59,951 nt of DNA from Candidatus Kuenenia stuttgartensis (GTDB lineage Bacteria > Planctomycetota > GCA-002687715 > CAIWVZ01), in the NCBI GenBank assembly GCA_945860915.1, contig CAMARR010000013.1:1-59951 (forward strand), in the 5' to 3' direction. The position numbers were made by a program, and so were the translations under genes. The notes beneath the pieces were generated by a model. That model searched no databases and was not told where the DNA came from. It worked only from the letters and a program-made list of their open reading frames with translations. This document shows, piece after piece, positions 1 to 59,951 of this stretch. How positions within the stretch are numbered: the first letter of the stretch is position 1; each line of letters opens with the position of its first letter.

Positions 1-39
1 GGCGGAATGTTCAACTACTACTACCGCGACGCTGCCTGA
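1..39 (+). CDS. C-terminal end of a truncated upstream gene
   Basis: The first 39 bases read in frame as GGMFNYYYRDAA followed by TGA, so this is probably the last 12 codons of a plus-strand gene that starts outside the window. The fragment is too short to assign a family. Nothing competes for it on the other strand except a low-quality ORF made from the downstream tandem repeat. The assignment rests only on the open frame and stop. Confidence 0.4.
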   Translation, partial: GGMFNYYYRDAA

Positions 40-466
40 TCGCGCTCCGAACTTTTCGTTGACAATTTGAGACTAGACGTCCGGAAACGCCATGGAGAAA
101 GTCTGTCCACGAATGGAATCTCAGACGACTTCACGCCATCGACGCGAGCAAGTTCACAGCGCGAATGACCTTCGAACTGCGATTTCGGGCGCGGATGAGC
201 GATTGCATCGCAGGCCTTCAAACCGCGGTTTCGGGCGCGGATGAGCGATTGCATCGCACGGGCGTCACGTCAGACGATTTCGACTGCTGACCGACGTTCG
301 ATGGTCAAGTCAATCCGCAGATGACTCGTGCACAAGGCGGGATTAGTTCAGCAGATCGCATACGATCCCGAATCGGGAGAGGCTGTGGTGACGTTCTTCG
401 GACTGCCGCGCGTCAGTATTGGCGGAATTGACGGCACACTAAAGTCATCGTCCTCTTCTGCCTTGA
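40..466. other. Intergenic region before the initiator tRNA
   Basis: About 430 bases hold no convincing gene. The only clear structure is the 46-bp tandem duplication at 169-260. Short ORFs on both strands here are compositionally poor and are built partly from the repeat. No hairpin with a T-tract was seen directly downstream of the tRNA on the minus strand. Confidence 0.6.
169..260. repeat. 46-bp tandem repeat, two copies
   Basis: Unit 1 (169-214) and unit 2 (215-260) match at 42 of 46 positions. The differences fall at positions 6, 10, 14 and 45 of the unit. The core at 183-212 and 229-258 is an exact 30-base repeat containing GCGGATGAGCGATTGCATCG. No third full copy is present; only a weak resemblance (GCGCGAATGACC) lies just upstream at 159-170. 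It could be a recent slippage duplication or a paired protein-binding site. Confidence 0.85.
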
Positions 467-539
<73 letters not shown>

Positions 540-549
540 ATGGACCGTC

Positions 550-577
550 ACGATAGGACGCAGCGACGACGTTTCAA
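550..577 (-). promoter_or_regulatory. Candidate sigma-70 promoter of the initiator tRNA
   Basis: On the minus strand TTGAAA (572-577) and TATCGT (550-555) are separated by 16 bases. They lie 10 bases upstream of the mature tRNA 5' end. The -35 matches the E. coli consensus at 5 of 6 positions and the -10 at 4 of 6. Position relative to the tRNA supports the call; start-site data are absent. Confidence 0.35.
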
Positions 578-637
578 GCATCAATGCGATAAATGCGCCC
601 AAGTACTTACTAAGGCTAGGTTTCTAGCAGGTCAGGA

Positions 638-3367
638 TCACCACATTCGCCCGGACCACCATCCGGTGAACGCGTCTGCAAAGGCGATCCATGCCTCGGC
701 CGTCCCGTCTGAGCGCGGAATCACGATATCCCCTGGCCAATCGGCTATCAGTGCCCGAACGACTTCAGCACGCCGCCGAACGATGTCTGTGGTGGGCGTT
801 CGTGCAGCCTCTGAAATTCCCCCGACTAGCCAAGGCAGAATTGCGAGCCCTTCGCGGGAAACAACCTCGCGAGCTGAGAGTTCATCAGACGATGGCGCCG
901 CATCCATTGCTCTTACTGCGGCCTCACGTCGACGATCATCCTGAATAGCCGCCCGGAGCGGCTCCAATGAGTAGGTCGCTGGGAGGCCTGGCGCGAGCTC
1001 GAGTGCGTCCACCAACCGACGCGCCTCGTTATGGTCGGCCACAAACGGGGATCTAACGAGCACCTCCGCTAATCGATAGCGCGCAATCGATTCATCAACC
1101 CTGCCTGGCGCCTTCAGCGCGTTACGGAATCTGGTCGCGGCCTCTCGGCGGCGATCGTTCGCTGCTTCGACTCGGCCTGCGGCCACGAGGAACTCTCGAT
1201 CGACATAACCCGAAGGGAGGCGGGCAAGCAACGCCATAGCGCCAGAAGCATCACCCGCATCCACCAGTGCCTCGAGCGCGCGACGCTCCCAAACCCGTCG
1301 CTCGTCGCCAAGGGCTCCCCCTTCGTTCTCTAGCGCCAAGAGCCAGTCCTTCGCTGCGTCCGACGCTCTGCCCAACGCCGAGGAGACTTCGCCACGCAGC
1401 AATCGAATTCGACCGTCGTCTGGTCTCGCAGCGACGAGGACGTCGGCATGTCGCGAAGCCTCAATGAGCGCCTCGGCGACGCCATCGGCCAGCAGAGCTC
1501 GTGTCAGTGCTTCACGAACCGAGGGTGCAGATAACCGACTATCCGGGCGTGATGTCGGTGTCGCGATCACGTCTAGGGCGCTTCGAAGCAACGTCGAAGC
1601 CGCTCGCGCTCGCCCCTGCCTGAGTAGCCGACGCCCATACGCGTCGAGCATCGCGACGTCATTCGGGGCAATCCGCGCGAGTACCGCCGCTAGGTCACGA
1701 ATCGCATCAGGAGATGACTCAATGTCCATCCAACCCGCGACGACCCTTCCAAGTGCGCCACCGCGACCCGAAGGCAATCCCGAGAGAAACGACGCGCGTC
1801 GTTCTGGCGTCGGCGCCATCGCTGGGAGCAGCTCGGCAAGTGTCGCAACGACTGACCCCTCCGACGAACTCTGAATCGCGTCGACGGCCGCCGCATCGAG
1901 CAACGCGCGCACGGCGATCTCGGATGCAGGTCCTGGCCGCCGCGCGACGGCTAGAAGCGACGCGACAACATCATCGGGGAATGTGGACAACTGTGCGATA
2001 GCCTTTACCATCGCCATCTGGGCTTCGGGCTGTCTCTCAGCGTCCAACGCCTGGGCAAGTCGTGGTGCCGCAGCGACTTGCTTGCCGTATGCGAGAATGC
2101 GAGCAGCAGTGGCCCGAACTTGCCACGCGGGATCTCCGACGGCAGCGATGATCGTCCCGAATCCGGACCCGAGTGAATAGAGAGTTGCGATGCACTCCTC
2201 CCTCGTTGAGGCGCCGGCTTCTCCGCTATCGGACGTGCGGAACAGGTCCTCCACCGCTGCGGCGTCCTCGGCAACGCCTGTCTGGGCAAGTGCGGTCAAG
2301 GCAGCCAATACGATGCCTGGGTCGCCCGACTTGAGTCGTGCGCGCGCTTCGGGCGCTACAACTTGACGAAGCGAGTCTCGCCCCTCAGCGAGGGCCCCCG
2401 CAGACTTCAACCTCAACGCCACCGTCTCCGCGTCCGGCTCGCCGACGAGCCCCTGAAGAAGATCGCCCACGGCCTGCTTGAGTGTCTCGGACTCTGAGTC
2501 TCGAAGCGCAAGGAACCTCGATGCCGCGTACTGACGAATGCTGATCTCGGGGTAGCGACGCCGATCCAACCAATCGGTCGGAGGTTGCTTTGCCGAAAGT
2601 GCGCGTTCCACGCCACGTTTTGCTTCCTGAAAGAACCGGCGGTCCTTCTCCCTCAATGCAGAGCTGAAAAGATCAGACTCGCTGAATCCCTGCGGATGAG
2701 ACTTCCGAAAATTCTCGAGCCAGTCCGACCAAGCATCCACCGTTTGAAAGTCATGGAAGGTGAGCCGCGCCAACGTGGACTGAACCTCCGCCTCGTACGC
2801 GATCAACTGGGAGTCCATCAGCGAACGGATCAGCACATCTGCGGTTGCAACGCGCTCGTCGGGGACGTCGGCGATCTCCGCAAGAAGCCGTAGGGATCCG
2901 AGAACTACGTCCTTTCGTGCGTCACCAAGCCGCCCCATCAGCTCGTCTTCGATTGACAGCGCGCGATCGAATTCTCGCAGTTGATCTTCAATCCAGTGGT
3001 CCCGCGATCCGGCACCAGACGCGTACTGCGCAAAGAGCACGGGAAGCGCGTCGCGATCGGCAGCAAACACCATGGCCGCACCGACTCCACGCCATGCGAC
3101 TTCTGGGAACGCGCGGTCGGCCAGCAGGACCAGCAGCCGACGCGGACCGCCCGGGCGTCCGTAAATCACCTGCGCTCGCAGCGATGCCTGTTCTACGCCG
3201 GCGGATCGCCGCAGTTCTGCGATGAGTCGTTCTATCTCGGCATTGCGGGAGGCAGGAGCTGTGTCGTTAGACGGTCGCGTAGTTGGCTGGCTATCTTGAG
3301 CACAAACGAGACCACCCGAAGCAGCGGCAACTGCAGCAAAGGCGAGTATTGCGAGAGGGCGCGTCAT
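638..3367 (-). CDS. Secreted HEAT-repeat/TPR protein
   Basis: 909 residues. An N-terminal signal peptide (hydrophobic to about residue 22, ending near VCAQ) is followed by a Thr/Ser/Pro linker containing PTTRPS. The N-terminal two thirds look like HEAT-type helical repeats. From about residue 570 the sequence changes to TPR-like repeats with the pattern of alternating small and bulky helix residues (YGRRLLRQGRARAASTLL is one). No catalytic motif was seen. The ATG overlaps the aroK stop as ATGA, so it is translationally coupled as the last gene of the ispE-aroDE-aroK operon. A scaffolding or protein-binding role in the periplasm is inferred from fold type only; nothing ties it to aromatic biosynthesis except position. 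Confidence 0.85.
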   Translation of the reverse strand: MTRPLAILAFAAVAAASGGLVCAQDSQPTTRPSNDTAPASRNAEIERLIAELRRSAGVEQASLRAQVIYGRPGGPRRLLVLLADRAFPEVAWRGVGAAMVFAADRDALPVLFAQYASGAGSRDHWIEDQLREFDRALSIEDELMGRLGDARKDVVLGSLRLLAEIADVPDERVATADVLIRSLMDSQLIAYEAEVQSTLARLTFHDFQTVDAWSDWLENFRKSHPQGFSESDLFSSALREKDRRFFQEAKRGVERALSAKQPPTDWLDRRRYPEISIRQYAASRFLALRDSESETLKQAVGDLLQGLVGEPDAETVALRLKSAGALAEGRDSLRQVVAPEARARLKSGDPGIVLAALTALAQTGVAEDAAAVEDLFRTSDSGEAGASTREECIATLYSLGSGFGTIIAAVGDPAWQVRATAARILAYGKQVAAAPRLAQALDAERQPEAQMAMVKAIAQLSTFPDDVVASLLAVARRPGPASEIAVRALLDAAAVDAIQSSSEGSVVATLAELLPAMAPTPERRASFLSGLPSGRGGALGRVVAGWMDIESSPDAIRDLAAVLARIAPNDVAMLDAYGRRLLRQGRARAASTLLRSALDVIATPTSRPDSRLSAPSVREALTRALLADGVAEALIEASRHADVLVAARPDDGRIRLLRGEVSSALGRASDAAKDWLLALENEGGALGDERRVWERRALEALVDAGDASGAMALLARLPSGYVDREFLVAAGRVEAANDRRREAATRFRNALKAPGRVDESIARYRLAEVLVRSPFVADHNEARRLVDALELAPGLPATYSLEPLRAAIQDDRRREAAVRAMDAAPSSDELSAREVVSREGLAILPWLVGGISEAARTPTTDIVRRRAEVVRALIADWPGDIVIPRSDGTAEAWIAFADAFTGWWSGRMW

Positions 3368-3894
3368 CGTCGCTGCATGCTAACCGCAAAGGCCCGCTCA
3401 ACGACGCGATCCAGCTCGTCATCGGCATCTACAATCTCATGACAAAGCTCGCGGTAAGCAGCGTCTCGATCCGCAAACACGATATGAGCATCGACCGACG
3501 GACTTGCATCAACGAGAGCGGGTCGATCACCGGGCGCGGGATCGCACTTCGCGCGCACTGCCAGAACATCCGGATGCGCGCGCAAGTAGATGATGCGACA
3601 TGCGGCACGCATCGCGGCGTGCAATCCTCGATGCAAGACCACACCGCCGCCTGTCGAGATCACAGACCTCGGGCCCGCGATCATCGCGGCGAGAACATCT
3701 CGCTCCATATCACGAAACGCAGCCCATCCGTTCTTGGCAATCCAGGGGCCCAAGGGCCCGCCACAGCGCGAGACGATCGCGTCATCGACGTCGCGCGAAG
3801 GAAGGCCCATGCGATTCGCGAGCCGTGGCCCGACGGTAGATTTTCCGGCACGTCGAGGACCGATGAGCGCTATGTGCAGCGTGACATCGCCCAT
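3364..3894 (-). CDS. aroK: Shikimate kinase
   Basis: 176 residues, the usual AroK size. It phosphorylates shikimate to shikimate 3-phosphate in the cytoplasm. A Walker A loop GPRRAGKST lies at residues 12-20. The substrate-binding acidic motif (RDVDD) follows, then the STGGGVV loop and a lid-type GDRPAL segment, in family order. The start lies 25 bases inside the 3' end of aroDE. No later Met near the Walker loop would avoid this overlap, so the long overlap looks real. Directly following the fused aroDE, it completes three successive shikimate steps in one operon. Confidence 0.92.
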   Translation of the reverse strand: MGDVTLHIALIGPRRAGKSTVGPRLANRMGLPSRDVDDAIVSRCGGPLGPWIAKNGWAAFRDMERDVLAAMIAGPRSVISTGGGVVLHRGLHAAMRAACRIIYLRAHPDVLAVRAKCDPAPGDRPALVDASPSVDAHIVFADRDAAYRELCHEIVDADDELDRVVERAFAVSMQRR

Positions 3895-5375
3895 TGGACA
3901 GACTCGGCAAATTCAAGGTTTGACGTCGGGGCAAGCCCACCCCAGAACAGGTGCGCCTGTGCAAATCCCTGCGCCTCAAATATCGATTCACCGCGAATCA
4001 CTCGATGCCCCGCAGCCATCGCTTCTTTCACCAACCTTGTCTCTCGTGGACGGTAGTTCGATTCGACGACGAGCGACTCCGGTGTGAGCCAGGCGAGGTC
4101 CACAGCACTGCCATTCGGATCCCGCGACGACCCTGCTGGCGTCGCATTCACCACCAGATCGAATGTGCGCGCTGGCACCGCCCGAGCTGCGACGAGAGGT
4201 ACCGAGAAGAGCTCGGCGACAGGCGCCGCCTTCCAACCGTCTCGTACTGAAAGAGTGACGTTCAATCCCAGTGATTTGCACGCAAAGAGCGCGGCTCGGC
4301 CTGCGCCACCGGCGCCGACCACCAAGGCTCGCACCTCACGCACGTCCCGTCCCTGCGCCTTGAGCGCCTCACGAATCGGAACAGCGAATCCCTCGACATC
4401 CGTGTTGTGGGCCGCCCACTTCCCGTTCTCATTAACCAGCGTATTCGTCGCCCCGATCAGTTTGACACGCGGGGTTAGCTCATCAGCGGCATCAATTGCG
4501 GCGAGCTTAAATGGGCTCGTGATGCTGATCCCTCGGATTCCGAGGATTGCCGCTGCTTCACGCAACCCGACCAAACTTGGGGCCGTGAGTGACACATAGC
4601 TGGCAGGAATCTGAAGCTTCCGAAAAAACCGGTTCCACGCCCACGGACCAATCGACTCGTGGGCAGAGGATCCAACGACCGCAAACGCGGCAGCAATGCC
4701 AACATCGTTGCCTGGCTGATGAAGACTAAGGAGATCCGGCAGCGGTGGCACCCCCGACGCCACGAGCGTCGTGTCAATCGGAGATTGGGGGTCGACCCAC
4801 GCCCCGTATGTCCAGGCGGACCCAAGCCGATCTGCGAGCGTGCGCGAGACAAGCCCAGTTGGACCAGTCCCCACGAACGTCACGTGGCCCTTATGTCGCC
4901 GCAACGTCATTGCGACAGCCACGATGTCGGTCAATGTCCGCAGACGTGCGGCGACCTTGACCATGGCAACGGTTGGACCCCGAAGTTTTGCGACGAGACC
5001 ATCCAAATCCACCGGGACAATTTCGAAGTCGTGATGAGAAACAATGCACTTAGCCTCACCGACGCCTCCGAGTGCAGCTAAACAATCCGATTCAATGTCG
5101 ATATAAGTCGCACCGCGTTTCGCTGCGTCCTTGAGCAGGACGATACGGTCTGCCTCGGTCCCGCGGAATCTTCCGCCGTCACGTGGCCGACGGCATGACA
5201 CGATGACGGGCACAGGCGCGTCATCGAGAAACGAGAGGTCCGCCACTGCAAAATAGTCGAGGCGAACCTCCGCGATGACCCCTTTCGGACGCATCCACGA
5301 AGAGCCAGCGATGTCACGCAGCATCTTCGCGGCCTGCAGGGAATCTGTGGCAGAAAGCACGGCTACGGGGGTCAT
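3870..5375 (-). CDS. aroDE: Bifunctional 3-dehydroquinate dehydratase / shikimate dehydrogenase
   Basis: 501 residues. Residues 1 to about 215 form a type I dehydroquinase with E36 and R38, catalytic H115 in SHHDFE and Schiff-base K140 in MVKVA. Residues from about 228 to 501 are a shikimate dehydrogenase with the PFK catalytic lysine, GATNTL, the HNTD aspartate, the NADP loop VVGAGGAGRA and VNATPAG. The order matches the AroD-AroE fusions of plants, chlamydiae and some planctomycetes. One oddity: the shikimate-binding SxS of AroE (AHSKSP in E. coli) aligns with HESIGP, so the second serine is glycine. It is coupled to the upstream DUF2520 gene by an ATGA overlap. Confidence 0.93.
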   Translation of the reverse strand: MTPVAVLSATDSLQAAKMLRDIAGSSWMRPKGVIAEVRLDYFAVADLSFLDDAPVPVIVSCRRPRDGGRFRGTEADRIVLLKDAAKRGATYIDIESDCLAALGGVGEAKCIVSHHDFEIVPVDLDGLVAKLRGPTVAMVKVAARLRTLTDIVAVAMTLRRHKGHVTFVGTGPTGLVSRTLADRLGSAWTYGAWVDPQSPIDTTLVASGVPPLPDLLSLHQPGNDVGIAAAFAVVGSSAHESIGPWAWNRFFRKLQIPASYVSLTAPSLVGLREAAAILGIRGISITSPFKLAAIDAADELTPRVKLIGATNTLVNENGKWAAHNTDVEGFAVPIREALKAQGRDVREVRALVVGAGGAGRAALFACKSLGLNVTLSVRDGWKAAPVAELFSVPLVAARAVPARTFDLVVNATPAGSSRDPNGSAVDLAWLTPESLVVESNYRPRETRLVKEAMAAGHRVIRGESIFEAQGFAQAHLFWGGLAPTSNLEFAESVQWAMSRCT

Positions 5376-6259
5376 GTCGGGTCAACCTTCTTCAGCAGAT
5401 CAACAACGGACGCGGCCTTGTCTGCGTCCGGACGAAGGGCCGCAATGCGAACGAGGGCTGCGGAAAGTTTCGCATACAGCTCCGCGTCCGCGAGACCGAG
5501 GTCTTGGCGCAGCGCGGCGAGATGTCGAGCCACCGTTTCCCTGTCACCGCGGACCACTGGGCCCGTCAGCGCTGCGGCGGGGCCGATCTTCGAAGCGTTG
5601 GTGATCGCGCCGATCGCTAGATTCGCAAGCGCTTCGCGCGCGAGTGCCTCCGGAATACCTGAGTGCACAAGAGCACGGAGTCCCACATCAAAGACGGCGA
5701 GAATCGCATTGCCCGCCGTGGCTGCGCCAGCATGATAGGTGTCTCGACGCCCACCATCGAGGCTTGCAGGTCTCCCGCGAACGGCGCGCGCAAGTGACTC
5801 GAGTCTTCGGAGATCTTCCGCCTCGCACTCGATTGCGACCAAGGCACCTTCCAGCCCTGCCGGACCTAGGTCTCGAACCGGCAGCGAACGCAGTGGATGC
5901 CATGCGGCCGTCTTAGCCCCGCGCGATGCGATCGGATGAAGAACATGACGTCCTTTCGCCCCGCAAACGTGCATGACTAAAGTCAATGAACTCTGTGGAG
6001 TCCCGCGGGCGATGTCTAAGGACACTGACTCTAGGCGATCGTCCGGAACGGCCACGATGACCAAAGTCCCTGCGGCAAGCGCCTCGGCATGAGTCACTGC
6101 CGGAACCTGACCAAGTGCGGCGGCGACGGCGCCGCGATTCTCGGGAGATCCTCCAACTGTTGCAATGAGCTCGTGTCCTGCGCGGGTCAGGCCGCGGGCG
6201 AGGCTGCAACCGGCGCGACCTGGGCCGACCAAGACGATGCGCTCACGGATTCTGGTCAT
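5372..6259 (-). CDS. Rossmann-fold oxidoreductase with DUF2520 domain
   Basis: 295 residues. The N-terminal half begins RIVLVGPGRAGCSLARGL, a GxGxxG-type dinucleotide loop near residues 11-18, and contains VIVAVPDDRL as in the 6-phosphogluconate/ketopantoate reductase fold. The C-terminal half is the helical DUF2520 type, with HPLRSLP and the downstream TYHAGAATAGN segment. Such proteins are predicted NAD(P)H oxidoreductases without an assigned substrate. It sits between ispE and aroDE, overlapping both by four bases. Because panC is nearby and no recognisable panE is in the window, a ketopantoate-reductase-like role is possible but speculative. Confidence 0.8.
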   Translation of the reverse strand: MTRIRERIVLVGPGRAGCSLARGLTRAGHELIATVGGSPENRGAVAAALGQVPAVTHAEALAAGTLVIVAVPDDRLESVSLDIARGTPQSSLTLVMHVCGAKGRHVLHPIASRGAKTAAWHPLRSLPVRDLGPAGLEGALVAIECEAEDLRRLESLARAVRGRPASLDGGRRDTYHAGAATAGNAILAVFDVGLRALVHSGIPEALAREALANLAIGAITNASKIGPAAALTGPVVRGDRETVARHLAALRQDLGLADAELYAKLSAALVRIAALRPDADKAASVVDLLKKVDPT

Positions 6260-7116
6260 CCTCGCTCACCGCTGTAAGACGCCGTGCGAAACGTCATGAG
6301 TTGAGGATCACCGGCGATCAATCGCGATTCCAACTCCGACGCCTCGGCGTAGCTTGCGCACGGAAACCACCACGTGGACCCACTCCCCGACAACACCGGG
6401 TCTCGACCGGTCACTTCACGTAGTCGACTTCTGACCTCGGCGAGCCAGGGAAACGCTGTGAGCGCCGCGGCTTCTAAGTGGTTAAGCGGAGGCGGCGTCG
6501 GCATCCCTGAATTCAGTGCGTCAATCCATGGGCGGGCGCCGGCGGGAGTCCTCGGCTGAGGGGTGTGTGCGTTGTAGACGTCAGCCGTTGGACACGGCGC
6601 ACCCGACAAGACCAGCACATAGTGACGAGCACCTCGCGATGGGACAGGGGTAACGACATCACCGCGTCCGGTACAGCGCGCCACTCCGCCCGTCACAAAG
6701 AACGGCACATCGCTCCCAACCTCACTGGCAATCGACCGGCGCTCGTTCGCATCCAATTGAACGCCATGAAGCGCTAGCACGAGCTCGAGCGCTGCGACCG
6801 CATCACTAGACCCAGCACCAAGACCAGTACCCGGAGGAATGACCTTGGTGATTAAGACCCGGGCCGGCAATGATCGACCTAGCTTTCTCTCCGCCGCACG
6901 GATGATCTTGAAGCAGGTGTTGTCTTCGTTCTCAGGCACATCCGTTCGATTCGACGACACAAGAAGCCCGTCGCACGGTGTAACCGACACGAGATCGCCG
7001 ACGGCCACGGTTTCCATGATCGTGTCGATTTCGTGATATCCGTCGGATCGTTTCCCCATGACCTCTAAGAAGAGGTTGAGTTTGACCGGGGCGAACTTGG
7101 TTAGGACGGCTTCCAC
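6256..7116 (-). CDS. ispE: 4-diphosphocytidyl-2-C-methyl-D-erythritol kinase
   Basis: 286 residues from the GTG start. It is the ATP-dependent kinase of the MEP isoprenoid pathway and a GHMP-family member. The N-terminal signature PVKLNLFLEV and DGYHEIDTIM, the ATP loop PPGTGLGAGSSDAV and the C-terminal SGSGSTWW are all present. The in-frame ATG at 7188 would add 24 residues unlike any IspE N-terminus and would leave only 17 bases to the divergent gene at 7206. GTG at 7116 leaves 89 bases for two promoters and fits the family length, so it is preferred although no strong ribosome-binding site is visible. It is the first gene of the operon running to position 638. Confidence 0.88.
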   Translation of the reverse strand: MEAVLTKFAPVKLNLFLEVMGKRSDGYHEIDTIMETVAVGDLVSVTPCDGLLVSSNRTDVPENEDNTCFKIIRAAERKLGRSLPARVLITKVIPPGTGLGAGSSDAVAALELVLALHGVQLDANERRSIASEVGSDVPFFVTGGVARCTGRGDVVTPVPSRGARHYVLVLSGAPCPTADVYNAHTPQPRTPAGARPWIDALNSGMPTPPPLNHLEAAALTAFPWLAEVRSRLREVTGRDPVLSGSGSTWWFPCASYAEASELESRLIAGDPQLMTFRTASYSGERG

Positions 7117-7205
7117 GCACCCATCAATAACCGCTGCCGCAAGGCAAGTTAAGTACCTATTCGACAAGGGTCGGTTGCAGGAGGGCATGATACGCTTCGC
7201 CTTAG

Positions 7206-7889
7206 ATGGCTAGCCCCCCGTGTGTCGTGGTCGTGATCCCGGCATTCCGCGAACCGACGATGGTTGGCGGAGTGGTGGAATCCATCCGCCCACATGTAGA
7301 CCGTGTGGTCGTTGTCGACGACGGTTCCGGCGACGGAACTGGCGACGCCGCGCGTCGCGCCGGAGCGACCGTTCTGACACATATCGCCAATCGAGGGCAG
7401 GGTGCCTCGCTGATGACTGGCATCCGCTATGCCCTGACCAAGGGCGCCGACATCATCCTCACGATGGATGCAGATGGCCAGCATGATCCCCAAGAGATCA
7501 CAGCGATGATCGAGCCCATCCTCACCGGAAAAGCCGATATCGCGCTCGGATCACGCTTCCTTCGGTCGGGCCACTTGGTGCCGCTGCCGAGGAAGGCGCT
7601 ACTAGTTGCAGCAACATGGTATACCCGTATGGTGTCAGGTCTGGACCTCACCGACACGCACAACGGCTTTCGCGCCATGTCCCGACACGCCGCATCCACC
7701 ATCAAACTCACGCAAGATCGCATGGCGCACGCATCTGAGATCCTAGATCAGGTTGCGGAACTCGAACTCAGGTATGTCGAAGTTCCGGTGACCATCCGAT
7801 ATACGGACTATTCGCTTGCGAAGGGCCAACGTGCAATGAATGGGCTCAGGATCTTAGTGGACCTCTGGGTTGGAAAGGTCCTCGGATGA
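7206..7889 (+). CDS. Family 2 glycosyltransferase (polyprenyl-phosphate type)
   Basis: 227 residues. A GT-A fold is indicated by VVVIPAFRE at the N-terminus, VVVDDGSGDGT, and the metal-binding TMDADGQHDP motif (DxD). The length and HNGFRAMSR segment resemble dolichol/polyprenol-phosphate mannosyl- or glucosyltransferases, which load a sugar onto a lipid carrier at the inner membrane face. It has no membrane segments of its own. The next gene overlaps by four bases and is a DUF2304 membrane protein, its common partner; a membrane GT-C follows. The sugar donor cannot be told from sequence. Confidence 0.88.
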   Translation: MASPPCVVVVIPAFREPTMVGGVVESIRPHVDRVVVVDDGSGDGTGDAARRAGATVLTHIANRGQGASLMTGIRYALTKGADIILTMDADGQHDPQEITAMIEPILTGKADIALGSRFLRSGHLVPLPRKALLVAATWYTRMVSGLDLTDTHNGFRAMSRHAASTIKLTQDRMAHASEILDQVAELELRYVEVPVTIRYTDYSLAKGQRAMNGLRILVDLWVGKVLG

Positions 7890-8257
7890 CACCCATTCAG
7901 ATTATTCTGCTGTCCGGATTGGCAGGCGCTGCCTGCGTGACCGGGGCGCGGTGGCGAAGAAACGAAATTCGACCGATTGCCGCAGCCACCTGGATCCTGA
8001 TCTGGACGTTCGGCGCAGTGTTCACGGTCAATCCGTCGTGGTCCACGTCAGTCGCGCATGCCCTCGGAGTCGGACGTGGAGCTGACCTCGTCACCTACAT
8101 CTCAATCGTATTTCTCTTCTTTGCAGTGTTTCGGCTACTCATTCGAACGGAACGCCAGCGAAAGGAAATGACAGAACTCGTCCGTCGACTTGCGATCGAC
8201 GAACAGTTGAAGAAGGACGCGGAACAGAATCCGCCATCGGCGAATCCTCATGCGTGA
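7886..8257 (+). CDS. DUF2304 small membrane protein
   Basis: 123 residues with about three hydrophobic segments, the conserved GRGADLVTYISIVF stretch of DUF2304, and a charged C-terminal helix (RQRKEMTELVRRLAI). DUF2304 proteins are regularly coded next to GT2 polyprenyl-phosphate glycosyltransferases and may anchor them. That arrangement holds here: ATGA overlap upstream and an eight-base overlap with the GT-C gene downstream. Its biochemical role is unknown. Confidence 0.85.
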   Translation: MTPIQIILLSGLAGAACVTGARWRRNEIRPIAAATWILIWTFGAVFTVNPSWSTSVAHALGVGRGADLVTYISIVFLFFAVFRLLIRTERQRKEMTELVRRLAIDEQLKKDAEQNPPSANPHA

Positions 8258-9770
8258 CCGCGTCGTGCTAGCCGCAATCCTGTTACTTGCACTCATCGTG
8301 CGCCTTCCGGGGTTCGGTTGGGGAGATGACTTTCCGGGTGGGTTCCGCGGCCACCATGTCGACGAATGGACCCACGTCGTTCTCGCGGGGACTCTCATTG
8401 ATCCAAAGATCCCTCCCCGTTGGCATCCACAGCCGTATCCCAAAGGACTCGCCGCGCATGTAGCTGTTCCGTTTCTAATTCAACGAGCCGCAACTGGCAG
8501 ACTCTTTGGCGCAGCACTCCCGTCCGACGAGGCACTTATCAAGACCGCCCGTGCCATCTCCATTGCATACGGAGTTCTCGCCGTCGGTGCCCTTTGGTGG
8601 ATCGCCCGACGCGTATGCACAGACCCTCGTTCCGCCCACTTTGCTGGAGCATGTCTAGCGCTCGCCCCGCTCGCAGTGACGCAAAGTCACTTTGGTCTGG
8701 CGGACGCGCCCGCACTCTTCTGGACATTGGCAGCGGGCGCGTGTCTCATCGCTGATCTAAGTGACTCGCGACGGCATGCTCTCGGCGCCGCTGGTTTCTC
8801 CGTAGGAATGGCCGTGGGACTTAAATTGACGCTTTGGCTTGGTCCAGCCCTTGCAATCGCTGTGATTTCACGTCCCCACCGAATCGCCCGAAGCGTGACT
8901 GCCATTTTGCTAACCATCGCAGGATTCGCAACGTGCACATTCCTGTCGATGTCGCCATTCGACGTCGTGAAGTGCTTCACTGGAAACTCGGTTGTACCCC
9001 CGGACGCACTCCGCGCGTCGGATTTCCCGCTGCTCTACGCGATTGAGCTACTCCCCTCCTTCGGAGCACTCACTCTTGTCATCGCGACTTTCGGGGCGTC
9101 ATCCGCACTCTCTAAATCGCGGGACGCGTATGCCATCGCTGTCGCACTCGTTGTTCCTGCAATTCTACATTTGGCCGTCGGCCTCCCGAAGTTCGCCCCG
9201 TTTCCGCGCCACCTTCTCCCGCTGTTCCCGCTACTCGCCCTGGCATTCGGCGTAGGTGCTACGCGCGCGAGATGGTCGACCATCGTCGCCGTCATCGCCC
9301 TCGCCTATCTCGCGTACGCCTCAATTGGAACTGAACGACGTTTCGACCACGACCCGAGAACCAAGGTTCGCGAATTCCTGCGAACTCGCGTCGATCCGGG
9401 GTCTCGCGTGGCGTGGTCAGCCTATGAGGCTGAGATAGGCGCCGACGGCTTCATCGCCAGCGCATTCCCAGATGGAAGCGCGCCGGATGTCATCGTGGCG
9501 GAGGCCTACCGCGTCAACCATTGGCTGTCCGGAACCAAGTTGCGCGATAGTCGACCGACCGACCACCGACAGGTCTTTGACGGCCAGTCCGCGTTGCACT
9601 TGACTGCATGGCAACAGCTGTTCGACGCCAAGCACCAACCTAGCTACCGCGTCGCCGAAACGTACACGGTACCGCGTCCCATGCTTGAAGATCGCATTGC
9701 CGATCAGATCCTCGGCGACCGTTCGCGTACTTACGTCGGCGACATCACGATCTTTGTCAAGAACCGGTGA
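8250..9770 (+). CDS. Multi-pass membrane glycosyltransferase, GT-C / PMT-like
   Basis: 506 residues with about ten hydrophobic segments. The first extracytoplasmic loop holds an acidic motif (HHVDEWTHV, about residues 32-40), which corresponds in position to the catalytic D/E of GT39/GT83-type enzymes that use lipid-linked sugars. The C-terminal 150 residues form a soluble domain. As the third gene in the GT2-DUF2304 module, it is the likely transferase that uses the polyprenyl-phosphate sugar. The acceptor (protein, lipid A or wall polymer) is not evident. Its 3' end overlaps the convergent panC by 14 bases. Confidence 0.8.
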   Translation: MRDRVVLAAILLLALIVRLPGFGWGDDFPGGFRGHHVDEWTHVVLAGTLIDPKIPPRWHPQPYPKGLAAHVAVPFLIQRAATGRLFGAALPSDEALIKTARAISIAYGVLAVGALWWIARRVCTDPRSAHFAGACLALAPLAVTQSHFGLADAPALFWTLAAGACLIADLSDSRRHALGAAGFSVGMAVGLKLTLWLGPALAIAVISRPHRIARSVTAILLTIAGFATCTFLSMSPFDVVKCFTGNSVVPPDALRASDFPLLYAIELLPSFGALTLVIATFGASSALSKSRDAYAIAVALVVPAILHLAVGLPKFAPFPRHLLPLFPLLALAFGVGATRARWSTIVAVIALAYLAYASIGTERRFDHDPRTKVREFLRTRVDPGSRVAWSAYEAEIGADGFIASAFPDGSAPDVIVAEAYRVNHWLSGTKLRDSRPTDHRQVFDGQSALHLTAWQQLFDAKHQPSYRVAETYTVPRPMLEDRIADQILGDRSRTYVGDITIFVKNR

Positions 9771-10635
9771 GCGGCACGTTGTCGATGAGGCGCGTCGAGC
9801 CGAGATAAGCGGCGACCGCGACGGTATCCGTGCGGAGCGCAATCGCGTTGCCTAGAACGCGCGGCGTACATGTCTCCGAATCGACGACTTGCAAGTATTG
9901 GATCCGAAATGCCGAAGCGGCGTCAAGAACCAAGCGGCCGTGTGCCTCAAGAACGTCTACGCGATGCTCTCCCGCCGCGAACTTAGCGACCACCGCGTCA
10001 AGCGCGCGTTTGATTGTCGGAGCAACTGTGCGCTCTTCCGGCGTGAGGTAACGATTTCGACTCGACAGTGCGAGTCCATCTGGCTCCCGAACCGTTGCAC
10101 ACGCTCTCACCTCCAATTCGAGATCCAAATCAAGGTGGCGCACCATACGCGTGATGGCGACCACTTGCTGAAAGTCTTTACGCCCGAGATAAAGCACATG
10201 CGGGGCAACCTGCGCGATCAGCTTTGCCACAACCGTTAGGACGCCGGTGAAATGGCCAGGTCGGAACTCGCCACAGAGGTACTTGGGTGCCACCTCTTGA
10301 ACAACATGAGTGTCAGCGCCCGATGGGTACATCTCCTCGACCTGAGGCAGGTAGACAGCATGGCATCCGACGGAGTCGAGCATCCGCGAATCAACGTCCA
10401 ACGTACGCGGGTACCGCGTGAAGTCTTCGTTGGGGCCAAATTGAAGCGGGTTCACAAAAATGCTCGCGACCACGCGATCGTTCTCGCGGAGCGCCTGTCG
10501 TACTAGTTCTAGATGGCCCTCATGGAGGGCACCCATGGTAGGAACAAAGCCCACCCTGAGTCCCGCGCGCTTCCACACCGACACCTTTTCGTGGACGTCG
10601 CGCCGGCCTTCAACAGTGAGCATCCGCGAAGGCAT
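9757..10635 (-). CDS. panC: Pantothenate synthetase
   Basis: 292 residues. It condenses pantoate and beta-alanine with ATP to give pantothenate. The adenylation motif PTMGALHEGHLELVR, then ASIFVNPLQFGPNEDF, the YLGRKDFQQ segment and SSRNRYL are all in place. It is the last gene of the minus-strand run psd-pssA-folK-panC, three bases after folK. A second Met four codons in (MLTVEG) could also be the start. The 3' end runs 14 bases into the convergent glycosyltransferase gene, so no terminator can sit between them. Confidence 0.94.
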   Translation of the reverse strand: MPSRMLTVEGRRDVHEKVSVWKRAGLRVGFVPTMGALHEGHLELVRQALRENDRVVASIFVNPLQFGPNEDFTRYPRTLDVDSRMLDSVGCHAVYLPQVEEMYPSGADTHVVQEVAPKYLCGEFRPGHFTGVLTVVAKLIAQVAPHVLYLGRKDFQQVVAITRMVRHLDLDLELEVRACATVREPDGLALSSRNRYLTPEERTVAPTIKRALDAVVAKFAAGEHRVDVLEAHGRLVLDAASAFRIQYLQVVDSETCTPRVLGNAIALRTDTVAVAAYLGSTRLIDNVPLTGS

Positions 10636-10638
10636 CGT

Positions 10639-11169
10639 CTACAGCCATCGCTTCGGAGGGGCAAACACCGTCACACCTGCGGCGTCGCCGAGAGAATCGC
10701 AGAGTTGCGCGAAGGTCCGTCCGTCGCCGGGAATAACCCAATCGTTGGCGATTTCCGCCGCGGGGACCAGGACGAATGCGCGGTTCTCAAGCCTTGGATG
10801 CGGCAGGGTGGGGTCCGGCGCAGAGCGCACCCGCTCGCCGACTAGAACAAGGTCGATATCGAGAGTCCGAGGACCGTTCGGGACATCTCGGACGCGGCCA
10901 GCAGCCTGTTCGATTTGCAAACATGCTGCGAGCAAATCTTCGGCATCAAGCGCAACATCGAACCAGGCTACCCCGTTGAGAAAAGGCCCCTGATTGGGCC
11001 CACCGATGGGGGCAGTCTCATAGACGGACGATGCGGCGCGCCATGTGACACCTGGCAGCGCGGCAACCTGCCTGATTCCGAAGCGAAGCCAGCCCATTCG
11101 ATTTCCCAAATTCGAACCGAACGCGATCAATGCTCGCTGAGGTGCCCATCGGCGTGTGCGGCGATCCAT
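10639..11169 (-). CDS. folK: 6-hydroxymethyl-7,8-dihydropterin pyrophosphokinase (HPPK)
   Basis: 176 residues, folate pathway. Family signatures appear in order: FGSNLGNR near the N-terminus, SSVYETAPIG, GPFLNGV, then RTLDIDLVLVG, the metal-binding HPPK signature, and LPHPRLENRAFVL. It starts three bases after the pssA stop and is followed after three bases by panC, so it is co-transcribed with phospholipid and pantothenate genes. The first ten residues before ALIAFG are longer than in E. coli FolK. Confidence 0.94.
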   Translation of the reverse strand: MDRRTRRWAPQRALIAFGSNLGNRMGWLRFGIRQVAALPGVTWRAASSVYETAPIGGPNQGPFLNGVAWFDVALDAEDLLAACLQIEQAAGRVRDVPNGPRTLDIDLVLVGERVRSAPDPTLPHPRLENRAFVLVPAAEIANDWVIPGDGRTFAQLCDSLGDAAGVTVFAPPKRWL

Positions 11170-11171
11170 CT

Positions 11172-12005
11172 CTAGATGACCTCGTCGTCTGCATCTTCCG
11201 GACTTGCTCTACGACTCGATTCGAGTCCGGGAGATGGGCGGCGCCACTTGGACTTAAGCCAACCAATCGGACCTGACGCAACATACAAGACCATGACGCA
11301 AGGCAGCAGGATATCGGCGCGCGAGAACACGAGCGCTCCGATAAAGACCAACAAGACGAGGAATCCGAACGTCTTGCGTCCACCAAAGAGCGCGTTGGTC
11401 GCGTGAACGTAGCGGAATCGGCTCGTCATTAAGAACCCGATGGCCGGCACAAGGAACGGCATCGCCGCACCGACCCAAGACTTTGCGCTCTCGTTGTCCA
11501 GCGAGATATTGAGGTAACCGAGCGCCAGCACGCAGGCGGCCGCCGCAGGCGACGGAAGCCCCTTGAAGTACTTGTGGTGCTCCTCGCCGACGTCCGTCTC
11601 GACGTTAAAACGCGCCAATCGGAGGGCAGCGCATGCGACATACACCACCGCAAGAACCAACGCAATCTTCGGACTCACAACGCCAGAGGTCTCTGCCATC
11701 ACCTTGAAAAGAAGGGCGGGAGCAGCTCCGAATGAGATGACGTCGGAGAGTGAATCGATCTGTGCACCAAAGTCACTAGCGGCGCCAACCATGCGTGCAA
11801 TCTTGCCGTCCAACGCATCGAAAATCATGGCGAGGAGAACGCACCACATTGCCTTCTGGTACAGGCTAATGCGCACCGGATCGGTATTCCCGAGGTGATT
11901 TGAATCCGTTAGGTAGGCAATCGCCAAGAACCCGCAAAAAAGATTCCCTAACGTGATAAGCGTAGGCAGCATCTCGACCGGCTTCATGCGTCGCGCAGCG
12001 TTCAA
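11172..12005 (-). CDS. pssA: CDP-diacylglycerol-serine O-phosphatidyltransferase
   Basis: 277 residues, membrane-embedded. It makes phosphatidylserine from CDP-diacylglycerol and serine. The CDP-alcohol phosphotransferase signature D..DG..AR........G...D...D is complete (from DALDGKIARM to IDSLSD). About seven hydrophobic segments follow the PssA pattern, including LARFNVE. The C-terminal 30 residues are hydrophilic and Arg/Ser-rich. It overlaps the psd stop by four bases (ATGA), so synthesis and decarboxylation of phosphatidylserine are coupled, giving phosphatidylethanolamine. Confidence 0.93.
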   Translation of the reverse strand: MNAARRMKPVEMLPTLITLGNLFCGFLAIAYLTDSNHLGNTDPVRISLYQKAMWCVLLAMIFDALDGKIARMVGAASDFGAQIDSLSDVISFGAAPALLFKVMAETSGVVSPKIALVLAVVYVACAALRLARFNVETDVGEEHHKYFKGLPSPAAAACVLALGYLNISLDNESAKSWVGAAMPFLVPAIGFLMTSRFRYVHATNALFGGRKTFGFLVLLVFIGALVFSRADILLPCVMVLYVASGPIGWLKSKWRRPSPGLESSRRASPEDADDEVI

Positions 12006-12679
12006 CGTTTGGCCTCGGGTGCAACGCGACCTAGGACGGTGATGCCGCCCTTTACTTTGTCACCAACTCGAACGTTGATCTCGGCCCAGCGGCCAGCCGG
12101 CAAATACACTTCCGTTCGGGAACCAAATCGGATCATCCCGTAGCGTTCTCCTTTAGTCAACACCTGCCCCTTGGTCACGGGACAGAGGATGCGGCGGGCG
12201 ATCAACCCCGCAAGTTGGCGAACTAGCACCCGCACTTTGCCGGACGATCCGGTGTCGGCCATCATTCCGAGATCCACAGCTTCGTTCTCATCTGCGCAGC
12301 GAAGGTCGCGCGCGTCGAGGTACGCACCCGGGCGATGCTCGCAGTGTTCCACCACTCCGCGCAGCGGAACGCGGTTTACATGGACGTCGAAGACCGAGAG
12401 GAAGATCCCGACGCGTTCGGCTGGCCCCCCGATGTAGGGGCAACGAGCGATCTTGGTGATGTCCGTGACGGTGCCGTCGGCAGGGCTAACCACGACGTCG
12501 TCACCGCCAGGAATGGCTCGCTCTGGGTCCCGGAAGAAGTTCAGAATGAACGCGAGTCCGCAAAGCGGCAAAATGCCAACCCATGGCACTGAGTTGAAGC
12601 ATAGAACCGCGGCGGTCGTGAAGAACCCGCAAAAGAGGATGATCTCCGGGATTGCGTAGCGGGTAAGCGGTATGCGCAT
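12002..12679 (-). CDS. psd: Phosphatidylserine decarboxylase, short type
   Basis: 225 residues from the chosen ATG. It decarboxylates phosphatidylserine to phosphatidylethanolamine with a pyruvoyl group made by self-cleavage at a Gly-Ser bond, here in IRFGSRTEVYLP near residue 192. VSPADGTVTDI supplies the conserved acidic site. The N-terminus holds two membrane segments. The open frame extends 34 codons upstream, but ATG 12679 has an AGGAG at good distance and starts directly before the first membrane segment, so it is preferred. It is the first gene of the minus-strand run to panC. Confidence 0.9.
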   Translation of the reverse strand: MRIPLTRYAIPEIILFCGFFTTAAVLCFNSVPWVGILPLCGLAFILNFFRDPERAIPGGDDVVVSPADGTVTDITKIARCPYIGGPAERVGIFLSVFDVHVNRVPLRGVVEHCEHRPGAYLDARDLRCADENEAVDLGMMADTGSSGKVRVLVRQLAGLIARRILCPVTKGQVLTKGERYGMIRFGSRTEVYLPAGRWAEINVRVGDKVKGGITVLGRVAPEAKR

Positions 12680-12690
12680 GGGAGAAATTG

Positions 12691-12695
12691 CTCCT
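12691..12695 (-). promoter_or_regulatory. Ribosome-binding site that decides the psd start
   Basis: AGGAG on the minus strand lies 11 bases before the ATG at 12679. The upstream in-frame start near 12781 has no comparable site and would add a Pro/Gly/Ser-rich segment foreign to Psd. Confidence 0.5.
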
Positions 12696-12726
12696 TCGGT
12701 ACCCCAAACGGAGCGGGGGACGCTAA

Positions 12727-14070
<1,344 letters not shown>

Positions 14071-14085
14071 ATCCTGCACCTGATG

Positions 14086-14091
14086 TAAGAT
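14086..14091 (+). promoter_or_regulatory. TAAGAT box directly before the FtsB-like gene
   Basis: TAAGAT resembles a -10 element and ends seven bases before the ATG at 14099, so a transcript from it would have almost no leader. No convincing -35 or Shine-Dalgarno is present. Similar boxes lie 6 to 9 bases before several other genes (see findings). Confidence 0.3.
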
Positions 14092-14098
14092 CTGCCCC

Positions 14099-14440
14099 AT
14101 GACCGAGGCGACGACGCAGCTAAGTGACCGCACGCAAGACCGCGACGAGGCTCCCCTCGTTTTGGTGTTGATCGCATTGTTAGCTCTCGGGCTGATCGTT
14201 GCCGTCGGAGTGGTTTACCCGGCGAATTCCGAATATCGCCGGATGAAGGACCTCGAGTCGCGTCTCCTCGCTGAAAGAGGGGACGCGCTCAAAGAGCAGG
14301 CGCGACTCCAGACCCTCGCTCGCGAATTGCAGAAGAACCCAGAGGTGGTTCGTCGGCAGCTCCAAGCACAGGGATATGGCCCTCCGGGCGCCGAGATCAT
14401 CAAACCGGCAAGTCGCCCAGCGTCGCGCGAGTCTAAGTAA
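14099..14440 (+). CDS. FtsB/DivIC-like septum formation initiator
   Basis: 113 residues: a charged cytoplasmic N-terminus, one membrane segment (about residues 20-41), then a coiled coil (SEYRRMKDLESRLLAERGDAL) and a Pro/Ser-rich tail. This is the layout of FtsB/DivIC division proteins, and the position right after eno is typical for ftsB. Sequence identity in this family is low, so the call rests on topology and context. Confidence 0.7.
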   Translation: MTEATTQLSDRTQDRDEAPLVLVLIALLALGLIVAVGVVYPANSEYRRMKDLESRLLAERGDALKEQARLQTLARELQKNPEVVRRQLQAQGYGPPGAEIIKPASRPASRESK

Positions 14441-14530
14441 CGCGTTCTGTGATCGCGGAATGCACGTCGACTCGTGCACCCGCGCCTCCACGTCGGCGAA
14501 TTTCGCCGCCCTGCGCTACAGTTACGCGCG

Positions 14531-16099
14531 ATGAGTTCCACTCCGACGCCCCGCATGCCGCGGCAGATTCCGTTCATCATCGCGAACGAGGGCTGCGAAC
14601 GGTTCAGCTTCTACGGGATGCGCAACATCCTGACGGTTTTCCTTGCCTCGACGTTCTTCGCGACGTTGCCCGCGGCCGACGCGCAGAGCGAGGCCAAGGA
14701 GATCTTTCACGTCTTCGTCGCGGGGGTGTACTTCTTCCCGCTGCTCGGCGGTTGGATTTCGGACCGTTTCTTCGGCAAGTACCTGACGATCCTTTGGGTG
14801 TCGCTGGTGTACTGCATCGGGCACGCACTCCTCGCCATCTACGAGAACGAACCAAACGGCTTCTACGCCGGGCTTTTCTTGATCGCACTCGGTTCGGGTG
14901 GCATCAAGCCGCTCGTGTCGACATTCATGGGCGATCAGTTCGATCAATCGAACAAGCACCTCGCCAAGGTCGCATTCGACGCGTTCTATTGGATCATCAA
15001 CTTCGGGTCGTTCTTCGCGTCGCTGTTCATGCCCAAGCTGCTTCAGGGAGCGGGGCCGGCGAAATGGTGGGGTTGGCCGGCGGCCTCGGTCGCGTTCGGC
15101 ATCCCCGGCGTGTTGATGTTGGTCGCCACGGTGTTCTTCTGGGCCGGTCGGAAGCGCTATGTGAAAGTCCCTCCGGCGCCTCCGGATCCGCATTCCTTTT
15201 CGAACGTCATCCGGACGGCGCTCACCCCGCGCGATGGCGTAACGCCGGGTCTCGCGCTCGCGATCACGGGCTGCGTTCTCGCGCTGGCGTCCGTGGCCAT
15301 GGTTTGGGTCCTCGGTTGGAAACTCGTGATCGCGCTGTGCCTCGCGCTCGTCTTGGCTCTATTCGGCGTAGGACTCGGAACGTGGATGGAATTGGAGCAC
15401 GCGCGCGGTAAGCACCCGGACTCGGCTGTAGACGGCGTGCGCTCCGTGCTGCGGGTGCTGGTGATCTTCGCGTTGGTCACGCCGTTCTGGTCGCTTTTTG
15501 ACCAAAAGGCCTCGACGTGGATCTTCCAGGCCGACGTTATGACTAAGCCTTCGTGGTTCAGCCCGGCGCAGATGCAAGCGCTCAACCCGGCGCTTGTGAT
15601 GTTGATCATTCCGTTCAACAACTTGCTTGTCTATCCATGGCTGCGTCGGCGGGGCAAAGAGCCGAGTCAACTCGGTCGCATGACACTCGGTATGGCCCTT
15701 GCGGGCGCGTCGTGGATCGCCGTAGGCGCGATGCAGCTGATGATCGACGACGGCGAAGCGATCTCGATCGCTTGGCAGGTTCTCCCGTATGTCCTGCTCA
15801 CGGCGGGCGAAGTGCTGTTGTCCGCGACGGGCCTCGAGTTCGCGTACAGCCAAGCGCCGGCCTCGATGAAGGGCGTAATCATGAGTTTCTGGAGTTTGGC
15901 CGTCACGGTCGGCAACCTATGGGTGCTGATCGTCAACGTCGGCGTGAAAAACGACACAGTGCTCGGAGCCATCGAGAGATCGGGCATGAGCTCCATTGCG
16001 TTCCAAATGTTCTTCTTCGCTGCCTTTGCACTGCTAACGGCGCTGGCGTTCCATCTGGTGGCCAAGCGTTACCGCGTGGTGGATAACTACCGGCACTAG
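14531..16099 (+). CDS. POT/PTR-family proton-dependent oligopeptide transporter
   Basis: 522 residues with about 12 to 14 membrane segments. The N-terminus carries the proton-binding ExxER motif in NEGCERFSFYGMR, and DQFDQSNK corresponds to the second PTR signature. It would import di- and tripeptides with protons. ATG 14531 is chosen over an upstream in-frame ATG at 14474 because MSSTPTPRMPRQIPF leads straight into the first helix. The gene looks richer in CTG, GTG and GCG codons than its neighbours and shows long shadow frames, which may mean different base composition or acquisition. Confidence 0.93.
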   Translation: MSSTPTPRMPRQIPFIIANEGCERFSFYGMRNILTVFLASTFFATLPAADAQSEAKEIFHVFVAGVYFFPLLGGWISDRFFGKYLTILWVSLVYCIGHALLAIYENEPNGFYAGLFLIALGSGGIKPLVSTFMGDQFDQSNKHLAKVAFDAFYWIINFGSFFASLFMPKLLQGAGPAKWWGWPAASVAFGIPGVLMLVATVFFWAGRKRYVKVPPAPPDPHSFSNVIRTALTPRDGVTPGLALAITGCVLALASVAMVWVLGWKLVIALCLALVLALFGVGLGTWMELEHARGKHPDSAVDGVRSVLRVLVIFALVTPFWSLFDQKASTWIFQADVMTKPSWFSPAQMQALNPALVMLIIPFNNLLVYPWLRRRGKEPSQLGRMTLGMALAGASWIAVGAMQLMIDDGEAISIAWQVLPYVLLTAGEVLLSATGLEFAYSQAPASMKGVIMSFWSLAVTVGNLWVLIVNVGVKNDTVLGAIERSGMSSIAFQMFFFAAFALLTALAFHLVAKRYRVVDNYRH

Positions 16100-16107
16100 C
16101 TAGCGGT

Positions 16108-16138
16108 CGATTCGCGCCGCGCGTCTTCGCGCGAGTCG
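16108..16138 (+). terminator. Hairpin after the POT transporter gene
   Basis: CGATTCGCGC (16108-16117) pairs with GCGCGAGTCG (16129-16138), ten pairs with one G-U and an 11-base loop, nine bases after the transporter stop. No T-tract follows, so it may only stabilise the transcript end or assist factor-dependent termination. Confidence 0.35.
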
Positions 16139-16358
16139 AAACAGCGGATCGTTACATTCTGGACTGCAGGATCGCCGCCCCAAATCACCGATATTTCGGT
16201 GATTTCACATGATTCCACCAACCCCACAGAATCTTGGCGGTGTTTTTGCGAGGAGTTTTCAGTTTTCGTGCCCGTTTCGAGGATACTGGCTGAAGGAAAT
16301 CAAGACCTTGCCGTAGGGAAGCCGATAAAGAGCTTCGGACGGACAGGAAATAGAAAGT

Positions 16359-16559
16359 ATGTCAATCATAGAGATCGAGGTCCGGGGGACCTCGACACAC
16401 GGTTTCGAAGATGCCCGGCGACAAGCTGCTGAAACAGCTCGCACAACATGCGCCACCGCAGTCGATATCGACGAGGTGAGCAAGTTCGTAGCGATTGATG
16501 CTGATCAGCGCCGTTACGGTGTCACGCTTAAGGTGACCTGCCTCCAGCCATCCGGCTGA
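16359..16559 (+). CDS. Dodecin-like small protein lacking the flavin-stacking Trp
   Basis: 66 residues. The pattern IEIEVRGTS, a helix (FEDARRQAAETAR), EVSKFVAID and a final YGVTLKVTC strand matches the dodecin beta-alpha-beta-beta fold, a dodecameric flavin-storage protein. Aligned to mycobacterial dodecin, the flavin-sandwiching Trp of LDWFEVQ is replaced by Ile (VDIDEVSK), so flavin binding is doubtful. The ATG follows AGGAAATAGAAAGT. It stands alone between the transporter and the MoxR operon. Confidence 0.75.
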   Translation: MSIIEIEVRGTSTHGFEDARRQAAETARTTCATAVDIDEVSKFVAIDADQRRYGVTLKVTCLQPSG

Positions 16560-16610
16560 AACAGGATTCATCCTTCGTTGAGGGCTCCCCCCGGGTGCAC
16601 CTCGCAATGA

Positions 16611-16641
16611 GGGCCGCTTCGCCGATTAGGTGGGGCGGCCC
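16611..16641 (+). terminator. Inverted repeat between dodecin and the MoxR operon
   Basis: GGGCCGC (16611-16617) and GCGGCCC (16635-16641) form a seven-pair GC stem with a 17-base loop, followed by GGTTCGTTT. It could end the dodecin transcript or sit in the leader of the MoxR operon. The loop is long and the T-run short, so the call is weak. Confidence 0.3.
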
Positions 16642-16724
16642 GGTTCGTTTCCTGAGTTCGGAGCGGTTACTCCTATGTCCGCGTAGGTACGATGTTCGAC
16701 CCTTCGGCGACCTCGGGGAGTTCC

Positions 16725-17741
16725 ATGACTGAAACAGGCGATCTCGCAACCGTTCAACGGCTCGGGCAGGCATTCCGCGACCTCAAGTCGGAGATCGGAA
16801 AGGTCATTATTGGTCAGGACGAAGTCCTCGACCAGATCCTGATGGCCGTTTTCGCACGGGGACACTGCCTCTTGGAAGGCGTTCCTGGGCTCGCGAAGAC
16901 ACTCATGGTGTCGACCCTTTCGCGGACGTTGACGCTTTCATTTAAGCGCGTCCAATTCACCCCCGACTTGATGCCTAGCGACATCACCGGGACCGAGGTG
17001 ATTCAAGAAGACAAGGCAACCGGAAGTCGCACGTTCAAATTTGTCGAAGGCCCCGTCTTCGCCAATGTCGTGCTCGCCGACGAAATCAATCGAACGCCCC
17101 CGAAGACGCAGGCGGCCTTGCTCGAAGCGATGCAGGAGCGACAAGTCACGGTCGGCGGGAAGCGACATGACCTCCCCGATCCGTTTTTCGTGCTTGCAAC
17201 GCAGAACCCAATCGAGCAGGAGGGCACATACAACCTTCCCGAAGCGCAGCTCGACCGCTTCATGTTCCTCGTGAAGGTCGACTACCCGAGCGCCGACGAA
17301 GAACTGCGCATCGTCCAGTCAACAACTTCCGTAGCTGGAGCTCCCCCACGCGCCCTACTTTCGGGCGATGACATCAAGGAACTCCAAGACATGGTTCGCC
17401 GCGTCCCGGTTTCCGACCACGTCGTGAAGTACGCTGTGGAATTCGCTCGCCGCACGCGACGCGAATCACCCGACGCTCCGGACTTCGTCAAGCAAAATGT
17501 CGAATGGGGTGCGGGACCACGCGCGAGTCAGTATCTCGTCCTCGCTGCGAAAGCCCACGCCGTCCTTCACGGGCGCACATACGTTTCAGGCGCCGACATT
17601 CGCGCCATCGCGAAGCCGGTCCTCCGTCATCGTATTCTGCTTTCGTACAGCGCCCAGGCACAGAAGCGCGACTCCGATTGGATCATCGACCAGCTACTTG
17701 AGACGATCCCGCGCGCCGAAGCAGATCGCGCAGTCGGCTAA
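16725..17741 (+). CDS. MoxR-family AAA+ ATPase
   Basis: 338 residues. [15 protein letters not shown] and the Walker [27 protein letters not shown], the Walker [20 protein letters not shown] and [22 protein letters not shown] sensor segment are all classic MoxR. These ATPases act as chaperones for von Willebrand factor A proteins. The ATG at 16725 is preceded by GGGGAG; an in-frame ATG at 16692 has no such site. It is the first gene of the long plus-strand operon, four bases ahead of the DUF58 gene. Confidence 0.95.
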
Positions 17742-17745
17742 GGGC

Positions 17746-18660
17746 ATGCTTTCGCAGGGCGAAGTACTCGACCCGGAGATCCTTGATCGCGTCGCAGGCC
17801 TCGAGCTTGCAGCGCGCAAGGTTGTCGAAGGATTTGTGACGGGGCGACATGACTCTCCATTCAAAGGGTCATCTGTTGAATTCCGTCAACATCGCGAGTA
17901 CACAGCCGGCGACGACCTTCGACGCCTCGATTGGAAGGTTTTCGCAAAGAAGGATCGCTTCTACGTTCGCGAATACGAGGAGGAGACCAACGTCAAGACC
18001 TACCTCGTCGTGGACACCAGCCGAAGCATGGCCTATGCCCCCGCCTCGGGCGCTCGGCCGTCGAAACTGCGCTACGCAAAGCTCATCGCGGCCGCGCTCG
18101 CAAAGCTCGTGTCCGACGCCCGCGACCTCGTCGGGCTCGCGCTTTGGGCAAAGACAGATGCCCTCTTCCTGCCGCCAAAGAACGGCGACGGACATGTACA
18201 CGAAATTGCGTCGGCCCTCGCATCGGCGCAACCCGCTGATGCCGCAACAGGCACAGATCTTGGCGCGCTCTTCGAAGAACTTTCTGCCAAGGTCCGACAC
18301 CGATCGATCGTTGTCATTTTGTCGGATCTATTCGACGATCGTACGCGCGTGCTCGAGGGCATCGCTCGGGTCGCCCAACGCGGGCACGACGCCGTTGTCA
18401 TGCATGTCCTCGACCCGGATGAGCTCACGTTTCCATTCGATCGCATGACGCGATTCGAAGCACTCGAATCGGGGCCACTGCCCGTCACCGTTGACGCGCG
18501 CGCGCTTCGCGAAGCCTATCTCGCGGAGATGAACACCTTCACCACGGACGTACGCTCCCGCTGCCTTGCCGCGGGCGTCGACCACCTGCTTCTTGACACC
18601 TCACAGGACCCGGGAACCGCGTTGGCTTCGTACCTCGCGCGCCGGCTTATGACCCGCTGA
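17746..18660 (+). CDS. DUF58 domain protein (VWA-like)
   Basis: 304 residues. The DUF58 core FRQHREYTAGDDLRRLDWKV and FYVREYEEETN is followed by a VWA-like fold with the MIDAS start VVDTSRSM (DxSxS) and VVILSDLFD. It is the usual partner of MoxR. The longer open frame upstream lies inside moxR; ATG 17746 four bases after the moxR stop gives the family N-terminus. The stop overlaps the next ATG as TGATG. Confidence 0.92.
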   Translation: MLSQGEVLDPEILDRVAGLELAARKVVEGFVTGRHDSPFKGSSVEFRQHREYTAGDDLRRLDWKVFAKKDRFYVREYEEETNVKTYLVVDTSRSMAYAPASGARPSKLRYAKLIAAALAKLVSDARDLVGLALWAKTDALFLPPKNGDGHVHEIASALASAQPADAATGTDLGALFEELSAKVRHRSIVVILSDLFDDRTRVLEGIARVAQRGHDAVVMHVLDPDELTFPFDRMTRFEALESGPLPVTVDARALREAYLAEMNTFTTDVRSRCLAAGVDHLLLDTSQDPGTALASYLARRLMTR

Positions 18661-20870
18661 TGTTCGGCCTTCCCGCAATGCTCGGGTGGCTCGCCGCAGC
18701 TGCGGTGCCCGTCCTCATCCACTTGCTCACGCGACAACGATGGCGGCGTGTCGAGTGGGGCGCGATGGAGTTCCTGCTCCGGGCAGTCAAGAAGCAACAA
18801 CGACGCGTGCGCCTCCAAGACCTTCTTCTCCTGCTCCTTCGTGTCGCGGCCGTCATCCTTCTGATTCTCGCGCTCGCCGAGCCTAAGCTCGCGAGCGCAG
18901 GCCTCCTAGGTGGCCAGGAAGAACGCCGCGAGGTCGTCCTCGTCGTCGATACTTCCTTCAGCATGGCGTTTCGTGAGTCAACGGGAGAGACGCCGTTTCG
19001 ACGCGCGGTGGAACGTGCGCGAGCCCTTGTGCGCGATCTGCAGTCGGCGCGTGGCGACACGGTCACCTTGATCACGGGAGGAAGCCCCGCGACACTCAAA
19101 CTGTCGCGCGATTCCGACATCAACCGTGTTGACGCTGAACTGGAGCGGCTTGAGACCAGCGACGCGGTCACAGACCTCCCTGGCGCATTGCGCACGGTTG
19201 TCGCGAAGCTAGACGATCTTCCTCGTGGCGTTGAAGTCTTCATTCTCAGCGACCTCCAACGCGTAGCGCTGAACCCCGGCGGCGAAGATGGCAGTAAGGC
19301 TTTCGACGGCCTCATCACCACGATCAAGCAGAAGGGCTCGTCGATCACGCTTGTTCCATGCGGACGCGGGACGGCCGACAACCTCGCGATCACTTCGGTG
19401 ACCATGGCGTCGAAACTCGCACAGGTCGGACGCCCGACACGATTCGCCGTCATGGTGCGGAACTTTGGAACCCGACCATCGGGCGGCGTCGTCAACTTCA
19501 CAGTGGATGGAGCAGACGCCGGCGGCGACGCAGCGACAATCGACGTGATCGAGGCGGGTAAGGAATCGGTAGTTGACTTCCGTCACACCTTCACCGAGAC
19601 CGGCCCGCACCTTGTGGAGGCGCGCTTCGTCACCGACGCCCTCGAAACCGACAACCGGCGGGCCCTTTCGGTGATCGTGCAGAACCGCGTTTCTACGCTT
19701 CTCATCGACGGCTCTCCCGCGGGCTCATCGGACGAGGGTGCAGCGTACTTCCTGTCGGCGGCACTCGACCCCGCCGGTGCCGATGACCGACGAGGTGCAT
19801 TCGAAGTCAGCGTGAGCGATGAGATCGGGCTCGAACGTGCCGATCTGTCAAATTCATCTCTCGTCATTCTTGCAAATGTGGGAACGATCTCGCCCCGCCG
19901 TGGCGATGACCTCGAGGCTTTCGTCGCCAAGGGCGGCGGCCTTCTGATCTTCGCTGGGGACCGCCTCCGTGGCCCTCAGGTCGATGCGGCCTTGTGGCGC
20001 GACGGCAAGGGTCTCCTTCCAGGTAGGCCGGGCGACGTCGTCGGCAACGATGACACGTCTGACGCCGGATTCGAATTGACACTTACCAGCGCCGAGCGAG
20101 GTCCGCTTCGTTACTTCACCGACGAGCGCGTGCAGGCGCTCATCCCTGCCATCCCGTTCCGAAAGATCCTCCCCGTCACGATCAACGCGGACGACACCAC
20201 CGTGACGACGTATGCGCGTTTCCTGCATCGCAAGCAGCAAGGCACGCCCCCATATCCGGCGGTACTCGAACGACCCTACGGAGCAGGTCGGGTGCTCCTC
20301 GTCGCAACGACGGCGAGTCGGCACTGGAACGACCTCGCGGCATTCCCCACTTACGTTCCGTTCGTGCGCGAGATGGCATACCACCTCGTCCGGCGTGCTT
20401 CCGACCTTGAGAACCTCACCGTAGGCGGCTCGTGGCGTGGTGAAATCGAAGGCTCGGTGAGAAAAGCGACTCTTTCGCACAACGGCCGGCCCATCCGCGA
20501 GCTCGACGCGCTTGCAGTGCCGAACAAGGAACGTCGCTACGAGATAAGAACCGACACGCTTGATCGCGCGGGAACATGGCGGCTCGAGTTCCCGCCAAGT
20601 GACGATGGAAAGGTCACCCCACCCATTCGCCTCGCGGTCAATGTGGACCCGCTCGAGTCTGACCTCGCACGCCTGACACCGGATGCCATGGTTTCCAGAT
20701 TCCCGGCTGGCACGCTGCGCGTGGTCGAAGATCCTTCGGCCAAGGCCAGTGCCGCCAACAGCGAGTCGGATGGCAGGCTTTGGTGGTGGTGCCTCATTGG
20801 GGCCTTCGTGCTCTTCCTAGCTGAGTCCTTTGTCGGGCAGTGGATCGGCAAGAGTCGAGGGGGCGCCTGA
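18660..20870 (+). CDS. BatA-type membrane VWA protein
   Basis: 736 residues. The N-terminus is the BatA/aerotolerance domain: a first membrane helix, LLTRQRWRRVEWGAMEFL, and a second helix (LLLLLLRVAAVILLILAL). A VWA domain with VVDTSFSM (DxSxS MIDAS) follows at about residues 95-240, then Ig-like and alpha/beta regions and a last membrane helix (WWWCLIGAFVLFLAE). The bulk probably faces the periplasm and the MIDAS site is complete. It is coupled by TGATG on both sides. Such proteins are thought to be MoxR clients; the exact role is unknown. Confidence 0.88.
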   Translation: MFGLPAMLGWLAAAAVPVLIHLLTRQRWRRVEWGAMEFLLRAVKKQQRRVRLQDLLLLLLRVAAVILLILALAEPKLASAGLLGGQEERREVVLVVDTSFSMAFRESTGETPFRRAVERARALVRDLQSARGDTVTLITGGSPATLKLSRDSDINRVDAELERLETSDAVTDLPGALRTVVAKLDDLPRGVEVFILSDLQRVALNPGGEDGSKAFDGLITTIKQKGSSITLVPCGRGTADNLAITSVTMASKLAQVGRPTRFAVMVRNFGTRPSGGVVNFTVDGADAGGDAATIDVIEAGKESVVDFRHTFTETGPHLVEARFVTDALETDNRRALSVIVQNRVSTLLIDGSPAGSSDEGAAYFLSAALDPAGADDRRGAFEVSVSDEIGLERADLSNSSLVILANVGTISPRRGDDLEAFVAKGGGLLIFAGDRLRGPQVDAALWRDGKGLLPGRPGDVVGNDDTSDAGFELTLTSAERGPLRYFTDERVQALIPAIPFRKILPVTINADDTTVTTYARFLHRKQQGTPPYPAVLERPYGAGRVLLVATTASRHWNDLAAFPTYVPFVREMAYHLVRRASDLENLTVGGSWRGEIEGSVRKATLSHNGRPIRELDALAVPNKERRYEIRTDTLDRAGTWRLEFPPSDDGKVTPPIRLAVNVDPLESDLARLTPDAMVSRFPAGTLRVVEDPSAKASAANSESDGRLWWWCLIGAFVLFLAESFVGQWIGKSRGGA

Positions 20871-23257
20871 TGTCTCCTCAACACATCGAAGGCGTCCGCG
20901 AAGGGCTTGTGTTCCGAGATGCGCCGGCCCCTTGGGTGATCTGGCTTGTCATCGTTCCGCTCGTCATTTGGTTCACCTGGGGCATCTATCGCCTCTCGGG
21001 TGAAGCGTCTACGGGTGTCCGCCGACTATTGATCGCTCTTCGTATCGGCTTGCTGCTTTCACTTCTGGCATTGATTTTTAATCCGTCACGCGAAACCCTC
21101 GTCGTCGAGAAGCAGAAGACTGTCGTCGCTGTGCTCGTAGACACATCTGCGTCAATGTCGCATCGCGATGGATTTGAATCATCAGCCGCAACATGGGAAT
21201 CGCTGCGCATCACAGCCAATCTGCCAGCGGGGACACCCGCCGGAGATCGCACTCGACTCGACCTCGTCAAAGCGGTTCTTGACCAACCTGAGCGGAAGCG
21301 CTTAGATGAGCTCGCAAAGGACCACGACGTCAGGGTTTATTCGTTTGGTGAAGCCCTGCAGCAAATCGCAGGAGTCTCAAACCTCGAAGCCCGCGAACGC
21401 GTCACATCACTTGGGACCGCAATCGAACGCGTCCTCGACGAACCGGATCTGCGCAGTCGCGCCGTCGGCGGCATCGTCGTCGTTTCAGACGGCAAAGTCA
21501 CAGCGGGTGTGGGCCTCGATGTGGCCGCGGCGGCTGCGAAGCGTCGGCGGATCCCTATTCACACCGTAGGAGTCGGCGATCCTGCGGCACTTCGCGATCT
21601 AGAGCTTCTCGCTGTCCGCGCTGACACCGTGGCCCTTAAGGACGACGAGCTTATCGTCGGCATGAAAGTACGTAACCGAGGGTTCCCTGGAGGCGCTGCC
21701 ACTCTTCGCATCACCGATGTGAAGGATGGCCGAGAAATCGCGCGCGAGGCCGTGGCGCTGCCCGACGACGGCGGTGAAACCTCCTACGACATTCGATTTA
21801 AGCCGCAGATCGAGGGTGAGCAACAGTGGAAGTTGGAAGTTGTTGCGCTTCCCGGCGAACACACGGTCGAGAACAACTACAAGATCCACTCCATTCGCAT
21901 CCGGAGCAGCCGCCTCACGGTGCTGTATGTAGAAGGCGTTCCTCGGTGGGAGTACCGGAAGTTCAAGAACTTCCTGGTGCGCGGCCAGGACGCGTTCACC
22001 GCGTACTCCTTGCTGCTTGGGTCGACCGCTATTCAGGAGGCCACGGCGTTGCCGGGTGTCGTCCCGCTTGAAGACTTCCCGCGCACCGAGGAGGAGCTTT
22101 CGAGGTTCGACGTGATCGTCTTTGGCGATGTTGATCCTGATGCTCAGGATCGCATCGGCGTCGACGCGGCAGAGCGCCGCAAAGTGTTCGAAAATGTGCG
22201 GCGCTTCACCGAGAACGGCGGGGGCTTCATGATGCTTGCCGGTGAGAGTTTCTCGCCTCGCGCATGGAAGGACACACCTCTCGAAGACCTGCTACCGGTT
22301 GTGATGGATCCAACGGAGGATGCAGCGGGATCGCGAGAGCTTCTCACTGCATGGAAGCCCCGACTGACGGCGCTCGGTCGCGTCCACCCGATCATGCAGC
22401 TCGACGGCGACACCGAGACCAACCGCAAGCTCTGGGAAGACCCCGAGTACTTAAAGGGTTTCTTTTGGTGGTCACGCATCAAGAAGGCCAAGCCAGGCGC
22501 ACAGGTGCTCGCAGAGCATCCAACCGAACGAACGACGGAAGGCCGCCCCTTTCCCGTTATCGTGTCCGGAGCCTTCGGCGAAGGCCCGACTGTTTTCGTC
22601 GGCTATGACGAGACCTGGCGTTGGTTCCATTTGCATGGCCCAAAGTATGCCCACCAATGGTGGGGCAATATCATTCGATATCTAGGCCGCGCTCGGCTCT
22701 ACGCTGGCGACAAGCGCTTCCGACTGGTGTCGAATCGCTCGGCTTACGATGTGAGCGACCGCGCCACGCTGACCGCCTACGTCAAAGAGAAGGACTATCG
22801 CCCCTCGGCTAAGCCCGAGATCGAAGTGGTTGTCCGGGCGCCAGCAGGTACTGATCCCGAACGCCGGGTGGTCATGAAACGTGTGGATGACGGCGTGTAC
22901 GAGCGGTCCTTCACTGTCGAGGAAGCCGGAATTTGGGTCGCGTGGCTTCCGCCTGAAGAGGGACTCGGCGACGACAAGATCGCTCCTATTTCATTCAACG
23001 TTCGGCTCTCCGACATCGAGAACCGTGAGCCCGTGCTTGACGAACCAGCACTGAAGCGGCTTTCCGGCGAAACCGGCGGCAAGTATGTCACACTCGCGGA
23101 ATGGGACGCGCTCGCCAGCACGATCGGCGCCGAAACCGTTGAGGTGCCCCGCCGACGTGAGTTCCGCGACATTCGCCGAGAACTTTGGATCCCAATCATC
23201 GCGATCTTCCTTGCGACGGCCGAATGGATACTGAGGAAGCGCTTCCGCTATCCGTAA
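20870..23257 (+). CDS. Membrane VWA protein with GATase-like domain, cysteine-free
   Basis: 795 residues. Two N-terminal membrane helices are followed by a VWA domain with VLVDTSASMS (MIDAS), a beta-rich middle part, and from about residue 345 a class I glutamine-amidotransferase-like fold (LYVEGVPRWEYRKF, then ENGGGFMMLAGESF). A C-terminal helix precedes a basic end. The site where an amidotransferase has its nucleophilic Cys reads AGESFS, and I found no cysteine in the whole protein, so it cannot be an active amidotransferase. The start overlaps the upstream stop as TGATG. A longer frame opens 10 codons earlier inside the BatA gene. Confidence 0.85.
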   Translation: MSPQHIEGVREGLVFRDAPAPWVIWLVIVPLVIWFTWGIYRLSGEASTGVRRLLIALRIGLLLSLLALIFNPSRETLVVEKQKTVVAVLVDTSASMSHRDGFESSAATWESLRITANLPAGTPAGDRTRLDLVKAVLDQPERKRLDELAKDHDVRVYSFGEALQQIAGVSNLEARERVTSLGTAIERVLDEPDLRSRAVGGIVVVSDGKVTAGVGLDVAAAAAKRRRIPIHTVGVGDPAALRDLELLAVRADTVALKDDELIVGMKVRNRGFPGGAATLRITDVKDGREIAREAVALPDDGGETSYDIRFKPQIEGEQQWKLEVVALPGEHTVENNYKIHSIRIRSSRLTVLYVEGVPRWEYRKFKNFLVRGQDAFTAYSLLLGSTAIQEATALPGVVPLEDFPRTEEELSRFDVIVFGDVDPDAQDRIGVDAAERRKVFENVRRFTENGGGFMMLAGESFSPRAWKDTPLEDLLPVVMDPTEDAAGSRELLTAWKPRLTALGRVHPIMQLDGDTETNRKLWEDPEYLKGFFWWSRIKKAKPGAQVLAEHPTERTTEGRPFPVIVSGAFGEGPTVFVGYDETWRWFHLHGPKYAHQWWGNIIRYLGRARLYAGDKRFRLVSNRSAYDVSDRATLTAYVKEKDYRPSAKPEIEVVVRAPAGTDPERRVVMKRVDDGVYERSFTVEEAGIWVAWLPPEEGLGDDKIAPISFNVRLSDIENREPVLDEPALKRLSGETGGKYVTLAEWDALASTIGAETVEVPRRREFRDIRRELWIPIIAIFLATAEWILRKRFRYP

Positions 23258-23264
23258 ACATCGC

Positions 23265-26200
23265 ATGAACCGATTCTCTGCAGCTCTTGTTTTCCTAGCT
23301 TCATTCGCTGCGGCCCAGCGATGGGATAGCCCCGGCAATACAAGCAAGGTCTCGGTTCCTGACGAGCAAGGTCGCGAGCCACTAGAACTCATCGCCAAAT
23401 CGGCCGCTCAAGGCGAATTCGATCGTGCTCTTGATCTCCTCCAAGGGCTTCTCGATCGTTATCCGGAGAAAGTTGTCGAGTCCGTTCGAGCGCAGCGAAG
23501 CCCAAGCGAGACAGATCATATCGTTCCAGGTGACATCTACGTTGGCCTCCGAACTGCTGTAATGGAGCGAATTCTCGCGCTGCCAGACGGTCTCCTCCGA
23601 TACCGCACGCGCGAGGACGGGGCCGCAGCCAAAGGGTTGGCTGCGGGAATCGCATCGCGTGATGAAGCGCAGTTGCGTCGAGTCATGACAAGTCGTTGGC
23701 TCACGACGAGCGGGCCCGCTGCGGCCTCGGCGCTTGCCGATCTCTTGTTCGAGGACGGCCGTCCAGAGGAGTCCGCCGCAGTAGCACATGCCGCAATTCG
23801 TGATGCCATGCCGGACCTCGATCTGCGATTGAAGGCCCAGCTCGGCGCTCGGCTCCTCGTCGCGCTTTCTTGCTTCAATTCCGGCAACGCACTCGCGGGC
23901 GTTCGCAAGGAACTAGGGGCGCTCACCATCGAGGTAGACGGCAGCGCCATTTCTCTCGAAGCACTCGCCGATCGGCTCAAGCCAAGTGTGGCAGCCTCGG
24001 ATCTGCCTACGGTGCCCACTCTGACTCCGTTCTCCTCCAAACCGCTTTTTGCCAGGGGACTGAAGGTCCAAGAGACCCGTGATTCGTTCGATGGGGGCGA
24101 CTACTTCCGATCTTTCGGCCAAGACATCGTGGGCGCCGGACTCATCTTCGCCCCTGTGTATCCCGAGATCGTCGAGGGGGTCGCGTACTGGTGCGATGGC
24201 CTCACGCTGAATGCCGTCAATCTCATCACGGGCGAGAACGCCTGGCCGCCCGTTGAGGGTCCCTTCGGCGCCTTCGAGGGGCGACGAAACTGGAACCTCT
24301 CCCACGGCGTGACCTACGACCGCGGTGTCGTGTTCACCTCACTAGAGGACGAACCGTCAATCCGTCGTGATGGTCGCGGGACTCCGTTTGGCTACACGCC
24401 GATTGAGACAATTCCATCGCGAAAACTCGTCGCTGTCGACGCGTCTACGGGCGACACGATCTGGAGCCACCTCGGTGGCGGCTCCTCCGACCTGCCGTCG
24501 GAAGATCGTGATTTCCTGAGGCGAATCACGGTCAATTCCGTCCCCCTCGTTTCTGGTGAACGGGTCTACGTCGGTGTGACCTACTACGTCGGAGGCTTCC
24601 GTCATTGGCTCTGTGCGTTCGACAGGACGACGGGACGACTCGTTTGGAAGACTTACGTCGCCCGCGGGCAAGCCGAGCAGAACATGTTCGGACGTCCCGT
24701 GAAGGAAGCGGTGCCAAGCCAAGTGGGGCTTCACCGAGGGACCCTAGTTTATTCGACCAACATAGGCGTCGTGACCGGTATCGATGCCGCGACGGGTGTC
24801 ACACGTTGGGTCTCCTCATACTCGCAAGACCTCATTCCCGTAACCGAGGGCCAACGCACCATCGAGCGGTTCCCTGGATGGGTAGCGGGCAGACCGTCGT
24901 TCTTTGAGAACTTCGCATTCGTGGCGCCCACCGACGCACTTTGGGCCTATGCCGTCAACATGAACGACGGCAAGCTCACACCGATTGAAGACGAGGCGCG
25001 CGAAGAGCGCATGGCGCGAACCAAGCAGAATCAATTCCGCCATTTCCTCGGAGTGCACGATGGGCTCGCGATCGCCTCTGGTCGATGGTTGACTGCATTC
25101 GACATCACGGGACTTGCGGAAGGAAAACCCATCGTCTTCAAGTGGAAGGCGGGGGGCATTGGCGGCAACGACCCGCTCGGCCGCCCATCGATCACAAATG
25201 GGCGAATCACTTGGCTGTCGTTATCGAGCGGAGGCGCGAATGGTCCGCCTCGCACCAAAGTGATCATAGCCGACATTCGCAGCGGCAAAGCGCTCGACGA
25301 ACGCAGACTAGATCCACCGGCAATGCCAGGCAACCTCGTGCTTACCGACGAGGCCGCAATCATCGCGGGTACTTCGAGCATCACTGCGTGGTTTGACGCG
25401 GGCCCCGTCGCCACGCGTTTGGACGCGCGGCTCACAGCGAATCCCAAAGATTCTGAAGCGGCCCTCCGACGTGGCCAACTGGCTTTGGCGCAGCGCCGTC
25501 CTGACTTGGCTGTGTCGCTCCTCGAGCGCGCAACGACCTCAATCGACGCGCGTGTTGCTAAGGAAGCATCGTCAAGCCTTCTCACGCTATGGCTCGACCT
25601 CGCCAAGAGTGGTGTGCCTATCGAAGGCGTCACGTTGAGTCCGTCGGATCGATTCTCGAAGGCAGTTTCGTTTGCAGTTACTCCCCGCCAGAAAGCCATG
25701 GTTCGCAAGGACGAATTGCTTGCTTCGCGACGTGGGGTTGACGTCGCTCTCATCCGCCGAGCCGCCCGCGCTCTTCTTGCTCTCAACAACGAGCCCATCC
25801 GGGTCGACGCACAGGCCGTTGAGATCGTCGCGATGCTCTCTGCGGGAAGCGATCTTCCCGCCAGCCTTTACGGCGCGTTGATCGGCGCAACCCTGCTTGA
25901 GGGGCCAGCACCCACCGACTCCATTAGTTTTTATCAGGAGATTCTCGCGAGGCATCCAGACACATCACTCGGCGGCAGTACCGGCACGACGGGGTTTCAA
26001 TTCGCCTATGACCGCATCCGATCTTTGATTGAGCAGCATGGTCCCAAGGTTTATTCGGACGAAGAGGCTGCGGCCAAGAAGGCCCTCGAGGCCGCGACTG
26101 CATCGAGGGACCCCGATGCGATCGCCGCAGTCGTCAACCGTTACCCGAACGCCGCGATTGCAGGCGAGGCTCAAGCGACATTGACCCAGGCTCTCCGCGA

Positions 26201-27758
26201 CGCGAAACGCGATCGTGACGTACTTCGCATCATCCAGCGTCAGATGCGTCGCTTGGGTCAGGTCGACGCATTGACCGCGATCGAGATGGCGCGTTCATTC
26301 ATCGCCGCAGGCCGCGGTGAAGCCGCACTTGATGTGCTTGACGCGATCGGCGCGCGGTTTCCAGAGGGCAGAATCGGTGCGGGAGCGCTACAAGAGTCGG
26401 TCCCACAGGTCATCGCGAGTCTCCGCGCAACACCCGCGGTAACAGCCGTTTCATCTCCGGCGGCACCAAAGAACATTCGACCAGGCCTCAAGGAAGGCTG
26501 GGTCGCGATGTCGAACAAGGATGGGGAACTCCCCTACCTCCTTTCGCCAACTGGCCGCGATCCTGCCTCCGCAACCCCTTTCGTGTACGCCTTCATCGAC
26601 GGCGAACTGCGAGCGATTGACGAAGCCTCCGGAGTGCTCCGGTGGAAGCGCGTTGCGAAGAATGGACTCCTAGCGCCACCTGCTTGGTATGAAGGCAAAC
26701 TAATCGTCGCTGCGGATGAAGATGTCGTCGCACTCGAAGCAGCGTCGGGCTCTGTTGAGTGGCAGTCGAGTATCGATGGCAAGCGGCTCGTTGCCATGGA
26801 CGCAAGTCACGGCAAGATCTGGCTTCTTTTGCGCGATGCGCGCAACCCGCGATCGGCGCTCCTTCGGGCCCTCGACGCGGCTTCAGGTGAGCTTGTCAGC
26901 GAGACTCGCTTGCCGGGTGGGACGAGCGACACCGCTTCGTTTGGCGCTGCAGCTATCACCCATTCTCGACTTTGGATTCTCGTTCGACTCGACAGCGCCG
27001 GCAGTGCCTATGTGATTGACGCGCTCACGGGTGACGTGGCAGCGCCCGCCATCCCTGTCGGCCGTTCCGGATCGCCGTTCCCTGCTCTCAGCTCGTCCGA
27101 CCTCGTCGTGACACAGACAGGCGGCGGACAAGGCCGCTCCATCCGCCTCACGGGGCGCGATGTGTTGAAACAAGAGGACGTCTGGCAGTGGAAGGGCGAC
27201 CGACTCGAGGACCTCACCGTTCTCGAACAGTCGCAGAGCGCTGTCGTCCTTGCTTCACAGTCTCGCACGGTCGAGGCCATCCCTAAGCGTCGTCGCGACA
27301 TCTTGCTGCTCAACCTGAACACGGGGATAGTCGCGCCATCGATCCCTCTCGCGACCGCTGAGGTCCCAAAGGATGCGTCGCTAACGGACAACCTGATTCT
27401 CGTTCGGCTTGCCGTGACATCCGAGTCAGGCCCCCAACCCACCTTCGTCAGGGCCTATCAACGGTCCAACGGTGTCCGTGCTTGGGAATCGATCCCCGAA
27501 ACAGGCTCGTCCCTCCGGGTCACGCTACACGTCGCGAAGGATTTCCTGCTCCTCCGGTCAAGTTCTCTCGATGAGACCGATGGACGGCGAAGCGGGGGAC
27601 GAACCGACCGTTTCAGGCTGATTGAACTCGCAAATGGCCTTCTGAAGGACGAATGGTCCGTCCGGGGCGACGAGAACCTGCCCGATGGCATCGATACGGA
27701 GCTTAGGAATGGGGCCGTCGTCATCGTTACAGGCGGCGGAGTGACCATTCGCAGGTAG
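23265..27758 (+). CDS. Giant secreted PQQ-like beta-propeller/TPR protein
   Basis: 1497 residues with a signal peptide (hydrophobic to about residue 17, ending FAAAQ). Two PQQ/outer-membrane-assembly-type propellers can be seen, one at about residues 275-690 and one at about 1075-1490. Both show the repeated pattern VDASTGDTIW, FDRTTGRLVW, IDEASGVLRW, LEAASGSVEW. Helical TPR-like segments lie before the first and between the two (for example LRRGQLALAQRRPDLAVSLL). No quinoprotein dehydrogenase residues were recognised. It starts seven bases after the upstream stop. It is probably a large periplasmic scaffold; the function is unknown. Confidence 0.85.
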   Translation: MNRFSAALVFLASFAAAQRWDSPGNTSKVSVPDEQGREPLELIAKSAAQGEFDRALDLLQGLLDRYPEKVVESVRAQRSPSETDHIVPGDIYVGLRTAVMERILALPDGLLRYRTREDGAAAKGLAAGIASRDEAQLRRVMTSRWLTTSGPAAASALADLLFEDGRPEESAAVAHAAIRDAMPDLDLRLKAQLGARLLVALSCFNSGNALAGVRKELGALTIEVDGSAISLEALADRLKPSVAASDLPTVPTLTPFSSKPLFARGLKVQETRDSFDGGDYFRSFGQDIVGAGLIFAPVYPEIVEGVAYWCDGLTLNAVNLITGENAWPPVEGPFGAFEGRRNWNLSHGVTYDRGVVFTSLEDEPSIRRDGRGTPFGYTPIETIPSRKLVAVDASTGDTIWSHLGGGSSDLPSEDRDFLRRITVNSVPLVSGERVYVGVTYYVGGFRHWLCAFDRTTGRLVWKTYVARGQAEQNMFGRPVKEAVPSQVGLHRGTLVYSTNIGVVTGIDAATGVTRWVSSYSQDLIPVTEGQRTIERFPGWVAGRPSFFENFAFVAPTDALWAYAVNMNDGKLTPIEDEAREERMARTKQNQFRHFLGVHDGLAIASGRWLTAFDITGLAEGKPIVFKWKAGGIGGNDPLGRPSITNGRITWLSLSSGGANGPPRTKVIIADIRSGKALDERRLDPPAMPGNLVLTDEAAIIAGTSSITAWFDAGPVATRLDARLTANPKDSEAALRRGQLALAQRRPDLAVSLLERATTSIDARVAKEASSSLLTLWLDLAKSGVPIEGVTLSPSDRFSKAVSFAVTPRQKAMVRKDELLASRRGVDVALIRRAARALLALNNEPIRVDAQAVEIVAMLSAGSDLPASLYGALIGATLLEGPAPTDSISFYQEILARHPDTSLGGSTGTTGFQFAYDRIRSLIEQHGPKVYSDEEAAAKKALEAATASRDPDAIAAVVNRYPNAAIAGEAQATLTQALRDAKRDRDVLRIIQRQMRRLGQVDALTAIEMARSFIAAGRGEAALDVLDAIGARFPEGRIGAGALQESVPQVIASLRATPAVTAVSSPAAPKNIRPGLKEGWVAMSNKDGELPYLLSPTGRDPASATPFVYAFIDGELRAIDEASGVLRWKRVAKNGLLAPPAWYEGKLIVAADEDVVALEAASGSVEWQSSIDGKRLVAMDASHGKIWLLLRDARNPRSALLRALDAASGELVSETRLPGGTSDTASFGAAAITHSRLWILVRLDSAGSAYVIDALTGDVAAPAIPVGRSGSPFPALSSSDLVVTQTGGGQGRSIRLTGRDVLKQEDVWQWKGDRLEDLTVLEQSQSAVVLASQSRTVEAIPKRRRDILLLNLNTGIVAPSIPLATAEVPKDASLTDNLILVRLAVTSESGPQPTFVRAYQRSNGVRAWESIPETGSSLRVTLHVAKDFLLLRSSSLDETDGRRSGGRTDRFRLIELANGLLKDEWSVRGDENLPDGIDTELRNGAVVIVTGGGVTIRR

Positions 27759-27792
27759 AATCAACAGCAAGCATCCGGCGCCAAGATTCCCA

Positions 27793-29046
27793 ATGAAAAT
27801 CACCTCCTCCGCCCCAACAATGGGCCTGCTCGCAGTAACCGTGCTCGGAACGGTTTTTGGCGGAGCTGTGCTGTGGAACCGGGTCACGTTCCCCTCGGAT
27901 GATTCGGAAGTCGTGGCCGTTGCGACCATCGCTCCGATCCCAGTGGCATCAACCGACGTGACGCACGCCGACACAGATTCCCCAAGCGAAGCCGAGCTTG
28001 ATGCCGTCTTCGGCGAGGCGGGCGCCAGGATCACGGCTCCAGCATTCGGCGAAGACGAACAGGTCAAGGGCGCCATCGAGCGCGCCTTGCGCTATCTCGC
28101 AAAATCGCAGGCGCCGAATGGCGCGTGGATCCAAGACATCGGATACAAGTTCAACGACTTCTATCAAGTGACCGCGTACGCAAAGCCCGACGTTGGCGTG
28201 ACGGCGCTCGCTCTCATGGCGTTTCTCTCGGGCGGCCACCTTCCCGGGCGTGGCGAATACGGGAAGGTCGTCGAAAAGGGCACCGACTTCATTCTCGGCG
28301 CAGTGGATCCCGAAACAGGATTCGTTTCGCTCGACGGTTCGCGCATGTACTCCCACGCCTTCGCGACCCTCTTCCTAGCCGAAATCTACGGCATGACGCA
28401 CCGCGCGGATGTGAAGCAAAAGCTTCAGCTCGCGGTGAACCTCATGGTGAAGTCACAGAATAAGCATGGCTCGTGGCGCTATGAACCAGACTCCGAAGAA
28501 TCGGACATGTCGGTCACCGTGTGCCAAGTCATGGCATTAAGAGCGGCGCGCAATATCGGCATCCGAGTACCGAAGTCGACGGTCGACCGCGCATACGGCT
28601 ATGTCGTTCGTTCGGGAATCACTTATGGGTCTGAGGCTGGGGGATTCAAGTATCAAGAGAAGGAAGCGACACGCACTTCGTTTCCACTTACCGCCGCCGG
28701 CGTTGCAACACTTCACAATGCCGGTGTCTACGACTCCAAGCTCATTCGCTCGGGCATCGAATATCTGAAGGCGAGCATGTCGGGAATCTACCGCTCGTAC
28801 GCGGGACATTACTTCTATTGGTACGGCCACTACTACGCATCTCAGGTGTTCTTCACGGCGGCTGACAACGGCACGAACCATTGGGAGTCTTTCTATTGGC
28901 CGCGCATCCGACTTGAGTTGCTCGGGACGCAACAAGAGAACGGTTCGTGGAAGAACACCGTGGGTCCCGGCAGCGTCTTCGCAACAGCCGTTGCGTCCAT
29001 CATCTTGCAGATTCCCTACCAGTACCTCCCGATCTTCCAGAGGTGA
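27793..29046 (+). CDS. Membrane-anchored prenyltransferase/squalene-oxidase repeat protein
   Basis: 417 residues. One N-terminal membrane helix is followed by an acidic linker and an alpha/alpha toroid with repeats such as SQAPNGAWIQD, SQNKHGSWRYEP and TQQENGSWKN, the QW-like pattern of terpene cyclases. The catalytic DxDD of squalene-hopene cyclase is absent; the equivalent region reads DSEESDMSVT. Planctomycetes code many such toroids outside terpene pathways, so it is read as a non-enzymatic or unknown-enzyme homologue. The stop overlaps the next ATG (TGATG). Confidence 0.82.
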   Translation: MKITSSAPTMGLLAVTVLGTVFGGAVLWNRVTFPSDDSEVVAVATIAPIPVASTDVTHADTDSPSEAELDAVFGEAGARITAPAFGEDEQVKGAIERALRYLAKSQAPNGAWIQDIGYKFNDFYQVTAYAKPDVGVTALALMAFLSGGHLPGRGEYGKVVEKGTDFILGAVDPETGFVSLDGSRMYSHAFATLFLAEIYGMTHRADVKQKLQLAVNLMVKSQNKHGSWRYEPDSEESDMSVTVCQVMALRAARNIGIRVPKSTVDRAYGYVVRSGITYGSEAGGFKYQEKEATRTSFPLTAAGVATLHNAGVYDSKLIRSGIEYLKASMSGIYRSYAGHYFYWYGHYYASQVFFTAADNGTNHWESFYWPRIRLELLGTQQENGSWKNTVGPGSVFATAVASIILQIPYQYLPIFQR

Positions 29047-31427
29047 TGGTGGAAACTCGCGCCAACGTCGACATCACGCGCGTCCTTGACGCTGTTCGAG
29101 GACGGCTCCGTCTGCGCATTCTCCTTGCGGGAGGCGCGCGGGTACTCCGCGATGCCACGGCTTTGGCCCTCGCGACGTTCGCGGTCGATATCGCCCTCGA
29201 ACCGCCACGCCCCGTCCGCATACTCCTTGCGGTCACATGCGTCGCAACGGTGCTCCTCTCCGCTTGGCGTCACTTCGCGAAACGCCTTGCCACGAAATTC
29301 AGCGATGACGAACTCGCGCTCCTCGTTGAGCGAAGCCACCCAGAGCTCAACGACCGCGTGATTTCAGCACTCCAGCTTGGGCGCGATCTTGCGTCAGGAG
29401 CCACATCGGAGTCGCCCGATCTCATCCGCGCCACGATTCTCGATGCTGAGCGCGCGACCACGTCTCTACACGTGGGCCGTGCTGTTCCGATGGGACCAAT
29501 CGCACGACCGCTCTTCCTCGCATCGTTCGCGATTGCGCTTGCGACGACCCTCGTTGCCCTGCGACCAGAGTGGGCGAAACTCTGGGTGGAACGCTACATC
29601 TTCCTGAAGGACACGCCTTGGCCCCGCGCGACTTCGCTCCGCCTCGTCGTCACCGACGAAGAGCGTTACGCCAAGGAAACCGTGGACGGCCGAGTCGTCC
29701 TCCATGTTCCGGAGCGCATGCCGCTCCAAGTTCAGGTTGAAGCCATCGGTGTAGTGCCCGACGAAGTCGAGCTCGTCATTGCTCCTGCCGACGACCCGTC
29801 CTCCGAAGCGCCGGTGACGATGGGCCGAGCTGCCGGGAAGGGCTGGTTCCAACACAACTTTCCCCCACTCGATCGCTCCATCATGATCCACGCGAGAGGC
29901 GGCGATGATCGCGACAGAGATCCGACCATCGAGATACGCGTCGATCGCGCGCCACGTGTCACGGGATTGGCAACCACTCTGGAATTCCCAGCCTACACGG
30001 GCCTCGCGCCTCGTACAGGTGACGAACGCAACCTGACCCTGCCTGAAGGCACCCGCGTTGCCATGTCGTTTAAGGTGAACTTAGATCTTGAGGCGTTCGA
30101 TATCGTCTCCGAGAAGGCGGGCACCGTTCGCTTGCAATCGGATACGGATGGAACGTATCGCTACGCCTTCGTTGCATCTGTTAGCGATTTTTACACATGG
30201 AGACTCCGGGCAAAGTCGGGCGTTCCGTCGGCGGATGTACCGCGGTACGTGCTGACCGTTGCGCCCGACACACCACCGCGTGTGACGTTGGATTCTCCAG
30301 CATCAACATCCTTGGTCGTGACCCCCGACGCGGTCATCCCATTCCGCGGGATCGCCACTGACGACCATGGCATCTCGTCCATCGAGATCCGGTACTCTCG
30401 ACTGGAAGAGGGTTTGCCGTACGCATTGCCTCTCGGCGCAGAGGACCTCGTCCTTACCGCGCCGACGCCAACCACCGGCATCACCTCGACGATGAAGCGT
30501 GTCGCGTTCGCGTCCGACATCGACGTTTCCAAGTTCGCGCCCCCGGCAGAATCCCAACCTGCGGCAAAGCCTGCTGGCGGAGTTGACGTCAACACCACAC
30601 TTGCAACACCGGACGCACCCAAGGCCGACGACCGTATTCGCTTTCGCCTTCTGGTGTCCGACAATCGTGTCACTCCGGATCACCCCGAACCTCACCGCCA
30701 ATACGGCGATGCCGAGTATCGGATCGAAATCAAGAAGCGGGACGAAGTCGAGCGCGATCTTGCACAAAAGCAAACACGTCTGCGAGATCGGGTGCGCGAC
30801 CTGCTTCGCCTCGCGGAAGCTAGGTTGACGGAAGCAGAAGATCTAGTCACGAGATCCTCGTCGGGCAGCGATGGCCCCGTTTCAAGCTTGGCCAAGTCGT
30901 TTCAAGTGACGGAATCTGGACAATCTCGCGTCACCGCGGAGGTCGCTGTTTCTGCACGACAATTCTCACGGGTGTTTGACGGCTACCTCTATAACCGCCT
31001 TGACCCTGGGCCGCTCACCAACCGCCTCCTCGGTGCCCTCCTTAGACTCTGGCGTGAACGTCCAGCCGAAGACGCGCTCGTCCTCTATGGCCGCGCCCTT
31101 GAAGAGGCCAAGAACGCGGTGTCAGACACTCAGCTCTTAGGCAGACTCGTCAACATTCTCGATCTGTTCATTCGTTCTGCGACCGTGACCTCACCTGAAG
31201 CGACACGTCGTCTCGGGCAAGCCGCGCTCGCATCCACTCCAGAGGCACGCCTTGCCGAAGCAAAAGCTGCCATCGCCGCCCAGAAGAGTCTTGTGGAGGA
31301 TCTCCGCCTCCTCGAGGACCGCTTGCTGGCCTGGGAAGACTACCTCGATGTCGTCCAGGGCCTCCAAGATCTGATCGAGTTGCAAAAGGGCATTCGAAGT
31401 AAAGCGGAGAAACTGTCAAACAAGTAG
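29046..31427 (+). CDS. DUF4175-like membrane protein with Ig-like region
   Basis: 793 residues from the TGATG-coupled start; the frame opens 33 codons earlier inside the previous gene. Hydrophobic helices lie at about residues 40-75 and 145-170. A large beta-rich exterior part follows with Ig-like strands (for example LVVTDEERYAKETVDG and VTGLATTLEFPAYTGL) and then a C-terminal helical, coiled-coil part. The layout matches DUF4175 proteins found next to MoxR/BatA genes and coiled-coil genes. Function is not known. Confidence 0.75.
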   Translation: MVETRANVDITRVLDAVRGRLRLRILLAGGARVLRDATALALATFAVDIALEPPRPVRILLAVTCVATVLLSAWRHFAKRLATKFSDDELALLVERSHPELNDRVISALQLGRDLASGATSESPDLIRATILDAERATTSLHVGRAVPMGPIARPLFLASFAIALATTLVALRPEWAKLWVERYIFLKDTPWPRATSLRLVVTDEERYAKETVDGRVVLHVPERMPLQVQVEAIGVVPDEVELVIAPADDPSSEAPVTMGRAAGKGWFQHNFPPLDRSIMIHARGGDDRDRDPTIEIRVDRAPRVTGLATTLEFPAYTGLAPRTGDERNLTLPEGTRVAMSFKVNLDLEAFDIVSEKAGTVRLQSDTDGTYRYAFVASVSDFYTWRLRAKSGVPSADVPRYVLTVAPDTPPRVTLDSPASTSLVVTPDAVIPFRGIATDDHGISSIEIRYSRLEEGLPYALPLGAEDLVLTAPTPTTGITSTMKRVAFASDIDVSKFAPPAESQPAAKPAGGVDVNTTLATPDAPKADDRIRFRLLVSDNRVTPDHPEPHRQYGDAEYRIEIKKRDEVERDLAQKQTRLRDRVRDLLRLAEARLTEAEDLVTRSSSGSDGPVSSLAKSFQVTESGQSRVTAEVAVSARQFSRVFDGYLYNRLDPGPLTNRLLGALLRLWRERPAEDALVLYGRALEEAKNAVSDTQLLGRLVNILDLFIRSATVTSPEATRRLGQAALASTPEARLAEAKAAIAAQKSLVEDLRLLEDRLLAWEDYLDVVQGLQDLIELQKGIRSKAEKLSNK

Positions 31428-31432
31428 GAGGT
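31426..31432 (+). promoter_or_regulatory. Full-consensus Shine-Dalgarno before the coiled-coil gene
   Basis: AGGAGGT is a perfect anti-16S match with five bases to the ATG at 31438. It stands out because the upstream operon genes rely on stop-start coupling. It suggests that the coiled-coil protein is made at a higher level than its neighbours. Confidence 0.7.
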
Positions 31433-31437
31433 CTCCC

Positions 31438-34400
31438 ATGACCCGACTCGCGTTGGTGTTTGCGCTCGCAGTGATCGTCCCTGCGACGCTGGCTCAGGAA
31501 TCCGCGGCCGACACGGACCGCGAACTCCAGTCGATCATCCGTGAGCAGGAGAACGCGCTACGCGGGTTGAAGTCGCTTCGTGCGCGCATGGAACGGCTCA
31601 AAGTCCGCATGGCGCAGGAAGGTCGCGATCAGGCTGTCGCGCTCCTTCAACGTGGCATCGACGAACTGACGTCATCCAAGCTCGAAGATCGGATGGGCGA
31701 TGTGGCGGGCAAGCTCAAGGCCAACGAACGCCTTGCAGGCCTTGCCGAAGCTGATGGAATTGTGACGAAGCTCATTTCGATTCTCGATATTCTCCAAGAG
31801 AAGCAGCCCCAGAACTCGCAGGCCGACAAGAAGGTTGCGGAGTTAGACAAAGCCCTTAGCGACATCCGTGAAATCAGCCAGGAGCAACGCAACCTCAAGG
31901 ACCAGACCAACGCGCTGCGAAATGCGTTAACCCCGGAACAGAAAAAAGCATTCAACGACCTCGCGAAGAGGTTGCGCGACTTAAAGGCCGAATCGGATCG
32001 ACTCGCCACCGAAACAGCGCGCGAGGGTCCAACAGACGAAGCGATCGATGAAGCGATGGCGGCTGCCGACGCCATCAAGGAGCGGGCGAATGAAGGCGAC
32101 AAAGCGGGCGACGCTGAGGCCGCTTCAAAGGCCGCGAAGCTTGCGGAGGTTGCGCGTTCGCTAGCCAATGCCGCCAAACGCGCGGAGAGTCTGGCGCTCA
32201 ACGCCGACGCCACGGCCAAGGACTTAGACGCACAAGCGGCGAGAGACGCCCTCGTCGACGCGCTAGCCAAAGCAAAAGCCGCAAACGACGCGTCAAAACT
32301 GGCCAACGAAGCTGCGGCGAAAGTCAGAGGCACGTCGGGCGGCGAAGCCCGTGCGAAGGCCGAGCAAGCGGCGATGGCTGCGGAGAGTGCGGCAAAAGAC
32401 GCGGCGGACACTGCTCAACGAGCCGCTGAAACGTCTACAGCTGCGGCGGAAGCTGCCGCGCGCGCCGATCTCGCAGCAAAACAGGGCGCGCCATCGGACA
32501 CGATCGGGCGCGACGCCCGCATGTCGGCCGCCGCGAAGAAGGAGATGGACCGCGCGCGCGATGCCGCCAACAAGGCTCTAGCGGATGCCAAAGCTGCTGC
32601 AGAGTCCGCCGCGAAGGGCGACAACGCTAAGGCCAGCGCGGCTTCGGCTGAATCCGCGTCCGCGAATCAGGCGGCTACGGACGCTACGCAGAAGGCGACT
32701 GCTTCGGCTCCGAGCTCTGCAAACTCCTCCAAAGCTGCGGAGAGCATGGCAAAGGCGGCCGGCGATCTCGCGAAGGAGGCACGTGATACCGGCGCAAAGG
32801 CAGGCGACGAAAGCACCGCGTCCGCCGCCGACAGCGGTGCGCAATCCGCCGAAGCAGGCGCTACAGAGCTGAACAAAGCAAAGTCCGAAGCAGACGCCGG
32901 GGCGACCAAGAAGGCCGCAGCACAGGCGCGCGCAGGCGCTGCCGAGCTTGAGAAGGCGGCGCAGTCATTGAAGGACGCAGCCAGAGCTGCCAATGGCGAA
33001 GCCGCCGCCGCCGAAAGTGACTTGGCAGCGTCGGACAAAGCTGCTGCCGAAACCGCACAGGCTGCCGCCGACAAGCTGTCGCCGAAGAGTGCGGGGACGG
33101 ATGGCGCAAATACCCAGACCCCCGAATCGAAGGCTGCCGCCGAGGCAGCCGACGCCCTACGCGACGCGGCAAACCAACTAAGCAAGGCATCCGACGCCCG
33201 CAAACAAGGCGATGCCGGTGCGTCAAAATCTGCGCGCGATGCAGCCCGCAACGCAGCCGACGCCTCCAAGGAAACGGCCAAGAAGGCGCGCAAAGATCTG
33301 TCCCGAAAGAAGGAGGATGCGGCTCTTGCAGCAAAGAAGCGCCGCGACCTTTCCCGTAAGACCGATGAGATCAAGAAGCAGATTGACGACCTCAAGTCAA
33401 AGACAGGCAATGAGGGCGCCGAGAGTGCATCTAGTTCGACGGCTGATGCCTCTGCAAAAATGAACGATTCCGCAGCGCAATCAGAGTCGGGCCAGTCTGG
33501 TGCCGCTCAGGAATCGGATGCGTCGGCCTCACAGGCACTCGACGATGCTGCGTCAGCCATGGAGAAGGCGGCAGGGGGTCAAACGAAGGACTCAGCGAAG
33601 GACAAGGAGGACATGAAGGCCCTCGCCAAGAAGCAAGAAGACCTAGCGGAAAAGACAAAGAAGCTCGCTGAGAGTCTCAAGAACCTATCTCCTAAAGGCG
33701 GTGAGGGGGCTGAAAAAGCAGAGGCCTCCATGTCCGAGGCCAAGCAGAAGATGAGCCGAGATACTCAGGAGGACTCTGCGAAGGCAGTAGAAAAGCAGGA
33801 AGAGGCCATCGACTACCTCGAGCAGGCGCAGGACAAGCTTAAAGAGGAGAAGGACGACTACCTCGGACTCCAGCAGGAAGAAGCGCTCTTCAAAATCGGT
33901 GCCGAGATTGAGAAGTTGATCAAAGTCCAGGAGGAGATCAACAAGGAAACCGTGCGCTTAGATCGCGAACGCGCGGTCGAAGGCCGCCTCGGAAGAACGC
34001 AGCGCGCGGACCTCAAGGCGGCACAGGGCAAACAATCGGCGTCGCGAGACCAGCTCAATTCCATGCTCGAAGCGATGAAGGCAGAGGACGTCCTCGCGTT
34101 CACGTGGCTTCTCGACACCGTGAAAGCCGACATGGCCCGCGTCATCGATCTGATGGAGCAAAAAGAGACGGGGCCACTTATTCAGTCTGTCGAGGACGAT
34201 GTCGTTGTCGGCCTCAAGCAGCTTCAGACAACGCTCAAGGACGAGGCAGAGGCTCGCAAGTCCATGAAGAAGGATGATGCTCCGCCCGGCCAGCCTCAGA
34301 AGCCACCGCTCGTTTCGATGCTCCAGGACTTGCTCCTGCTTCGCCGGTTACAACTGACCACCAAGGCCGAGACCGAGAAGTTCTTCTCGAAAACTGAGAG

Positions 34401-34578
34401 TACTGACCCTTCGGACATTGCGGTCAAGAAGGAGATTCTCCAGCGCCTCGTTCACCGCCACGGAAACATCCGTTCGTTGTTTGATCGGTTTGTTGAGAAG
34501 TCACAGCCACCAGATGGCGGCGGCGGCAACGAGGACTCCCCCGATGGTCCGACCTCGCGCCCCGGAGAAGGACGATGA
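31438..34578 (+). CDS. Secreted alanine-rich coiled-coil protein, 1046 residues
   Basis: A signal peptide ends near residue 19 (ATLAQ). Residues about 25-190 are a charged helix. About 190-610 is extremely rich in Ala with Lys, Asp, Glu and Ser in heptad-like order (AAESAAKDAADTAQRAAE). About 610-790 is a Lys/Glu/Ser-rich linker. A conserved-looking helical end (LFKIGAEIEKLIKVQEE to the C-terminus) finishes in a Pro/Gly-rich tail. No catalytic motif. It probably forms a long fibrous or envelope-spanning element. It overlaps the next ATG by four bases. Long shadow frames on both strands come from the GCN codons. Confidence 0.85.
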   Translation: MTRLALVFALAVIVPATLAQESAADTDRELQSIIREQENALRGLKSLRARMERLKVRMAQEGRDQAVALLQRGIDELTSSKLEDRMGDVAGKLKANERLAGLAEADGIVTKLISILDILQEKQPQNSQADKKVAELDKALSDIREISQEQRNLKDQTNALRNALTPEQKKAFNDLAKRLRDLKAESDRLATETAREGPTDEAIDEAMAAADAIKERANEGDKAGDAEAASKAAKLAEVARSLANAAKRAESLALNADATAKDLDAQAARDALVDALAKAKAANDASKLANEAAAKVRGTSGGEARAKAEQAAMAAESAAKDAADTAQRAAETSTAAAEAAARADLAAKQGAPSDTIGRDARMSAAAKKEMDRARDAANKALADAKAAAESAAKGDNAKASAASAESASANQAATDATQKATASAPSSANSSKAAESMAKAAGDLAKEARDTGAKAGDESTASAADSGAQSAEAGATELNKAKSEADAGATKKAAAQARAGAAELEKAAQSLKDAARAANGEAAAAESDLAASDKAAAETAQAAADKLSPKSAGTDGANTQTPESKAAAEAADALRDAANQLSKASDARKQGDAGASKSARDAARNAADASKETAKKARKDLSRKKEDAALAAKKRRDLSRKTDEIKKQIDDLKSKTGNEGAESASSSTADASAKMNDSAAQSESGQSGAAQESDASASQALDDAASAMEKAAGGQTKDSAKDKEDMKALAKKQEDLAEKTKKLAESLKNLSPKGGEGAEKAEASMSEAKQKMSRDTQEDSAKAVEKQEEAIDYLEQAQDKLKEEKDDYLGLQQEEALFKIGAEIEKLIKVQEEINKETVRLDRERAVEGRLGRTQRADLKAAQGKQSASRDQLNSMLEAMKAEDVLAFTWLLDTVKADMARVIDLMEQKETGPLIQSVEDDVVVGLKQLQTTLKDEAEARKSMKKDDAPPGQPQKPPLVSMLQDLLLLRRLQLTTKAETEKFFSKTESTDPSDIAVKKEILQRLVHRHGNIRSLFDRFVEKSQPPDGGGGNEDSPDGPTSRPGEGR

Positions 34579-35267
34579 AACGACTCTTCATGATGTTTGC
34601 CATCTGTGCAGCAACTCTCTCGTCAGGAATTTGTGCTCAAGAAGGGACGACTGACCCCACCGAGCTCATGCGCCAGATTAAGCGCAACCTGCAGAAGATC
34701 GAAGATGAGCTCAACCGCATAAGGACGGCGCCTTCTGGTTCCGACGCGGGAGCACGCGAAAAAGACATCGAGACACTTAAGCGTCGCCAAGATCAGGTCG
34801 TTAAGGACATCGACGAGATCATCAAGCAGATGAAGCAACAGTCCGGTGGTGGTTCGTCAGACGAATCTCCGCCGCCTCCAGATTCGAAGAGCAAAGAGGA
34901 TTCTCAGTCAGGCCAAAAGCCTAAGAGCCGTGACCGCAATAAGTCTCAACAAGACCAAGGCAAGCAGCCCCAGGGTGGAAAGAAGCCGCAAGGGGGACAA
35001 AAGAAGGATGGCGAAACCGGAAAGAAGCCGCAGGGTGGCAAAGAAGATAATTCTCAACCGAACAGCGGCAAGCCCGAGAACCAAAAGGGACCGCAACCGC
35101 CGCAAGACCCTCGACGCAGGTTGCAACAAGTTGACGTCAATGAGGTGTGGGGCATCCTTCCGCCCGAGATTCGCCAGAAGTTGATAGATCGCAACTTTGG
35201 AGAATTCACGCCCGAGTACGAGGACGAGGTGCGTGAGTACATCAAGAAGGTCTCAACGGGCCGCTGA
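34575..35267 (+). CDS. Small secreted protein with KPQGG linker and WG-LPP C-terminal motif
   Basis: 230 residues. A signal peptide (to about residue 21, ICAQ) is followed by a coiled coil (about 28-80), a low-complexity Lys/Gln/Pro/Gly linker with three GGKKPQGG-like units (about 115-165), and a conserved-looking end EVWGILPPEIRQKLIDR. That final segment resembles the WGxLP..R motif that recurs at the ends of planctomycete exported proteins in this type of operon. It is the last gene of the MoxR operon and overlaps the coiled-coil gene by ATGA. Function unknown. Confidence 0.8.
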   Translation: MKRLFMMFAICAATLSSGICAQEGTTDPTELMRQIKRNLQKIEDELNRIRTAPSGSDAGAREKDIETLKRRQDQVVKDIDEIIKQMKQQSGGGSSDESPPPPDSKSKEDSQSGQKPKSRDRNKSQQDQGKQPQGGKKPQGGQKKDGETGKKPQGGKEDNSQPNSGKPENQKGPQPPQDPRRRLQQVDVNEVWGILPPEIRQKLIDRNFGEFTPEYEDEVREYIKKVSTGR

Positions 35268-35299
35268 CCGGCACTCGATTTAGTCCAAGCCAACGTAAG

Positions 35300-35332
35300 C
35301 GAGCGTTTTCACGATGGCCGTGAGAGCGCTCG
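35300..35332 (+). terminator. Terminator-like hairpin closing the MoxR operon
   Basis: A 14-pair stem (35300-35313 with 35319-35332, two G-U pairs on the plus transcript) encloses the loop ATGGC, 32 bases after the last stop. It is followed by GTTGCTTT, a weak U-tract. It also lies 32 bases beyond the 3' end of the convergent lipoprotein gene, so it may serve both directions. Confidence 0.6.
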
Positions 35333-35364
35333 GTTGCTTTGGAACTTGTCGTGAGGGTTCCCGA

Positions 35365-35955
35365 TTACTTTGCTGCGCCCGACTGGGGTGGCAGCTCCTT
35401 GAGGATCGACGTGAGCACTTCAACCACCCGCTCCGTTCGCCCTTCCTTCAACCCGCCCATTTGACCCATCGGACCCGGTCCAGAGATCGCACTGGGAGAT
35501 GGCGACGCCTCGGCGATGCGCATTCCGCGATTTGCCGACCAATAGAGCTCGCCCTCGCGTGTCGACCTAAACACGACAGTGACTCCAAGTTCCGAGCCGG
35601 CGTAATCCACGTTGACCTCCGCCATGAGGTCGCTGTTGCTGCCGACTCGGGGCGAGTAGCCTTTTTCCATCAACGCCTTGACGACGACCGTTTCGAGCCT
35701 CCCGCGATCAATCCCGCCGGCGACGCGTAGCGAGTGCATCGCCGTAACACCCTTCGGTGCCACGGGCGACTTCGCCGTGATGATCGGAATTTCTATGATC
35801 TCCGGAGGCGCCTCCACCGTGGCGCGAAGCGTCGAGGCGCTCGACCGTTGCGCGCTTCTCTCGCTTACTGCGTTAGTTCTGCTGGTCTTGGTGTCTGGGT
35901 TCGCGCACGCTCCCATAAGTAGAAGCGCGATCGCAAAGATGGATCTGTAGAACAT
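35365..35955 (-). CDS. Lipoprotein, possibly DUF4136-like
   Basis: 196 residues from the ATG at 35955, which follows AGGAG by seven bases. The much longer open frame upstream would bury the signal peptide. MFYRSIFAIALLLMGAC is a lipoprotein signal with lipobox LMGAC, then a Ser/Thr linker. The mature domain (MEKGYSPRVGSNSDLMAEV) resembles small outer-membrane lipoproteins of the DUF4136 kind, but the match is tentative. It is convergent with the MoxR operon. Confidence 0.75.
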   Translation of the reverse strand: MFYRSIFAIALLLMGACANPDTKTSRTNAVSERSAQRSSASTLRATVEAPPEIIEIPIITAKSPVAPKGVTAMHSLRVAGGIDRGRLETVVVKALMEKGYSPRVGSNSDLMAEVNVDYAGSELGVTVVFRSTREGELYWSANRGMRIAEASPSPSAISGPGPMGQMGGLKEGRTERVVEVLTSILKELPPQSGAAK

Positions 35956-36264
35956 AGGTTGCTCCTGCTCGGGAGTGCATGGCAATGGACATGGATCCGA
36001 CCTAAATGCGTCCAAGGGTCCGTTTCTTCGCGAGCGCTCGCTGCTACGGAGTCGGTTGCAGAGTCCTTCCCCATGCGCGACATGACCCAGGATGGACTCC
36101 AGCGGACCTACCACCAAGCTCTCGGCCACTCGCGGTGCGAAGCCTCGCCGCATTTCGGCATGATCCTGCGGCGCGAAGGCATGTCGGTCGTGTACACTTT
36201 GGCCATTCACAGACAAGAAACGAATCTAGGCGCTAGCCGAACGCCACGACAGAGTCACCTCGAT
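35956..36264. other. Intergenic region between a lipoprotein and a small ORF
   Basis: About 310 bases are open in one plus-strand frame that continues into the small gene below, but the translated segment has the look of non-coding sequence. TACACT at 36193-36198 could serve as a -10 box for the small gene. Nothing else was recognised. Confidence 0.4.
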
Positions 36265-36522
36265 ATGGAACCACCGCCGAAGTTGGATGAAGTTGGTGCT
36301 GGCCCCGAGAGGATCCGGGCCATGGCTGCGCGTCTCCTCGCAGCGCGCCCTCAAGACTTAGTTCGGGTTCGAGCACTTTCCGGTCCACCCTCGAGCATGG
36401 AAATCGTCCTCGAGCGACCGGACATGCCCCCGTTTCGATTCCATGTCCATGCCTCGAGCGATGACGCAACCGAATTTGACATCATTCGGGCCGTCGATGA
36501 CACCGGTTGGACGTGCTGTTGA
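36265..36522 (+). CDS. Small hypothetical protein
   Basis: 85 residues from an internal ATG of a longer open frame. The part after this ATG has a more protein-like composition: an amphipathic helix (ERIRAMAARLLAARPQ) and strands (SSMEIVLERPDMPPFRFHVHA), ending WTCC. No family was recognised and the ribosome-binding site is weak. It is convergent with the gene ending at 36535, 12 bases away. Confidence 0.4.
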   Translation: MEPPPKLDEVGAGPERIRAMAARLLAARPQDLVRVRALSGPPSSMEIVLERPDMPPFRFHVHASSDDATEFDIIRAVDDTGWTCC

Positions 36523-36534
36523 TGCACGTGTGGA

Positions 36535-37245
36535 CTAGTGCTCGCCGCGACGTCGGAAACGAAAGTGCGTGAGATCGCCAAGTCTCCATTCGAAATCGGC
36601 CTCAATGCTCGTTCCCACGATCTTGGCTAGGCCACCGATAGGGTAGGTGTCGACACGACCCGGTGCGATGAGCTTGCGGTGGGGCTCGCGCAACGACTCC
36701 GCGTGTTCGATTTCGTCGGAGAGTCCGCCGATTGAAACTAGGAGCCCCGCAAGCTCTGCTGTGTCATCACGCTGCAAGGCGAGTTGTGCGTGCTTCAGCA
36801 AGCGGTGCAGCTCGAGCACGGCACCATACGGAACCGACAGCCGACGTCCATCTTCCGCACCACGAAGTCGCTGGGCTTCGAGGGCCCGTGCAAGGGTTTC
36901 GTCCTGATCGTGGAATTTGATTGTGATTTCGTCGTCGATGTCGTCCCGGGCCGACGCATCCTGCCAGTCCCGATCAAGTCGGCGCCGCAGCGCCTCTGCG
37001 ATTTCTGGATCATATATTGAGCGGTCCGCGCGTCCGGCACGCTCGCACTTGCTCGCGTGACGCACCCAACTCCGAAAGTTCGTGGGTGATTCCCAGTATT
37101 TTGCAGCGAATGTACTGGCGAAATCTCGCTCTAGCCCCAGTCGTTCGCGGTCTGAGGCTGAGAGCGCGTACCACTTCGGATGGCAGCACTCACACGGGCT
37201 TGATGATCCCCGAGCTCGCACGACCTCTTCGTAGGACTTCAACAT
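36535..37245 (-). CDS. Uncharacterised protein with N-terminal CxCC motif
   Basis: 236 residues from ATG 37245, which has GGAG six bases upstream. A longer frame opens with TTG at 37335. Near the N-terminus is SSPCECCHPKWY, with a further Cys in HASKCERAG, which might bind a metal. The middle is charged and helical (ALRRRLDRDWQDASARDDI) and the C-terminal part contains a possible strand-rich domain. No membrane segment or known family was recognised. It stands alone on the minus strand. Confidence 0.6.
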   Translation of the reverse strand: MLKSYEEVVRARGSSSPCECCHPKWYALSASDRERLGLERDFASTFAAKYWESPTNFRSWVRHASKCERAGRADRSIYDPEIAEALRRRLDRDWQDASARDDIDDEITIKFHDQDETLARALEAQRLRGAEDGRRLSVPYGAVLELHRLLKHAQLALQRDDTAELAGLLVSIGGLSDEIEHAESLREPHRKLIAPGRVDTYPIGGLAKIVGTSIEADFEWRLGDLTHFRFRRRGEH

Positions 37246-37475
37246 GACGATCTCCGCGCTGCCCTGACCGCGGATTGCCGGGGGGCAATCGCGTGCGGGC
37301 TTCGCTTTAATCATCATCGAACAGCAGGAAGCCAAAACGCAAACCGGCGCAGCTAAGAAGTCGCAAATTGTTGGCCAATATCCTGCGCGAACAGGTCGTT
37401 CATTGCACAGAGCTTTGGTTTTTGCGCAATTTGACTCAATTCCGCGCGGGATCGAATTCGCGCGCGGATCGAATG

Positions 37476-38081
37476 CTAACCGCAGTTCGGAAGAAACTCG
37501 GCGAACAGATCACGCTCCGCCGGAGTGATGGGTCCCGCCAACGCAGGATCGATCGGGTCATGATCACAACAGTCATCACCATCGTGGGAATGTTCGCCCT
37601 CTGCCGCAGGTTCGTCGATCAACACGGACTTCTCCGCGCCTTCGGGCTCTTCCGCCTGATGGTCAGGCTCACGGAACGAGCCGCGTGCGACTTCAGCAAA
37701 CGGGTGGTTGCCGCTGCAAAGTTCATCAAATGTGCCGGCCCAGATCACACAGGCGTCGATAATCTCGTCGCTCACTTGGTCAAGCGTACCATCGTCGCAG
37801 AATCCGCCGGTTTCGAGCGCGGAAAGCGCGCCTTCTTTGGCTTCACGCATTCCGGCCTCATCCTCCGCCCACGCAGCGCTCACATCATCTATGACCGCTT
37901 GCCTGCGCTCCTCGGTTGTCGCGTACCAAACGAAGAGGCCGGGATTGTCGTCGTCGGTCATTCCCTGCACGAACATGCCGTGCGGAAACACACGAGGGTC
38001 ACGATCCTTCGCTTGAAGGAGTCGTTCTTCTGCGGCCTGCCTCACCATTTCGAATGCCGTGTCGGCTTGTTCGTTGCTCAT
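37476..38081 (-). CDS. Acidic uncharacterised protein
   Basis: 201 residues with AGGA seven bases before the ATG. Strongly acidic overall, with a His/Asp/Cys cluster near the C-terminus (GEHSHDGDDCCDHDPID) that could bind metal. The N-terminal half is predicted helix and strand (PGLFVWYATTEERRQAVI). A 254-residue frame on the opposite strand (37368-38132) covers it, but it has no ribosome-binding site and a worse composition. No family was recognised. Confidence 0.6.
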   Translation of the reverse strand: MSNEQADTAFEMVRQAAEERLLQAKDRDPRVFPHGMFVQGMTDDDNPGLFVWYATTEERRQAVIDDVSAAWAEDEAGMREAKEGALSALETGGFCDDGTLDQVSDEIIDACVIWAGTFDELCSGNHPFAEVARGSFREPDHQAEEPEGAEKSVLIDEPAAEGEHSHDGDDCCDHDPIDPALAGPITPAERDLFAEFLPNCG

Positions 38082-38211
38082 TTCATCATCCTACGCAGAA
38101 TCTGCGGCTCGAATAGTAGCGATTCCGCCTAAGCCTCATTGCGGAATGGCGTAGAGGGCCTTCCATCGCGAAGGATGCGGAAAGAAACTACGGATTCGGG
38201 TATTCAACAGC

Positions 38212-38255
38212 ACGATCGGGCGCAGGCACCCATTGGATGCAAACGCACCGATCGT
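38212..38255. repeat. Inverted repeat downstream of mscL
   Basis: ACGATCGG (38212-38219) and CCGATCGT (38248-38255) form an eight-pair stem, extended by GCG/CGC after a one-base bulge, about 40 bases past the mscL stop. A second perfect stem, ATTCCGC/GCGGAAT, lies at 38122-38147. Neither has a T-tract. They may mark the 3' end of mscL or be operators of the next minus-strand gene. Confidence 0.35.
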
Positions 38256-38293
38256 TCCGAGCCGATGCTGACTACGCCAATGGGCGCGTTGAC

Positions 38294-38698
38294 TCAGCGC
38301 TTCGTAAGAGCGTCGCGAATTTCCTCGAGGAGGACTTCCTGACGCGGCTTTGCCGGCGGAGGTCCCGCGCTATCGGCAGCTGCTGCCTTAGCCTCGAAGC
38401 GCTCACGCGCCGCGTTGAGGGCCTTCACGAGGATGAAGACGGAGAAGGCAACCAAAACGAAGTTGATCGTCTGGTTGATGAACTTCCCATAACTGATGGC
38501 TGCGTCGTTCGTGAGTTTGATCTTCAGCGTTGAAAAGTCAACGCCTGCCATGAGGACACCGAGCGGAGGCATGACGACATCGTCAACAAGTGACGTGACG
38601 ATCTTGCCGAACGCGCCACCTAGGATGACACCGACCGCGAGGTCGACGACATTACCCTTCATCGCGAACTTCTTGAATTCATCAACCCATGACGCCAT
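38294..38698 (-). CDS. mscL: Large-conductance mechanosensitive channel
   Basis: 134 residues, the normal MscL size. The N-terminal amphipathic helix and pore helix ([21 protein letters not shown] followed by [13 protein letters not shown]) are classic, then a periplasmic loop, the second membrane helix ([16 protein letters not shown]) and a C-terminal charged bundle. It acts as an osmotic emergency valve in the inner membrane. AGGAG lies seven bases before the ATG. Single gene with its own leader. Confidence 0.96.
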
Positions 38699-38812
38699 GA
38701 CATACTCCTATTGGGACGAAGCGTCCCGGAACATTGGTTGAGTGGTGGCGACTGCCAATGCAGCCGCCGCAGCTCAAACAACCTGCAGTTGTCTTATCAC
38801 ACCGTGTAACCG

Positions 38813-40417
38813 TCAGGGCCCCCACGAGTCGCGAATCGGCGGCCGACTACTTGGCCCGTCTCCGCGTGGGCCATCGCTACGAGGTGGCCGTGGGCGCTGC
38901 GGGGGCCGAGGTCCGGGCCTAGTCCCGCTTCGTGGTGGACCGCCGCCACCGCGAGGGGCCCGCGAAGGACCCGAGCGAAATCCCTGGCGTGTCGATGGCG
39001 CGCGATCGAACGTGCGGCGAGGTGCGGCCGGGCGCTCTGCCTCGTCCGCTCCCGAACTCGTCGCCGATCCCGTCATCGGGTCGTCGGATCCTGTGGGACC
39101 ATGCGCAGGCACGACATGCTCGGGCACACCCGCGCCATCGAAGCGCGGAGGGCCGTCGGGTATGAAGGGCACCCAGCCCGGCAACGGCTGACTTACGCGC
39201 AAAACCAAGGACTTTAGATACCTCGACTCTTCGTGCGGAAGCATGACGGGGTGATCGCTGCCTTGCGCACCCCGATGGAGGAGCTGGAACCGACACCCCG
39301 TGTCCTTCGCCACCGTCGAGAGCATATGTTCAAAATCCTGCTCCGAGACATGCTGCGAACATGAGTGCGTAACGAGGATGCCGCCATCTTCGAGGACCAT
39401 CACCGCCTTGCGGTTGATCTCCTGATATAGCCGCATTCCCCGTTCCAACTCGATGCGACGGTGAACAAGCTTCGGCGGGTCGAGCATGACCACCCCGAAC
39501 TTCTTGCCTTCCTTGCCCCAGTGATCTAGGACCCGAAGGACATTCGCGTCCTCGAAACTCGCGCGCTCAGAGACGCCATTGGCGGCGGCACCTGCGCGAG
39601 CAAGATCAAGCGCGAATCCCGAAGAATCAAGGAAATGCACGGAGGCGGCACCGCCGTGGACGAGCGCTGGGAGACCAAATCCGCCGACGTAGCAAAACGC
39701 GTCGAGGACGTGTTTGCCGCGAACGTACGGCAGCACGGCTCGCCGGTTCTCACGCTGGTCAGCGAAGAATCCAGTCTTCTGGCCGGCACGCACATCACAC
39801 AGGTATTTCACCCCGTGCTCATGAACCGTAATTGGTGTGAGCGGCGGTTCGCCGAAGTGGGTGTAATCGGCGCGGGTCAGTCCCTCTTCTTCGGCGGCAT
39901 ATCCAGAACCGCGTTCGATGATGCTGGCGGGGTTGAGCGCCGCGACCAGATGTTTGATGATCGCCGGAAGGTGGGCGACCATGCCGAGGGCGGTGACCTG
40001 CATCACGAGGTGTAGGGGCGCATCCGACGGATTTGCGATCCCGCCCGCAACATCGCGGTACGCATCAATGATGAGTCCGGGGAGTCCATCGCCCTCGGAA
40101 TGGACAAGGCGGAACACCGACGCGACCTCCGGGAGCTTCGATGAATCACATCGAAGCGAAATCGCCCGGCTGATGCGCTTCACGATGAGGGCATCGTCCA
40201 ACTCGCCTTCGTGGGTCAGCGCGACCAAACGAACGCGAATTTGACTCTTAGAATTCCACCAGCCATAGCCGATGGACTTGCCCTCATGGTCGCAGAGTTC
40301 CACAACGGAACCGTCCTTCGGATCTCCTTTGACGCGATCGATCGCGCCCGAAAAAACCCAAGGGTGACCAAACCAAAACGGTCGCGCTTTGCGCGATTGA
40401 ACGAAAACCTTAGCCAT
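38813..40417 (-). CDS. Class I SAM-dependent rRNA methyltransferase (RlmI-like) with Arg/Pro/Gly tail
   Basis: 534 residues. An N-terminal PUA-like domain (MAKVFVQSRKARPFWFGHP onward) is followed by a linker and a SAM-binding Rossmann fold with FADQRENRRAVL, VLDAFCYVGGFGLPAL (motif I, about residue 235) and MLDPPKLVHR (motif IV). This is the architecture of RlmI, which makes m5C in 23S rRNA. Unusually, about 75 residues after the catalytic domain (from near residue 457) form a disordered tail rich in Arg, Pro, Gly and Ser (APRGGGGPPRSGTRPGP). This tail may bind RNA. Confidence 0.88.
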   Translation of the reverse strand: MAKVFVQSRKARPFWFGHPWVFSGAIDRVKGDPKDGSVVELCDHEGKSIGYGWWNSKSQIRVRLVALTHEGELDDALIVKRISRAISLRCDSSKLPEVASVFRLVHSEGDGLPGLIIDAYRDVAGGIANPSDAPLHLVMQVTALGMVAHLPAIIKHLVAALNPASIIERGSGYAAEEEGLTRADYTHFGEPPLTPITVHEHGVKYLCDVRAGQKTGFFADQRENRRAVLPYVRGKHVLDAFCYVGGFGLPALVHGGAASVHFLDSSGFALDLARAGAAANGVSERASFEDANVLRVLDHWGKEGKKFGVVMLDPPKLVHRRIELERGMRLYQEINRKAVMVLEDGGILVTHSCSQHVSEQDFEHMLSTVAKDTGCRFQLLHRGAQGSDHPVMLPHEESRYLKSLVLRVSQPLPGWVPFIPDGPPRFDGAGVPEHVVPAHGPTGSDDPMTGSATSSGADEAERPAAPRRTFDRAPSTRQGFRSGPSRAPRGGGGPPRSGTRPGPRPPQRPRPPRSDGPRGDGPSSRPPIRDSWGP

Positions 40418-40575
40418 CGGGTGACTCCCGCAAATTCGTGGTGAACCAACAACTTACCAACAATCAGCCCCACATCTCGACCACCCCTGCCGCGGCCTCT
40501 CGACCATAGTTGGCCCGGGAGGGTGCCGACTGCTACCTTACGGCCGGCGTTTTCGCTGATCGGAGCACCTCAAAC

Positions 40576-41742
40576 ATGGCCACGCCCTTCAAGACCGACT
40601 TCTACGACATAGATAGCCTCCTGACCGAGGAAGAACTCATCGTCCGCGACTCCATTCGCAAGTGGACGCGGGAAGAGTTCGCCCCGATTGTTGAGCACCA
40701 CTACCGCGAAGGCACCTTCCCCGTAAAGAAGGCCCTTGAACTCGCGGCCCTCGGCGCGTTCGGCGCCAACATCTCTGGCTACGGGTGTGCAGGCCTCTCC
40801 AATGTCGCATACGGCCTGATCATGCAGGAGCTCGAGTACGTCGATTCAGGGCTTCGCTCCTTCGTATCCGTGCAAGGTGCTCTGGTCATGTACCCGATCC
40901 ACGCCTTCGGGTCGGAAGAACAGAAGGACTACTGGCTTCCCAAACTCGCGACCGGCGAGAAACTCGGCTGCTTCGGTCTTACCGAACCAGACTTCGGCTC
41001 TAACCCTGGCGGAATGCTCACGCGCGCCGAGGACAAAGGCGATCACTACATCCTGAACGGTGCCAAGATGTGGATCACCAACGGCACCATCTCCGACGTG
41101 GCGGTTGTTTGGGCGAAACTCAACGGCGAGATTCGCGGGTTCCTCGTCGAAAAGGATACACCAGGCTTCAGCGCACCGATCCAGCACCGCAAGTGGTCGC
41201 TACGATGCTCGATCACGTCCGAACTCATCATGAAGGATGTCAAGATCCCGAAGTCCAATCTCCTTCCGAAGGCCAAGGGGCTGCCGGCGGCACTCTCATG
41301 CCTCACGCAGGCTCGATTCGGAATCGCGTGGGGAGCGCTCGGCGCCGCGATGTCGTGCTTTGAGACGGCGCGTGAATACTCGCTCTCGCGCATACAGTTC
41401 GACAAGCCGATCGCATCGTTTCAGCTAGTTCAGAACAAACTTGCTGAAATGCTGACAGAGATCGTCAAGGGCCAATTGGTCGTGTGGCGCGCCGGACGTC
41501 TGAAGGACGAAGGCAAGCTTGATTTTGCACAGGTGTCGCTCGCCAAGCGAAACAACGTCGCCGTCGCGCTCGACATCGCACGTGAAGCTCGCGACATCCT
41601 CGGAGCCAATGGCATCACCGACGAATACTCGGTCGGTCGCCACATGATGAACCTTGAAACGGTGAAGACCTACGAAGGGACGCACGACATTCACGCGCTC
41701 ATTCTCGGGCACCGAATCACAGGCATTCCGGCCTACGCCTGA
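40576..41742 (+). CDS. gcdH: Glutaryl-CoA dehydrogenase-type acyl-CoA dehydrogenase
   Basis: 388 residues. FAD enzyme that oxidatively decarboxylates glutaryl-CoA to crotonyl-CoA in lysine, tryptophan or aromatic degradation. The signature blocks GCFGLTEPDFGSNPGGM, YILNGAKMWITNG and the C-terminal YEGTHDIHALILGHRITG, with catalytic Glu at residue 367, match GCDH rather than short-chain dehydrogenases. The frame opens 22 codons earlier, but MATPFKTDFY fits the family start. lysA follows after seven bases. Confidence 0.9.
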   Translation: MATPFKTDFYDIDSLLTEEELIVRDSIRKWTREEFAPIVEHHYREGTFPVKKALELAALGAFGANISGYGCAGLSNVAYGLIMQELEYVDSGLRSFVSVQGALVMYPIHAFGSEEQKDYWLPKLATGEKLGCFGLTEPDFGSNPGGMLTRAEDKGDHYILNGAKMWITNGTISDVAVVWAKLNGEIRGFLVEKDTPGFSAPIQHRKWSLRCSITSELIMKDVKIPKSNLLPKAKGLPAALSCLTQARFGIAWGALGAAMSCFETAREYSLSRIQFDKPIASFQLVQNKLAEMLTEIVKGQLVVWRAGRLKDEGKLDFAQVSLAKRNNVAVALDIAREARDILGANGITDEYSVGRHMMNLETVKTYEGTHDIHALILGHRITGIPAYA

Positions 41743-41749
41743 TCCATTC

Positions 41750-42946
41750 ATGCCGATTGGCCGCGAACTCGCATCGACGCTGATTGCGGCCCACGGTTCT
41801 CCGCTTTACGCCTATGAGGCGGCGGTCCTCGTCGAGAGGGCGCGCCGCCTTCGCGCTTGTTTCCCTGCGGAAAATGTGCGTTGGTTTTATGCAACCAAGG
41901 CGAATGCGAATCTCGAGATTCTGCGCCGAGTCCGCGCCGAGGGCTTCGGCGTCGACGCGGTATCCATCGGCGAAGTCCGCGCCGCGATAAAGGCCGGCTT
42001 TGCATCCAACGAAATCACGTTCAACGGCAACAACGTCACGAGCGCGGAACTGCGTGAGGTTGCGAGTTTGGGCGTTCACCTCTCAGTTGATGGGATCCCC
42101 CAACTTCGCCGGGTCGCGGAACTCGGCATCGCTAATTCGGTAGGCCTGCGACTCAACCCGGACATCGGCGCAGGACATCATCATCACGTGATTACAGGCG
42201 GCCCGGATGCGAAGTTCGGCGCTGCCCCCGAGGAGATCGACGAGGCGCTAGCAATCGCCGCCGCAGCACACATGACGCTTGACGGTCTTCAACAACACAT
42301 TGGATCCGGAATTCTCGAAACCGCGCCATGGATCGCCGCCGTCGATGTCATGCTGAAGCACGCCGCGCGCCTCAAGGACCTTCGTTTTGTCGACTTTGGC
42401 GGTGGGTTCGGTGTCCCCTATCGCCCCATGGAATCGCCTTTTGATTTCGCTGCGTTTCGCGAAGCCATCGCGCCGCGACTGCAAGCATTCCGCGCTCGAA
42501 TGCAGCGCCCCATCGAGTTCCGTTTTGAGCCAGGCCGTTTCCTTGTTGCCGAAGCCGGAACCCTGTTGGTCACCGTGACGTCCGTCAAACGAACGACCCG
42601 TCACACCTTCGTCGGCGTTGACTCCGGGATGAACCACCTCATTCGGCCGGCGCTCTACGATGCATGGCACGAGATCGTCAATCTCACCCGTCCAAACGCT
42701 CCGGCGAGTTGTGTGCGCGTTGCGGGCCAGATCTGCGAGTCAGGCGATCTCCTAGCCGTCGACCGCGAACTCCCGACCCCCGAAGAGGGCGATATCCTTG
42801 CCATTAGGAACGCGGGAGCGTACGGCTACTCAATGGCATCGACTTACAATCTCCGCCCTCGACCCGCTGAGGTCATGATCGAAAGCGATGGCTTCGCTCG
42901 GTGTATCCGACCCCGAGACCGCCTAGAAGACCTCCTCGGGCCATGA
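41750..42946 (+). CDS. lysA: Diaminopimelate decarboxylase
   Basis: 398 residues. PLP enzyme that makes L-lysine from meso-diaminopimelate. The PLP lysine is K50 in FYATKAN. GNNVTSAEL, HIGSGI, VDFGGGFGVPY, FEPGRFLVAEAG, ICESGD with the active-site Cys329, and GAYGYSMASTYNLRP are all present. It starts seven bases after gcdH, so a lysine-forming enzyme is likely co-transcribed with a dehydrogenase often used in lysine breakdown. Confidence 0.94.
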   Translation: MPIGRELASTLIAAHGSPLYAYEAAVLVERARRLRACFPAENVRWFYATKANANLEILRRVRAEGFGVDAVSIGEVRAAIKAGFASNEITFNGNNVTSAELREVASLGVHLSVDGIPQLRRVAELGIANSVGLRLNPDIGAGHHHHVITGGPDAKFGAAPEEIDEALAIAAAAHMTLDGLQQHIGSGILETAPWIAAVDVMLKHAARLKDLRFVDFGGGFGVPYRPMESPFDFAAFREAIAPRLQAFRARMQRPIEFRFEPGRFLVAEAGTLLVTVTSVKRTTRHTFVGVDSGMNHLIRPALYDAWHEIVNLTRPNAPASCVRVAGQICESGDLLAVDRELPTPEEGDILAIRNAGAYGYSMASTYNLRPRPAEVMIESDGFARCIRPRDRLEDLLGP

Positions 42947-42956
42947 CCCGCTTCGG

Positions 42957-42962
42957 TACAAT
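42957..42962 (+). promoter_or_regulatory. TACAAT box before the SUMF1-domain gene
   Basis: TACAAT matches the sigma-70 -10 consensus at five of six positions and ends six bases before the ATG at 42969, between lysA and the SUMF1 gene. Transcription from it would start at or near the start codon. There is no clear -35 or Shine-Dalgarno. Confidence 0.4.
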
Positions 42963-42968
42963 TCCGAC

Positions 42969-43928
42969 ATGGGCCTGATCGCGGCGCTCGCCGTTCTTTT
43001 CCACACGGCGGCTCTCGCACGCGAGACAGAGATCATCGCGCAAGAGCCGGATCCGCTGGTCATTCGAGACCCCGACGTACGCGACGCCATCCGCGATTCG
43101 AAGAAGCCGTGGAAAATCCGCGACAAGGCGACGGGAATTGACTTCCTCCTGATTCCACAAGGTGCTTCGTACATCGGCGCCAACGAAGACGATGCCGTTG
43201 CTTCCCCCGACGAGAAGCCTCGATTCCATGTCACGTCTTCTAAGCCCTACTACATGGCGGAAACCGAAGTGACTTTTGGTCAATGGCGAGCAACTCTTGG
43301 AAATCAAGCTCATGGCATTGAGCCTCTCGGCGGCTTCGTAATCGACGCCGACAACCAGCCCGTTGTGATGGTCTCGTGGAATGCAGTCAATCTATGGTGC
43401 ACTGCGCGTGGTTGGCGTCTACCAGATGAGCGCGAATGGGAATACGCGGCGCGCGGACGCATCAACGCGATTAGACCAACAACCTGGACTTGGGGCGATT
43501 CACCACGAGATGGATCCGGCCATGGGAATTTCCCCGACCTCACTGCGCGAAAGATCGAGCCCGGGTGGGATGTCTTCCCGTTCGAAGATGGCTTCACCGC
43601 ATCGGCGCCTGTGAGGTCATTTCAAGCGAACGCCTTTGGTCTTCATGACATGACCGGCAACGTCGCAGAGTGGTGCGCGAATGCCTACGACGCGAGAGCT
43701 TACGTTGCTTGGGCGAAACTCCGTGGGCTGCGCGCAGTAGGTCGCCACACCGCGGAGCCCACTGCATCGAAGGTCACCGCCGAAGATCCGACGCCAATGA
43801 TCAAGCACACCGTGCGGGGCGGCGCTTGGTATCCGCCCTATTCAGCATGCCGCAGTTCCTATCGATGGGGGCATGTCGCGTTGACGGAACTAGCCACCAT
43901 CGGATTCAGGCCAGTCCGCGACACCTAG
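42969..43928 (+). CDS. Secreted SUMF1/FGE-fold protein, probably not a sulfatase activator
   Basis: 319 residues with an N-terminal signal peptide (to about residue 17). The formylglycine-generating-enzyme fold is shown by FLLIPQGASYIGANED, PYYMAETEVTFGQW, PVVMVSWNAVNLWC, WRLPDEREWEYAARG, FGLHDMTGNVAEWC and RGGAW. True FGE has a Cys pair five residues apart after RGGS; here only one Cys is found in PPYSACRSSYRWG, so sulfatase activation is unlikely. It overlaps the convergent lipoprotein gene by four bases. Confidence 0.85.
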   Translation: MGLIAALAVLFHTAALARETEIIAQEPDPLVIRDPDVRDAIRDSKKPWKIRDKATGIDFLLIPQGASYIGANEDDAVASPDEKPRFHVTSSKPYYMAETEVTFGQWRATLGNQAHGIEPLGGFVIDADNQPVVMVSWNAVNLWCTARGWRLPDEREWEYAARGRINAIRPTTWTWGDSPRDGSGHGNFPDLTARKIEPGWDVFPFEDGFTASAPVRSFQANAFGLHDMTGNVAEWCANAYDARAYVAWAKLRGLRAVGRHTAEPTASKVTAEDPTPMIKHTVRGGAWYPPYSACRSSYRWGHVALTELATIGFRPVRDT

Positions 43929-44485
43929 TCGGTGCCGGATGTGAGCGAGGCGAAATGACGTGCAGCGACGTCAAGTTCCATGCACTTTGACGCGGAGTAT
44001 CCGCGATCGTGAAACCACCGCACGCGCCCCTCGGCGTCAAGAAGCATCACACGCATGTTTGAACCTCCCGAATTCCCTGTCATCTCAACGATTCGCGAGG
44101 CATCAGCTCCGTAGAGAGTGACGACCGACGCCCAGTCCTCTGACGGGATTCCCTTGCGCATTCCGCCATCGATCACACCCGCAAACAGCCCCGGGACCAT
44201 TCCCTTGATGGTCGGGACTTCGAGAATTCGAATAGGGGTCTTTGCTTGCATGAGTCCTAGCAGCCATCGATCGCCGTCGAATTGAGCCTGCTGAACGTAT
44301 CCGACGAGAATGATCGCGGGCTTGCCACGCACTTCGAGAGGAAGTTCGATGCGCTGACCTTCAAGGGACTCGCCTGCGACGGTTGGAAAGGTCTCTCCGA
44401 TCGGAGATCGATTGGGGACGCGTGATGCGCAACCCGACGCAAGGACAACACACAAAAGTACAACAGTCAACTTAAGAGACGTCAT
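43925..44485 (-). CDS. Lipoprotein with thioredoxin-like fold
   Basis: 186 residues. The signal MTSLKLTVVLLCVVLASGC has lipobox LASGC. The mature part (ETFPTVAGESLEGQRIELP, then GKPAIILVGY and MRVMLLDAEGRVRWFHDRG) has the strand order of thioredoxin/AhpC-TSA or ATP10-like proteins, but the CxxC pair is absent, so redox activity is doubtful. It follows larE by 12 bases on the same strand and may be co-transcribed. Confidence 0.75.
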   Translation of the reverse strand: MTSLKLTVVLLCVVLASGCASRVPNRSPIGETFPTVAGESLEGQRIELPLEVRGKPAIILVGYVQQAQFDGDRWLLGLMQAKTPIRILEVPTIKGMVPGLFAGVIDGGMRKGIPSEDWASVVTLYGADASRIVEMTGNSGGSNMRVMLLDAEGRVRWFHDRGYSASKCMELDVAARHFASLTSGTD

Positions 44486-44497
44486 CGATGATTCTCC

Positions 44498-45373
44498 TCA
44501 CACATCAACGGAAGCGGGCAAAGATCCGGAACCATGCTGATATCCGTCAAGATCGACTCCAACCCATCGGTAGCCCAACGCTCGCAGTGCTGATGAAACA
44601 CGGGTTCGAGTTCCGGGCGCCGCCAACGTCGCGATATCGTCCGCTTGCATCTCAAGTCGCGCAATCTCGCCATGGTCACGGACGCGAAAGCCTCGGAAGC
44701 CGAACGAGCGCAGCACTTCCTCGGCTGCTTCGATACGATGAAGACCTTCCACGGTGACACGAGTGCCGGCTGGAAAACGCGATGCGAGACAGGGGGACGA
44801 CGGGAGATCGGCAGTAACGAGTTGGCGGGACCGCGACAGAGCCCGAATCTCGACCTTCTTGAGGTCGGCGTCGACGAGCGGGCTTCGAACTCCAAGGGCC
44901 ACTGCGGCGGCGTGCCCCGGGCGATGCCCTGCCAGGTCGTCGACGTTCGTGCCATCCACGATCTGCCAACCAGAGCCTAATTCGATCCCCCGGAGGACGG
45001 TGTAAAGCGTGTCCTTGCACCAGAAACACCGATCTCCCTCATTTGCTTGGTATGCGGCATTTTCGGTTTCGTGGGTGGCGATGTACTCGACGGCTATCCC
45101 CAAAACTGCCGCCACGCCTGCGGCCTGTTCCTTTTGGACCTTGGGGACACTCGCCGAAACACCCATGACCGCACGGACCCGGTCAGGTCCTAGGGCGTCA
45201 AGAGCGGCGGCGAGCAGGAATGACGAGTCCACACCTCCGGAGAACGCGACAAGAACCCCGGGAAACTGCCGCAATTCGCGCCAAAGCGCTTCCTCGCCTT
45301 GGGGCGGGAGGCGCATCGAGGCGCTGCTTAGGGGACCGGTCGGCGCTTTCATAGTTTCACGGTAGCCGAGCAT
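44498..45373 (-). CDS. larE: ATP-dependent sacrificial sulfur transferase LarE
   Basis: 291 residues. The PP-loop FSGGVDSSFLL, VSASVPKVQ, RCFWCKDTLY, DGTNVDDLAGHRPG and PCLASRFPAG (Cys195, equivalent to the sacrificial sulfur-donor Cys of Lactobacillus LarE) are present, ending in GVDLDGYQHGSGSL. LarE adds sulfur during synthesis of the nickel-pincer nucleotide cofactor of lactate racemase. No larA, larB or larC was seen in the window, so the partner genes are elsewhere or it has another sulfur-transfer role. Later Met codons at residues 8 and 20 are alternative starts. Confidence 0.9.
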   Translation of the reverse strand: MLGYRETMKAPTGPLSSASMRLPPQGEEALWRELRQFPGVLVAFSGGVDSSFLLAAALDALGPDRVRAVMGVSASVPKVQKEQAAGVAAVLGIAVEYIATHETENAAYQANEGDRCFWCKDTLYTVLRGIELGSGWQIVDGTNVDDLAGHRPGHAAAVALGVRSPLVDADLKKVEIRALSRSRQLVTADLPSSPCLASRFPAGTRVTVEGLHRIEAAEEVLRSFGFRGFRVRDHGEIARLEMQADDIATLAAPGTRTRVSSALRALGYRWVGVDLDGYQHGSGSLPASVDV

Positions 45374-45512
45374 TCCCTCCGTTCGTAGAGTCCGAGGACG
45401 TTACACGGCCTCGAATCCCAAAAATCCGTGGGACTAGGACCGTATGACATGATTCCGACAGGGCGCCTAATCCCATGTGGGGCAGAACCGTCCCACCTGA
45501 ATTGAGACCAAT

Positions 45513-46454
45513 ATGAAACGCACCATCAGCCTCCTCTTGATCGCCATCATGGCGGTCCTCCCTTCGTGCATGAAAATGACTGCCACGAGCACCATCCGCG
45601 GCGATGGTTCTGGTGAGCAAGAGATGTCCTTTGGTTACAAGCTCGACACCATTGCCATGATCCGCCAAATGGCGGAAGGCCAGATGGGCGAAGAACATGA
45701 GGGCGAAGACCCATTCGCGAAGATCGACGAGAACCTGTTCGACGAGAAGAAACTGAAAGAGTCCATGACCAAATTGGGCATGGAAGAGGTCACCGTCAAA
45801 GTCGAGGAGAAGGACGGCTGGAAGAACATGTCGTTGAAGGGCAAGTTCAAGGACTTGAGCGCCATGATGGCCAAGAACCTCGAATCCGAAGACGTCAAGA
45901 AGGCTAAGTCCAGCAATCCTGAACTCGGCAGCATGATGGACGGATTCGCGGCCAAGACGTTCGCCTTCTACAAGACGAACGACCCGAACATCGTCAAGAT
46001 CAGCATCCTTCCGCCAATCGGCAGCCTCTTCCCGACCGGCGACGAGAATCCGCTCGAGAAACTCGACGATCTCGGAGAAGACGAGCGCGCAATGATCGAG
46101 CAACAGATGGAGCAGATGCGCGCCATGTTCGCCCTCGACCAGATGAAGATGGAACTCAAGATGCGTCTGCCTGGCGACGTCACCGAAGTCCACGGCGCCA
46201 AGAAAGACGAGAAGGAAGCGAACGTCGTGACTTGGTCGATGAAGGGTGCCGACATCGGCATCGATTCGGCCAAGACCATGTTCGGCATGAAGGACGGCAT
46301 TTGGGCGAAGTTCAAGAAGCCTGCCGATTTCAAGATCACGCTGAAGGACGAGCCGAAGGCCACGGAATCGAAGCCTGCTGGCGGCACGACCCCTAAGGCC
46401 CCGGCGAAGCCGGTTGGCGAAGAAGAGAAGAAGAAGAAGGAAGACGGCGGCTGA
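45513..46454 (+). CDS. Met/Lys/Glu-rich lipoprotein
   Basis: 313 residues. MKRTISLLLIAIMAVLPSC is a lipoprotein signal with Cys19. The mature part begins MKMTATSTIRGDGSGEQEM, a strand pattern seen in LppM-like lipoproteins, then charged Met-rich helices, and ends in a Lys/Glu/Pro tail (GEEEKKKKEDGG). Codons look more uniform (GAC, AAG, GAG, ATC) than in neighbours, and a strong intrinsic terminator follows, both hints of high expression. No enzyme motif. Monocistronic. Confidence 0.75.
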   Translation: MKRTISLLLIAIMAVLPSCMKMTATSTIRGDGSGEQEMSFGYKLDTIAMIRQMAEGQMGEEHEGEDPFAKIDENLFDEKKLKESMTKLGMEEVTVKVEEKDGWKNMSLKGKFKDLSAMMAKNLESEDVKKAKSSNPELGSMMDGFAAKTFAFYKTNDPNIVKISILPPIGSLFPTGDENPLEKLDDLGEDERAMIEQQMEQMRAMFALDQMKMELKMRLPGDVTEVHGAKKDEKEANVVTWSMKGADIGIDSAKTMFGMKDGIWAKFKKPADFKITLKDEPKATESKPAGGTTPKAPAKPVGEEEKKKKEDGG

Positions 46455-46492
46455 GCCACTGTCGCACCAACGGACCCCTTTGAGGGTCACTG

Positions 46493-46527
46493 CATCGGGC
46501 CTCCCTCGCGGGGGCCCGATGGCATTT
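46493..46527 (+). terminator. Rho-independent terminator of the lipoprotein gene
   Basis: CATCGGGCC (46493-46501) pairs perfectly with GGCCCGATG (46513-46521). Inside, CCC/GGG extends the stem around a TCGC loop past a bulged T. The hairpin is followed by GCATTTT. A small hairpin GACCC/GGGTC precedes it at 46473-46488. This is the clearest intrinsic terminator in the window. Confidence 0.88.
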
Positions 46528-46656
46528 TAGGGGTGCACCTCGCAACAGGCGCCGCATTCCTCGAGCCCGTGCGCTGCTGCGAAGCGTCGCACAATTTCTC
46601 CTGCAGTCTACGGACGACAGTCGATCGGTCCTCGTCATGCGCTAACCTCAAACGCC

Positions 46657-48858
46657 ATGAATCTCGTAGGCGGACTCAACAAAGAACAGCAAACAGCCGT
46701 CAGTCACCGGAGCGGTCCGCTTTGCGTGATCGCAGGGGCAGGATCGGGCAAGACGCGTGTCATCACGCATCGCATTGCGAATCTGATCGCGCATGGCGTA
46801 CCCCCAGATGCGATCCTCGGCGTGACCTTCACAAATCGCGCGGCGAAGGAGATGCAAGAACGCGTATGGGTTCTGACCAGTGGCGCGGGCGCGACGCTTG
46901 CAACGTTCCACGGATTCTGTGCTCGGCTCCTTCGTATCGAGGCCGAAGCGCTCGGACGTCGCACTGATTTCACGATCTACGACTCGTCGGACGCACTCGA
47001 CTTGGTCAAGTCCATCGTCAAGGACATGAATCTGGACGACGATTTGGCTTCCCCGTGGGCTCTGGCCGAGTTCATGTCGACAAAGCGCAACGCGCGCCCC
47101 GACGAAGTCCCCGTGTGGGAAGGCAAGCGGTGGCCCAACGCGGACCAAGACATCGCCGCGTTCGAAAAGACCTACATTCGCCGGCTCGCCGAATCCAATG
47201 CATTCGACTTCGACTCGCTGCTGACCGAATCTGTTCGCATGTTGGAAACGTGCCCACAGGTTCTCGCGCGTTGGCAAGAACGACTCACCCACGTCTTGGT
47301 GGACGAGTTTCAAGACACCAATTATCCCCAGTACCAGCTGGTGAAGTTGCTCACCGCCAAGTCTAAAAATCTCTGCGTCACGGGTGACCCCGATCAGAGC
47401 ATTTACACATGGCGAGGTGCCGACCCTCGGAACTTTGACGATTTCCGACGCGACTACCCGAGTGCGGTAGAAGTTGTGCTCGCCCAGAACTATCGTTCGA
47501 CCAATCACATCTTGCACTGTGCAAGCGCCGTGATGAGAACGGTCGCTGGTCGTGTACCGAAGAATCTCTGGAGCGAATTAGGCGACGGCGAGCCCGTACG
47601 CATCGTGCGATTCACCGACGACCGCGACGAAGCTTCCGCCGTAGCGCAAGCTGTCCTCGAGTTTGAGGGTGATGGATTTCGGCGTGACCAGATCGCAATC
47701 ATGTTTCGGGTCAACGCGCTCTCGCTTCCCATCGAGCGTGCGCTGCTTGAGCGCGGCCTGAGATATCGCGTGCTGGGGGGGCCCGAGTTCTTTGGTCGTC
47801 AGGAAGTCAAGGATCTGCTCGGCTATCTCAGACTTCTTGCAAATCCGCTGGATGCCCAGGCATTGCTTCGCATTCTGAATGTCCCCACGCGAGGCATCGG
47901 AGACCGAACCGCGGAGTCGCTAGCGACGGCCGCGCGTCAGCAAGGACGCCCACTGGCCGAGCTCATCGCCGCTCGGGCTTGGCCGTCGACGCTCACCAAG
48001 AGGGCACAAAACTCGTTGAACGGATTCGCTGCGCTACTCGACAAGCTGTGCGACGAAGCGGAATCCGCGGGGCCGGCGGCCGCGCTCGACGCCGTTCTCT
48101 CCCTTACAGGCTATGCCGAATGGTGGTCGGGTCGATCCTCGCGAGGCCACTCGCAAGACCCGCTTCGCAACATCGGCCAGCTATTGGCGTTCGCGCGGGA
48201 AGCTGAAGACGCACATAAGACAGATCTTCGAACGTTCTTGGAGCAAACCACATTGCTCACCGAGCGCGAAGGCTCTGATCAGGAGAAGGTGACGCTCCTA
48301 ACCGTCCACTCGGCCAAGGGTCTGGAATATGATGCGGTCATTTTGGTGGGAGTCGAAGACGACCTCATTCCCCACGCCAACGCTCGACTCTCGCCCGGCG
48401 GACTCGACGAAGAGCGCCGCCTGTTGCATGTCGCGATGACACGCGCGCGCAAACGACTGGTGCTGACCGTTGCAGGCCGACGTGTCCGATTTGGTCGGGA
48501 GCAAGCGGCGCTTCCGTCGCGTTTCCTTCGCGACCTTCCGAGTGACGCCATCGAGAGTTATGGAGATGACTCCCCCACTTACGATTTCCAAGAGGAAGAA
48601 GAGTCCAAAGGATCGCGACTGGTTCGTGAGTCGTCAGACGACATGGACGACCCCGTCCTCTCAGTGAAGCCCGGCACGCGAGTCCGGCATCCCGATTACG
48701 GTCAAGGACTTGTGTCACGGATCCGAGGTCGCCACCTCGGACTCGACGCATCCGTCACCGTGAATTTCGCAGATGACTCCGAGCGCACGCTAATTTTGCG
48801 CTACGCCAAACTGACTGTCATCGACGAGTCCGATCACATCGCCGAAGTCGACTTCTGA
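46657..48858 (+). CDS. pcrA: PcrA/UvrD-type DNA helicase
   Basis: 733 residues, superfamily 1A helicase of repair and replication. Motifs in order: Q motif LNKEQQTAV, Walker A GAGSGKT (about residues 26-33), VTFTNRAAKEMQERV, the DExx box LVDEFQDTN, GDPDQSIYTWRGAD, QNYRSTNHIL, TVHSAKGLEYDAV and HVAMTRARKRL. The C-terminus carries the PcrA/UvrD end domain (RVRHPDYGQGLVSRI), which in PcrA binds RNA polymerase. A TAACCT box ends eight bases before the ATG. Followed after 57 bases by the FHA cluster. Confidence 0.95.
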   Translation: MNLVGGLNKEQQTAVSHRSGPLCVIAGAGSGKTRVITHRIANLIAHGVPPDAILGVTFTNRAAKEMQERVWVLTSGAGATLATFHGFCARLLRIEAEALGRRTDFTIYDSSDALDLVKSIVKDMNLDDDLASPWALAEFMSTKRNARPDEVPVWEGKRWPNADQDIAAFEKTYIRRLAESNAFDFDSLLTESVRMLETCPQVLARWQERLTHVLVDEFQDTNYPQYQLVKLLTAKSKNLCVTGDPDQSIYTWRGADPRNFDDFRRDYPSAVEVVLAQNYRSTNHILHCASAVMRTVAGRVPKNLWSELGDGEPVRIVRFTDDRDEASAVAQAVLEFEGDGFRRDQIAIMFRVNALSLPIERALLERGLRYRVLGGPEFFGRQEVKDLLGYLRLLANPLDAQALLRILNVPTRGIGDRTAESLATAARQQGRPLAELIAARAWPSTLTKRAQNSLNGFAALLDKLCDEAESAGPAAALDAVLSLTGYAEWWSGRSSRGHSQDPLRNIGQLLAFAREAEDAHKTDLRTFLEQTTLLTEREGSDQEKVTLLTVHSAKGLEYDAVILVGVEDDLIPHANARLSPGGLDEERRLLHVAMTRARKRLVLTVAGRRVRFGREQAALPSRFLRDLPSDAIESYGDDSPTYDFQEEEESKGSRLVRESSDDMDDPVLSVKPGTRVRHPDYGQGLVSRIRGRHLGLDASVTVNFADDSERTLILRYAKLTVIDESDHIAEVDF

Positions 48859-48903
48859 TCGAAGCCCTCGTGGGCGTTCCGAAGAGGGAGTTGTCCAAAC
48901 TGG

Positions 48904-48909
48904 TACGAT
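48904..48909 (+). promoter_or_regulatory. Extended -10-like box (TGG-TACGAT) before the FHA activator
   Basis: TGGTACGAT fits a TGn extended -10 element and ends six bases before the GTG at 48916. No Shine-Dalgarno lies between it and the start, so a leaderless transcript is possible. The same GGTACGAT octamer occurs about 30 bases before the MoxR start, at 16690-16695 within GTAGGTACGATG. Confidence 0.4.
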
Positions 48910-48915
48910 CCCATC

Positions 48916-50925
48916 GTGGCATCCTTGGTGGTTTCGGCTCAGGGCCTGCGGCATACCGTCGACCTCACGGGGTCTCGTACGGTGGTGGGATCCGACCTTG
49001 GCTGTGACATCCGAGTCGATGCCCCAGGCGTCGCCAAGCGCCACTTTCGACTAGAGCCTCTCGGTGACGCGTGGAAGCTCGTCGATCTCGGCAGCCCCGA
49101 GGGAACGCGCGTCAATGGGACACTCGTAAGCCAAACTCGCATTCAGAACTTGGATCGCATCTCGGCCGGCGTAGCAACCATGTGGATTGAAGAAGCGGTC
49201 TCATCTGAAGACGCTCCGTCCGAGGCTGGGGCACTCCCGCACGAATCGGCCATTAGGTCAGCTCTGCTTGAGATCCGCAAGGCTCATGGAGAAATCAGCG
49301 GATTTGAAGCTGCCCAAGAGGTTTTTGCGGCTGCGTGTCACGAGGTGTTTGGACGAGCGCCAGACTCGGACGAGCGCGACGTATGGCGCCTTATCGAAAT
49401 CACACGGGCACTTAACAGCACACTAGATCCTGATCGCTTGCTCGCACTGATCCTCGATGCAGCCGTCGACATGACAGGATCGGAACGCGGCTTCATCCTG
49501 ATGAGAGATGCGCATGGCGGATGGGACGTTGCCCTCGCGCGTGACTTCGATCGTGAGACATTGAAGGATGGCGAGCGCAAGGTATCTCATGGAATCGCAG
49601 AAGAAGTCGCACGATCAGGACAATCTGTCGTAACCGTGGACGCGCAAGACGACACTCGATTCAGCGCATTCGCTTCGGTGCGAGGACTGCGGCTTCGTTC
49701 CATCCTGGCTGTCCCCTTACGTGTTCGTGATCGAGTCATCGGCACCGTGTATGTAGATAATCGGTTCAAGGAGGGCATCTACGGCGACCACGAGCAGAAC
49801 CTGCTTGAGACGTTCGCCGATCAGGCGGCACTTGCGCTTGAGAACGCACAACGCCTGCGGGCTGCAGGAGCGGAAGGGCCCCGCGAAGATGCAAGCGACG
49901 ACGACATCCCAACTATCGAGCAAGGAACTGCCCCGCTACGAAGTGAGCTTGTCCATCAGTACCCAGCGATCCTAGGTGAGAGCGTTGCCATTCGACGCCT
50001 TCTCAGCAAGATCGATCGGGTCGTCAAGAGCGACCTTTCGATCCTCATCACCGGCGAATCGGGCACAGGCAAGGAACTCGTCGCACGTGCCCTGCATGAA
50101 AATAGTCCTCGTGCGGCGCGCGCTTACGTTCGCGAAAACTGTGCTGCAATCCCCGAGAACCTTCTCGAGAGTGAGCTCTTTGGACATGTGCGCGGATCAT
50201 TTACGGGCGCCATCGCCGATAAGAAGGGGCTTTTCGTCGAAGCCGATGGCGGCACCCTGTTCCTCGACGAGATTGGCGACATGGCGGCTTCGCTGCAAGC
50301 GAAGTTGCTTCGTGCATTGCAGGACGGGGAGATTCGCGCTGTCGGCGCACGTGAATCGCGTCGTGTCGATGTGCGGGTTTTGTCGGCGACCAACCGCGAC
50401 CTGCGCAAATCGGTTGACGCTGGCACATTCCGCGAGGACCTGTACTTCCGTTTGGCCGTGGTGACCCTGCACGCACCTCCCTTGCGCGAGCGCCCCGACG
50501 ACATCCCCCTTCTCGCCGAGGCCTTCTTGAATCGACATGAGGCAAAATCGGGGCTACCAAGGAAGCCGGTCGACCCCGCAGTCATGCGTGCTCTCCGGCG
50601 ATACTCGTGGCCGGGGAACATTCGCGAACTCCAAAATGAGATCGCACGCGCAGCCACGCTCTCGGGCGACACCATCACCCTTTCCGACCTCTCCCCCAAT
50701 GTCGCCGCAGGGCATGGGTCGGGAGCCCCAATTCAGGGTCTGAAAGAAGCCGGCCGGGCTGCGCAAAACCAACGCGAGCGCGAGGTCATTCTGGCGACGC
50801 TCGAGCGCTGCGCGTGGAAGAAGTCGTCGGCTGCTCGACAACTGGGGATCTCTCGACAGACTCTAGACCAGAAAATTCGGCTTTTTGCCCTTACGCCTTA
50901 CATTGAACGGGGTAAGCAGCGCTAG
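48916..50925 (+). CDS. FHA-GAF-AAA+ sigma-54-dependent transcription activator
   Basis: 669 residues from a GTG start. An FHA domain (about 10-95) is followed by a GAF domain (about 160-325), a sigma-54 AAA+ domain with Walker A GESGTGKE (about 380), GSFTGA at about 426 (the sigma-54 contact loop, usually GAFTGA) and Walker B TLFLDEIGD, and a Fis-type helix-turn-helix (about 635-660, SSAARQLGISRQTLDQ). It would activate RpoN promoters in response to a GAF ligand or phosphopeptide contact. The FHA pThr-binding residues are degenerate: the usual GR is GS and SxxH is AxxH. First gene of an FHA trio. Confidence 0.92.
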   Translation: MASLVVSAQGLRHTVDLTGSRTVVGSDLGCDIRVDAPGVAKRHFRLEPLGDAWKLVDLGSPEGTRVNGTLVSQTRIQNLDRISAGVATMWIEEAVSSEDAPSEAGALPHESAIRSALLEIRKAHGEISGFEAAQEVFAAACHEVFGRAPDSDERDVWRLIEITRALNSTLDPDRLLALILDAAVDMTGSERGFILMRDAHGGWDVALARDFDRETLKDGERKVSHGIAEEVARSGQSVVTVDAQDDTRFSAFASVRGLRLRSILAVPLRVRDRVIGTVYVDNRFKEGIYGDHEQNLLETFADQAALALENAQRLRAAGAEGPREDASDDDIPTIEQGTAPLRSELVHQYPAILGESVAIRRLLSKIDRVVKSDLSILITGESGTGKELVARALHENSPRAARAYVRENCAAIPENLLESELFGHVRGSFTGAIADKKGLFVEADGGTLFLDEIGDMAASLQAKLLRALQDGEIRAVGARESRRVDVRVLSATNRDLRKSVDAGTFREDLYFRLAVVTLHAPPLRERPDDIPLLAEAFLNRHEAKSGLPRKPVDPAVMRALRRYSWPGNIRELQNEIARAATLSGDTITLSDLSPNVAAGHGSGAPIQGLKEAGRAAQNQREREVILATLERCAWKKSSAARQLGISRQTLDQKIRLFALTPYIERGKQR

Positions 50926-51059
50926 GCGCAGCTGAATCCTGCCATGTTTTGGATGCCACGTCGGCGATTTCGAGGTCTGAATCCCTACGCGAATCGCTTA
51001 CGATCGACTAGAATGCTCCTTGGAACCATTGACCGAGCCCGACCTCGCCAGAGAGCCCT

Positions 51060-53759
51060 GTGACCCGAACCGCTAGCGCGTTCCGCCTCCGCATCGCTGG
51101 GGCCGGCACAACGATTGTCTTTCCACTCGCTGAAGGCGAGACGCTGATCGGTCGTGCCGAGCCCGCCGATCTCGTCTTGGCTGATCCTCAAGTCTCAAGT
51201 CGACACGCGATCATCATCGTCTCAGGACGCGACATCGAGATCCGAGACCTCGAGTCCACCAACGGCACCCGAGTCGTCGGCCAACCCATCACTCGCGCAG
51301 TCTTGGGCCATGGTCAAGTAATCAATATTGGCGCCGCGTCACTCACAGTGGATGACACATCCATCACGAACGCGGCGGCCGGACCGACGCCCGCAACAAT
51401 CCCCGTCGCGATACGCCCGTCGTCGGGCGTGGGCTTAAGCCTCGCTGTCAGCGCAGTCATCCTCACCGCTTTGGTCGGTATTGCTTGGATGATCTTCCAG
51501 CGCGGGTCGAAAGACGCGGGCAAATCGATCAGCTCCTCGTCTTCCAAAGTTGATCCCACCGCGCTGCGCGCTCGTCTCGATCGCATCGTGAAAGCAGACC
51601 GACCTGGTCACCGCGCGGAGACCATCGCCTACCTGACCGCGCTTGAGGAGTCGGTCGCGGGCACGTTACTCGCCGACGAAGTGCGATTGGAGCGCGAACG
51701 CCTCGCTCGCCTCCCAGACGTCGCGCCACCGGACGAAACGCCGCCAATTATTGAGGCTCCCACGCTCCCGCGTGCTACTGCCAAGACCACTGAGTTTGCC
51801 ATCAGATTCGACCTTGCTCTGCAAAATGGGCGGTGGCTCGATGCGGCAGCGGCGCTGGCTGAGCTTGGCTCGCCCGACGAAGCGAAGACACGCCTAGAGA
51901 AGGCTCTCGACGACGCATCACGTTCCTTGGTCGAGGACTATCCAAACATGGTGCGCCAGTGGGGCGAAGAGAAAGCCTACGACTGGTTCAAGTCGCGAGC
52001 CGGAGAACTCCCAGCGACTTCGGCTGCGGCCGGAAAACTCCAGCTGAAGCTCCTTGAGCTCAAAGACCCTGCTGCGGCAAGGCGGGCTAGCGGTACACCG
52101 GAACCTCCCTCCATCCCTGTCAACGCTCCGCCATCCAACGACGCGGGCGCGGGCAGCATGATGTCGCGACTCGAGGACGCCGATGCAAGCCTCAAGTTCG
52201 GAGATATTGCCGCAGCCCTTTACCTTCTTCGCCCCCTAGAATCCGATGCCCATGCGGCCAAGCGTGCGGACGTTGCAGAACGCGTGGCTCGTCTCACACG
52301 ACGCGCCGAAGGCGAACAACGCGCACGCGAGATGATCCGTCGTGCGGCTAGCGATCCCACGATTGCTCCGAAGGAAGTTCCGCATCTCCCGGGCGAGAAG
52401 GGTGCACTGATTGCAGCTGATGGCGAGGGCGTGAGGATCGGAGGACCCAAGGGAGCCGTTACGCTGAAATGGACGGCCCTGCCGCCGCACACGTGGGCCG
52501 CGCTGGCGAAGTGCGCATCCGAGGTCGACGACAGTATCGATATGGCCGTGGTCTTACTGCGAGTAGCAAAGGACGCCGAAGCCCACGCATTGCTTGCAAA
52601 AGCCGTGAAAAAACAGGGTTCGTGTTTGGCTCGTGTGCAGCAGACCTTGGCAGATGGTCGCGGGATTGAGGTTCCCGAGAAGGGCTTCACGTTGGTAGGC
52701 GAGCGTTGGTTGTCGCCTCAAGAGAACGAACGCATCGCCCTCAACGAAACCCTCAAGAAAGATGCTGACCTCCTGATACGGGGCAAACCAGATGAACGGC
52801 GAGCCGCCTTTGAGAAACTCAACGGACTCGGCGATTCCGCCCGCGGGACACTCGTCCGTGCGCTCATCATGCGGATTGCCCTCTGCAATGAAGAGCTTCA
52901 AAAGGACGGCGGTTGGAAGGGTCTTGTCGCTCTCAAGGCAAGCCGGCTCGAATTGGATCGGCTGCGCAAAGATGCGCTGACGCTGATCGACGATGAAAAG
53001 GAATACCCGTATCCATACCAGCCGCCCGAAGCAGCGCCTGAAGCCTATGGAAAGTACATTGCGTCTCAGAAACTCATCGATGAGCGCGTCGGGTTGATCA
53101 AGAAGGTTTGGGAGAAAAAGGACTCTGTCAAGCTATCGCCGGAGTGGAAGCGCAGGGTCGCGGACCTCATGGAAACGCGAGCATGGGTCGACGAATCGAA
53201 GGCAATGGAACTGGCAGACGAGGAGCCTTTTGTGATGTGGCCACCGGCGGATGGCGTTTTCACCATTCGGTCGATTGCCATGACCGCGGACGACCGGGCG
53301 ATGCTCGACGGTAGCTTGGCTGCGATCGCATGGTCTGAGGCCAATCCAGGACGATCCAATAAGGGCGAACAGGACGAGTTCCGCATCACGAACGAATACC
53401 GACTGATGATGGGCCGACATGCCGTGCGCATGCATGACCGCCTAACCGCGGCCGCGCGCGGCCACACGGAAGACATGGCTCGTTTGGGCTTCTTTGCGCA
53501 TGAATCCCCCGTTGAGGGGAAGCGAACGCCGGGGCAGCGCATTCGTGCCGCCGGCATCAAGCCTCTCGGAGCCAGCGAGAATATCGCGAAGGCGGGGGGC
53601 CCTTCTGGTGCCCATAATGGTTGGACGCATTCGTCAGGACACCACCGCAATCTCCTATCGCCTGAATGGCGTTACCTTGGAGTCGGCAATTCAGGCAATT
53701 TGTGGTGCCAGAATTTCATCATCGGTGAGGCAAAATCGGGTGACCCCGATGACGGTTGA
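51060..53759 (+). CDS. FHA - membrane helix - CAP/SCP domain fusion protein
   Basis: 899 residues from a GTG. A cytoplasmic FHA domain (about 20-100) keeps all key residues (LIGRAEPADL, QVSSRHAII, LESTNGT). One membrane helix lies at about 123-143 (LAVSAVILTALVGIAWMIF). A long helical exterior region follows. The C-terminal 125 residues (from about 775) are a CAP/SCP domain of the bacterial YkwD kind, with NEYRLMMGRHAVR, AARGHTEDMARLGFFAHES, ENIAKAGG and GHHRNLLSPEWRYLGVG. It would link phosphothreonine recognition inside to an extracytoplasmic CAP domain. Long tracts between the two are of unknown fold. Confidence 0.88.
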   Translation: MTRTASAFRLRIAGAGTTIVFPLAEGETLIGRAEPADLVLADPQVSSRHAIIIVSGRDIEIRDLESTNGTRVVGQPITRAVLGHGQVINIGAASLTVDDTSITNAAAGPTPATIPVAIRPSSGVGLSLAVSAVILTALVGIAWMIFQRGSKDAGKSISSSSSKVDPTALRARLDRIVKADRPGHRAETIAYLTALEESVAGTLLADEVRLERERLARLPDVAPPDETPPIIEAPTLPRATAKTTEFAIRFDLALQNGRWLDAAAALAELGSPDEAKTRLEKALDDASRSLVEDYPNMVRQWGEEKAYDWFKSRAGELPATSAAAGKLQLKLLELKDPAAARRASGTPEPPSIPVNAPPSNDAGAGSMMSRLEDADASLKFGDIAAALYLLRPLESDAHAAKRADVAERVARLTRRAEGEQRAREMIRRAASDPTIAPKEVPHLPGEKGALIAADGEGVRIGGPKGAVTLKWTALPPHTWAALAKCASEVDDSIDMAVVLLRVAKDAEAHALLAKAVKKQGSCLARVQQTLADGRGIEVPEKGFTLVGERWLSPQENERIALNETLKKDADLLIRGKPDERRAAFEKLNGLGDSARGTLVRALIMRIALCNEELQKDGGWKGLVALKASRLELDRLRKDALTLIDDEKEYPYPYQPPEAAPEAYGKYIASQKLIDERVGLIKKVWEKKDSVKLSPEWKRRVADLMETRAWVDESKAMELADEEPFVMWPPADGVFTIRSIAMTADDRAMLDGSLAAIAWSEANPGRSNKGEQDEFRITNEYRLMMGRHAVRMHDRLTAAARGHTEDMARLGFFAHESPVEGKRTPGQRIRAAGIKPLGASENIAKAGGPSGAHNGWTHSSGHHRNLLSPEWRYLGVGNSGNLWCQNFIIGEAKSGDPDDG

Positions 53760-53803
53760 CGTGTAGGATCCCCCGCGGGGAATACTCCCTGCTTGGAGCG
53801 CTC

Positions 53804-54964
53804 ATGAACGGGAAACTGGTCGTCACGGAATCGGGTCGTGAGGTTGTCCATGAACTCCTCGATGCCAACACGGTGGTCGGCAAGGGCCCCGATGCAGACC
53901 TGATTCTTAAAGACGCCAGCGCGTCTCCACGCCATTTTGAAATCCGACGTGGCGAACAGGGATTCAAGGTCGTCGACCTTGAATCGAAAGTTGGCACCAA
54001 AGTCAACGGCAAATTCACCAATCAGCATCTGCTTTCACATGGCGATGTCATCGCGATCGGTGGCGCGAAAATCACGTTCATGGGTGTTTCCGCCCCTGTC
54101 TCGAAGTCCCCGAAGAAGGCGCCTACGCCCATGCTGAAGGAAACGCCCGTGGACGCCCAAGGCGAACCCGAGCGTTTCTACAAAGACCCGGGTCCGAAGC
54201 GCATCCGAAAGAAGGACAACTTCGCGATGATCGCTGGGATCATCGTCGGAGTCGGCATCATCGTCGTGTTGTTGCTGCAAAGCACCAACGATGTTGGACT
54301 CGTTCAGTACGAAGAAGCCCGTCGAGAAGCTGACAGTTACTCGAGCGAGGGCATGAAAAAAGCGCTCGACATCATCGAGCAGATCTCGAAAAACTCGGAT
54401 GGGTTCGAGCGTGGTCAGGTACTGAAGGAACGTATTCAAAAGGACCTCGCCAGTCGCCGGGATTCCGATGATCGCGCGAAGGAAGAAGCTGCCTACGGTG
54501 CGCTGACGAAAAAGTGGTTCGCGCTGAAGGGGAAAGACGTCGCGCTCGAACGGGAGTGCACCGAATTCCTCGCCAAGGCTCCGACTTCCACGCACAAGGA
54601 CGACGTCAAGCGCTACCTCGTCTCAGCCCGCCTCGGATTCGATCCGCAGAAGCGATGGGAAGGCCTGCGAACGGATGTTGCCGCTGCAGCATCGCAGGCA
54701 GAGTTTGGACGCGCGTTCAAGACGCTGGACGGGTTTGAAGCTGAAGAAGGCGTAAAGGAGATTCTCGGCGACCGCATCATTGCGCTTCGAAAGACTCTTC
54801 TGACCGAATTTGAACTCTGGGTCAGCGCACAGATGAAAGCCGCGCAGGCCGCCATTGAGAAGCAAGACCGAGATGGCGCAAGGAAGGTCTACGAAGCGAT
54901 CACGGCGATCGGCGTCGAACCAGCGGCCACCACGGCGCGTAGGGCACTCGACCTGCTGAAATGA
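53804..54964 (+). CDS. FHA domain membrane protein
   Basis: 386 residues from ATG 53804 (GGAG nearby). An earlier in-frame ATG at 53756 overlaps the previous stop but lacks the family start. The FHA domain (about 1-90) has VVGKGPDADL, SPRHFEI and GTKVNGK, so the pThr-contacting Arg is Lys and the Asn before GT is Val. A Pro/Lys linker, one membrane helix (about 145-165, IAGIIVGVGIIVVLLLQ) and a helical exterior part rich in Lys/Glu follow. Third and last of the FHA trio, upstream of lptF. Confidence 0.82.
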   Translation: MNGKLVVTESGREVVHELLDANTVVGKGPDADLILKDASASPRHFEIRRGEQGFKVVDLESKVGTKVNGKFTNQHLLSHGDVIAIGGAKITFMGVSAPVSKSPKKAPTPMLKETPVDAQGEPERFYKDPGPKRIRKKDNFAMIAGIIVGVGIIVVLLLQSTNDVGLVQYEEARREADSYSSEGMKKALDIIEQISKNSDGFERGQVLKERIQKDLASRRDSDDRAKEEAAYGALTKKWFALKGKDVALERECTEFLAKAPTSTHKDDVKRYLVSARLGFDPQKRWEGLRTDVAAAASQAEFGRAFKTLDGFEAEEGVKEILGDRIIALRKTLLTEFELWVSAQMKAAQAAIEKQDRDGARKVYEAITAIGVEPAATTARRALDLLK

Positions 54965-54968
54965 CGTC

Positions 54969-56078
54969 TTGAACATCCAATTCGCGAGAATCATCGACCG
55001 CCAACTCTTCCGTGAACTGGCTCTGAATCTCTTGGGTTCGGTGGCAGTGGTCGCTGTCGTGTTCTACATCGGAGGCCTGAGTACTCAGTTTGACCGCCGG
55101 GCCTTCGAGGGCCTAGCGATGTCAACTGTCCTCCGCCACATGGGCCTGATGATGCTCACGACGTCGTTTCTCCTTGTGCCGTTGACCGTGATGGCCACAT
55201 GCCTGTTCACCTACGGCAGGTTCGCTGCTGATGGCGAATTCGATGCGACGAGAACATCGGGAATTCCCCCATTCAAGACTCTGATGCCCGCACTCGCCAT
55301 CGGCGCCTTGGCCATGGGGGCACTTGCGGTCCTTCAGGACACGATTATCCCCGATGCGCGCTACGCCGGTCGAAAGATCACCGTCGACGGCTTTGAGCAA
55401 GTCACGAATATCTTTCTGCGCAACGACAGGAAACTGGCACTGCGTGGCTTCATCTTCACGTGGTCCGCCGCGCACCAAGACTCGAACGGCGACCTCGTCT
55501 TGGACAACGTCCTACTGATTCAATACAACAAGCAGACGGGACTCCCATCGGCCACCACGTCGGCGGCGCGAGCGAGACCATCGGTTGATCCCGACAGCGA
55601 CATTCTCACGCTCGAGCTTGAGGATCTTCGTCGCGAGGAGTCGAATTCGGTCGTCCAAAGATTCGCGCGCCTCACGCAAGTTGTCGATCTGGACTCGCTC
55701 TGGAATCGGAAGCTCGTACCACGAGCCCCGGCCGATCTGAGCTACGCTTCGCTGCTCGCCGAAATGGGACGCGGCGCCGGTCAGCTTCGCGCAGCGGAAG
55801 TTTCCGCGGAATGGTGGTTTCGAGTGACAGCGGCAATTGCCGCATTTCTCGCAGCTGCGATCGGAGCTCCAGTCGGAGTTCTGCTGCGCCTTCGTAATCG
55901 GGCCATTACGTTCATCGTTGGGCTCGGGATCATTGCGCTCATCTTCTTTCCCCTTCTCGCCACGTCAAAGCTCCTCGCCGAGAAGGGCACCGTCAGTGCG
56001 TCGACGGCGATGGCGATACCCATCGGAGCGTTGCTCATCATCGCTACAGCCCTTTACCGCAAGGCCGCGCGAGGATGA
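54969..56078 (+). CDS. lptF: LPS export permease LptF/LptG family, first copy
   Basis: 369 residues. YjgP/YjgQ family: an N-terminal helix after IIDRQLFRELALNLL, two more helices (the second ending LMMLTTSFLLVPLTVMA), a periplasmic beta-jellyroll middle, and three C-terminal helices. With LptG it forms the inner-membrane part of the LptB2FG transporter that extracts lipopolysaccharide. The start is the TTG four bases after the FHA stop; no ATG lies before the first helix. The next gene overlaps by ATGA. Confidence 0.88.
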   Translation: MNIQFARIIDRQLFRELALNLLGSVAVVAVVFYIGGLSTQFDRRAFEGLAMSTVLRHMGLMMLTTSFLLVPLTVMATCLFTYGRFAADGEFDATRTSGIPPFKTLMPALAIGALAMGALAVLQDTIIPDARYAGRKITVDGFEQVTNIFLRNDRKLALRGFIFTWSAAHQDSNGDLVLDNVLLIQYNKQTGLPSATTSAARARPSVDPDSDILTLELEDLRREESNSVVQRFARLTQVVDLDSLWNRKLVPRAPADLSYASLLAEMGRGAGQLRAAEVSAEWWFRVTAAIAAFLAAAIGAPVGVLLRLRNRAITFIVGLGIIALIFFPLLATSKLLAEKGTVSASTAMAIPIGALLIIATALYRKAARG

Positions 56079-57127
56079 CCATTCTCGACCGACACGTGAT
56101 CCGTCAGTTCCTGACGACGCTCATCGTCGTTGCATCCACCTTGCTCGTGCTCGTCGTCCTCATTCACCTGTTCACCAATCTCGAGAATCTCGAGGCAGGG
56201 AAGGTCGCGTTCGAGGCTCGTGGCATGTCCACATTCACAGGCATGTGCCGACTATATGGACTGCTTCTCCCGTTCTACCTCCCGCAGTTCGGCCCTCTGG
56301 CGCTTGCCATTTCGGCGGCGGTGACGATTTCGCGATTGCATCGGGATGCCGAGATGCAGGCCGCACGCGTTACAGGCATACCAGAGCGCAGAATTCTATT
56401 GCCGATCCTTGTTGTCGGGGCCATGATCGGCGCCGGTCTCTCAGTCGTTCGACTTGAAGTCTTGCCTCGCATTGCTCCGCTCAAAACCGAGGCCGAGCGC
56501 ATGCTGAAGGGCAAGTCGCACCTGGTACTCGAAGGGCCGATGGTCGTCATTGACGGCCGTGGCAACTTCGTATCCGTTCGCTCGTACGAACCGACCTCAG
56601 GCATCGCGCGGCAGGTGACGATCATCCCCAAGGAAGGCGAAGGACGAACTCACATCGCTGAGATTCGCTGGCAACCTCTCGGCCCTTCAGGAAGAGGATG
56701 GTATCCGATGACAGAGGTCATCGGCCCGATGCGCCTACCGGGAGGAACGGACTTCACGCCAGATGATCTTGAGATCGACACGCGTGGAACACGACATCTT
56801 CTCGCCCACGAACTCGCGGAACTCCGGCGACGCAATCCAGACCGTCCGGATCTGAAGGTCATGGAATCGGTCCGACTCGCGACGCCCTGGGTCGCACTTG
56901 CGATGCTTGTCCTCGTGGTACCCCTCGTATCTAGATTGGGCAAGATCCATGCGATGATGGCGCTTGGGATGACACTCGGCATCGGAGTCACATACTTTGC
57001 TGTCGAACGAACGCTGATTGAACTGGCAGAACGTGATGCAAGCGTCGATGCGCCATTCGCCGTCTGGGTGCCGATCGTGGCATGTTTAGCGTTCGGCTCG
57101 CTTCTCTGGGGTGAATCCGCGGAGTGA
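56075..57127 (+). CDS. lptG: LPS export permease LptF/LptG family, second copy
   Basis: 350 residues. It starts MTILDRHVIRQFLTTLIVV, the usual LptF/G beginning, with helices at about 10-35, 55-80 and 95-120, a jellyroll middle and three C-terminal helices (ATPWVALAMLVLVVPLVSRLG among them). F and G names for the pair are assigned by order only; both belong to the same family. The ATG overlaps the upstream stop. It is convergent with mutS, two bases between the stops. lptB was not seen in the window. Confidence 0.88.
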   Translation: MTILDRHVIRQFLTTLIVVASTLLVLVVLIHLFTNLENLEAGKVAFEARGMSTFTGMCRLYGLLLPFYLPQFGPLALAISAAVTISRLHRDAEMQAARVTGIPERRILLPILVVGAMIGAGLSVVRLEVLPRIAPLKTEAERMLKGKSHLVLEGPMVVIDGRGNFVSVRSYEPTSGIARQVTIIPKEGEGRTHIAEIRWQPLGPSGRGWYPMTEVIGPMRLPGGTDFTPDDLEIDTRGTRHLLAHELAELRRRNPDRPDLKVMESVRLATPWVALAMLVLVVPLVSRLGKIHAMMALGMTLGIGVTYFAVERTLIELAERDASVDAPFAVWVPIVACLAFGSLLWGESAE

Positions 57128-57129
57128 GC

Positions 57130-59694
57130 CTATGACATATCGCGCAGCTTTTTCAGTTGAATGAGCGCCTCGATCGGCGAGAGCCGATCCGGATCAATTT
57201 CCTTTAGCGCTGATCGCAGCGGATCCGAGGGCTCCGGAAACAAGCCGAGTTGAGTAACCAACTCCGCGCGTGCCGACGACGGCGAGGCCATCGGCTGCGC
57301 TTCGAGCGTGAAGAGAACGCCCTTTGCTCGATCGATCACAGCCTGAGGCAGGCCGGCGAGGCGCGCGACATGGAGACCGAAAGAGCGATCCGTTCCACCA
57401 TCGACGATCCGATGCAAGAACGTGATCTCATCGCCCCACTCTCGCACGGCAACAGACGCGTTGGCTGCGCCCTCAAGCGTCGCACCAAGCTCGACGAGTT
57501 GATGGTAATGGGTCGCAAACAAGGCGCGACAACGAATCGAGCGAGAAAGATGCTCGGTGATCGCCCATGCGAGAGCGAGACCATCGAACGTCGAAGTTCC
57601 ACGACCGACCTCGTCTAGAATGACGAAACTACGCGCAGATGCGTGATTCAGAATGCTCGCGGTCTCGATCATCTCGACCATAAACGTTGAGTTGCCGCGA
57701 GCAAGTTCGTCGCTCGCGCCCACACGCGTGAAGATGCGATCGACAATGCCGATGCGCGCGGAGGCAGCGGGAACGTAGGCGCCCACTTGGGCGAGGAGCA
57801 CCAACAAAGCGCACTGCCTGATGTAGGTCGACTTACCCGCCATGTTGGGGCCTGTGATGACTACCAGCCTGCGTCCATCATCGAGAAGGAGATCATTAGG
57901 AACAAATGCATCGGCTCCGGGCCGGGTCGCCAAGACAGGATGCCTCCCCTCGCGAATCTCAATTGCGATGCCGTCATGCACCTCTGGACGGCAGCACCTC
58001 GTCTCCCTCGCGACAAATGCAAGTCCTGCAAGCACATCGAGCTCGGCTAGAGACGATGCGGTTGCCTGAATGGCCCCAAGTTGGGCAAGCACTTGACTTC
58101 GAATTTCTCCAAAGAGGCGGTTCTCAATGAGCGCGATCTTTTCCTCAGCGCCGAGGACTTTCGACTCGAATTCCTTTAACTCCTGAGTGATGTACCGTTC
58201 GGCGTTCTTCACCGTTGACCTGCGAACGTAGTCACCCGGCACCTTGGCCGCATGAACATTCGTGATCTCGATGTACCACCCGAAAACTCGATTGAACGCA
58301 ACCTTCAGAGTGGAGATCCCCGTCCTCTCGATTTCGCGTTGCTGGAACTCGGCGACCCAGAGGTGGCCGTCGGTCCGCAAGCGATGAAGCGTGTCGAGTT
58401 CCTCGTCGAAACCTCGTCGAATGAACCCTCCCTCCTTGAGCGTGATCGGCGGATCATCGACCAACGCGGTGGCGAGTCGGGATGTGAGCTGAGAGAGCTC
58501 GGGGAGCGAGTCAATGCAATCGCGGAGCTTCTTTGAAACGAGCGTCGAAGCTGCGTCGCGAACCTGAGGAACACGGTCCAGCGAGTGCCGAAGCGCGACA
58601 AGTTCACGCGCGCTTGCGCGACCGCATGAGAGGCGCGCAAGAAGACGGTCGATGTCCTGCACCGAGCCTAGCGCCTCGCGAAGCAACTCCATGCGATCCG
58701 GCTGATCAAGAAGATCGGCCAATGCGTCTTGTCGCTCAACGATGGATGCGATGTCTGATAGAGGCTCCAACACCCAGTGCTTCAAAAGCCGGGCGCCGCT
58801 TGAGGTTCGCGTGCGATCGATGCTGTCGAGCAGCGACCCTTCGCGAGTGCCGTCGCGCAACGTACGAACCAGTTCGAGCGACGCGCGTGTGACGCGATCC
58901 AAAACGACGTGCCCGCCATGCTCAAGTCGACGAATCGAATTCAGATGACGAAGTTCATCCTTCTGCGTGTCTTTGAGGTACCGCAGAACAGCGCCTGCCG
59001 CGCCAAGACCAACATCTACCTCTGCGAGACCAAAGCCGTCAAGCGTACGCACGCGAAGGTGCTCAAGTAGCAGCCGTCGGCCATCGTCAATGTCGAACAT
59101 CCAGTCAGACATGCGAGACACGGGCTTGCCGAGGATCGACGTAATGGCTTCGTACGCACTCCCCTTCGACAATCCGGATTCCGGTATCACAATCTCTGCC
59201 GGATCAAGGCGCGTCAGAACCTCGATGACCTCTGAGAGGGGCACGTCACCCGCGCGGAATTCCGCCGTGGAAAGATCAACGACGGCGATGCCGGCAGAAG
59301 TGCGGCCAAGAAAGAACGCAGCCAAATAATTCGCGTCACGATCCGGGAGAGCACCGTCTTCGGTGAGCGTTCCCGCCGTGATCACCCGAGTCACGCCTCG
59401 TTCGACAATTCCGACGGCGTCCTTCGGGTCTTGGAGTTGGTCGCAAATCACGACTCTCTCGCCAAGCTTGACGAGTCGCTGCACGTATTGGTCCACGCTT
59501 CGTGCCGGCACTCCCGCCATGGGGATCGCATTCGGTCCCTTGTCCCGAGAAGTCAATGTCAAGTTAAGAAGTCGTGCTGCTTTTTCGGCGTCTCCGAAAA
59601 ACATCTCGAAGAAGTCGCCCATGCGAAATAGAAGCAGCCCGTCGGGGTGTTTGGATTTCACCCCAAGGTATTGCTGCATCATCGGCGTCGTCAT
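57130..59694 (-). CDS. mutS: DNA mismatch repair protein MutS
   Basis: 854 residues, normal MutS length. The N-terminal mismatch-reading F-x-E is in MGDFFEMFFGDA. Domain III levers and clamp follow. The ATPase has Walker A TGPNMAGKSTYIRQ (about residue 613), GASDELARGNSTFMVEM, ILDEVGRGTSTFDG and ATHYHQL. The start at 59694 overlaps the preceding stop as ATGA. The frame opens 11 codons earlier at 59727, but MTTPMMQQYLGVKSKHPD is the family N-terminus. Confidence 0.96.
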   Translation of the reverse strand: MTTPMMQQYLGVKSKHPDGLLLFRMGDFFEMFFGDAEKAARLLNLTLTSRDKGPNAIPMAGVPARSVDQYVQRLVKLGERVVICDQLQDPKDAVGIVERGVTRVITAGTLTEDGALPDRDANYLAAFFLGRTSAGIAVVDLSTAEFRAGDVPLSEVIEVLTRLDPAEIVIPESGLSKGSAYEAITSILGKPVSRMSDWMFDIDDGRRLLLEHLRVRTLDGFGLAEVDVGLGAAGAVLRYLKDTQKDELRHLNSIRRLEHGGHVVLDRVTRASLELVRTLRDGTREGSLLDSIDRTRTSSGARLLKHWVLEPLSDIASIVERQDALADLLDQPDRMELLREALGSVQDIDRLLARLSCGRASARELVALRHSLDRVPQVRDAASTLVSKKLRDCIDSLPELSQLTSRLATALVDDPPITLKEGGFIRRGFDEELDTLHRLRTDGHLWVAEFQQREIERTGISTLKVAFNRVFGWYIEITNVHAAKVPGDYVRRSTVKNAERYITQELKEFESKVLGAEEKIALIENRLFGEIRSQVLAQLGAIQATASSLAELDVLAGLAFVARETRCCRPEVHDGIAIEIREGRHPVLATRPGADAFVPNDLLLDDGRRLVVITGPNMAGKSTYIRQCALLVLLAQVGAYVPAASARIGIVDRIFTRVGASDELARGNSTFMVEMIETASILNHASARSFVILDEVGRGTSTFDGLALAWAITEHLSRSIRCRALFATHYHQLVELGATLEGAANASVAVREWGDEITFLHRIVDGGTDRSFGLHVARLAGLPQAVIDRAKGVLFTLEAQPMASPSSARAELVTQLGLFPEPSDPLRSALKEIDPDRLSPIEALIQLKKLRDMS

Positions 59695-59951
59695 GACGAC
59701 CTCGGTGGCGCACGCCGCCCAGACCATTCGAGCATTTGGTCCTCAAGTGACAGCGGAAACGTCATCTTCGCGTCAACTAGCACTCCGGCGACATCGTGGA
59801 CTGCCTCAAGTCGTGGGTAGACAAAACCTGTGTACGTGGTTGAGTCGTGCCGCTCATAGCGAGCGACAATCTCGTCACGCAGCGACGGATCGAATTTGAC
59901 CCCGTAGGTTTCCATGAGTGCTCGTGCGCCCTCGTAGTCGCCTTCGGACTT
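59691..59951 (-). CDS. C-terminal end of a probable dipeptidyl-peptidase III (M49) gene
   Basis: The last 86 codons of a minus-strand gene that begins outside the window. The frame stays open to the edge (KSEGDYEGARAL leads into METYGVKFDP). The pattern GDYEGAR, ETYGVKFDPSLRDEIVARY, PRLEAVHD and a final EQMLEW-like end resembles the C-terminus of bacterial DPP III-type zinc peptidases. The catalytic zinc motif would lie further upstream and cannot be checked. It ends in an ATGA overlap with mutS, so the two genes are coupled. Confidence 0.55.
   Translation of the reverse strand, partial: KSEGDYEGARALMETYGVKFDPSLRDEIVARYERHDSTTYTGFVYPRLEAVHDVAGVLVDAKMTFPLSLEDQMLEWSGRRAPPRSS

Follow-up and report, generated by a model that had tools for sequence, protein, structure and literature searches.

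The 18.5-kb run of nine genes described here is an operon-like cluster, and its core recurs in most of the Planctomycetota regions that we sampled. The cluster joins a MoxR/VWA core of the Bat type to three additions, namely a rod, a TPR/propeller protein and a toroid, and we regard as evenly balanced the reading that cytosolic ATP hydrolysis assembles and remodels the rod across the periplasm. Planctomycetota have unusual envelopes and modes of division, and their envelope is poorly understood; several phyla have MoxR/VWA operons of the Bat type, and what these act on is unclear. The cluster offers candidate MoxR/VWA substrates (rod, propeller protein and toroid) that are linked across a phylum. 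An open-access-weighted literature search found no description of this nine-gene operon. The new points are the single rod encoded by the last three genes, the propeller/toroid pairing, the WGxLP end, the LP[ILVMF]xxR end of the toroid, and a sigma/FecR alternative neighbour.

Gene content and layout of the cluster

The window is the whole stretch of DNA that was analysed (59,951 nucleotides). ORF finding in it placed nine plus-strand genes, g1 to g9, in one direction over positions 16725-35267, with a hairpin on either side:

16611..16641, + strand: upstream boundary hairpin between a POT transporter gene and the MoxR gene (13-pair stem, z -4.1 versus shuffles)
16725..17741, + strand: g1, MoxR AAA+ ATPase, 338 aa, no TM segment (AAA_3, 219.5 bits; AAA_lid_2)
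17746..18660, + strand: g2, soluble DUF58/VWA protein, 304 aa, no TM segment (DUF58, 158 bits; VWA_2)
18660..20870, + strand: g3, BatA-type membrane VWA protein, 736 aa (BatA, 56.4 bits; VWA_2, 43.7 bits)
20870..23257, + strand: g4, membrane VWA and GATase1-like protein, 795 aa (PF07090; VWA)
23265..27758, + strand: g5, TPR/PQQ-propeller/TPR/propeller protein, 1497 aa (PQQ_2, 76.4 bits; TPR_6)
27793..29046, + strand: g6, alpha/alpha toroid, squalene-cyclase-like, 417 aa (predicted structure, pLDDT 92.1)
29046..31427, + strand: g7, DUF4175-like membrane protein, 793 aa (predicted structure, pLDDT 87.3; named profile relatives)
31438..34578, + strand: g8, Ala-rich coil protein (22.6% Ala), 1046 aa (composition; signal-type N-terminus, segment 1-19)
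34575..35267, + strand: g9, KPQGG-linker protein with a WGxLP C-terminus, 230 aa (WGxLP tails in relatives)
35300..35332, + strand: hairpin closing the run (14-pair stem, z -7.3 versus shuffles, weak T tract)

TGATG joins g2/g3, g3/g4 and g6/g7, ATGA joins g8/g9, and the remaining gaps measure 4 nt (g1/g2), 7 nt (g4/g5), 10 nt (g7/g8) and 34 nt (g5/g6, the largest). The same-strand run and its closing 14-bp hairpin, both described in an earlier note on this DNA, were thus confirmed; so were the nine ORFs and domains behind its phrase "giant exported structural proteins", while "giant" and "structural" were not established. A sequence "ggggag" lies 4 nt upstream of the g1 ATG. Terminator-like sites showed no excess in the region (16, versus 19.6 in shuffles), and the two boundary hairpins have the longest stems among the sites listed; folding of three internal junctions revealed a strong hairpin at none of them. 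A sigma-70-like scan gave a single hit, at 16204 (5' of the operon), where 3.7 were expected by chance and with a consensus that is scarcely informative for Planctomycetota.

The MoxR AAA+ gene g1, with the Walker A motif GVPGLAKT and the Walker B motif VVLADE, adjoins the DUF58 gene g2, as in the Bat operon. The MIDAS of g2 consists of DxSxS at residue 90 and SD at 190, that of g3 reads DTSFS, and DxSxS and the later Asp are kept in all three VWA domains (g2, g3 and g4). The BatA N-terminal double-TM domain is present in g3 (PF07584, 56.4 bits against a cut-off of 25.9; a TIGR02226 match; two_anch, 71.4 bits), and hydropathy placed hydrophobic segments at residues 2-20, 55-73 and 707-725. The g3 VWA domain is predicted to lie outside, in the periplasm, because six K/R residues occur within the 15 residues preceding the second segment; for a Bat-type protein of Borrelia, BB0173, the VWA domain was shown to be periplasmic (PMC5700661). 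Profile matches of g4 in the PDB were the GATase1-like structure 3rht and the BatB VWA structure 3ibs. Two hydrophobic segments were found in g4 (22-40 and 53-71), its C-terminal segment falling below the hydropathy threshold. Besides the MIDAS, its alignment holds invariant Y25 and R43 at the ends of the N-terminal hydrophobic hairpin, and E770, W771 and R774 near the C-terminus (first-row numbering). The charge pattern of g4, like that of the second segment of g7, does not settle topology; a periplasmic position of the g3 and g4 VWA domains is likely. The nucleophile of class I GATases is a catalytic cysteine. The 795 residues of g4 include no cysteine and hence no amidotransferase nucleophile, and amidotransferase activity was rejected. 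Paralogy of g3 and g4 is not claimed (BLAST E 0.074). Compared with the host's own paralogues, the operon MoxRs are not strictly one clade (L063 groups with two of these paralogues). Elsewhere the host genome has another operon that resembles Bat more closely, with DUF58, two VWA proteins and a TPR protein (L197).

On sequence evidence, g7, g8 and g9 are pieces of one DUF4175-like rod that is fused in some genomes. The g7 model runs from a helical/TM region (hydrophobic segments 56-74 and 152-170) through a beta-sandwich rod to long helices, and a fold search returned Ig-type rods of many kinds from the PDB. A g7 profile (A1) retrieved P0076, P0088, P0095 (DUF4175 family), P0110 and P0112 (TIGR02302), and some relatives are 1000-1340 aa long. 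At curated cut-offs no domain passes for g7, g8 or g9: PF13779 gave no hit with g7 and 15.7 bits (E 0.004) with g8, below the gathering threshold of 27.3; among relatives, P0058 and P0023 fall below this threshold and P0068 (509 aa, named DUF4175) lies above it. Of 23 overlapping windows along g8, 10 showed heptad-range periodicity at p ≤ 0.05. The small g9 has a signal-type N-terminus with a hydrophobic segment at 4-22; the earlier note's label of a KPQGG-linker protein holds for the linker, but the protein also has a conserved WGxLP segment at its C-terminus and so amounts to more than that. Fusions of rod pieces were seen in three loci: g7 forms part of a 1107-aa ORF with a terminal WGDLP in L061, g8 forms part of a 1326-aa ORF with a terminal WGNLP in L110, and g7 and the tail are fused in one ORF in L184.

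Propeller and toroid are encoded by a separable gene pair. In g5, PQQ_2 matches in three stretches, and both halves contain TPR and PQQ/BamB-like propeller stretches; the shorter relatives extend over the first half alone. The two halves gave no significant match to each other (best BLAST E 0.089), so a tandem duplication was rejected and we limit our claim to a second TPR/propeller unit that is absent from shorter relatives. A PDB sequence search with g5 gave no match at E 0.001, and its N-terminus is signal-like as judged by eye only. The toroid g6 has one N-terminal hydrophobic segment (9-27) and ends in LPIFQR. The best PDB match of its model is squalene-hopene cyclase 8paj (TM 0.64), and the fold is akin to that of terpene cyclases and sugar epimerases. 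Type II terpene cyclases carry the catalytic motif DxDD. This motif, searched as D.DD, is absent from g6, and terpene cyclase activity was rejected although the toroid fold fits. An LP[ILVMF]xxR sequence ends 131 of 156 distinct toroids, and the LPIFxR-type end is found on lone toroids too. When the g4, g6 and g7 families were aligned, mean column identity was 48% for the toroid versus 37% and 28%. The toroid is predicted from sequence to be membrane-anchored, and the rod, propeller and ring proteins to be exported.

Linkage across Planctomycetota

The g7-anchored regions number 76 and come from 60 genomes (23 and 37), several copies being present in some; 40 phylum regions were chosen for long contigs, non-randomly, among about 150 listed g7 matches, and the named and unnamed locus sets share members (L071/L038 and L072/L043). 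Scores are inflated, because training of the main profiles used the 36 regions of the first set, and the sigma/anti-sigma and tail profiles were built from the same sets that they then scored; a plain phmmer search with the proteins of the window nevertheless recovered the prevailing gene order. At least one of g1-g4 lies on the same strand in 60 of the 76 regions, including two weak members (L067, with a distant MoxR only, and L190, with g4 only, 9.6 kb away). The others comprise seven with sigma/FecR-type calls only, four with neither (L038, L166, L170 and L184) and five too short to judge. A flank of fixed length understates linkage: the L052 genome has its g4 match on the contig and strand of g7, at a distance of about 18.5 kb; in the L038 genome the listed g4 match is on a different contig from g7. 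The later genes thus occur mostly with MoxR/VWA genes, the arrangement to which the earlier note had tied its reading. The same parts are re-ordered across regions yet kept together.

The g7 profile matched 227 of 246 Planctomycetota genomes and the g4 profile 232 of 246, the two being jointly present or jointly absent in 239. Both were absent in 13 genomes, where 1.1 would be expected by chance, a statistic that ignores kinship. Absences and copy numbers are rough, because about four candidates at most were scored per genome and many genomes are incomplete. Taken together, the linkage in 60 of 76 regions, the agreement in 239 of 246 genomes and the lack of a strong hairpin at the three folded junctions indicate that the genes belong together.

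Of the 24 regions with both a propeller and a toroid gene, 21 have the two side by side and three do not; the two genes have been relocated jointly to the 5' side of MoxR in L156, L160, L161 and L175. For toroid-locus counts, 25 of 80 named loci were excluded for having less than 9 kb upstream and 55 were kept; g1 was seen in only 10 of these because the flank often stops short of it. No g3, g4 or g7 lies beside the toroid in 15 of the 55, and L110 and L112 carry propeller, toroid and rod genes with g3/g4 absent from about 7.5 kb upstream. Conversely, the rod accompanies MoxR/VWA genes in regions without propeller and toroid (L158, L168, L171 and L185), which makes it the steadier MoxR/VWA companion.

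By profile assignment, the rod genes have a second, alternative kind of neighbour in ECF sigma/FecR-type genes, Uabimicrobium included. A FecR-type gene directly 5' of g7 is Pfam-supported in L052, L057, L176, L181, L186, L192 and the Uabimicrobium locus L200; the Pfam FecR match is below cut-off in L172 and in L187, where a zinc finger is above it, and L046 and L047 were assigned by our own profile, trained on the Pfam-supported cases. L172 was left out of the named-locus counts and, among the 76, scored as sigma/FecR only despite having 2.1 kb upstream; further weak calls are L190 (scored "both") and L167 (sigma confirmed, anti-sigma without Pfam confirmation). This second neighbour suggests envelope signalling. 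It was missed in the earlier reading, as were the single g7-g9 rod and the separable propeller/toroid pair.

Proposed mechanism and rival explanations

The gene order, domains, co-occurrence, fusions and conserved tails are the demonstrated part of this work. In the preferred reading, the targets of MoxR and the soluble DUF58 VWA protein would be the loops and tails that g3, g4 and g7 have in the cytosol. Ligands would be held by the g3 and g4 VWA domains, whose MIDAS is intact and which are likely periplasmic, and the conserved LPIFxR end of the toroid is a candidate ligand. The rod, with its membrane anchor, Ig-type domains, long coil and WGxLP tail, would extend toward outer layers, and in several lineages its state may be sensed by a FecR-type anti-sigma factor encoded alongside. 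We infer the physical machine, the ATP coupling and the role; MoxR is cytosolic whereas most partner mass is predicted to be periplasmic, which counts against this reading. The proposal of the earlier note, that MoxR helps assemble or activate a large periplasmic machine, holds up as far as the genes are linked and is compatible with the predicted topology and with known MoxR/VWA chaperones; the machine itself is conjecture. A bolder version, to which we give little credence, is a strut and strain gauge that crosses the envelope and is powered by ATP: MoxR, as a ring in the cytosol, would load and reset the membrane-anchored Ig-coil-WGxLP rod via periplasmic VWA clamps gripping the LPIFxR tail of the toroid, and the FecR-type factor would read rod state and free the ECF sigma factor. 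If true, this would give TolA/TonB a counterpart powered by an AAA+ protein and would rank among the core envelope machines of Planctomycetota.

The MoxR/VWA block might instead be a dedicated maturation chaperone for one member, most likely the toroid or the propeller protein in an enzymatic role, with the rod a bystander or scaffold. NorQ/NorD sets a precedent in nitric oxide reductase, where, according to parts of PMC9976466, the MIDAS binds the target and ATP drives remodelling, and the toroid is both the best conserved of the three aligned families and similar in fold to terpene cyclases and sugar epimerases. We consider this unlikely, as the DxDD of type II cyclases is missing and four regions keep MoxR/VWA with the rod and without propeller or toroid. 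It is more doubtful still that co-transcribed envelope genes share no complex and are linked by co-regulation only: the modules do separate (L038, L110, L112 and L107/L200), but the g7-g9 pieces fuse, three junctions are TGATG, 13 genomes lack both g4 and g7, and the same parts stay together despite re-ordering.

A role in envelope growth or division, in a phylum that divides without FtsZ, is suggested by the Acinetobacter DUF4175 protein AdvA, described as critical for division in parts of PMC7481262, and by the breadth of g7 relatives (227 of 246 genomes). The DUF4175 label that would relate AdvA to g7 is broad, however, and several near-complete genomes (G034, G057, G077 and others) have at least four g7 matches, as many as there were candidates scored, which would be unusual for a division core; we judge this role very unlikely. 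Least credible is a MoxR-vWA ternary system with a function in conflict or immunity. The MoxR, vWA, TPR and beta-propeller parts recall subsystem 4 of this class (PMC7159879, in part), and the bpMoxR model scores 49.6 bits on g1 against a cut-off of 27. As described in the same parts of that source, the vWA protein of these systems has its own C-terminal propeller and the P-loop is often, not strictly, GXXXTAKS; here g2, g3 and g4 carry no propeller, the g1 P-loop is GVPGLAKT, and the general AAA_3 model fits g1 far better (219.5 bits). PADLOC hit none of the nine proteins, and the cluster is near-universal in the phylum rather than patchy. With these defining features failing, identity as a defence or conflict system was rejected.

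A near-universal cluster around an ATPase and an envelope rod is a concrete target in a tractable model. The terms "MoxR" and "von Willebrand" are absent from the main text of the essentiality papers on P. limnophila (PMC10632474) and V. spinosum. Whether the cluster is essential could already be read from the transposon data published for Planctopirus limnophila.

Comparison with known systems

The Bat (Bacteroides aerotolerance) operon comprises MoxR-DUF58-BatA-BatB-BatC-BatD-BatE. Our cluster shares with it MoxR, DUF58 and a protein with the BatA N-terminus and a VWA domain, followed by TPR and Ig-type proteins, and the VWA profile of g4 matches BatB (3ibs) within a 795-aa chain that also has a GATase-like fold. 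It differs in this cysteine-free GATase fold, in the joining of TPR with propellers in g5, in the added toroid, and in an Ig protein that is DUF4175-like with a long coil; BatD and BatE families were not among the Pfam or NCBIfam matches of g5-g9 at E ≤ 0.1. In Leptospira biflexa, deletion of all bat genes left growth rate and morphology unaltered and caused no demonstrable oxidative-stress defect, according to parts of PMC3557215.

NorQ/NorD and RavA/ViaA likewise pair a MoxR protein with a MIDAS-containing VWA partner, whereas two of the three VWA partners here are membrane proteins and at least the g3 VWA domain is predicted to be periplasmic. PVC membrane-coat-like proteins are defined in passages of PMC2799638 by an N-terminal propeller followed by an alpha-solenoid; g5 also joins propellers and TPR solenoid stretches, but it begins with TPR, and its order (TPR, propeller, TPR, propeller) does not fit this description, which makes its identity as such a protein doubtful. 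The DUF4175/TIGR02302 proteins are named relatives retrieved by the g7 profile, and here the corresponding protein is split into three genes. Proton-motive-force-driven vWA transducers and vWA proteins in Planctomycetes are treated in parts of PMC12204202. With TolA/TonB-type transducers the rod shares a membrane anchor, a long helical part and a small conserved C-terminal segment; TolQ/ExbB-type motors serve those systems, whereas the neighbouring energy source here is an AAA+ ATPase.

The nine-gene run and its products

Nine consecutive genes, g1 to g9, occupy positions 16725-35267 of the + strand, with an enolase gene and a POT transporter gene as 5' neighbours. From g1 to g9, the junctions are a gap of 4 nt, TGATG, TGATG, gaps of 7 nt and 34 nt, TGATG, a gap of 10 nt, and ATGA. 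Folding revealed a 13-pair hairpin 5' of MoxR (z −4.1 versus shuffles) and a 14-pair hairpin 3' of g9 (z −7.3), and no comparable hairpin at the internal junctions g4/g5, g5/g6, and g7/g8. The earlier note's description of the run, including its closing 14-bp hairpin, is accurate. The gene products are as follows:

g1: MoxR ATPase, Walker motifs intact, without a membrane segment
g2: soluble DUF58/VWA protein, without a membrane segment
g3: membrane VWA protein, BatA-type
g4: membrane VWA protein that has a GATase1-like fold and lacks cysteine
g5: TPR and propeller stretches in each half; N-terminus signal-like by eye, below the hydropathy threshold
g6: toroid with a single N-terminal hydrophobic segment
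g7: membrane protein combining beta-sandwich domains with long helices in its C-terminal part
g8: Ala-rich protein; 10 of 23 overlapping windows show heptad-range periodicity
g9: protein with a low-complexity linker

The VWA metal-site motif (MIDAS; DxSxS and a later SD) is retained in all three VWA domains, those of g2, g3, and g4. The g6 structure model (pLDDT 92.1) is an alpha/alpha toroid whose nearest folds are squalene-hopene cyclases and sugar epimerases (TM about 0.6); the DxDD motif is absent from its sequence. An LP[ILVMF]xxR end, most commonly LPIFQR (71), is found on 131 of 156 distinct complete toroids, and a few calls among the other 25 are doubtful. The final eight residues of the g6 model have a mean pLDDT of 55, as expected for what may be a flexible docking tail, and we infer that this tail binds a VWA domain.

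Distribution and gene order across Planctomycetota

A search with g7 found it in 26 of 31 genomes (the window genome and 30 relatives), and 36 regions were fetched around the matches. The prevailing order in these regions is MoxR, DUF58, BatA, VWA/GATase, propeller, toroid, rod, coil, and tail, established with the same result by plain phmmer and by iterated profiles; exceptions, for example, L048, L049, and L065, have the propeller and toroid upstream. Across 246 Planctomycetota genomes, the g7 profile matches 227 and the g4 profile 232, with both present in 226, both absent from 13, g7 alone missing from 6, and g4 alone from 1. We prefer these rough counts to the Fisher value for joint occurrence (2.6e-16), because the latter is inflated by kinship among the 13 double-absent genomes and at most about four candidates per genome were scored. 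Five genomes rated 99% complete (G066, G132, G146, G160, and G208) matched neither g7 nor g4 at the thresholds applied; their lineages may have lost the system or never had it.

Forty phylum regions were then selected from the listed g7 matches for long contigs, and 39 were evaluable. Both g3 and g4 are present in 31 of them, and none of g1-g4 in 6; at least one of the four is present in 33. Every g1-g5, g8, and g9 call is on the rod strand, and the toroid is opposite in one region. The cluster is real and found across the phylum.

A scan of genome contigs with the toroid alignment confirmed at least 588 stretches; the analysis uses the best 80 of these, a set uninformative for other phyla. 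Titles among these name Planctomycetota, its subgroups, or bacteria; one record, L114, is titled Bacillota, but its probable counterpart G212:C2 sits in the Planctomycetota set. Among the 55 of these 80 loci with at least 9 kb upstream, neighbours are g3 in 37, g4 in 37, g5 in 38, and g7 in 39. In 15 of the 55, none of g3, g4, and g7 adjoins the toroid (two, L079 and L107, have the propeller gene), a built-in control indicating that the MoxR/VWA genes and the rod genes are not simply ubiquitous. Solitary toroids with no operon neighbours called were seen at L120, L121, L123, L125, L129, L130, L133, L134, and L142-L146. In many relatives (L072, L075, L077, L080-L082, L084-L086, L089, and others), another toroid gene lies farther away, beyond the coil/WGxLP genes and about 16-19 kb into the locus; no second one was called in the window.

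The putative rod and its neighbours

Judged from sequence, g7, g8, and g9 are parts of one predicted rod. A single ORF holds g7 and the tail in L184, and a g7-profile ORF of 1107 aa (L061) and a g8-carrying ORF of 1326 aa (L110) each terminate in a WGxLP tail. The g7 profile picks up full-length proteins named DUF4175 family and TIGR02302 family; the g7-g9 proteins of the window fall below the DUF4175 Pfam threshold. Of the 39 ORFs with a WGxLP pattern near the C-terminus, a few (L049, L060, and L063) match by chance, and most of the remainder have a YR..I..YY-like pattern downstream of it. Therefore, g9 is a conserved component: the KPQGG linker by which the earlier note had characterized it is there, but its conserved WGxLP end makes it more than a linker. 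Very long ORFs for the rod gene, of at least 1900 aa, occur outside the standard cluster in L166, L167, and L190.

Several regions have, immediately 5' of g7, one gene for an ECF sigma factor and another for a FecR-domain protein that often bears an N-terminal zinc finger. They directly precede a DUF4175-like rod gene in L046, L047, L057, L176, L187, and L192, and in L052, L172, L181, and L186 a FecR-type gene was called and no sigma gene. The arrangement occurs with or without MoxR: among 76 g7-anchored regions, 55 have MoxR/VWA only, 5 both, 7 sigma/anti-sigma only, and 4 neither, and 5 are too short. The rod genes of Uabimicrobium are likewise downstream of a sigma and a FecR gene:

L200:11809-13535, sigma/FecR before rod, Candidatus Uabimicrobium amorphum record

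This neighbour, new here and absent from the earlier reading, putatively ties the rod to envelope signalling.

In the window, g4 and g7 flank the propeller/toroid pair, which lies directly 5' of MoxR in L156, L160, L161, and L175. It is adjacent in 21 of the 24 phylum-set regions having both genes on the rod strand and apart in L157, L182, and L183. An additional ORF separates the two genes in L156, L160, and L161, that of L160 matching SIMPL/DUF541. The Uabimicrobium chromosome carries the pair at one place (L107) and the rod genes at another (L200), and neither stretch has a MoxR/VWA call.

Predicted mechanism and comparison with known systems

Hydropathy and charge place the VWA domain of g3 outside the cytosol, which agrees with the topology measured for Borrelia BB0173 (PMC5700661); the charge pattern of g4 and g7 is not decisive. 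Besides MIDAS, invariant columns in the g4 alignment include the ends of an N-terminal hydrophobic hairpin and near-C-terminal positions, at which the MoxR/DUF58 pair could act. In NorQ/NorD, the target is bound by MIDAS and remodelling is powered by ATP (PMC9976466). Given the g3 topology, the g4 columns, and this precedent, the likeliest predicted mechanism is that the cluster assembles and remodels the rod across the periplasm.

The cluster lacks the features that define the published MoxR-vWA-propeller ternary systems (PMC7159879), and the nine operon proteins match no defence model. Three further MoxR loci (L195, L196, and L197) were found in the host genome, and the 20-kb stretches around them contain no rod, propeller, or toroid profile match. 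L197 (G000:C2:177500-197499) is a more Bat-like operon with MoxR, DUF58, two VWA proteins, and a TPR protein; of the others, one has DUF58 and a 2593-aa VWA/TPR ORF and one has no nearby VWA profile match. When 47 operon MoxRs were compared with these three, they mostly clustered together, apart from them, L063 being an exception and L067 lying on a long branch. The cluster shares its core with the Bat operon but differs in having no BatD/BatE family match. Collectively, it is a variant of the Bat-type MoxR/VWA kind, for which it offers candidate substrates and a sigma/FecR link.
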